This document shows positions 1 to 28,762 of a stretch of DNA of 28,762 nucleotides, one piece after another. The position numbers and the translations under genes are program-made. A model generated the notes under the pieces. It saw only the letters and a program-made list of their open reading frames with translations. It did no database searches and had not been told where the DNA came from. The stretch covers positions 1-28,762 of the IMG/VR virus record IMGVR_UViG_3300031963_000711. One strand, 5' to 3'. Each line of letters starts with the position of its first letter. Positions within the stretch are counted from its first letter, which is position 1. This DNA is from a virus.

Positions 1-2315
1 TAATAAGAAAGCATAGAGTAAGCAACAGCGTGAGACCTATTGAACGAGTATCCAGCATGTGCTTCAAAGTCGTGCCAAAGTTTTTCTGCCTGCTTTTTAG
101 AAATGTGCTTTGAAGCACCTTCAACAAATTTATCCTTGAACTGGTCGAATTCTTTTGCATCTTTTTTCTTTCCAATAATTTTACGGACCTTGTCTGCCTC
201 AGACCAAGTCATGCCACCAAGGTGAACGCAGGCCTGCATAACCTGCTCTTGATAAACAATTACACCGTATGTATTTTTAGTAAACGGTTGCATAATAGGG
301 TGAACATATTCTACCGCTTCCTTGCCGTGCTTTCTATTTATGTATGAAGCACCAACTGTATTCATAGCACCTGGACGTACCAAAGCGTTAGAAACAATTA
401 GATCTTCAAATTCTGTTGCGCCCATCTTAATTAATAAATTAGTATAAGGGGTTGCTTCAGCCTGAAATACACCTTTGGTATATCCTTCGCTTAACATTTT
501 ATAAACTTCTGGATCATCGAATGTCATCTTGGATAAATCAATATGCTTGCCTGTGCGTTTTCTAATTGAATTTACAGTGTCAGCAATAACTGATAAGCAT
601 TTAAGTCCAAGGGCATCAAGTTTAATTAGACCAATATCAGCAACAGTATCCATATCATAAGCAATTACTGGTATACGACCAGAAGCTTTGTCCTCACGGT
701 CTTCTCTAGTTTCGACTGGGCCGTAGTTACGAATGTCGTCTTTAGCAACAATAACTCCTGCAGCATGAATACCAGTACTCCTAATCTTGCCACGCAATCT
801 TTCGGCAAGCCAAGTGACTTCAGGATATTTCATTCTAAATTCTTTTGTGTTGGGCGAAGTTGCATACTCTTCAAATGTATCCACAGACTTTAGTGCATGG
901 TTAACATCTGAGAGTGGTACTAAAAATGCACGAGCAGCATCACGAACTACACCTTTATCTTTAAAATAAGTAAATGTAGAAATTGATGCTACGTGCTTAA
1001 ACTTCTTTTTAAGATAATCCTTAACTTCTTTGCGACGACGGTCCTCAAAGTCTGTATCAATATCTGGGAAATCATTACGCTCAGGATTAATAAATCGGAA
1101 AAATAGTAGGTCATATTCAATTGGGTCTACATCTGTAATGCCTATCGAATAACATACTAACGATCCCGCCGCCGAACCACGGCCAGGTCCAACCATAATT
1201 TCTTGACCCTTAGCCCAATTAATCATGTCAGCCACAATTAAGAAATAGGAGGCAAATTTCTTGTCCTTAATAACTGCCAATTCTTCCTCTAGGCGAGCCC
1301 TATAGACCTCATCTGAGGCCTTTCCAAGCCGTTCTAAGCCCTTTTCAGCCAGGTCCCGTAGCTTTTCATCAGCATTGGTCTTTGGGACTGGCAGGAGGTC
1401 AAGGTTTCGATATAGGTCATATTCGCCTACCTTATCTGCTATCTCTAGGGTATTATCAAATATATCTGTTCTATTTATTCCAGCCTTCTTAAAGTCCGCC
1501 TCAATTTCCTCACGAGTCTGCATAAATAAATTCATGCCCTTGAATGACATACGACGATCAGGATATAAGTAATCAAATCTATCTCCCATATCTCTCATCT
1601 GGCGAGACATTTCAAAGTCTGCATCTTTATTCATTTTAGGGTTGGTAGAAATAATTAATAGGGCTTCTTCTAATAATCTATCTTCTTCTTTGGCAAAATG
1701 GATATCTCCAGTTGCCACCGCCTTAATTTTTAATTCATCTGCTAATTCAAGAAGCTTTGAATTTATTTCTTGCGGATTGTGAGATTGTACCTCAACATAA
1801 AAATCTTCATTAAAAGTTTTCTTAAAATTTTGAAGTAAAAGTTTGGCTTCTGAAAAGTCTTCCTTTTCGATAGCCTTACTAACAATACCATTGAGACATC
1901 CAGACAATACGATAATACCTTCCGCATACTCATTTAATACCTCTCTATCAATACGTGGCTTAGAATAGAATCCTTCTGTCCATGCTATTTCTTGCAACTT
2001 ATGAATATTCTCTAAGCCTTTTTTATTTTTTGCCAATAGGATAATATGATTATAGGCCTGAATACTTTTATCTTTAAATGATGATCTGTCAAATCTATCT
2101 GTTGGTGATATGTATGCCTCTACTCCAAGAATTGGCTTTACACCATATTGCTCACAAGCAATTTGCATTTCACGATGTGATGACAGTGTGCCATGATCTG
2201 TAATGGCAATAGCAGGCATGCCAAGTATCTTGGCTTGCTTTACTAATTCATCTGGTGAATTAAGTCCATCCATTGTTGAATAATGGGAATGGACATGCAA
2301 ATGTATAAAACTCAT
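1..2315 (-). CDS. dnaE: DNA polymerase III alpha subunit (DnaE type), C-terminus off window
   Basis: This is a family C replicative DNA polymerase. The first 771 codons are visible, and the C-terminal part (later fingers, HhH, OB fold) lies beyond the left edge. The N-terminal PHP domain opens with HLHVHSHYSTMDG. Its metal-ligand residues are all present: H5, H7, D16, H41 (TDHGT), E66 (GVEAY), H90 (YNHI), C140 (SGCLNG), D204 and H206 (TGDIH). The palm has GPGRGSAAGS from G376, the catalytic pair D418/D420 in FPDIDTDF, HAAGVIV, and the third aspartate D567 in LIKLDALGLK. The visible end, GYSFNRSHAVAYSMLSY, matches the DnaE fingers region. The ATG at 2315 follows a weak AAAGGCGG site and gives the PHP domain its normal N-terminus. 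It lies downstream of the ssDNA-binding protein gene. No separate proofreading exonuclease is seen in the window. The family call is very secure. Confidence 0.97.
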   Translation of the reverse strand, partial: MSFIHLHVHSHYSTMDGLNSPDELVKQAKILGMPAIAITDHGTLSSHREMQIACEQYGVKPILGVEAYISPTDRFDRSSFKDKSIQAYNHIILLAKNKKGLENIHKLQEIAWTEGFYSKPRIDREVLNEYAEGIIVLSGCLNGIVSKAIEKEDFSEAKLLLQNFKKTFNEDFYVEVQSHNPQEINSKLLELADELKIKAVATGDIHFAKEEDRLLEEALLIISTNPKMNKDADFEMSRQMRDMGDRFDYLYPDRRMSFKGMNLFMQTREEIEADFKKAGINRTDIFDNTLEIADKVGEYDLYRNLDLLPVPKTNADEKLRDLAEKGLERLGKASDEVYRARLEEELAVIKDKKFASYFLIVADMINWAKGQEIMVGPGRGSAAGSLVCYSIGITDVDPIEYDLLFFRFINPERNDFPDIDTDFEDRRRKEVKDYLKKKFKHVASISTFTYFKDKGVVRDAARAFLVPLSDVNHALKSVDTFEEYATSPNTKEFRMKYPEVTWLAERLRGKIRSTGIHAAGVIVAKDDIRNYGPVETREDREDKASGRIPVIAYDMDTVADIGLIKLDALGLKCLSVIADTVNSIRKRTGKHIDLSKMTFDDPEVYKMLSEGYTKGVFQAEATPYTNLLIKMGATEFEDLIVSNALVRPGAMNTVGASYINRKHGKEAVEYVHPIMQPFTKNTYGVIVYQEQVMQACVHLGGMTWSEADKVRKIIGKKKDAKEFDQFKDKFVEGASKHISKKQAEKLWHDFEAHAGYSFNRSHAVAYSMLSY

Positions 2316-2329
2316 AACCGCCTTTGTGT

Positions 2330-2349
2330 GGGGGCCCTTTCGGGCCCCC
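2330..2349 (-). promoter_or_regulatory. GC-only hairpin between ssDNA-binding protein and polymerase genes
   Basis: A perfect 8-bp stem of G and C only (GGGGGCCC / GGGCCCCC) closes a GAAA tetraloop in the minus-strand transcript. It starts 5 bases after the ssDNA-binding protein stop codon and ends just before the weak ribosome site of dnaE. No U-tract follows, so it is not a textbook intrinsic terminator. Possible roles are partial termination, 3'-end protection of the upstream message, or shielding of the dnaE ribosome site. Any of these would lower polymerase output relative to the binding protein. Confidence 0.7.
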
Positions 2350-2354
2350 AGCTA

Positions 2355-3023
2355 TTACCAATCTAAGCTGCTGCTAGTTGCAGACTCAGTCTCTTCTGCT
2401 CCGCCTTCTCCATTAAAGAAAGCTTCCTGCTCTGCGTATGGCAAGTCACGCACAGCAGTCTCTTCTAGTTTATACAATTCAATAGCAGAGGAATCAAACG
2501 GAGTTTCATCCTTAGCCAATGGAATAATTGTGTAACTAGTTTCAGTCTTTAGACCAGTTCTCTTGATACGCCACATAAGATTTGTAATTGAACCCATCTC
2601 TCCTGCGTATTCAATAAGTGTAGGTGTAACGGTTTTACCGCTTGAACCCTGTGAAAGAATAGCAACATATGGCTCTTCTTTTCCATCATCTACAAGTACA
2701 TTGATGTAAAGTCGTGAACGACCCTTCCATCCCGCCTTGTAATCCTTGCGATGTTGTTCGCAACCGTAGCACTTGCCCTGATCATCAGTTGTGCATAGCG
2801 CCTTGCGACGATAATCTTTAGGATTTGTGTGCTCTACTGCAATAAAACCCAGTCCGAGCTTTTCATTATAATTTGGTGAATCTGGATCTAGTTCCTGAAG
2901 GAAGCGAATCTTTACGCTTTCGCCATCCTCAAGCTTTACCCATTTTGCTTTGTTACCTTCGCCAGATGATTGTGGCTTATCTAGCGCTTTGTTTAGGTCT
3001 TTAAGACCCTTTACGATACCCAT
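2355..3023 (-). CDS. gp32-like zinc single-stranded DNA-binding protein
   Basis: The 222-residue product looks like the T4 gp32 type of single-stranded DNA-binding protein, which coats template DNA at the fork. Candidate zinc ligands are H65, C77, C85 and C88 (EHTNP, ALCTT, KCYGCEQH), close to the spacing of the gp32 zinc site. An OB-like core follows, with GRSRLYINVLVDDG at about 101-114. The tail after about 200 is acidic (NGEGGAEETES) and ends in LDW, like the partner-recruiting tips of such proteins. The start has a good AAGGAG site 6-7 bases upstream. It has its own predicted promoter at the primase stop codon and lies between primase and dnaE, which supports a replisome role. Homology is judged from motifs only; a different zinc OB-fold protein is the main alternative. 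Confidence 0.82.
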   Translation of the reverse strand: MGIVKGLKDLNKALDKPQSSGEGNKAKWVKLEDGESVKIRFLQELDPDSPNYNEKLGLGFIAVEHTNPKDYRRKALCTTDDQGKCYGCEQHRKDYKAGWKGRSRLYINVLVDDGKEEPYVAILSQGSSGKTVTPTLIEYAGEMGSITNLMWRIKRTGLKTETSYTIIPLAKDETPFDSSAIELYKLEETAVRDLPYAEQEAFFNGEGGAEETESATSSSLDW

Positions 3024-3044
3024 ATAGTTTCTCCTTATGTAGTT

Positions 3045-3061
3045 GACGGTATAGATCCGTC
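3045..3061 (-). promoter_or_regulatory. Inverted repeat in the leader of the ssDNA-binding protein gene
   Basis: GACGG and CCGTC form a 5-bp inverted repeat around a 7-base centre (17 bases in all). It sits between the predicted -10 box at 3071-3076 and the AAGGAG ribosome site, so it would lie in the first part of the 5' leader. It could be an operator or a leader hairpin for autogenous control, which is known for T4 gp32. The repeat is visible; the role is inference. Confidence 0.4.
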
Positions 3062-3070
3062 TGTTCTTTC

Positions 3071-3079
3071 ATTATATCA
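3071..3079 (-). promoter_or_regulatory. Extended -10 promoter for the ssDNA-binding protein gene
   Basis: On the minus strand this reads TGATATAAT, a perfect extended -10 element. Its TGA is also the stop codon of the primase gene. No good -35 is visible at 16-18 bases, as is common for extended -10 promoters. Transcription would begin near 3064 and give a leader of about 40 bases with an inverted repeat and an AAGGAG site. Three other exact TGNTATAAT sites in the window also lie in gaps between genes. Confidence 0.65.
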
Positions 3080-4126
3080 TGGGTTCCAAGATCGGTATTC
3101 GATATCGGAAACTGCGTTTTTAATACAGGTGATAATCTCTTTTTCTGTCATATCTCCAGCATCTTTTGCATCATGTGGATATATCTTACCATATTCATAA
3201 GAAGCCCACAAGATATCTTTATTCTTTAATCTATTGGCTATGCTGAGCCCTAACTCTCTGCCAGCCAAATCTGCATCTGTCATAATTGTTATACGATTAA
3301 AATATCTATTTAGTAATGCTAAATTTTCTTTTGATAAATGTCCGCCTAGAGTTGCAACGACGTTTGGAAATCCAGCCTGATGGATACGAATAGCATCAAA
3401 GCTTGACTCAACGACTATTACATTCTCTCCAATTCTTTTAGCCCTATGAATATTAAACATTGTTTTATTCTTTGGCAAATTAGTACTATTCTTAAATCGT
3501 TTTTCTTTAATAGATCTGCCAACAAGGCCAACTGGAATGCCGTCTGGACTATGTACTGGGACAATTACCATATCCATTTTACTGGAGTATCCTAATTTGA
3601 AATGATGCATTGACTCTTCATTTATTCCCCTAGACTGAAAGTATTCTTTTGCCTCATTTGAATTGCCTAATTCTGTGTAAAGATTGTCTAGTGTCTCCTG
3701 TGGAAATTCTTCAAAGTCTGGCTTATCTTCAAACAATGAGTTTAGAGTATCTTCAAATATATCATCTGCTTCTGACTTCTTAGACATAATAAATCGTAAT
3801 ACTTCAAACTCATTCTTGCCTAATATTCTTTTAACTAAATCTTTCAGGCCGCCAGCCTCTCCGCATGACGGATTAAAGCAGAGCCAAGCCCCAGTTCTTT
3901 CGCTAATATAAAAGCATGGAGTATTTACGTTATTATGGAAAGGGCAATACAGCACAAGGTTATCGTTAGATTCGCCAATGATATTTAGTCCAAGGCCTTT
4001 TACTATTGCTTTGACGTGACTTGGCGTATAGAACGAGGTATCAGTTTGCCCTGCGTAATCCCCTCTGATTCCCATGCCTTCTTCTTTCCTACGTAAACTC
4101 CATGGATTGTCATTATGAACTTCCAT
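3077..4126 (-). CDS. dnaG: DnaG-type primase
   Basis: This is a 349-residue RNA primase with an N-terminal CHC2-type zinc domain and a TOPRIM catalytic domain. The zinc ligands are C61, H64, C83 and C88 (YCPFHNN, WLCFNPSCGEAGG). TOPRIM shows E240 (VIVVESSFDAIR), the glycine patch TLGG at 259-262 and the DxD pair D285/D287 in MTDADLAGR. The later DAKDAGDM resembles the post-TOPRIM motif of DnaG. It is shorter than bacterial DnaG and lacks an obvious C-terminal helicase-binding domain, as in many phage primases. It overlaps the unknown gene upstream by 124 bases. An internal ATG at 4075 (M18) follows GGAAAGAAGAAGG and would cut that overlap to 73 bases, so the start is uncertain between these two. 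Confidence 0.93.
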   Translation of the reverse strand: MEVHNDNPWSLRRKEEGMGIRGDYAGQTDTSFYTPSHVKAIVKGLGLNIIGESNDNLVLYCPFHNNVNTPCFYISERTGAWLCFNPSCGEAGGLKDLVKRILGKNEFEVLRFIMSKKSEADDIFEDTLNSLFEDKPDFEEFPQETLDNLYTELGNSNEAKEYFQSRGINEESMHHFKLGYSSKMDMVIVPVHSPDGIPVGLVGRSIKEKRFKNSTNLPKNKTMFNIHRAKRIGENVIVVESSFDAIRIHQAGFPNVVATLGGHLSKENLALLNRYFNRITIMTDADLAGRELGLSIANRLKNKDILWASYEYGKIYPHDAKDAGDMTEKEIITCIKNAVSDIEYRSWNP

Positions 4127-4302
4127 GTCTCGCCTGTGAATTCTACCGAAAATGCTGGGTCTATGTCAAGGACTCTTGCATATCCCCTACTTCTCATATC
4201 ATGAGTAAGCATATTTTCATATTGATTTTTAACTCTGATCATATCAGAATCATCTGCAAATTCTACACGAATTTGAAATCTTTTAATTTGTCGATGAGTC
4301 AT
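4003..4302 (-). CDS. Unknown 99-residue protein between helicase and primase
   Basis: I do not recognise this family. The product is a soluble, slightly basic small protein. A charged N-terminal stretch (QIKRFQIRVEFADDSD) is followed by a probable helix and a beta-rich half with SVEFTGETWKFIMTIHGVYVG, then ends in basic residues. It starts inside the last 20 bases of the helicase gene and runs 73-124 bases into the primase gene, which suggests translational coupling. The ribosome site (GAAGA just before ATG) is weak. Its position inside the helicase-primase pair suggests a replication role, for example linking the two, but nothing in the sequence proves this. The ordered composition and the lack of any other gene filling 4127-4282 argue that it is real. 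Confidence 0.7.
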   Translation of the reverse strand: MTHRQIKRFQIRVEFADDSDMIRVKNQYENMLTHDMRSRGYARVLDIDPAFSVEFTGETWKFIMTIHGVYVGKKKAWESEGITQGKLIPRSIRQVTSKQ

Positions 4303-5536
4303 TCTTCATATTCGGTAGGTTTTCATAGATAGGCTTGATAACACCTCTATTGATATCCCAATCTAAGTAGAAGTCAAACTCATGTCCATGACGGTTCTTT
4401 CGGCTAACCACTTCAATCATATTTGTATTTGGATATCTGTGAATAGCCATAGCCATATCTGCATCATATTCAATTGCCTTTGACCATGCGACTTGGCTCA
4501 TCATCGGCGGTTCATCTTGGTCCGATATATCGTCAGCCGTTGCAGCGGTGATATCGACAATCGGAATATTATTTGAAACTGCTAGCAATTTAAACTCACG
4601 AGAAATATTACGGTTACGCTCTACTTCAGAATTGCTTCGCTTGTTATCATTAAAAAGCTGGTGGTAATCAAGAATAACCAAGTCAGGTTTATGCTGGTCA
4701 ATTTTACCTTGAACAGTTGCTGGTGTAACGTCAGCCAATCCTTCATTTGATACAAGGATAAATCCGTTTTTGTTCTCAAACTTCTTTTTACCCCATGCTT
4801 TAAAGTCGTCTATATTAACATCACCTTTTGAAAAGTCGCTATTCTTAAATAAACCAGAACCCATAATAGTATAGATACGGTCACGCATATTCTCTGGTGA
4901 CATCTCAAGCGAGATAATCATAGGCTTAAATCCTTGTTCCCACGCCTTACATGCAAGATATGATGTAAACCAAGTCTTACCACGTCCTGGCCAACCAATA
5001 GCAACAATTAAATGTCCTGGCGCCATACCTGTAGGATATGCTTTATCGATTGCTTCAATACCAGTAATAATTCCTGGGCTACCGCCCATTGCTGCTGAGC
5101 GCTCTTTAACGGATGCAAAATGTTGTTCTGCCAAACCGATATCTGTGAGATCAATGTCACGAATATTATTTGTATGTCTGCTTAGCCCAGCAAGCTTGCT
5201 TTGAATATCTGCAAGAACTCTTGATGCTGAATCTTCTTTAAGCGCTGCACCTGCCTGCAAAATAATAGACTTAAGCTTATTAGAAATATATTCATTCTTT
5301 AACTGGTCAAGGTAGTATCCAGTCTCTGCTTTTGCTGACGGGTCTGGCTCAAAATCTTTATGTCTTTCCATGATGATGCCGACTTCTGGGACAGCTTTAA
5401 ACTTATAATAATAATTCTTTAGGCTTTCCCACACGTCACGATATGAAGTAAATAGTTCATCAACGTTAGCGGCAAGCAAGGTGCTAATATCCTTGTTATT
5501 GCATACTGCTGTAATTACTTTTGCTTCTATATTCAC
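4283..5536 (-). CDS. dnaB: Replicative DNA helicase, DnaB family
   Basis: This 417-residue SF4 helicase should unwind DNA ahead of the fork as a hexamer. The N-terminal domain (about 1-110) is helical and resembles the DnaB N-domain. The RecA-like core has the Walker A motif GWPGRGKT at 181-188, MIISLEMSPENMRDR at 206-220 (H1a-like with catalytic E211), Walker B LVILDYHQL at 286-294, and DITAATADDISDQDEPPMMS around 328-347. The C-terminal VVSRKNRHGHEFDFYLDWD resembles the arginine-finger strand of DnaB. The start codon is GTG, sharing the four bases GTGA with the preceding stop, so translation is probably coupled to the small gene before it. The motif set leaves little doubt. Confidence 0.95.
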   Translation of the reverse strand: MNIEAKVITAVCNNKDISTLLAANVDELFTSYRDVWESLKNYYYKFKAVPEVGIIMERHKDFEPDPSAKAETGYYLDQLKNEYISNKLKSIILQAGAALKEDSASRVLADIQSKLAGLSRHTNNIRDIDLTDIGLAEQHFASVKERSAAMGGSPGIITGIEAIDKAYPTGMAPGHLIVAIGWPGRGKTWFTSYLACKAWEQGFKPMIISLEMSPENMRDRIYTIMGSGLFKNSDFSKGDVNIDDFKAWGKKKFENKNGFILVSNEGLADVTPATVQGKIDQHKPDLVILDYHQLFNDNKRSNSEVERNRNISREFKLLAVSNNIPIVDITAATADDISDQDEPPMMSQVAWSKAIEYDADMAMAIHRYPNTNMIEVVSRKNRHGHEFDFYLDWDINRGVIKPIYENLPNMKNDSSTN

Positions 5537-5856
5537 TCTTGTCCGCCTTCTACTAGCTTCTTCGTCTGCTCTCTTAGCATCGCTCTATTCGCCTTATCCT
5601 TTTCAATATCTGACTGCACCTGATCTATTCTATCAAAGTTATAGAAAAAGAAATTAAGTGGGTGCCCAGATTTACTGGTTTTAAAATAATATTCAAGCAA
5701 CTCTTTGGCACGGTCATATCCTACACTATCAATGACATCTTGCATAGCCCATTTCTCACGAAACTTATTTATACGAGGCTTCTTTTTGTATTTATCTGTG
5801 TATAGGTTTTCGTATAAAGATATTAGGATATAAGGCTCTTTACTTTTTGCCGCCAC
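5533..5856 (-). CDS. Small protein before the helicase, possible helicase loader
   Basis: The 107-residue product is highly charged and predicted mainly helical: FREKWAMQDVIDSVGYDRAK near 32-51, then LLEYYFKTSKSGHPLNFFFYNFDRID, then a long basic-acidic C-terminal helix. Phage genes directly before a DnaB-type helicase and coupled to it often encode loaders (SPP1 G39P is a small helical example), so a helicase-loader role is plausible by position and size. I see no diagnostic motif and no Walker box. The start is GTG with GAGG seven bases upstream, overlapping the previous gene by 17 bases. The stop TGA overlaps the GTG start of the helicase. Confidence 0.75.
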   Translation of the reverse strand: MAAKSKEPYILISLYENLYTDKYKKKPRINKFREKWAMQDVIDSVGYDRAKELLEYYFKTSKSGHPLNFFFYNFDRIDQVQSDIEKDKANRAMLREQTKKLVEGGQE

Positions 5857-6049
5857 TTAATTCCTCTTCCACCTCACGAGTTTTTTGAATCAACTTTTCT
5901 TCAACAAATTTATATACACGCTCTGTAGCAGAATCTACGTTTTCTCCACTACGCACAATATCCTCTACGCCAATACCAATCTTAATACTTTCATAGTTAC
6001 CTAAATTTCTGGTAAAAGATAGATCTACTTTTACTTTTGTATCTGACAT
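5840..6049 (-). CDS. Conserved-looking 69-residue phage protein of unknown function
   Basis: The N-terminal half reads as alternating beta strands (KVKVDLSFTRNLGNYESIKI), followed by GVEDIVRSGENVDSA and a long charged C-terminal helix ending KTREVEEELSGGKK. Proteins with this FTRNLGNYES-like strand followed by an amphipathic helix recur near replication genes of actinophages in my recollection, without known function. It has a strong AAAGGAG site. Its ATG shares one base with the stop of the preceding zinc finger gene (TAATG), and it overlaps the next gene by 17 bases. Confidence 0.8.
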   Translation of the reverse strand: MSDTKVKVDLSFTRNLGNYESIKIGIGVEDIVRSGENVDSATERVYKFVEEKLIQKTREVEEELSGGKK

Positions 6050-6156
6050 TACTTGTGCTCCTTTAGGTGTCTATTTAAAGTATCGTGAGCAAATATACCC
6101 CAACGAACTTCTGTTTCTTTTTTACATATTGGACAAATAACTACTTTGCCTGTCAT
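6049..6156 (-). CDS. 35-residue C2H2 zinc finger miniprotein
   Basis: This gene is too short for usual ORF cut-offs but is well supported. It has an ATG at 6156 in ATGA overlap with the previous stop, a GGAGGA-like site just upstream, and a stop that shares one base with the next ATG (TAATG). The product carries C8 and C11 (VICPICKKE) and H30 and H34 (LNRHLKEHK), a complete C2H2-type finger with a long 18-residue centre. With only about seven residues on one side and one on the other, the finger is the whole protein. It may bind DNA or a replication protein. The precise fit between two genes makes it very likely to be translated. Confidence 0.82.
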   Translation of the reverse strand: MTGKVVICPICKKETEVRWGIFAHDTLNRHLKEHK

Positions 6157-6641
6157 TCCTCCGCCTTCCATACTGGTACGAACTTGCCGTCGCTAGTCTT
6201 AGTATACAATATTAAATTATGTTTGAGAAGAGCTAATAATTCTGAACGTGAAGGAACTTCAGAAGTATATCCGTCATCTAAAATAAACTGATGTATTTTT
6301 AATATGTCGTCTTCCGTTAACATATACATAGACCACCCAGCATCGTCTGGATTACTAATTGGATATATTTTAGTTGGCTGCTGGATCTTGCCAGCCAAAA
6401 TATAATCTTCTACAGTAATTTTATGTCTATTTAAAAGCTTGGCGGCTTCACGCAAGGTATATGCTTTTTGCATATGCTTATTAACTAAAGAATAGTTATA
6501 CATAACCCTACGTCTTTCAGGATAACACCAAGCCACTATTTCATCTCTTGCACGAGATATACGTAAAGACTTGTGTATCTTTCCGTCTAAGAAGAAATAG
6601 AGAAGTCTTTTAGGTGTTCGAATTCTTTTTGTTCCAGCCAT
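6153..6641 (-). CDS. MerR-like helix-turn-helix DNA-binding protein
   Basis: This 162-residue protein has a central excisionase/MerR-like winged helix: AYTLREAAKLLNRHKITVED at 60-79, then ILAGKIQQPTKIYPI as the wing, and MLTEDDILKIHQFI after it. The N-terminal part (DGKIHKSLRISRARDEIVA at 20-38) is basic and beta-rich. The C-terminus has PSRSELLALLKH at 130-141. I recall similar proteins near actinophage helicase genes, annotated only as HTH proteins. It could be an origin-binding or regulatory protein and is a candidate ligand for the palindrome at 7620-7634. The ATG at 6641 has AGGA upstream and overlaps the zinc ribbon gene by 55 bases. The stop overlaps the next start by 4 bases. Confidence 0.85.
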   Translation of the reverse strand: MAGTKRIRTPKRLLYFFLDGKIHKSLRISRARDEIVAWCYPERRRVMYNYSLVNKHMQKAYTLREAAKLLNRHKITVEDYILAGKIQQPTKIYPISNPDDAGWSMYMLTEDDILKIHQFILDDGYTSEVPSRSELLALLKHNLILYTKTSDGKFVPVWKAEE

Positions 6642-6775
6642 CGTCCTAGTGGGCTTCTATCCTTATTAATCATCCAGCGCTTGCCGCATAGAAGACAAAA
6701 AAGCTCTACGTGTAACTTCTGCGAAAAGACTCTATCCACAAAGACTCTTCCGCCACACTTTTTACAACTCATCAT
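6587..6775 (-). CDS. Small zinc ribbon protein
   Basis: The 62-residue product has two CxxC knuckles, C4/C7 (MMSCKKCGGR) and C27/C30 (FCLLCGKRW), spaced as in a treble-clef or zinc ribbon fold. A basic tail follows. This is a structural zinc site rather than an enzyme, and nucleic-acid or protein contact is likely. The start is the first of two ATG codons (ATGATG), with AAGGTG about eight bases upstream and overlap with the stop of the metallophosphoesterase gene. The last 55 bases overlap the HTH gene. Confidence 0.8.
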   Translation of the reverse strand: MMSCKKCGGRVFVDRVFSQKLHVELFCLLCGKRWMINKDRSPLGRWLEQKEFEHLKDFSISS

Positions 6776-7578
6776 AATTTAAACACCTTGCCATCAACAA
6801 CGCACGAATAGTCTGGAGACACTTCAATAATTTGAACGTGTGGCCACTTTCCGTTTTCAATATGTGCAATAGCAAATCCTTTTTGCCAATCATGGTGCTG
6901 GGTATACTTCATGCCAGGGCTCTTAGGATCACACATGTGTCCAATTTCATAGCCACGAATTGTTTCTCCCTTACCCTTATTACGTAATTCATATGTTTGA
7001 AAATGAGATGCAATTCTGTGTGAGTGTCCACGAATTAATGAAATCTGCATATCATTCATGTCCTTACGAACTGCGCCAGTGTCTGCTACAGATAATCCAT
7101 GATGAACATGGATATCTCCATAGCGTTTCTTTGGCAACTCGTCATAATAAATATAATCATAGCCAAGGCTATCTAAATTCCATAATGCTTCTGGAGTTAC
7201 AACTTTAATATGGTCTGGCAACTTGGCATCTACATAATTAAAAATACGTATGTCGTGATTACCTAAAGCAGTAAATAGTTCTGCATTCTTGCCTGCAACC
7301 TCACGATTCATTGTATAAAATTCTCTTGCACCTTTTGCTTCATGTTGCATAAGAGGCATAATCGAATGACCATTTTGGTCTTTATACATCTTTAAGAATT
7401 CTGCAGATCTTCCCTCTGTATATTTGCTATAACATGCTTGATCGTCGGTGTCTCCAAGAATATCTACTACATTTGGCTTCCACCATTTCATTACTTCAAA
7501 CCAAAGCTTAATCATTTTATTGTCTTGATATGGAAATTGCTGATCTGACGATAGCATCCATTTGAGATCGTTTGTCAT
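6772..7578 (-). CDS. Calcineurin-like metallophosphoesterase
   Basis: This 268-residue enzyme has the motif series of the dimetal phosphoesterase superfamily: SSDQQ at 10-14, DILGDTDD at 39-46, ALGNHD at 104-109, HVHHG at 157-161 and GHSHR at 184-188. The first motif reads D-x-Q instead of the usual D-x-H, a change that could alter metal affinity or substrate. The substrate cannot be told from sequence; DNA ends, nucleotides or phosphoproteins are possible. It is the first gene of the replication transcript, behind a strong promoter with an overlapping palindrome, with AAGGAA about six bases before the ATG. It overlaps the next gene by 4 bases. Confidence 0.92.
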   Translation of the reverse strand: MTNDLKWMLSSDQQFPYQDNKMIKLWFEVMKWWKPNVVDILGDTDDQACYSKYTEGRSAEFLKMYKDQNGHSIMPLMQHEAKGAREFYTMNREVAGKNAELFTALGNHDIRIFNYVDAKLPDHIKVVTPEALWNLDSLGYDYIYYDELPKKRYGDIHVHHGLSVADTGAVRKDMNDMQISLIRGHSHRIASHFQTYELRNKGKGETIRGYEIGHMCDPKSPGMKYTQHHDWQKGFAIAHIENGKWPHVQIIEVSPDYSCVVDGKVFKL

Positions 7579-7596
7579 ATGTTCCTTAATTATATA

Positions 7597-7615
7597 AAGT
7601 TGCAGACAGCAACTT
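7597..7615 (-). promoter_or_regulatory. Perfect inverted repeat in the leader of the replication operon
   Basis: AAGTTGC and GCAACTT form a perfect 7-bp stem with a 5-base loop, lying between the -10 box and the ribosome site of the metallophosphoesterase gene. In RNA it would form a small leader hairpin; in DNA it could be a second operator. It is distinct in sequence from the palindrome at 7620-7634, so the two are unlikely to be bound by the same dimer. Confidence 0.5.
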
Positions 7616-7619
7616 ACAT

Positions 7620-7634
7620 GCTACAAATTGTAGC
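7620..7634. promoter_or_regulatory. Palindromic operator over the -10 box
   Basis: The 15-base sequence GCTACAA-A-TTGTAGC is a perfect palindrome with a single central base. It completely covers the -10 hexamer (7627-7632) of the replication promoter, so a dimeric protein bound here would block polymerase. The regulator is not identified. The HTH protein at 6153-6641 in the same operon is a candidate, or a host or phage repressor outside the window. Confidence 0.65.
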
Positions 7635-7654
7635 ATTTGATTTCATTCTGTCAA
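7627..7654 (-). promoter_or_regulatory. Strong sigma-70-like promoter of the replication operon
   Basis: On the minus strand there is a consensus -35 TTGACA (7649-7654), a 16-base spacer, and -10 TACAAT (7627-7632) preceded by TGC, an extended -10. This is the best sigma-70-type promoter in the window. It lies 49 bases before the ATG of the metallophosphoesterase gene and directly after the last tail gene. No terminator is visible between them, so readthrough from the late genes is possible. Confidence 0.85.
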
Positions 7655-7657
7655 GGG

Positions 7658-8101
7658 TTATTCTATTACTTTCATTTGAACTGCAATATAATTTACTGAT
7701 ACAGTTTGTCTTGTTTTAGCAGCATTTACGACTTCAATTCTACCGCTAGTAGAATTTTTTGTAGTTGCTCTGACAAAAAGTCTTGAGGTTGCTCCTAAAT
7801 CTGAACTTATGCTCGCTACTATAGTTGGATTTGCAGTAAAGCTAGTACCTGCAAAATTTACATCTTTGCCTTCTGTTTTTTCCCCATCCACAGTAATGTC
7901 TACAGTTCCTACATGTATGATTGGAAATACTTTTACAGTTTTTTGAAGTCCACTTAAAGCATCAACAGTTTGATTTGTAGTAGCAGTTAGGCTGCTATTC
8001 TGTGCGTATATAGATGAAATATTTCTTTGTAGTTGATTTAATTTATTTATATCTATTGGCGAGCCAGCACTAAATACTACATTGGAATCGTATTCTGTCA
8101 T
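7658..8101 (-). CDS. Tail tip or fibre protein with lectin-like C-domain
   Basis: In this 147-residue protein the first 50 residues contain SAGSPIDINKLNQLQRNISSIY, a helical attachment segment typical of small fibre or tip proteins. From about 60 on it is a beta-rich domain (HVGTVDITVDGEK, FAGTSFTANPTIVASISS, RLFVRATTKNSTSGRIEVV, VSVNYIAVQ). That strand pattern resembles H-type lectin or receptor-binding modules in phage tips. It is the last structural gene before the replication promoter and overlaps the previous stop by 4 bases, with AGGAG upstream. A host-recognition role is inference from fold pattern and position. Confidence 0.72.
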   Translation of the reverse strand: MTEYDSNVVFSAGSPIDINKLNQLQRNISSIYAQNSSLTATTNQTVDALSGLQKTVKVFPIIHVGTVDITVDGEKTEGKDVNFAGTSFTANPTIVASISSDLGATSRLFVRATTKNSTSGRIEVVNAAKTRQTVSVNYIAVQMKVIE

Positions 8102-8487
8102 AAGTTTTCTCCTAGGTCATGCATATTTGCCTCCGCCTCAGATACTTCAATTATAGACTTTCTATTTAATCCATATTTATTAAAAGCATCAGGGTCTACG
8201 ATATGCCGCTTTTTATTTTGCGATATTAAATACATTTTACCATCCGCTATGTTCTTTATCAAAGTACCATCACGGAATCCTAATTTTCCTACAAGCTTCA
8301 TTCCTGCCACTGCCTGTTCTGTAGCGCTTACAGTTGTAAATGCCCATGATTTTGCAGCACGATCAGAAATAAGCTTATAACGCTTGTTGTCCTTAACCCA
8401 ATATACTCCTTTATCAGTCTTTACTGCAAGACCAGAAGGGAGTATAGTTGGACTACTTACTGTCGCTGTCTTCGGTTTTCGTAGCAT
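8098..8487 (-). CDS. Tandem-repeat structural protein (two surface-protein-type repeats)
   Basis: The call of 129 residues begins at the ATG at 8487 (MLRKPKTATVSS). The ATG at 8496 is equally possible. Starts further up (8565) give an N-terminus that is only the shadow of the coiled-coil gene. The body holds two tandem repeats of about 55 residues: SGLAVKTDKGVYWVKDNKRY with KLISDRAAKSW, and DGTLIKNIADGKMYLISQNK with KRHIVDPDAFNKYG. The shared pattern is a short K-rich loop, a G-x-Y-[WL] strand, N-K-R, a hydrophobic-acid turn and an aromatic. Such repeats occur in bacterial surface and adhesion proteins in my recollection. It lies among fibre genes, so a virion surface role is likely but unproven. 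It ends with an ATGA overlap. Confidence 0.68.
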   Translation of the reverse strand: MLRKPKTATVSSPTILPSGLAVKTDKGVYWVKDNKRYKLISDRAAKSWAFTTVSATEQAVAGMKLVGKLGFRDGTLIKNIADGKMYLISQNKKRHIVDPDAFNKYGLNRKSIIEVSEAEANMHDLGENL

Positions 8488-8611
8488 TTTTCTCATTAAG
8501 AAGTTGAGTAATCTCTGCCCGTAAAATTGCAATTTGAGTTTCATAATTCGACACAATCTCGCCAATGCGTTGCTGCAGGGCGGTAATAACTAGTTCTGCT
8601 TTTTCTGCCAT
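8453..8611 (-). CDS. 52-residue coiled-coil protein
   Basis: This short gene is supported by a strong TAGGAG site ending four bases before the ATG at 8611. Its product is an almost continuous amphipathic helix (AELVITALQQRIGEIVSNYE, then TQIAILRAEITQLLNE) with heptad-like hydrophobics and a charged tail NATKTEDSDSK. It follows the S74 fibre gene by 31 bases and overlaps the start of the tandem-repeat gene. A small trimeric or dimeric coiled-coil partner of the fibre is plausible. No family is recognised. Confidence 0.75.
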   Translation of the reverse strand: MAEKAELVITALQQRIGEIVSNYETQIAILRAEITQLLNEKNATKTEDSDSK

Positions 8612-8642
8612 TATTCTCCTAATGTAGACTTAAAGGATACCA

Positions 8643-11423
8643 TTATCCTTCAAGGGCGTCAAGTCTTTGTTCTAAATATTCTATTTTTAAAATACTTTCT
8701 TTTAACGCTCCAACTAAATATGGGATTAAATTAGTTGTTGAAATTGATTGATATTCTGGATTTCCATTTTCATCGACTGCATCTTTTGTTCCATTAACCA
8801 TTTCTGGAACTACTTCGGCATATTCGTGAGCAATAAAACCAATTTCTGTTTTTCCTGGGTTGTTATTCATTTCATATGAACGAACACGCAATCCTTTAAT
8901 TATTTCTTTGGAGCCCATGTAGTCCTGTATATTATTTTTTAAACGATAATCTGAGGCTGTTTTAAATGATGGATTGCCCGCTGAAGTGGTCTGAATGCCT
9001 CCCGCATCTGATCCGTTATAGACTAATCTAATCATTTCTGATGTTCCAGTGGTATTATATCTATGTGCAAATATTGGAATTTGATTATCACGTCTAGCAA
9101 TAATTGCTCCAGTTGCAGATAAATATGTTCCTGTTGACTGTTCTGTGCTAGAAGAAGAATATGTTCCAGTTGTATTGCTATATGCGGCATTGTTAAGATG
9201 CCCTTCTATTTGAACAGTATATGTTGTTGAACCTAAGCCTGCGGCAGGCGATAGCCTGATGCCAGTTGTAGCTCCGCCTTGAATATAAAGATTATTACTT
9301 CCATCGTTTCCTATAAATATACTACCGCCTACGCTTATTCCTCTAGCAGAATATGAAGAATATTCTGACCCAGATTGAATTAATACTGCTCCTCCGCTTA
9401 AAAATCCAGTGCTTGTATCTGTTAAGGTTAAAGTTGCCAATGTCGAATCTAATACTGCAGATTTAGTTCCAGAAGCTATAGAAACTGTTCCGCTAAATGT
9501 TCCATTTGATCCTGTTATATCTCCTTTGACTTCTATTCCAGTTCCAGTCCATCGTAAATAACTTGAAGTCCCGCCAATATCAAGTGCAGGAGTTAGAGTT
9601 CCTCCTCCTAAATCTCTATATCCTAAAAACCATCCAGTGGTTCCAGAGCCATATGTAGTTTTATTTGAGTATATACTTCCACTTGTATTTAAAGATATTC
9701 CAAGATTTACGTTTCCTACAAGGTCAAATTTTTGAGCTCTGTTTGCTGCAGTGTTTGCAGTAGTTTGTGCAGATGCTGCGTCTTGTGCTAATTGCCATGT
9801 TGACCCAGTATAAGTATAAACTTTATAACTATCGTTTGCATCAATCCATATGTCACCCTGTATCATCCCAGAAGAAGGTTGATCATTTTGATAATATGTT
9901 TTACTTTTATTATTTAACGCTGAAGACGATGCGTACCCGCTTAAAGTTAAAGTTCCAGTTGAAATGTCTAAAGTAAAATTACCAGTAGGGGTGCTTCCAA
10001 TTCTGTGAACTATTTGTGTTGGAGTAAGTATAAAATTAGACTGACCTGCCGATTCACTACCCAAAAGCAATTGACCTGTTGACCCTATTTTAAATGTATT
10101 TGCAGAATTAGATAAAGAATCTGTTGCTAATGTTAGTCCACCAATTGTTCCGCTTGCTGCATTCATTACTCCGCTTCTAGAAACTCTAAACTTGTTTGCT
10201 GCTCCTGCGAATGTTGTTGCTCCCAAATATATTCCATCTGAATCTGATTTAAATATAGAGCTACCTGATCCAGCCGATAAGTCTCCTGTGAATGTTCCGC
10301 TGCCGTTTATAGTTAAAGTTCCAGCGTCTATATCTAAATTAAATATTTCTGTGCTACCACTAGAATATGCAACTAATCCTTTTTGTACAGTATATCCATT
10401 ATTTGTAAAATCATTAACTGCACTTAATTCAATTCTTGTTCCGCCAGCCGATCCTGTTCTTAACCAAGAAGAAAACTGTCCATTTCCTGCAACAAGATTT
10501 TCAATTGATATTACCCCACTTGCAAGGTCAATAAAATTTGCTTGTGTTGGATTAACACTTGTTGAATTTATTCTTGTGTATGTTGGTGTTCCTCCGACAG
10601 AGTATAAAGAATCGTTTACATTTCTTGCAATATAGTAAAAAAACATCGGAGAAGTATATGCGGCTTGATTATTTGCTAAAGATAGCGCTTGTCTTAAATT
10701 ATCTAAACCAATATTTTGCCTATTTGTAGTTCCAGTTACAGTAAGTGTTGCAACTTGTGTAGTTGTAGAAAATCCTGAAGTTGCTGTTGAGCCAACGTCT
10801 GAGCCTCTTACGTGTATGTCTACAGATTTAAACCCATCAAAATCTGATGACGTATACGACCCGCCCCAATTTACTGAAACTGCAAATGGTGCTGATGCAA
10901 CGGAAAGTCCAGACGGTAAAGTTGGATCTTCGACTGGCGTAGCAATATCAGTAACTTGAATATTTGATATTGTTGTTTGTGTAGAAACAGTACCTCTTGC
11001 TGTCAATCCATATGCAACAATAGTATAAAGTCCAGACGGGGCTGGAATTGTTTTTGTTCCAGCTTTATCAAAATTTAATGCTGGCTTTGTTCCATCAAAT
11101 GGAGATCCACTAATATATATATCAACTTGTTTAATTGTATTTTGAATATCAGTATTTTGAACATTTTTTCCATTCCAAGAAATTGTTATCATTCCTGGAG
11201 TATCTCCGTTTGCGGTAACTCCTGGTGCACCAGGAACCGATTCTGAATTTAAAATTAAATTATAAGCTGCAGACCAATCTTTACCGTATGAGCCATCTTT
11301 ATACTTCCACCTAAATTGTAATGGATATACCGTGCCTGGAGATAGCTCTTCTATAGTTACAACAAAATAATTTCCATCTTCAAATGATTCGCTAGAATCT
11401 TTTAATAAATCTTCGTATGCCAT
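8643..11423 (-). CDS. Tail fibre protein with FN3-like domains and peptidase S74 chaperone
   Basis: In this 926-residue fibre the N-terminus (about 20-270) has fibronectin-III-like units, with LSPGTVYPLQFRWKYKDGS, VPGAPGVTANGDTPGMITIS and PTLPSGLSVASAPFAVSVNW. The shaft is Gly/Ser/Thr-rich beta-repeat (FSGTVSIASG, GTFTGDLSAGSG, AASGTIGGLTLA) and includes GDIWIDANDSYKVYTYTGST near 530-550, common in phage fibres. The last 103 residues, from S824, are an intramolecular chaperone of the S74 family: SDYRLKNNI with S824 and K829, GFIAHE at 862-867, and a C-terminal coiled coil. In that family the chaperone is cut off before the serine after trimer folding. The ATG follows the previous stop by one base and has no strong ribosome site, suggesting coupling. 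Confidence 0.92.
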   Translation of the reverse strand: MAYEDLLKDSSESFEDGNYFVVTIEELSPGTVYPLQFRWKYKDGSYGKDWSAAYNLILNSESVPGAPGVTANGDTPGMITISWNGKNVQNTDIQNTIKQVDIYISGSPFDGTKPALNFDKAGTKTIPAPSGLYTIVAYGLTARGTVSTQTTISNIQVTDIATPVEDPTLPSGLSVASAPFAVSVNWGGSYTSSDFDGFKSVDIHVRGSDVGSTATSGFSTTTQVATLTVTGTTNRQNIGLDNLRQALSLANNQAAYTSPMFFYYIARNVNDSLYSVGGTPTYTRINSTSVNPTQANFIDLASGVISIENLVAGNGQFSSWLRTGSAGGTRIELSAVNDFTNNGYTVQKGLVAYSSGSTEIFNLDIDAGTLTINGSGTFTGDLSAGSGSSIFKSDSDGIYLGATTFAGAANKFRVSRSGVMNAASGTIGGLTLATDSLSNSANTFKIGSTGQLLLGSESAGQSNFILTPTQIVHRIGSTPTGNFTLDISTGTLTLSGYASSSALNNKSKTYYQNDQPSSGMIQGDIWIDANDSYKVYTYTGSTWQLAQDAASAQTTANTAANRAQKFDLVGNVNLGISLNTSGSIYSNKTTYGSGTTGWFLGYRDLGGGTLTPALDIGGTSSYLRWTGTGIEVKGDITGSNGTFSGTVSIASGTKSAVLDSTLATLTLTDTSTGFLSGGAVLIQSGSEYSSYSARGISVGGSIFIGNDGSNNLYIQGGATTGIRLSPAAGLGSTTYTVQIEGHLNNAAYSNTTGTYSSSSTEQSTGTYLSATGAIIARRDNQIPIFAHRYNTTGTSEMIRLVYNGSDAGGIQTTSAGNPSFKTASDYRLKNNIQDYMGSKEIIKGLRVRSYEMNNNPGKTEIGFIAHEYAEVVPEMVNGTKDAVDENGNPEYQSISTTNLIPYLVGALKESILKIEYLEQRLDALEG

Positions 11424-11424
11424 A

Positions 11425-12378
11425 CTAGAAATCCAAATCTAATCTATATTCTACGTCTACTTGTCTTCCCGCCATTTTTGATATTGGAGTAGCAAGATGT
11501 GATCTACTAATCATTCCAAATACTGGATCGAAGGTATCCTCATCATTTATTCTAAGTCCATCCATGCCAACATATGTCGTTCCACCTGCACCTGCAGTTA
11601 CAACTATCCCTATTTGATTTATATTAGTTATATCTGGTGCTGGGCTTGTGGCGCCAGAAAAAAATGTAGACAAAGGAATATCAGAAGATATTTTATACCC
11701 CGCTCCAGAAGTTGGCGTTATTGTGGCTTCATAATATTTACTTGATTCGCTATATAGTCTAATCTTTATTGTAGAAAGATTTGCATCTTCTCTATAATAA
11801 GCCAATTTAATTGTGTCTGCGTCGCTGTACCCAGATAGATTTAAAACAGGAATTGAAGCTTTATATTCTTTTGATGAATTAGCGGAGGAAGACATTCTTA
11901 AAAGATTTCCACCTATTCTATAATTTGTAGTTACAGCAGATGGATTAATTCCAGAAGAATCTTCCCATTCTAAAAGATCGTCAAAATTTGTTAAATATTT
12001 GCTATCAAAATTATTTACAGAAGATCTAGTTGAGGGATAAAGTCCTACTTCATAAATTTCCGCTGTGACGTCTTGTGGGATAGTTGTTTTATAAACAACA
12101 CTATATGTTGTTGTGCTTACAGGCGGATTTCCTGCTGTTGAGGTTTGTATATCTGTACTTCCAAAAAGAACTGGCGTCCTATAGAATTCGAAACCTAAGC
12201 GGGTATCAGATTCATTTGCTGCTGTTCCGTCTATCCCGAATGCTAAATCTTTTCTAGAACTATTTAGATTTCCTGCTATAAAATTAGTTAAAAATCTTTT
12301 GCCAAATTTAGTTATGACATTTGAAGAGCGATAAATTTCTTTACCATCTTCATAAAAAATATAAGTTCCTTTTATCAT
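11425..12378 (-). CDS. Minor tail or baseplate protein with jelly-roll-like domain
   Basis: I start this 317-residue protein at 12378 (MIKGTYIFYEDGKE) because AGGAGAATT precedes that ATG. A longer reading from 12405 overlaps the previous gene and has no site. The N-terminal 130 residues contain VITKFGKRFLTNFIAGN and EIYEVGLYP, a pattern seen in small tail-tip proteins. Residues about 130-280 (LLEWEDSSGINPS to TYVGMDGLRIND) read like a carbohydrate-binding or concanavalin-type beta sandwich. The end is ISKMAGRQVDVEYRLDLDF. It lies between the Glu/Lys-rich protein and the fibre, so a tail-tip component with sugar contact is plausible. Exact function unknown. Confidence 0.78.
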   Translation of the reverse strand: MIKGTYIFYEDGKEIYRSSNVITKFGKRFLTNFIAGNLNSSRKDLAFGIDGTAANESDTRLGFEFYRTPVLFGSTDIQTSTAGNPPVSTTTYSVVYKTTIPQDVTAEIYEVGLYPSTRSSVNNFDSKYLTNFDDLLEWEDSSGINPSAVTTNYRIGGNLLRMSSSANSSKEYKASIPVLNLSGYSDADTIKLAYYREDANLSTIKIRLYSESSKYYEATITPTSGAGYKISSDIPLSTFFSGATSPAPDITNINQIGIVVTAGAGGTTYVGMDGLRINDEDTFDPVFGMISRSHLATPISKMAGRQVDVEYRLDLDF

Positions 12379-12385
12379 AATTCTC

Positions 12386-12790
12386 CTATGGCTTAATCCT
12401 TGCATCTACACCAGCAATATTTTCTTTATTTTTACTTGAATTTCTAATTTTTATTTTTACTCTTACCTTTAAAGCTTTTGTGACTGGGTCATTATATTCT
12501 ATTTTTTCTACATCTTCTATGTCTGAAAGATCTGGAACATCTGATAATTCTATTTTACCTTTTTCTTCTTCTTTCTTTTCTTCTTCTTCTGACTTTTCAG
12601 ATCCAGCTATAATTGAACCAGATATATCATTGATTCCGATTGGAATTACAGATCCCGTTACTTTGTATTCAGAGTCTTCTCCTATAATAATGACTTCGCT
12701 AGGATCATACCAAATTAAATCAGGATGACCCGCTGGCAGCACTCTCTTGCCGCCTGCCACTATGTTTTGTTTAGGGATTCTCTTCATCAT
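12386..12790 (-). CDS. Glu/Lys-rich tail-region protein of unknown function, probably leaderless
   Basis: The 134-residue product has an ordered start (MMKRIPKQNIVAGGKRVLPA, then DLIWYDPSEVIIIGEDSEYK), a strongly charged linker near 63-80 (SEKSEEEEKKEEEKGK) and a basic beta-like C-terminus (KALKVRVKIKIRNSSKNKEN). I recognise no family. The gene has no Shine-Dalgarno. Instead a perfect extended -10 lies so close that transcription would begin at or beside the ATG. It follows the hub-like gene by 25 bases and is separated from the next gene by 7 bases. A linker or adaptor within the tail tip is possible. Confidence 0.72.
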   Translation of the reverse strand: MMKRIPKQNIVAGGKRVLPAGHPDLIWYDPSEVIIIGEDSEYKVTGSVIPIGINDISGSIIAGSEKSEEEEKKEEEKGKIELSDVPDLSDIEDVEKIEYNDPVTKALKVRVKIKIRNSSKNKENIAGVDARIKP

Positions 12791-12796
12791 CTTTTA

Positions 12797-12805
12797 ATTA
12801 TACCA
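12797..12805 (-). promoter_or_regulatory. Extended -10 promoter giving a leaderless transcript
   Basis: The minus strand reads TGGTATAAT, with exactly six bases (TAAAAG) between the -10 box and the ATG at 12790. The usual 6-8 base distance to the start point would place +1 on the A of that ATG. No ribosome site exists, so the message should be leaderless, a mode common in actinobacteria. No good -35 is seen. It would boost the distal tail-tip genes independently of the long upstream transcript. Confidence 0.65.
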
Positions 12806-12815
12806 TTTAGCAAAA

Positions 12816-14507
12816 CTAAAGAGTTCTGCCAGTAATTTCGGTTTCTAGCCCCCCTTGATATCTTTGAGATACTTTAACCACAATAATTTTTTGTTCTACC
12901 GTTAGGTCCTGATATGGGTAATCTATTGTAATTATGTCTCCAACTGAAATCAGTGGATTGCCAAAAATTTTCATTGTAATTATTTTTGCTTTATTTACAA
13001 CCCTGCTTTGTATCCATTCTGCTAAACTCTTTACATCTTTAACATTTTGCAACCAGGTTGATTCGAAAATAACTGGTTCAGAAGCAGCATATCCAGCAAC
13101 TGGCGAGGTCTCATAAACTATCTCTCCAGAGAAACCAATTGTATTCCCAAATATAGAAAGCTGATTAACTCCTCTATCTGAGAGCGGAACTGTAATGGAG
13201 CTGTTGTTTAATACAAAAACGTCTGCTTTAAAATTATCATATGATTGTGCAATTACCTGTGCCAGCTTGTTCCCACCAGTTGTCCATTTAATTGGAATTG
13301 CTGGGGCATTTGAGAACCTGACAGACTTTTTTGCTATTTCTCTTACTACCGTTCCAAATTCATCGAATGCATTTTTCTTAGAAATAATATCTACATCGTC
13401 ATTTGTGGCATTATAAAGCATATCTCCATAAGCTAAATCTAAAAAGTCTTTACTAAATTGTCCGTTATAAAAATTAAGTAGCTGGTAGTCCTTGTTATAT
13501 TCTTCTTGATTCTTCAAAGTATCTGCGTATACATAATCAAATATAGTTGTTCCAGAAATTCCAACTAACGCTACACGTTTTGATGGATAAAGTATTTCAT
13601 TATCGTTTGCTGCAGACGAAGTATCTGTAGCTTCTATTTTAAATCCATTTATATAAGCCGTAATTGTAACACTCTTATTTTCTATTTTTACCTTAACATC
13701 AACATTATAAACTTTGCCAGCAAAAAGTTGATCTAGAGTTGCCCTATTTCCTTTTTGAGAATCTGTAAGCTTTTTCATATTTTTTCCAACAAGCTTAACA
13801 ATCTTTACTGGAGAGGTGCTAGCTGCTGCGGCTGTGGCGCTTGTTTCTAAAAATATAAAATATCCAGAGTCATTTGAATCATTTAAAAAGAATCCAAGTG
13901 CTGCTCCTTGAGGCTTATATTTAATAAGAGGAGGCATAATAATAGATGTTCCAAATGAATAATATCCAGGACTATAATTTCTTACTGGCTTACTTTCTCC
14001 TATAGTTTCGTTTGTGTATGTTCCAAGCTGTATTGAGTCAAAGTCTCTATATGCAAATGTAAACTTATTGTCTACTGATTCTCCGCCAGTTAACTTAAGA
14101 TATGATTTAGCTGTAACTTTGTCTCCGACCTGTTTTGGCGATCCAGTTTTTGAAGCATTTGTAATGGTGGACGAAAGCTTATAATAAGATACTTTTTTAT
14201 TTCCTTCACCAGCAGCGCTTATAAATTGTGTTGTTATCTTATAATAACCATTTTCAGTTAATCCAGAAATTGTTACTGGGTTTGTGGATGATGTTGTTGT
14301 TTGGGCTGCGGCTGCAGAAGTAGTGTCGTCTACCATTCTTTGATATATAACTTTATATGTAGTTATATTATTTTTACCAGCAACTCCTAATGTAGATAAG
14401 TTGACTGATATAGATGTATTAGAAACTTTGCTTACTATAGGAGCAAATAGTTGATTTATGGTTGAGTCTAATGTTCCGCCGCCTGCTTCTTCTTCAAGAT
14501 AAGCCAT
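12816..14507 (-). CDS. Minor tail protein, FN3 plus hub-like C-terminus
   Basis: I start this at the ATG at 14507 (MAYLEEEAGGGTLDS), which shares one base with the previous stop (TAATG); the product is 563 residues. A reading from 14540 only adds antisense-like residues inside the upstream gene. The N-terminus has an FN3-like unit (SISVNLSTLGVAG, TYKVIYQRMVDD, TISGLTENGYYKITTQFI). Residues about 120-330 look like a LamG/concanavalin-type sandwich (YYSFGTSIIMPPLIKY, GYFIFLETSA, ITAYINGFKIEA). The C-terminus (AEWIQSRVVNKAKIITMKIF, then GNPLISVGDIITIDYPYQDL) matches the pattern closing gp27-like hub or tail-spike proteins. It follows the hub-like gene, supporting a tail-tip role. Confidence 0.83.
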   Translation of the reverse strand: MAYLEEEAGGGTLDSTINQLFAPIVSKVSNTSISVNLSTLGVAGKNNITTYKVIYQRMVDDTTSAAAAQTTTSSTNPVTISGLTENGYYKITTQFISAAGEGNKKVSYYKLSSTITNASKTGSPKQVGDKVTAKSYLKLTGGESVDNKFTFAYRDFDSIQLGTYTNETIGESKPVRNYSPGYYSFGTSIIMPPLIKYKPQGAALGFFLNDSNDSGYFIFLETSATAAAASTSPVKIVKLVGKNMKKLTDSQKGNRATLDQLFAGKVYNVDVKVKIENKSVTITAYINGFKIEATDTSSAANDNEILYPSKRVALVGISGTTIFDYVYADTLKNQEEYNKDYQLLNFYNGQFSKDFLDLAYGDMLYNATNDDVDIISKKNAFDEFGTVVREIAKKSVRFSNAPAIPIKWTTGGNKLAQVIAQSYDNFKADVFVLNNSSITVPLSDRGVNQLSIFGNTIGFSGEIVYETSPVAGYAASEPVIFESTWLQNVKDVKSLAEWIQSRVVNKAKIITMKIFGNPLISVGDIITIDYPYQDLTVEQKIIVVKVSQRYQGGLETEITGRTL

Positions 14508-16774
14508 TACTTCCACACATCCTCTTCTATTTGATACCAATTACTTATAGTTGCACCTGATGTAGCTGGATGGTATGTTTTTTCCGTTCCAAACACACCC
14601 CTTGCTTTAATTCTATATCTACCAGTTGGTTTAAAATATTGTGGTCCAGTTTTAGACAAAGATCTATATTGTGCCCAGTCTGCTTCTGATCCTACAAAAA
14701 CTGAAATCTTAGTAGTTGAATTAAGAGGCTCATACTCAAATTCTATTCCATCATATTCAAAAACTTCAGAGTCAACTAAAAAATATCCTGAATAATTAAA
14801 TGTAGATTCAAAACTTACAAATGGATCTAGATTGTCTATATCTATATTAAAGTTAACTAATTCAGCTGGTGTGTCTGACTGAATTTCATATCTCAATCCG
14901 CCAGATATTAAAAATGAAGGTTCTGATGCCCATAGGTCCGTTGCTGTTTGTGTATAAAGAGAACTCATTGGTGTTTTCCAAATTACTTTAACCTGGTTTG
15001 CGGATGCTAATTCTTGCTTATTAAAGTCTACAATATTAGGCAACTTGTTACCACTTTGAGCATAATAAAATTCCCAATCTGCAGTTGATCTAGTGTATAG
15101 ATAATCTCTTGTATAAAATTGTAAAATATTATTTTCATCAAAGTATGCGTTCATTTGAATATCTCTACATAGCTCTTGGATAGAATCCCATACAGTTTTA
15201 TTGTTTTCGCTCCACCATAAAGTTAATGTTGGAATAGATGTATCTATAGATACATTTGACTCATTAAGCTTTACGTTAATATTATAATTAGAAAATCCTA
15301 TAGAGTCTAACATGCCAGTTATAATTGACGTTACTGGGGCATACTCATATACTAAATCTGGTATCAATGTTTCCATTAATTGTTTTGAGCCATCAAGAGC
15401 TGATACTTCTACGTCTCCAAATTGAGATATGTTGTGCGAATCTAAATAAAATGTTCCCTGTTCAACTCTGTCATATTTTGATGACCCCTCAGTTACAGCG
15501 CCGTTAGAATGATAAACTTTTAGATGAGGCCTAATCTCTGCATTTTTAGCAAAATATATTACATCATTTGGGGCAGGGGTTACGGTCCAATCTTCATCTC
15601 TATTATAAGTTAAAACTTTTAAGTCAGACTGATCGTATTTTGCCAATGATAAACTTAAATTGTTTGCAGTTATATTGCCTACTGGCAGGATGTCGTTTGC
15701 GTTAGAAGATGACTCTTTACTTATATCAAAAGAAATTAAGTCTGGGCTTATGTCCTTTACCCATCTTGCAGATATTTCTACAAGACCTATTCTTCTATCT
15801 GTTCCCGCCGACGGAGTGTTTATTGTTATAGATTTAATTTCTTTAGGGGCTGGATACGATATTGCTTGAGATGAACTAAATGGTGGCGTGTTTGACCATG
15901 CTGTTCCATTCCAATAAATTATTAACGTTCCATTAGATGGTACTGAAATTGGAGAAAGCGTTACGTCCGTAGTGGCATCGTTATAGTCAATAGAAACTGT
16001 ACATGTTGCTGGTAAGGCGTGATACTTTTCGAAACGAATAACTATTTTATTTGCTAAGGCTGGTTTAGTTGGGGTAGCAGTTCCAGATGAATTTACAAGA
16101 GTTGCTGTTTTAGAAAGACTAGTTTCAGAAACTTGAGATAAAGCATTTGTAACAGAAAATGTACGGGAATCTGGAATGCTTGTAATTACTTGATTAACTA
16201 AATTTAAAGATGAGTTTCCTGAACCAGATATGGTAACTCTTTTTCCAATTGTAAATCCATGATCTGCTGATGTTTTATAAACTACTTTTGATCCTGTTGC
16301 ATATGCTTCAATTATTGACGCTGTGCTTTGAACATATTTAACTGTAGCGTTAACACCAGTATTTTCTGGAGTTATCCAGTATTTATAATATGTTGTTACA
16401 CCTGGATAGTATACTCTTGGGGCAGTTGAAGGGTAAGGTACAGTTCTATAGTCATAAAATTTATTATCCCCAGTATGTTCTGGATGCGATGGGTTTGTAG
16501 GATCAGTATTAATATAATATTTAATTCCAGAAAGAGTTGGCCTAAAAGGTTTTAAGACTGAGTCTATTGGAAATAATTTTTTGTATGGATTTAAACGCTT
16601 TTCTTCTGCTTGTGCATCGATATCTGTCTTATAGTCGTCATCATCAATTGTAGTAGATATTGTTATATTGTCTAATAGAAGATTCATGTTATATTCTATT
16701 GTGCATCCCGCCGAAATATTTACGGTGCGGGAGTTATAAAAAATATCTTTTAATTGAGAGCTAGCAGATATCAC
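14507..16774 (-). CDS. Tail hub-like minor tail protein
   Basis: This 755-residue protein shows hub features in its C-terminal half: DISPDLISFDISKESS near 344-359, DVEVSALDGSKQLMETLI, and TVWDSIQELCRDIQMNAYFD followed by ENNILQFYTRDYL. The last is the typical segment before the final beta domain of gp27-like tail hubs. The N-terminal half holds a beta module with KTSADHGFTIGKRVTISG and VITSIPDSRTFSVTNA, often found inserted in phage tail proteins. The start is GTG, sharing one base with the previous stop (TAGTG), with GGAG nearby. Its place after the distal-tail-like gene fits the siphovirus order. Hub assignment is by pattern and order only. Confidence 0.83.
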   Translation of the reverse strand: MISASSQLKDIFYNSRTVNISAGCTIEYNMNLLLDNITISTTIDDDDYKTDIDAQAEEKRLNPYKKLFPIDSVLKPFRPTLSGIKYYINTDPTNPSHPEHTGDNKFYDYRTVPYPSTAPRVYYPGVTTYYKYWITPENTGVNATVKYVQSTASIIEAYATGSKVVYKTSADHGFTIGKRVTISGSGNSSLNLVNQVITSIPDSRTFSVTNALSQVSETSLSKTATLVNSSGTATPTKPALANKIVIRFEKYHALPATCTVSIDYNDATTDVTLSPISVPSNGTLIIYWNGTAWSNTPPFSSSQAISYPAPKEIKSITINTPSAGTDRRIGLVEISARWVKDISPDLISFDISKESSSNANDILPVGNITANNLSLSLAKYDQSDLKVLTYNRDEDWTVTPAPNDVIYFAKNAEIRPHLKVYHSNGAVTEGSSKYDRVEQGTFYLDSHNISQFGDVEVSALDGSKQLMETLIPDLVYEYAPVTSIITGMLDSIGFSNYNINVKLNESNVSIDTSIPTLTLWWSENNKTVWDSIQELCRDIQMNAYFDENNILQFYTRDYLYTRSTADWEFYYAQSGNKLPNIVDFNKQELASANQVKVIWKTPMSSLYTQTATDLWASEPSFLISGGLRYEIQSDTPAELVNFNIDIDNLDPFVSFESTFNYSGYFLVDSEVFEYDGIEFEYEPLNSTTKISVFVGSEADWAQYRSLSKTGPQYFKPTGRYRIKARGVFGTEKTYHPATSGATISNWYQIEEDVWK

Positions 16775-17271
16775 TATACCTGCTCCATTGACATTGATAT
16801 ATTGTAGAACGGCACTTGGCCTCTTTTTACTAGAGTAGCGTTAAATGATGTACAGCTAACAGTATACGGCTCATAGCCTGATGATTCTTGGCTTGTGCCA
16901 CTCTTTGCAAAATTTAATCTAATATCAAAGGTTGATTGACCCTCGCTACTATTATAGAATTCAATTAGATCCAAAGCCCCCCATTGATTATCTACGGTAT
17001 ACAATCTTGTTCCTGGAAGCATGCTCCAAGAAACACCAAATCTTTTTTTATCTGCAACAAAGAATTTACGCAATGATCCGTTTGCCATTCTTTGAGATTG
17101 CTCAATTCTTTCTACATCCATAGAAATTTCACTTCTATTATGCTCAGAAAGTTTAATCCATGATTGCGTTGTATCCGATGGATCTGCGTAAAGGTCTCTA
17201 GCATAGATTTGAATGGCGGAACCTCTAGGTAAATATGTGGTTCGTTGACCATTTGCTACATATGGACTCAT
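16774..17271 (-). CDS. Distal tail or minor tail protein
   Basis: The 165-residue product is beta-rich and acts where siphoviruses place a distal tail protein: directly after the tape measure, before the hub. Visible stretches are TTYLPRGSAIQIYARDLYAD, RSEISMDVERIEQSQRMANG, GVSWSMLPGTRLYTVDN and VKRGQVPFYNISMSMEQV. The pattern of a small beta barrel with one long helix-like loop (DVERIEQSQRMANGSLRKFF) is compatible with a Dit N-domain or a short tail-tube-like ring. The ATG overlaps the tape measure stop by 4 bases and is preceded by CAGGAG. Confidence 0.75.
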   Translation of the reverse strand: MSPYVANGQRTTYLPRGSAIQIYARDLYADPSDTTQSWIKLSEHNRSEISMDVERIEQSQRMANGSLRKFFVADKKRFGVSWSMLPGTRLYTVDNQWGALDLIEFYNSSEGQSTFDIRLNFAKSGTSQESSGYEPYTVSCTSFNATLVKRGQVPFYNISMSMEQV

Positions 17272-20200
17272 GGATATCTCCTGCTCATATTAATCTGTGT
17301 TCCAGTCTTTCTCTGATCTAATGCCATTGCTGCCTTAAATTCTTCAAACAATTGTCTTCCATCTGCTGGGGCTTCTGCAAATTGCATTGTAACATTTCCA
17401 ACATTATATACAGATCCGCCAGTTCCTGGCTGATATGCCATTGCCTGAATTAATTCGCTACCCTCATTATATTTAGGTACATTATAGTTTAGCATAAGTC
17501 CGCCAGATTTCATACCGTTTATGCGGTCAAAGAATGGTACTCCTAATTTAGATACAGTATCTGCATTTACAATATACTCTCCATTGGATACTCTTACCAT
17601 TCCGCCATTTGCATACATGCCAATAATTGAATCTGATGTACCAGTTCCTGGGCCACGTAATAGTCCTCCAGCTGCCTTCTTTTCTTGAGCAACTGTATAC
17701 CATGTCTTTGGATCCATATTTCCTTCAGGTTGTCTTACTTTGTAACGTATACCTTTATATTCAAGAACATCTCCTGGCTGTAGATTCTTATCTCTAATCG
17801 CTTCATTTCCGCCTTTTCTGCTTAAAGTTCCTTTTTCATTTAATTCATACTGTTTAGATTTTGGAGCGGAAGAAATAACATATGGGTTGTCCATTGTATA
17901 TTTAGGCCCATCTTTTCCATCATTTAATTTCTTTCCATCAATTATAATATCTCCACTAGCAGTTACTGTTACATCATTTTGAGCTAGAATTGAATCTATT
18001 CCTGCTCCAAATTTATTTAATTGATCTAAAGCAAAAGTTCCAACATCAGTTTTTATTGGCATTCCTCCGCCAGCATAAGTATATTCTGGCATATTAATTC
18101 CTATGCCTTTTAACGCAACTACAAAGTCAGCAGCCAAACCTTTAAACTCTTTTGTTGTCTTAAATTCTTCTATGTTCTTAGCATTAAGCTTTAATGCCAT
18201 TTGTAAAGCAGTCATTGAAGTGTTTACATCATCAATTTTTTGCTTTTGCTTATCATATTTTTTATTTATTGAGTCAAGACTTTCTGCCGCCAGAGCAGCC
18301 TTGTTCGCCAAATCATCTTGAGCGTTTTGTATCTTTTCTCTTTGACGCTCTAATGGAGCTATATCTTTTAGCCTACGCTCTTCAATTTGTTGTTCTGCTA
18401 ATACTACCTGTTGCTCATTTAGAGTTCTTTGTAATTCTAGCTGAGCAGATGCGGCACCACCAAAATCACCAGCAGCAACAGCTTTTTCATATTCAAGTCT
18501 TTGCTGTTGAACACGTAGCGCTACATCTTCTGCTTGAGCCTCTTCACGTAAAGCTTTCTTTTTAGCTTCAGCCTTATCATTAATTCTTTTTATTTCTTTA
18601 TCAAGAGCCTTTAGTCTTTCTTTTGTATCTATCTGCTCTTTTACACTTTGCCCCTTTGCAGCTGACTCGTACTTCTTCTTTAGATCTCCAAGCCTCTTTA
18701 GCTCTGAATATTCTTTACTTAATAGTCCCTTTTTGTTTACAGTTTCTACTGCTTGAGCTGTTGCTATTTGTAGCTTATAAATCATGTCTGTTTGCTCTGC
18801 ATTCATCTTTGAAAGATCTCCAGTGAATCCCATAGCAACAAGTCTTAGCTTTTGGAACATGCTAACAGCGGTATCCTGTTTATTAATAAACTTTTCAATT
18901 TCAGGATTTTGTTTCTTTAAATTATTTAATACGCCTTGACCAATTGCTTCTTGTGCTCCAACCTTATTTGCAATTATATCTAACTGCTTCTTTTCAGCTT
19001 CATATCTTGCAGTAGTCTCATCAAACTCTTGGCCTTTCTTTTTAGCAGCCTTTTCGCTCTTAGAAACTAAATCTTCAACTCCAGTATTAATTGCAGTCAA
19101 TGCAGTATTAAGAGCGGCTGCAGCATCCTTGGTATTCTCAAAATTCTTTGCATAATTAAATGATTGCAATGCGCTGGCGGCAGCAGTTTGAGCATCTACT
19201 ATTTGCTTAAATGCATCTGTATTAATTACGCTTACTGCCATGCCTGCTTTATCTGAAAGATTAAATAACGTATAAATTCTCTTGGCTGCCTCTTCTGCAG
19301 ATAGTCCCGCAGCCATTAACTGCTCTTTTAATTGAACAGCAACTCTTGCTGCATCTGGGCGGGATGTAGCGTTAATTACTTTAATTTGTTCCGCCATTGT
19401 TTCTTTTAATTCTTTTCTCAACTTCTTATATTCTGCAATTGTCATCTTGAAAGGAGTTCCTGCAGACTGCAAGCTTTCGTAAGTGAGCATATTTTGGTCT
19501 ATCATCAACTTCTGGGCAGCAATCGCATCTTTTACCTTAGTATTATAATCAGTAAATTTAAGTCCTGCTTTTTGTGCAGATTCTGCAGTCAATCCGAATG
19601 CCGCTGCGCTTAGACGTTGAGTTTCATTATAATTTTTCCAAGCTGCTATTGCTCCACCTATTGTTAGTGTTGCTGCACCGATAATTAAATTAGTTTTTGT
19701 TAATCCTCCAACAAGACCAGTTAATATTTTGCCCCAAACTTTTCCTTGCGTAGCAGCTCCTGCAGCAGACTGTGCCCATGCTTTTTGTGCTGCAACTGAT
19801 CTTCCTAACTTCTCTGCATATACTGCTGGATCTGACTGTCCTCTTAATCCGCCCATACCGCCCATTAATGCTGGTGCTAGCATGCCTCCAAGCATTCCGC
19901 CAACCATAGATCCAGTTTCTCCAAATCTTCCACCTAAAGCTGCTCCTCCATAATATCCTGCAGAAGACAACATCATTCCGCCCATCATTGAGCCAAATCC
20001 AATACGTTGTCTTGGAACTACAATTGGTGCTTGTGGTTGAGATTGTGTCCCTAATGATGTTGGTCTAAATCCTCTTCCAAATGGTGTGCGTGACCAATCT
20101 ACCTGACCGCCTTCTTGATATCCTGGAACCATTCCGCCTTGATTAAATCTCATTCTTCCTCTTGACATTGCTCTAAATATTGCAGAAGCTCCAACATGTC

Positions 20201-23200
20201 CTCTTTGTGCGCCAAACATAGAAGTCATTGTTCTTCCTCTACCAAATTGTGGAGATTGTCTTCTTTGAGATTCTGGGAAAAGTTCTTGCATTCTTGACCA
20301 ATGAGATTCGGTCATTCCTGCTGGCATTCCGCCGCCTGTTGAAATAAGAGGTTGTGGAATTCTTTGTCCATCAAATCCCATCTGTCTTAAACTTCCACGA
20401 GCTATTCCTCTATTGCTTTCATTTCTTTCAAATCCTAGTTGTGATATCTCTTCAGATAAAGATACTCGTCTTCCCAATGCTGCACTACTTCTTGTAATTT
20501 TAGAAAGATGCTTATCCATTGTTTGATAAACTATTCTGTCATAATCATCAGAGGATATGTTTCCAGCTTTAGATAAATTAGATATAATTTCATCATTCAT
20601 TCTGTTTAGTGAAGATTGCATTTCTGGTGTGCTGTAGCCTAATCTTGCTCCTACATCATAAATTAATCCTGCTGGGTGGACTCCCTGTTTAGATAAATTA
20701 ATAAAATCTTGAGCAAATATACTTCCTGGAACTGTTGTTCCTGGTGGCAGACCTAAAGACCTACGTCTTGCTGCTTGCGATGGGTGTGCAAGTATCATAT
20801 TTGTTTTAGAGCTTTGCCAAAGCATTCTAGCTGGAAGGAATCCTCCTCCATTAAATCCTGGTCCTCCTGTACCCTTATTGCCATTAATTGCCATAAGCAG
20901 TGGTAGATTAGCAGCTGTGGCTTCTCTATTTACAACAAATTCTCCTGGAGTTAGCATTGCTGGAACTACATCTGCATTTACATTTGGTCCTGGAACCATT
21001 GCTCCACTAGACATATACACTTGTCCGCCAGCATTTAATCCTTGAGGCTTAGTTGTTTCAATGCTATACGGTCCGCCAATTGTTCTTGTTCGTGTAGCAC
21101 GACCAACTGCTGTCATAACGTCAAGGAATGCACCTTGACGGAACATTCCACGAAGATTTGGTTTTCCTGATACATCTACAACTGGCTGATCAATTAATGG
21201 AGCTTTACTTAAATCAATTGTTCTACCACGACCTGCAGCATACTGACTTACCTGCATTCCCATCATTCTTTCAAGTTCAGCATTTACTGCGATAATTGCT
21301 GCTCTTGCTTGCTCTACATTTAATTTACCTGCTCTTAAATCTGCAACAATTGCAGCAGACTGTGTTGCAGCATTTTGAGTAAGTCTTTGTGTAATTGGAA
21401 GAATGTCATCAAATGTTGCAATAAATTCACTTGATACTTGTCCGCCTAATGCGATTGTTTTCTTTAACTGTTCAATTTCTTGTCTACTTTGTACGCCAAG
21501 AGTTGCCATAAGAGCGGCGTATCTTGCATGTTCTCCAGCTACAACTCCAGTAGAATATCCGCCAACAGAAGTCAATCCCTCAATATTAGGCATTCTTTCT
21601 GTCATCATAATTTGAGGAGTTCTACCAATTTTTCTATTTAATGGAACTGGCTGCATGGTTAATCCAAATATTGTAGAAGGATTATTTGGATCTCTTGGAT
21701 TTAAATGTGCTGCTGCTCTTGATTCTGTTCCTAGTAATGGATGTGTTGGATCTACTACTCTTGGACCGCCCATGGTCATTATTGGAGATCCGCCTAATGT
21801 TGTTACCGCTCTTCCAGCTCCTGTACCTATGGTAGCTATGCTAGTTGCATTCTGTTGTAGTAAATTTAGATCTGCATTTAATTTTTCAATTGCTAGGCTA
21901 AGAGTTTTTGCAGCAGCTGCGTCAGAATAAAATTCATCTGATAGTTGTGCGCTTGCAGCTCTTGCTGCCATAATCTCTGGTGTTAGTAATTTGAATCCTT
22001 CTGCGCCTTTAAATAAAGCTTTAAAATGTCCAAGACCCTTAATGATGTATCCAAAGAAGTTAGCAAGAACACCAGTAAGCATAATTACTGGGCCGATGAT
22101 TGCGGTAAATGCTCCTCCAAATGCCATAACCTTTTTAATTGGGTCTGGTAACTTTTGTGTAAAGTCAATTATCTTGCTTAGAACATTTACAAGCTTTGTT
22201 CCAATATCTAGGAATTCATCGCCTACTCCTGCAAGCTCTGCCTTTAAGCCTTCTATTGCTCTACGATATCTTCCTGATGCTGACTCTGTTACTGCCGCCA
22301 ACTCTCGGCCAGCTACTGCTTCCAATTCTCCTGCGCTTGCATTCATCAAATCTAAAACTTGTAATGTCTGGCTTCCTTGGCGACCTAAGTTTTCAAACAA
22401 AGCATTTAGTCTTGAGAACTGGAATTTTCCAAACAATTGTTCAATTGCTTGCTGTTTTGATAATGGGTCCAGCTTGTCTAATGCTGACTGAAGTGCTAAT
22501 AATGTTCCAGTAACATCTCCCGCATTATTCTTTACAATGCCTAAAAGATCAATTCCAAATCCTTTAAATTTATCTACTGCAACATCTGTTGGGTTAATTA
22601 AAGATGCAAGAGCAGACTTTAGAGCGTTTGCTCCTTCTGAAGCATTTACTCCGCCCTCACGCATAGCGGTAAGATAAAGAGCAAGATCTTGTACGCTTCC
22701 GCCTAATCCCTTAATTACTGGGCCAGCTTTTGGAATAGCCTCCACAAGATCATTCAACGTTGTTGATGTTTGGTTTTCAACTGCGTTTAGGAAGTTAATA
22801 GTTTCTGCTAGTTCTTGAGTATTTGATTTAAATGCTGACTGTATAGCTAAGGTTGCCTTCATTGCTTCTTGACGATCTACTTCACCAAGAACTGCTAAAC
22901 GAGTTGTTTCTGAAACTGATGCTAACAATTCATTTCCAGTCTTACCAGTAGCAGCAATATCAGCAGCAAGCCCAATAGTTTCTGTAAAGCTTACACCCAT
23001 TGCAGACGATAATTCTTTTGCAGTAGCAGCAACTTCATTTCTAATCTTACCTAATTCTTGTGATGATGTTCCTGCTATATCTCCATAAACCTTAGTTAAA
23101 CGAGTTAGTTCTTGATCTGCTTGCTTAAATGCATCTGCTGCTGCTTTTCCAAATGCTGCAAGTGGCAAAGTTAAACCTACTGTTAACTGACGTCCTGCCC

Positions 23201-23741
23201 ATTGAGTATTTTTACCCCAGTTAATAAGTTGAACTCCGCCATCTTGAATGACCTTATTCATAATCTGAAGTTCTTGCTTCAGTAATGCCGCCTTATTCTT
23301 AGTTAAATCTAAACCTCTTGGAATGTGTACGTTATACTGCATTAACCCCTGGGCATTTCTGCCAAGGGGCTGCAGTACAGCGTTTTGCATTTGAACTTGT
23401 TGTTTAGCAAGATCTCTTATAAGTCCGCCATTTGTTCTAGCATGCTCTTGATATGTTCTAAAGTAGTCTCTAAGTTTTAATCTACCGCTGTCCAGATTAC
23501 GTCCAAACTTTTCTACATCTGATGTTAGGCTGACGAAGTGTGTAGAAAACTGGCCCGTCTTACGCATTGTCTCAGAGAACATTGCGTTTGTAGCATCAAT
23601 TTGACCAGCTAGGGCTCTATTAGCACCAGCAAACTCTTGCTGTAATTTGGATAGGCTGTTTGTAACTCGTTGCACATCGGCAATGAGATTTGAAAAATCA
23701 GAATTAGCAACTATACTAGTTACTATTTTTTCGTCAGCCAT
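17268..23741 (-). CDS. Tape measure protein
   Basis: At 2157 residues this is the largest gene. It sets tail length and is released through the tube during DNA entry. Residues about 200-480 match the TP901-type core (ETIGLAADIAATGKTGNELL, NAVENQTSTTLNDLVEAIPK, LYLTAMREGGVNASEGANAL). A hydrophobic segment follows near 537-567 (FGGAFTAIIGPVIMLTGVLA). A Gly/Met-rich segment near 1250-1290 (FGSMMGGMMLSSAGYYGGAA) may also cross membranes. A coiled coil spans about 1710-1840. Two GEF/GEYIVN-type modules, common in these proteins, lie near 925-945 (PAMLTPGEFVVNREAT) and 2030-2075 (GGMVRVSNGEYIVNADTVSK). No peptidase or lysozyme motif was found. GGAG is 17 bases from the ATG, so initiation is probably coupled to the chaperone stop. 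Confidence 0.96.
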   Translation of the reverse strand: MADEKIVTSIVANSDFSNLIADVQRVTNSLSKLQQEFAGANRALAGQIDATNAMFSETMRKTGQFSTHFVSLTSDVEKFGRNLDSGRLKLRDYFRTYQEHARTNGGLIRDLAKQQVQMQNAVLQPLGRNAQGLMQYNVHIPRGLDLTKNKAALLKQELQIMNKVIQDGGVQLINWGKNTQWAGRQLTVGLTLPLAAFGKAAADAFKQADQELTRLTKVYGDIAGTSSQELGKIRNEVAATAKELSSAMGVSFTETIGLAADIAATGKTGNELLASVSETTRLAVLGEVDRQEAMKATLAIQSAFKSNTQELAETINFLNAVENQTSTTLNDLVEAIPKAGPVIKGLGGSVQDLALYLTAMREGGVNASEGANALKSALASLINPTDVAVDKFKGFGIDLLGIVKNNAGDVTGTLLALQSALDKLDPLSKQQAIEQLFGKFQFSRLNALFENLGRQGSQTLQVLDLMNASAGELEAVAGRELAAVTESASGRYRRAIEGLKAELAGVGDEFLDIGTKLVNVLSKIIDFTQKLPDPIKKVMAFGGAFTAIIGPVIMLTGVLANFFGYIIKGLGHFKALFKGAEGFKLLTPEIMAARAASAQLSDEFYSDAAAAKTLSLAIEKLNADLNLLQQNATSIATIGTGAGRAVTTLGGSPIMTMGGPRVVDPTHPLLGTESRAAAHLNPRDPNNPSTIFGLTMQPVPLNRKIGRTPQIMMTERMPNIEGLTSVGGYSTGVVAGEHARYAALMATLGVQSRQEIEQLKKTIALGGQVSSEFIATFDDILPITQRLTQNAATQSAAIVADLRAGKLNVEQARAAIIAVNAELERMMGMQVSQYAAGRGRTIDLSKAPLIDQPVVDVSGKPNLRGMFRQGAFLDVMTAVGRATRTRTIGGPYSIETTKPQGLNAGGQVYMSSGAMVPGPNVNADVVPAMLTPGEFVVNREATAANLPLLMAINGNKGTGGPGFNGGGFLPARMLWQSSKTNMILAHPSQAARRRSLGLPPGTTVPGSIFAQDFINLSKQGVHPAGLIYDVGARLGYSTPEMQSSLNRMNDEIISNLSKAGNISSDDYDRIVYQTMDKHLSKITRSSAALGRRVSLSEEISQLGFERNESNRGIARGSLRQMGFDGQRIPQPLISTGGGMPAGMTESHWSRMQELFPESQRRQSPQFGRGRTMTSMFGAQRGHVGASAIFRAMSRGRMRFNQGGMVPGYQEGGQVDWSRTPFGRGFRPTSLGTQSQPQAPIVVPRQRIGFGSMMGGMMLSSAGYYGGAALGGRFGETGSMVGGMLGGMLAPALMGGMGGLRGQSDPAVYAEKLGRSVAAQKAWAQSAAGAATQGKVWGKILTGLVGGLTKTNLIIGAATLTIGGAIAAWKNYNETQRLSAAAFGLTAESAQKAGLKFTDYNTKVKDAIAAQKLMIDQNMLTYESLQSAGTPFKMTIAEYKKLRKELKETMAEQIKVINATSRPDAARVAVQLKEQLMAAGLSAEEAAKRIYTLFNLSDKAGMAVSVINTDAFKQIVDAQTAAASALQSFNYAKNFENTKDAAAALNTALTAINTGVEDLVSKSEKAAKKKGQEFDETTARYEAEKKQLDIIANKVGAQEAIGQGVLNNLKKQNPEIEKFINKQDTAVSMFQKLRLVAMGFTGDLSKMNAEQTDMIYKLQIATAQAVETVNKKGLLSKEYSELKRLGDLKKKYESAAKGQSVKEQIDTKERLKALDKEIKRINDKAEAKKKALREEAQAEDVALRVQQQRLEYEKAVAAGDFGGAASAQLELQRTLNEQQVVLAEQQIEERRLKDIAPLERQREKIQNAQDDLANKAALAAESLDSINKKYDKQKQKIDDVNTSMTALQMALKLNAKNIEEFKTTKEFKGLAADFVVALKGIGINMPEYTYAGGGMPIKTDVGTFALDQLNKFGAGIDSILAQNDVTVTASGDIIIDGKKLNDGKDGPKYTMDNPYVISSAPKSKQYELNEKGTLSRKGGNEAIRDKNLQPGDVLEYKGIRYKVRQPEGNMDPKTWYTVAQEKKAAGGLLRGPGTGTSDSIIGMYANGGMVRVSNGEYIVNADTVSKLGVPFFDRINGMKSGGLMLNYNVPKYNEGSELIQAMAYQPGTGGSVYNVGNVTMQFAEAPADGRQLFEEFKAAMALDQRKTGTQINMSRRYP

Positions 23742-23753
23742 TTATATTACTTA

Positions 23754-24412
23754 TTACTCCTTAGAGTATCCAAGACCTAATCCAATTCCGAATCCTTGCT
23801 CCTGTGCCATTTGTCCTTGCAGTGACACTACGTCATCTGTGCTGGCCTCTATGCCCATAGCTCGTAAGCGGATATCTTCAAAGGTTGGACCTTTGCTTTC
23901 TTGCTCATCTCTAATGTCGACTCCTTGTAAAGATGCCAAGAATATTCTGTTGTCTTTCTCTCTCTTTTGCAACGATTCTATCGTTTGCAATAGTTCTGGT
24001 AGAGAAAGGTTTTCTTCTAGTTCTTGGTAATTCTTCCAAGCTCCTACAAGAAAAACTTGTCTTACTAAAGCGGCTAAGTCTAGTTCTGACCAGCCAGAAC
24101 CGCCGCCGCTATTAGGTTTGGGTCGTCTAGTTTAATTCCTCCACAGATTTCTAGAATTCTGTTGATTGTTGGAACATCTAGAGCCTCTTCCAAAGCGTCA
24201 CGATCTTTTACTAAGTCTGGAAGTTGTAGTTCCAAAGCAATAGCACAAGCGTCGATCAACACGCTTAATGATTCATTTTCTGTTGTTGATTCTTGAGCCT
24301 TATTCATGGCTGCCATGAATTTTCTCAACTGTTTAATTGATAGCGGCTTCAACTGAACTGTTGCGCCGTTCTGTAATTTAATTTCTTCTACGTCGTATAC
24401 TGTAGTAGCCAA
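23754..24412 (-). CDS. Tail assembly chaperone fusion (GT type) by -1 frameshift
   Basis: The fusion is complement(join(23754..24116, 24116..24412)). Ribosomes slip back one base at CCCAAAC and give a 219-residue protein: the first 99 residues of the shorter chaperone plus 120 from the -1 frame. The -1 frame is open from just upstream of the slip site to 23754. It encodes PNSGGGSGWSELDLAALVRQ and then VFLVGAWKNYQELEENL, the linker and helix expected in actinophage GT proteins. A separate ATG start at 23990 would lack these 42 conserved-looking codons. Such fusions bind tape measure and tube protein during tail assembly but are absent from virions. Position directly before the tape measure supports the call. 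Confidence 0.93.
24080..24412 (-). CDS. Tail assembly chaperone (G type)
   Basis: This 110-residue, helical protein is the unshifted product of the chaperone locus. It begins with a beta hairpin (YDVEEIKLQNGATVQLKPLS), then helices (IKQLRKFMAAMNKAQES, LSVLIDACAIALELQLPDLV, ALEEALDVPTINRILEICGG) and ends NLIAAAVLAGQN. In lambda-like phages the G form is made in large excess over the GT fusion and the ratio matters for tail assembly. The start codon is TTG with an excellent AAGGAGGAT site; no ATG is better placed. It is the first gene after a terminator and its own promoter. Confidence 0.93.
   Translation of the reverse strand: MATTVYDVEEIKLQNGATVQLKPLSIKQLRKFMAAMNKAQESTTENESLSVLIDACAIALELQLPDLVKDRDALEEALDVPTINRILEICGGIKLDDPNLIAAAVLAGQN
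24116..24122 (-). other. Programmed -1 ribosomal frameshift site CCCAAAC
   Basis: The heptamer fits X XXY YYZ in the zero frame (GAC CCA AAC, codons 98 and 99 of the chaperone). After slippage the tRNAs re-pair on CCC and AAA, and decoding resumes at CCT. In the -1 frame a TAA lies just upstream and in the zero frame a TAG lies 36 bases downstream of the site, so the shift must occur in this short interval. No other heptamer of this type was seen in it. Confidence 0.9.
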
Positions 24413-24438
24413 TTTATCCTCCTTGGATAGTTATAAAC

Positions 24439-24467
24439 ATTATAACAAATGCATATTATTAATACAA
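24439..24467 (-). promoter_or_regulatory. Promoter for the tail chaperone and tape measure genes
   Basis: On the minus strand -35 TTGTAT (24462-24467), a 17-base spacer and -10 TATAAT (24439-24444) preceded by TGT give a good extended sigma-70-type promoter. It starts three bases after the terminator of the major tail gene, so it restarts transcription for the next block. The leader would be about 20 bases and contain AAGGAGGAT. Confidence 0.75.
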
Positions 24468-24470
24468 GCA

Positions 24471-24498
24471 CAAAACCCCCATAAAAATGGGGGTTTTG
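24471..24498 (-). terminator. Intrinsic terminator after the major tail protein gene
   Basis: A perfect 12-bp stem (CAAAACCCCCAT / ATGGGGGTTTTG) with a 4-base loop. In the minus-strand RNA the stem ends in GGGGGUUUUG, the usual hairpin plus U-run. It begins 18 bases past the stop codon. The same hairpin read on the other strand also ends in a U-run, so it may work in both directions. Confidence 0.88.
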
Positions 24499-24516
24499 CT
24501 AATAGCCTAAATTAAA

Positions 24517-25227
24517 TTAAGCCAATACTCGGTCAATAATCTTACCGTATTCCGATCCAACATAGTTGGCGTCTGGAAGAAGACGGAAAGTCACTGGGAA
24601 TGTAGTTGGGGTGTTACGTGCAAGTGTGAACTGGCTCTGTTGAACAGAGAGAACACGGCGAGCATAATAAACACGCTCAGTTGTTGCTGATACTTCGGTT
24701 GAGCTAGACTTTGCGAGTGTTGGAGCTTGTCCAACTGCAAATAGCTGACGCTCTGTCGGAGCAATACCGAGAGCACCTGCCTCTAGACCAAGAGTAAGAT
24801 CTCTATCGTCAGCGCTTGTTGCACCCTTTGTTGGGTAGTTGTCTGTTGACGCAGATCCGTTCTTAGTTAGAGTAGAAGTACCTTGTCCAAATACTGTTAG
24901 AACGTTCTGTAGTGTTCCTTCTGTCATTTCAGTCATAATCATGACCTGCATAGCAGACTTGAACAACTTAGCTGCGTCAAGCAACTGATCTACGGTAACA
25001 TCTTCGTATGTTGGGTTATAAGTAATTTGAAGACCATTATTTGTAAAACCTACGTTACGTACAGTTGCTGCGCTGTTTAGAGTTGTTGCTGCAGAAGTAC
25101 GAGCAGCCAACGTAATAGTACCTGAATCAAGAAGATTCTCAGTATATGTTGGGTCTGTCGAATCCTTTACAGAAATGTAAACTGGAGCTGCACCGACGAT
25201 AATGTTCTTAGCATTATTAAATGCCAT
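24517..25227 (-). CDS. Major tail (tube) protein
   Basis: The 236-residue product is beta-rich and fits tube proteins of siphoviruses: NAKNIIVGAAPVYISVKDST at the N-terminus, then NVGFTNNGLQITYNPTYEDV (the strand pair with the typical VTVDQ loop), a helix VDQLLDAAKLFKSAMQ, and TFPVTFRLLPDANYVGSEYG near the end. It lies between the tail terminator and the tail chaperones, the invariant tube position. Expression signals are those of an abundant protein: TAGGAGGTAG before the ATG and a strong terminator behind it. Confidence 0.92.
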   Translation of the reverse strand: MAFNNAKNIIVGAAPVYISVKDSTDPTYTENLLDSGTITLAARTSAATTLNSAATVRNVGFTNNGLQITYNPTYEDVTVDQLLDAAKLFKSAMQVMIMTEMTEGTLQNVLTVFGQGTSTLTKNGSASTDNYPTKGATSADDRDLTLGLEAGALGIAPTERQLFAVGQAPTLAKSSSTEVSATTERVYYARRVLSVQQSQFTLARNTPTTFPVTFRLLPDANYVGSEYGKIIDRVLA

Positions 25228-25331
25228 TGTTTCTACCTCCTAATTGTAAAAATTAATTGTTAGGCTGGCTAGGCCCTTTCCTCTTTCCTCTATGTCTAAT
25301 TTTAGGCCATAGGGGGTCAAAAGGCAAACTA
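25228..25331 (-). promoter_or_regulatory. Leader region of the major tail gene, weak promoter candidate
   Basis: This 104-base gap holds no gene. At its upstream edge the minus strand reads TATATATAAT (-10 hexamer 25331-25336, inside the stop region of the previous gene) without a TG extension or a good -35, so it is only a weak promoter candidate. Further down come a TTGACC near 25312-25317 without a matched -10, a purine run (GAGGAAAGAGGAAAGGG) and the gene's own ribosome site. No clear terminator is present. A long leader for a highly expressed gene is plausible. Confidence 0.3.
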
Positions 25332-25847
25332 TTATATATATCTACCAGTAGAGTCTGTGTTTCTGGAATATTTCATCTCAAGAATTACATCTGCCGAAAA
25401 GAATCCCTGTAGCTCCTCTGAGGGAGCGGTAGGGGACATATCGGCTACATAGATGCTATGGAACTTAAAGGTATTTGAATTAATTCCAGGAAGTAGATTT
25501 ACATCTTTTGCAGACTCATCCATTCTACGGAATTCATCTATGAAGAAATTTCTAATCTCATTTATCTCAGAGACATCTGTTGAATAGATGGTAAATAGGA
25601 TTTGCTCATTGCATATTAACCAAAGGGTATCATAGGATACGCCTATCTTGTCATAGATTATATGCTTCTTCCCGCTCAAAAATTGATTCATTTCTGGCTG
25701 TTGCTGTACTGGGAATATTGGCACTAGGTTTTCCGCTATATTGTCGCTCCAATAAATGTCTGGATCGAATATGCCTGCCGCCTGCAATTTGTTCCATAAA
25801 TATTTACGAAGCTCAAGCATTGCATCTATTTTATAATTAACTGGCAT
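25332..25847 (-). CDS. Tail terminator or completion protein
   Basis: The 171-residue product is mixed alpha/beta: LELRKYLWNKLQAAGIFDPD at the start, then strands (ENLVPIFPVQ, SYDTLWLICNEQILFTIYS), a helix EINEIRNFFIDEFRRMDESA and a last sheet (FKFHSIYVADM, FFSADVILEMKYSR). This order matches the gpU-like tail terminator fold. Gene order (neck, terminator, tube) supports it. GGAGGAG precedes the ATG, which shares one base with the previous stop. Confidence 0.75.
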   Translation of the reverse strand: MPVNYKIDAMLELRKYLWNKLQAAGIFDPDIYWSDNIAENLVPIFPVQQQPEMNQFLSGKKHIIYDKIGVSYDTLWLICNEQILFTIYSTDVSEINEIRNFFIDEFRRMDESAKDVNLLPGINSNTFKFHSIYVADMSPTAPSEELQGFFSADVILEMKYSRNTDSTGRYI

Positions 25848-26626
25848 TATAGGGCTCCTCCGAATGCTGCAGATAAAGCTGCATCTGCTTGAATTGATAT
25901 AGTATTAGGATTAAATGAATATTTAACAGTTTTAATTTCTGCTGGAAGTTTTAAAGCTCTGGTCATAGAATTATTAAATAGTTGTTGGAAGCCTGAATTT
26001 CTAATTGATATATTAACTAGATTAGATTTAAAGAATCTAGAATATGTCATCATAAATGAATTTTTAACTCCAACTCCTCCTGGCCTTTTAACGGTCACAG
26101 AGGCCCCTTCTGGCATGAACACTGTATAACCATTGGTTTCGAATACAAGGCGCTTAGAATGGCGTGGAGCAATTTTAAGGGGCATTCCAGCTTCCATCAC
26201 AGACGCCTTATTTACAAATACGTGTCTACGATTTCCTTCTGCTGATGCAAATGTTTTAGAAGGCATGAATTCATATGAAACAGAGAATCCAAGTCCGTCT
26301 TCATTAAACTTATTTAATTTAAATAGTCTTGCTGAGCTGTCTCCGACCTGCCGCCACTCGTAGACATGATGCAATGATCTTGGTTTTACCCTAGCTTGAG
26401 AATCTATAAATTCGCCAAAATCTTTATCTATCTGATTAAATATAACTTCTCTAAATTTATTTTTAAATGCTGCATTTGCAGACAATTTGCTTATTACTTG
26501 GGCGTTATAATATACATAAGCAGATACTTGGGCAACTAAACTTTCTTCCAATACTTTACCTTTGGATTGGGTCATCAAAGACCTTAGTCCGCTAGATGCT
26601 TGTACTAATGGAATACTATAGTCCAA
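25847..26626 (-). CDS. HK97 gp10-like neck or tail-completion protein
   Basis: This 259-residue protein begins with helices (VLEESLVAQVSAYVYYNAQV, FREVIFNQIDKDFGEFIDSQ), then PRSLHHVYEWRQVGDSSARL, a pattern seen in the HK97 gp10-like group that caps the tail or joins it to the head. The middle is beta-rich (HVFVNKASVMEAGMPLKIAP, GYTVFMPEGASVTVKR), followed by helices and a beta end. It is longer than typical gp10 proteins. The start is TTG with GGAG ten bases upstream, overlapping the previous gene by 11 bases. Position between head closure and tail terminator supports the call. Confidence 0.7.
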   Translation of the reverse strand: MDYSIPLVQASSGLRSLMTQSKGKVLEESLVAQVSAYVYYNAQVISKLSANAAFKNKFREVIFNQIDKDFGEFIDSQARVKPRSLHHVYEWRQVGDSSARLFKLNKFNEDGLGFSVSYEFMPSKTFASAEGNRRHVFVNKASVMEAGMPLKIAPRHSKRLVFETNGYTVFMPEGASVTVKRPGGVGVKNSFMMTYSRFFKSNLVNISIRNSGFQQLFNNSMTRALKLPAEIKTVKYSFNPNTISIQADAALSAAFGGAL

Positions 26627-27044
26627 TGTTCTGATTCTCCGATCTCTTTATTACTGAGTTGTATGCTATTACTCTACCGAATCCATCTGTCACTGGTGTG
26701 CTTCCTATGACTTCAAATACTGTTGGAGTTTCTGTTGGATAATTTAATTCAACCCAAATTGGGTTATTTTTTGAATCACGGATATTTGTAATCTTCTCTC
26801 TAAATGTTAATCTACCAGCAGTTCTTACCTGAAGTATTTCTTCATTTGTATACTTTGTTCCAAACGACTGAATGCTGTTTGTGCGGGTAGATGAAGAGTT
26901 GCTAATAACTCCTTTTGCTGAGCAGTCTACGGTTTTATAATATATCCATTCTTTTACTATAGCGCCAGTATCAGGATTTTGTAAATCTAGCTGTCTATAG
27001 ATATCCATCTTCATGGATAATACTGAATCTACTAGATCCAACAT
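26616..27044 (-). CDS. Head closure (stopper) protein
   Basis: The 142-residue product has the small beta-barrel pattern of SPP1 gp16-like stoppers: KMDIYRQLDLQNPDTGAIVK, WIYYKTVDCSAKGVIS, EEILQVRTAGRLTFREKITN and VFEVIGSTPVTDGFGRVIAY. It should seal the head portal after packaging and bind the tail. The ATG follows the adaptor stop without a gap (TAAATG) and has no clear ribosome site, so it is probably translated by re-initiation. Order after the adaptor fits. Confidence 0.72.
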   Translation of the reverse strand: MLDLVDSVLSMKMDIYRQLDLQNPDTGAIVKEWIYYKTVDCSAKGVISNSSSTRTNSIQSFGTKYTNEEILQVRTAGRLTFREKITNIRDSKNNPIWVELNYPTETPTVFEVIGSTPVTDGFGRVIAYNSVIKRSENQNIGL

Positions 27045-28037
27045 TTAGAACACGACCATTTGTGTTAGAACATATGCACCAAGTAATTTATCTGCCAATT
27101 GATTTCCAGTTCCTGTATATGCATCACCAGAATATTCAAACTGCCAATCAAATGTCTGTATGTTCTTTACGTATTTATTTCTCCAAACAGTATCTTTAGC
27201 AAAGTAATCTTTCATTAATTCCATACATGCTAGTTGAACATTATTTGGAACTTCCTCCCAACCATATCTTCCTTCAACTCTATATCTTACATTTCTTGAA
27301 AAGGCCATTCCATCGTATGTATCGTTAATTGATGGAGGAACCATTCCATTTGCAATATATACAGTATTGTCAAGAAGTCCAGTTCTATCAATTCTTATTC
27401 CAAAATTTGTTTCTGAGATAATCGGCTCGTACAGCCAATTATTAACAACTGGGCTGGCAAGATTATCTACTAACAAAATATCATTATGGTATAGTTTATG
27501 AATATCAGTAATTCTATATGGGAGCGGAAGAATATCTGAGTCATTTCCAAAAACTACTTCTACATCGTCATATGTAAAGAAGTCTTGTCCTGTATAATCT
27601 TCTATTAATTTACGAGCAAATCTTTCTGCCCGCTTAACATCTTCGTATGTCTTATAGTTTGGATCGCTTGGGTCTACTCCAAAATTAAGTTCATTCATAG
27701 CCTCATAAATATTTGTATATGGGGTTGTGATATCAACATATGAAGTATGGGCAACAGCATTTGAGCTTACTGCATACTCCCAAACCAACTTAAATTTTCT
27801 TTGTCTTTGAGTATAACTCAATGGAAGGCTTACATAGTAACTTCCAGTATCTGTTTCTGATGCTGTAGAAGTTAGGGTAGTTAGCAATGTGCTTGGGTTA
27901 ATTGCTGGGCTGATGGTTGCGTCAGAGGTTACATCGTATACTTTTACAGTTGGAACTGAATCTGATGCTGTTATTTCTCCCTGCCAAAATACTCTATGAG
28001 TAATTGGGGAATTAGTATTTATGTATATCTCTGCCAT
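27045..28037 (-). CDS. Head-tail adaptor with extra N-terminal Ig-like domain
   Basis: Residues about 108-330 look like a head-tail connector of the gp6/gp15 type: NIYEAMNELNFGVDPSDPNY, a helix YEDVKRAERFARKLIEDYTG, loop strands (DDVEVVFGNDSDILPLPYRI, DIHKLYHNDILL), GRYGWEEVPNNVQLACMELM and a last helix AKDTVWRNKYVKNIQTF. The first 105 residues are an added beta domain (HRVFWQGEITASDSVPTVKV, ETDTGSYYVSLPLSYTQRQR), Ig-like in pattern. The ATG lies 9 bases after the previous stop with a poor ribosome site. The protein should dock under the portal; the extra domain would face outwards. Confidence 0.82.
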   Translation of the reverse strand: MAEIYINTNSPITHRVFWQGEITASDSVPTVKVYDVTSDATISPAINPSTLLTTLTSTASETDTGSYYVSLPLSYTQRQRKFKLVWEYAVSSNAVAHTSYVDITTPYTNIYEAMNELNFGVDPSDPNYKTYEDVKRAERFARKLIEDYTGQDFFTYDDVEVVFGNDSDILPLPYRITDIHKLYHNDILLVDNLASPVVNNWLYEPIISETNFGIRIDRTGLLDNTVYIANGMVPPSINDTYDGMAFSRNVRYRVEGRYGWEEVPNNVQLACMELMKDYFAKDTVWRNKYVKNIQTFDWQFEYSGDAYTGTGNQLADKLLGAYVLTQMVVF

Positions 28038-28046
28038 TTAATTGGC

Positions 28047-28442
28047 TTAGTTGTAGAACTCCTGCACTTCTGCTGGAGTTGCCATAACAAAGCCTTCCTC
28101 CTTATCAAAAATTGCTTGGGCTGTATCTTTGTCCATAGCAACAAATGGGTGATCCTTAGTAAATCTATGTCCCATAATTTCATAACTAAAATTTGCTCTA
28201 GTCATCTTTACCAATACCATGTCTTCTTGCTTAATTGTTTTAGTTTCTGTTTTCTTTGTTACAGTGGCATTCATTTCTTCTTCTTCCTGTATTCCTTTGG
28301 CCTTCTTATAAATAGCCCAAGTTACGCCTTCTTCTGCTAATGCAGCTATAATATCTTTTTTGCCTTTTTGGTCTGTTACGTCTACTGCAAAGTCTTCCGC
28401 AATTTGCTTTAGCTCTGCAACTTTTAATGTATCAAATGACAT
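28047..28442 (-). CDS. SAP-domain structural protein downstream of capsid gene
   Basis: The 131-residue product has an N-terminal SAP/Rho-N-type helix pair (TLKVAELKQIAEDFAVDVTD, then KGKKDIIAALAEEG, residues 5-39), a charged linker (EEEEMNATVTKKTETKTIKQ) and a C-terminal beta-like unit (MVLVKMTRANFSYEIMGHRF, TKDHPFVAMDKDTAQAIFDK, EEGFVMATPAEVQEFY). The SAP unit commonly binds DNA. Small proteins of this layout sit right after the capsid gene in many actinophages in my recollection. A role in the head near the portal or in capsid decoration is possible. AAAAGGAG is six bases before the ATG, and a promoter lies in the gap upstream. Confidence 0.82.
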   Translation of the reverse strand: MSFDTLKVAELKQIAEDFAVDVTDQKGKKDIIAALAEEGVTWAIYKKAKGIQEEEEMNATVTKKTETKTIKQEDMVLVKMTRANFSYEIMGHRFTKDHPFVAMDKDTAQAIFDKEEGFVMATPAEVQEFYN

Positions 28443-28468
28443 TAATTTCTCCTTTTATAGGTTATTTA

Positions 28469-28477
28469 ATTATAGCA
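28469..28477 (-). promoter_or_regulatory. Extended -10 promoter downstream of the capsid terminator
   Basis: The minus strand reads TGCTATAAT, a perfect extended -10. No good -35 is seen at 16-18 bases, where the U-run of the terminator lies. Transcription would begin near 28462 and give a 20-base leader with AAAAGGAG. It restarts expression of the connector genes after the capsid terminator. Confidence 0.68.
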
Positions 28478-28492
28478 TTAGTCAATTAAAAG

Positions 28493-28522
28493 GAAAAGCC
28501 CCCAAATTAATGGGGGCCTTTC
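28493..28522 (-). terminator. Intrinsic terminator after the major capsid gene
   Basis: The inner stem is GCCCCCA / TGGGGGC with a 6-base loop, extended by five more pairs (one G-U) to GAAAG / UUUUC in the minus-strand RNA. The descending arm runs into UUUUCCUUUU. It begins about 20 bases past the capsid stop codon. It resembles the terminator at 24471-24498 in its G5/C5 core. Confidence 0.85.
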
Positions 28523-28541
28523 AGCAGATCTAAATCCTAAA

Positions 28542-28762
28542 TTAGGAAGCGACCTTAACGTTCTTAACAACAACCCATGCATCTGCCTGCTCAATTTGAA
28601 CACCAACACGAGTATACATTGTATATTCGATTGCGTCCTTCTTTGGCCAGAAGAAGCGATAGACGGTTACATCACGCTTGATACCAATAACTACGTTATT
28701 TGGGAATGTCAAGTGGACGTCACCATGGTTGCCAGTTTCGCCTGAGTAGTCACCATCTTGTG
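28542..28762 (-). CDS. Major capsid protein, C-terminal 72 codons only
   Basis: The reading frame enters from the right edge and stops with TAA at 28542. The visible end has HLTFPNNVVIGIKRDVTVYR, FFWPKKDAIEYTMYTRVGVQ and IEQADAWVVVKNVKVAS. The pattern of a strand, an aromatic patch, then Y-x-x-R-V-G-V and a hydrophobic closing strand is that of an HK97-fold major capsid protein's P/A-domain end. The codons look more G+C-rich and regular than in neighbouring genes, as expected of the most abundant protein. A strong terminator follows. The call rests on pattern and position since the start is outside. Confidence 0.8.
   Translation of the reverse strand, partial: QDGDYSGETGNHGDVHLTFPNNVVIGIKRDVTVYRFFWPKKDAIEYTMYTRVGVQIEQADAWVVVKNVKVAS

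Follow-up and report, generated by a model that had tools for sequence, protein, structure and literature searches.

The window, that is, the whole 28,762-base stretch analysed here, bears all of its recognised genes on the minus strand, which is therefore its coding strand. Genes were mapped from open reading frames and profile hits. In this map the gaps between them total about 750 nt, more than the roughly 500 bases assumed in an earlier note on this DNA; some of 23991-24079 probably belongs to coding sequence, by way of a tail-chaperone frameshift. The motif TGNTATAAT occurs exactly four times, at 3071, 12797, 24439 and 28469. Number and positions agree with the earlier note, which had placed the copies on the plus strand; all four are on the minus strand, and the plus strand of the window holds no exact TGNTATAAT. 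The close relative reported at 7627 is indeed there, as TGCTACAAT on the minus strand. All five sites are intergenic, as had been proposed, and each lies 5' of a gene on the same strand (Table 1); the ssb site shares three bases with the primase stop codon. The sites consist of a TATAAT-like -10 with TGn directly 5' of it, the make-up of an extended -10 element.

Table 1. Genes, promoters and associated elements around the five sites, in window coordinates.
Feature	Position	Strand	Details
ssb gene	2355-3023	-	
Shine-Dalgarno of ssb	3030..3036	-	AAGGAGA
Inverted repeat in ssb leader	3045..3061	-	GACGG-ATCTATA-CCGTC, between promoter and Shine-Dalgarno
Extended -10, ssb promoter	3071..3079	-	TGATATAAT; no -35
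Primase gene	3077-4126	-	TGA stop codon coincides with the TGA in TGATATAAT
Metallophosphoesterase gene	6772-7578	-	First gene of replication-side block
Hairpin with U-rich tail	7597..7615	-	Between 7627 promoter and gene; starts about 12 nt after -10
Metallophosphoesterase promoter	7627..7654	-	TTGACA (7649-7654), 16 nt, TGC-TACAAT (7627-7635)
Extended -10, promoter of gene 12386-12790	12797..12805	-	TGGTATAAT; no -35
Tail assembly chaperone gene (tacA)	24080-24412	-	TTG start
Shine-Dalgarno of tacA	24418..24424	-	AAGGAGG
Promoter of tacA	24439..24467	-	TTGTAT (24462-24467), 17 nt, TGT-TATAAT (24439-24447)
Intrinsic terminator	24470..24499	-	After major tail protein gene (24517-25227)
Shine-Dalgarno of gene 28047-28442	28448..28456	-	AAAAGGAGA
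Extended -10, promoter of gene 28047-28442	28469..28477	-	TGCTATAAT; no real -35
Intrinsic terminator	28493..28522	-	After major capsid protein gene (28542 to window end)

The motif stands out by where it lies. Its count over the whole window is about that of chance, with four copies against a mean of 3.3 in shuffles, and over-representation across the window was accordingly rejected. In the gaps, four copies stand on the coding strand, whereas 0.06 are expected from a first-order Markov model of gap composition; not one of 20,000 simulations had as many as four. The genes hold no real copy, against 2.6 expected in codon-shuffled genes, so the many intragenic matches that the earlier note had named as evidence against a promoter family are absent from the window. 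Of the comparison with shuffled sequence that it had proposed, non-random gap placement is thus borne out and an elevated total is not: because the total matches the shuffles and the placement does not, 'more than chance' refers here to location, not number. Generic sigma-70 hexamer scans of the window stayed at background level.

To what extent is this placement kept in other phages? Relatives were 328 loci from viral contigs, found with five window proteins; for each of 25 window genes, the 150 nt 5' of the ortholog were taken, near-duplicates were dropped and exact TGNTATAAT was counted. For genes 12386-12790 and 12816-14540 the viral-contig scan for relatives confirmed none; tblastn of gene 12386 against the relative loci gave 20 usable upstream regions. 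Exact TGNTATAAT was present in the gap of gene 28047 in 29 of 29 non-redundant relatives, in that of gene 12386 in 13 of 13, in the ssb gap in 40 of 55 and in the tacA gap in 23 of 30, where TATAAT alone is found in 29 of 30. Each of the remaining 21 genes had exact TGNTATAAT upstream in zero to four cases, and reversed motifs showed no comparable conservation in the orthologous upstream regions. Alignments for genes 28047 and 12386, in which every non-redundant row qualifies, show nine fixed bases amid variable flanks; for ssb and tacA only the counts are informative, because the alignment rows were picked by motif. A looser TGNTANNNT 5' of the helicase gene (58/83) was not counted, because it falls inside the gene before it, in coding sequence that is conserved.

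Sixteen long relatives (contigs of 100-120 kb) contain 335 copies of TGNTATAAT against 159 of the reversed pattern, a twofold excess. Six relatives of about 110 kb were taken in full, with genes called by our own simple caller. Of their 139 exact copies, 92 lie in gaps, which make up 11-20% of the DNA, and two control patterns, reversed and scrambled, show no gap enrichment in the same six (8/58 and 9/105 in gaps). Judging by the motif frequency in whole relatives, the window is only one part of a phage genome that perhaps carries ten promoters of this kind or more.

The closest annotated proteins come from Streptomyces phages of the Stanwilliamsviridae, in which TGNTANNNT is mostly kept in two of the gaps. 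After the capsid gene, Targaryen, Mildred21 and Angela have TGCTACAAT, Muntaha has TGATATAAT, and Ankus has a TGCTAGTAT plus CTATAAT nearby. Before the chaperone gene, TGGTAAACT is found in Moab, Sham and Faust, and GGTAAACT, with the TG missing, in Beuffert and Annadreamy (2 of the 10 sampled Streptomyces gaps). Because these phages vary the motif in the same gaps, the exact letters are younger than the position and the module order.

The gaps of gene 28047 and tacA share a layout of terminator stem, promoter 14-21 or 21-37 nt later, and strong Shine-Dalgarno. Upstream of the tacA -10, 28 of the 30 relatives have a terminator-like stem; at gene 28047 a stem precedes the promoter in 20 of 29 and most often ends 20 nt short of the TG, and the gene that precedes this break in the Streptomyces relatives is that of the major capsid protein. 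At both breaks, capsid to head-tail and major tail to chaperone, the terminator would end the upstream transcript and the promoter some 20-28 nt further on would restart transcription, which may serve to reset expression after a very abundant product. Rfam gave no match above threshold in the window; a sub-threshold match to BSnc120 over 24470-24499 was treated as a terminator look-alike. A GC hairpin upstream of dnaE was dropped as a part of the system: close relatives have one, and overall only 11 of 73 have any such hairpin.

At ssb, the promoter would be packed into the 3' end of the primase gene, whose TGA stop codon would supply the TG. Among the listed relatives that lack the ssb motif, most end primase with TAA or another codon. 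The inverted repeat in the ssb leader changes in pairs across relatives, appearing as GAYGG/CCRTC (GACGG/CCGTC, GATGG/CCATC), GACAG/CTGTC and GATAG/CTATC, and may be either a stem or a DNA operator. Most relatives have TTGAC...TAnnnT and a hairpin in the metallophosphoesterase gap. The hairpin and its U tract are found 5' of this gene in 74 of 89 relatives, with a stem whose sequence varies and whose pairing is kept, and about 70 of those 74 sit 7-17 nt after the -10; the element could act as an attenuator, a terminator or a 5'-end stabiliser.

Gene 12386 has its TATAAT 6 nt before the ATG (12790), a spacing of 5-8 nt in the non-redundant relatives, and lacks a Shine-Dalgarno. Because TATAAT is this close to the ATG and a Shine-Dalgarno is absent, its mRNA is predicted to be leaderless; the start codon coincides with the predicted start point, so that transcription would begin on the ATG itself. 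Among 78 non-redundant gap sites without the TGTCRGT element described below, 22 have an ATG exactly 6 nt after TATAAT, a peak in keeping with transcription that starts some 7 nt downstream of the -10. From this spacing, many such promoters in relatives are predicted to start leaderless mRNAs.

What, then, of the -35 element? Three of the five sites lack a visible one, as the earlier note had said: neither ssb nor gene 12386 has one, and at gene 28047 there is merely a degenerate TTTCCT/TTTTCA, made by the T-tract of the terminator. The other two carry -35-like hexamers, TTGTAT at 17 nt (tacA) and a perfect TTGACA at 16 nt (7627), and 26 of the 78 gap sites have a -35 with at least four matches, against about 11 after shuffling, with a likeness that is mostly modest. 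With such hexamers at tacA, at 7627 and at a number of further sites, the promoter class is not uniformly free of a -35.

Conserved gaps, gap enrichment, sensible spacing to ribosome-binding sites and start codons, and upstream terminators together uphold the proposal of a common extended -10 promoter family. We are confident that the window sites are sigma-70/sigma-A extended -10 promoters at the breaks between transcription blocks of a large freshwater actinophage related to the Stanwilliamsviridae. An actinobacterial type of host is supported by WhiB, found in 16 of 16 long relatives, and by the origin of the closest annotated proteins in Streptomyces phages. As regards initiation and the sigma factor involved, we infer that host RNA polymerase with its housekeeping sigma would open the DNA at TATAAT while being held by the TG dinucleotide, which would make a -35 optional; it probably reads TGnTATAAT promoters by itself. 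Sigma-70 extended -10 promoters are known to work without a -35. In Mycobacterium smegmatis, mapped starts show no -35 consensus and SigA prefers a TANNNT -10 (PMC6448022). Because a weak or absent -35 is thus ordinary in mycobacteria (PMC6448022), no phage factor is required to replace -35 contacts, and the one that the earlier note had suggested is not supported as a need: extended -10 promoters as a class can do without a -35, tacA and 7627 have one, and no sigma factor was found in the 16 long relatives. A phage factor is conceivable all the same, since every relative searched encodes WhiB.

Three other explanations bear on these sites. An AT-rich, stop-containing motif like TGNTATAAT might by chance collect in gaps that are AT-rich and be kept out of genes, and a window total equal to the shuffled expectation agrees with this. 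However, the gap-composition null expects only 0.06 copies, the reversed and scrambled controls are not enriched in gaps, and the motif recurs at matching positions of orthologous gaps and is missing from other gaps; conservation refutes the chance explanation, which we regard as practically dead. We also think it very improbable that the sites are of another kind, for instance binding sites of an alternative sigma encoded by the phage, or processing signals, with a fortuitous likeness to a -10. Matches to Sigma70_r4 (PF04545) in a short open reading frame of about 50 aa in 8 of the 16 long relatives would suit a phage sigma, but they stay below the curated cut-off; Sigma70_r2 (PF04542) is found in none of the 16, and none of the sigma factor families reaches its cut-off there. 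Moreover, the consensus is exactly the housekeeping -10 and the spacing to the start codon fits initiation.

More substance attaches to an attractive model in which a phage WhiB would occupy region 4 of host sigma-A and weaken -35-dependent host promoters, with the extended -10 promoters of the phage staying active. Region 4 of sigma-A is bound by WhiB proteins (PMC10245118, PMC3905903). A WhiB scores above cut-off in all 16 long relatives and in both Streptomyces phages searched, one of these phage proteins keeps the tryptophan, the four cysteines and the GVWGG turn and matches the WhiB3 and WhiB7 chains of solved structures, and many sites lack a -35. Yet mycobacterial promoters normally have a weak -35 in the absence of any phage, tacA and 7627 have -35 hexamers, and the presence of WhiB does not discriminate, because every relative compared has it. 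We therefore consider a role of WhiB unlikely, and keep to extended -10 promoters read by the host polymerase; the idea does give a ubiquitous and unexplained phage WhiB a concrete, testable role.

Finally, we would like to set these promoters beside known systems. With sigma-70 extended -10 promoters they share the motif, the TG just before the -10, the position upstream of genes and, by prediction, the tolerance of a missing -35. Nothing essential differs; here, a single consensus recurs at several of the borders between modules in one phage family, and once the phage takes its TG from a TGA stop codon. Phage T4 offers a further likeness in AsiA, a phage protein on sigma region 4 that goes with -35-independent phage promoters; it holds only if WhiB does capture sigma-A, and the candidate here is WhiB, known from sequence. 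The SigA promoters of M. smegmatis (PMC6448022) likewise have TANNNT without a -35 consensus, and about 24% of the transcripts of that species are leaderless (PMC6448022), close to the 22 of 78 phage sites; adherence to the full TATAAT and the TG is much stricter at the phage sites than in the host-type consensus. A literature search for extended -10 promoters of actinobacteriophages, in which '-10' could not be spelled, found no paper on them. The promoters are ordinary in kind, well conserved and useful: freshwater actinophages are abundant and mostly uncultured, and a map of conserved promoters lets one read off their operon boundaries, predicted start points and leaderless genes with nothing but the sequence. 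Two of the gaps have counterparts in Streptomyces phages that can be cultured, which makes the promoter reading testable.

A more interesting neighbour lies outside the window. Among the gap sites of the relatives is a second class, in which TGTCRGT is followed after exactly 9 nt by a -10 (usually TGNTATAAT or TGNTACAAT), then by AACGAAAGG and a small gene. In the six relatives, which were unselected, 49 of the 55 TAYAAT within 40 nt of TGTCRGT are at offset 9. Sites with TAnnnT at this offset number 8-13 per phage, 62 of 68 of them in gaps, and form one block of about 9-11 kb, all on one strand, opposite the main genes. The extended pattern occurs in at least 120 viral stretches, and 77 of 81 examined loci carry proteins related to those of the six phages; the class is absent from the window and from the two Streptomyces phages searched. 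The class has the look of an early regulon that possesses a regulator site of its own, and it points to an undescribed early regulator. The element itself is apparently undescribed, and a literature search on TGTCAGT found nothing relevant. Cluster K mycobacteriophages have start-associated and early repeated elements, likewise many copies of a short element upstream of small genes; their sequence differs, and TGTCRGT keeps a fixed distance of 9 nt to the -10 that follows it. It is doubtful, though conceivable, that both classes form one programme on host sigma-A, with an early-looking TGTCRGT set under the undescribed regulator and a bare extended -10 set of structural and replication genes active under WhiB capture of sigma region 4, as an actinophage counterpart of T4 AsiA. 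A scan of bacterial genomes with the early element, intended to find the host, gave a single match, a metagenome-assembled genome labelled as a cyanobacterium, and was set aside; 11 of the 14 early-element matches of that genome lie on one 110-kb contig, which is probably a mis-binned phage contig.

A second promoter class, TGTCRGT-N9-TAnnnT, is present in six long relatives of the window (viral contigs of about 110 kb, L339-L374), where it predominantly takes the form TGTCRGT-N6-TGNTAYAAT and the -10 is followed by AACGAAAGG. Each phage carries 8-13 copies, which lie without exception on the minor strand, opposite to the main genes, in a single block of small genes; the class apparently marks an early regulon, and none of its members was found in the window. 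A 110-kb contig filed under a cyanobacterial MAG (L375) also bears these phage early promoters; it probably belongs to a phage that was mis-binned. One of the long relatives, G001, has at 36920-37015 a short ORF (about 50 aa) that resembles sigma-70 region 4 at a sub-threshold level, and such ORFs recur at the orthologous places of seven other long relatives.

Further elements accompany the genes of the window and its relatives (Table). The inverted repeat in the ssb leader, possibly an autoregulatory operator, is retained even in relatives that have lost the promoter. As for the hairpin that separates ssb from the DnaE-like polymerase gene, versions with GAAA or TTCG loops are restricted to close relatives.

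Features of the window and of one long relative
Feature	Position	Strand
Hairpin GGGGGCCC-GAAA-GGGCCCCC without U tract, between ssb and DnaE-like polymerase gene	2330-2349	
Covarying inverted repeat GAYGG-N7-CCRTC, ssb leader	3045-3061	
Strong promoter and conserved hairpin with U tract, 5' of metallophosphoesterase gene	7597-7654	
Tail assembly chaperone pair with intervening gap	23754-24412	
TGTCRGT-class promoters (example)	G001:59804-68351	minor

In the metallophosphoesterase leader, the hairpin and its U tract lie about 12 nt downstream of the -10 of the promoter at 7627; an attenuator, a tiny RNA and a 5' stabiliser are candidate roles. In the window, ATGCTACAATTTGTAGCAT forms a palindrome whose left half is also this -10. 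Finally, a programmed frameshift is likely in the gap of the tail assembly chaperone pair, which is annotated as joined in one Streptomyces relative, Sham.
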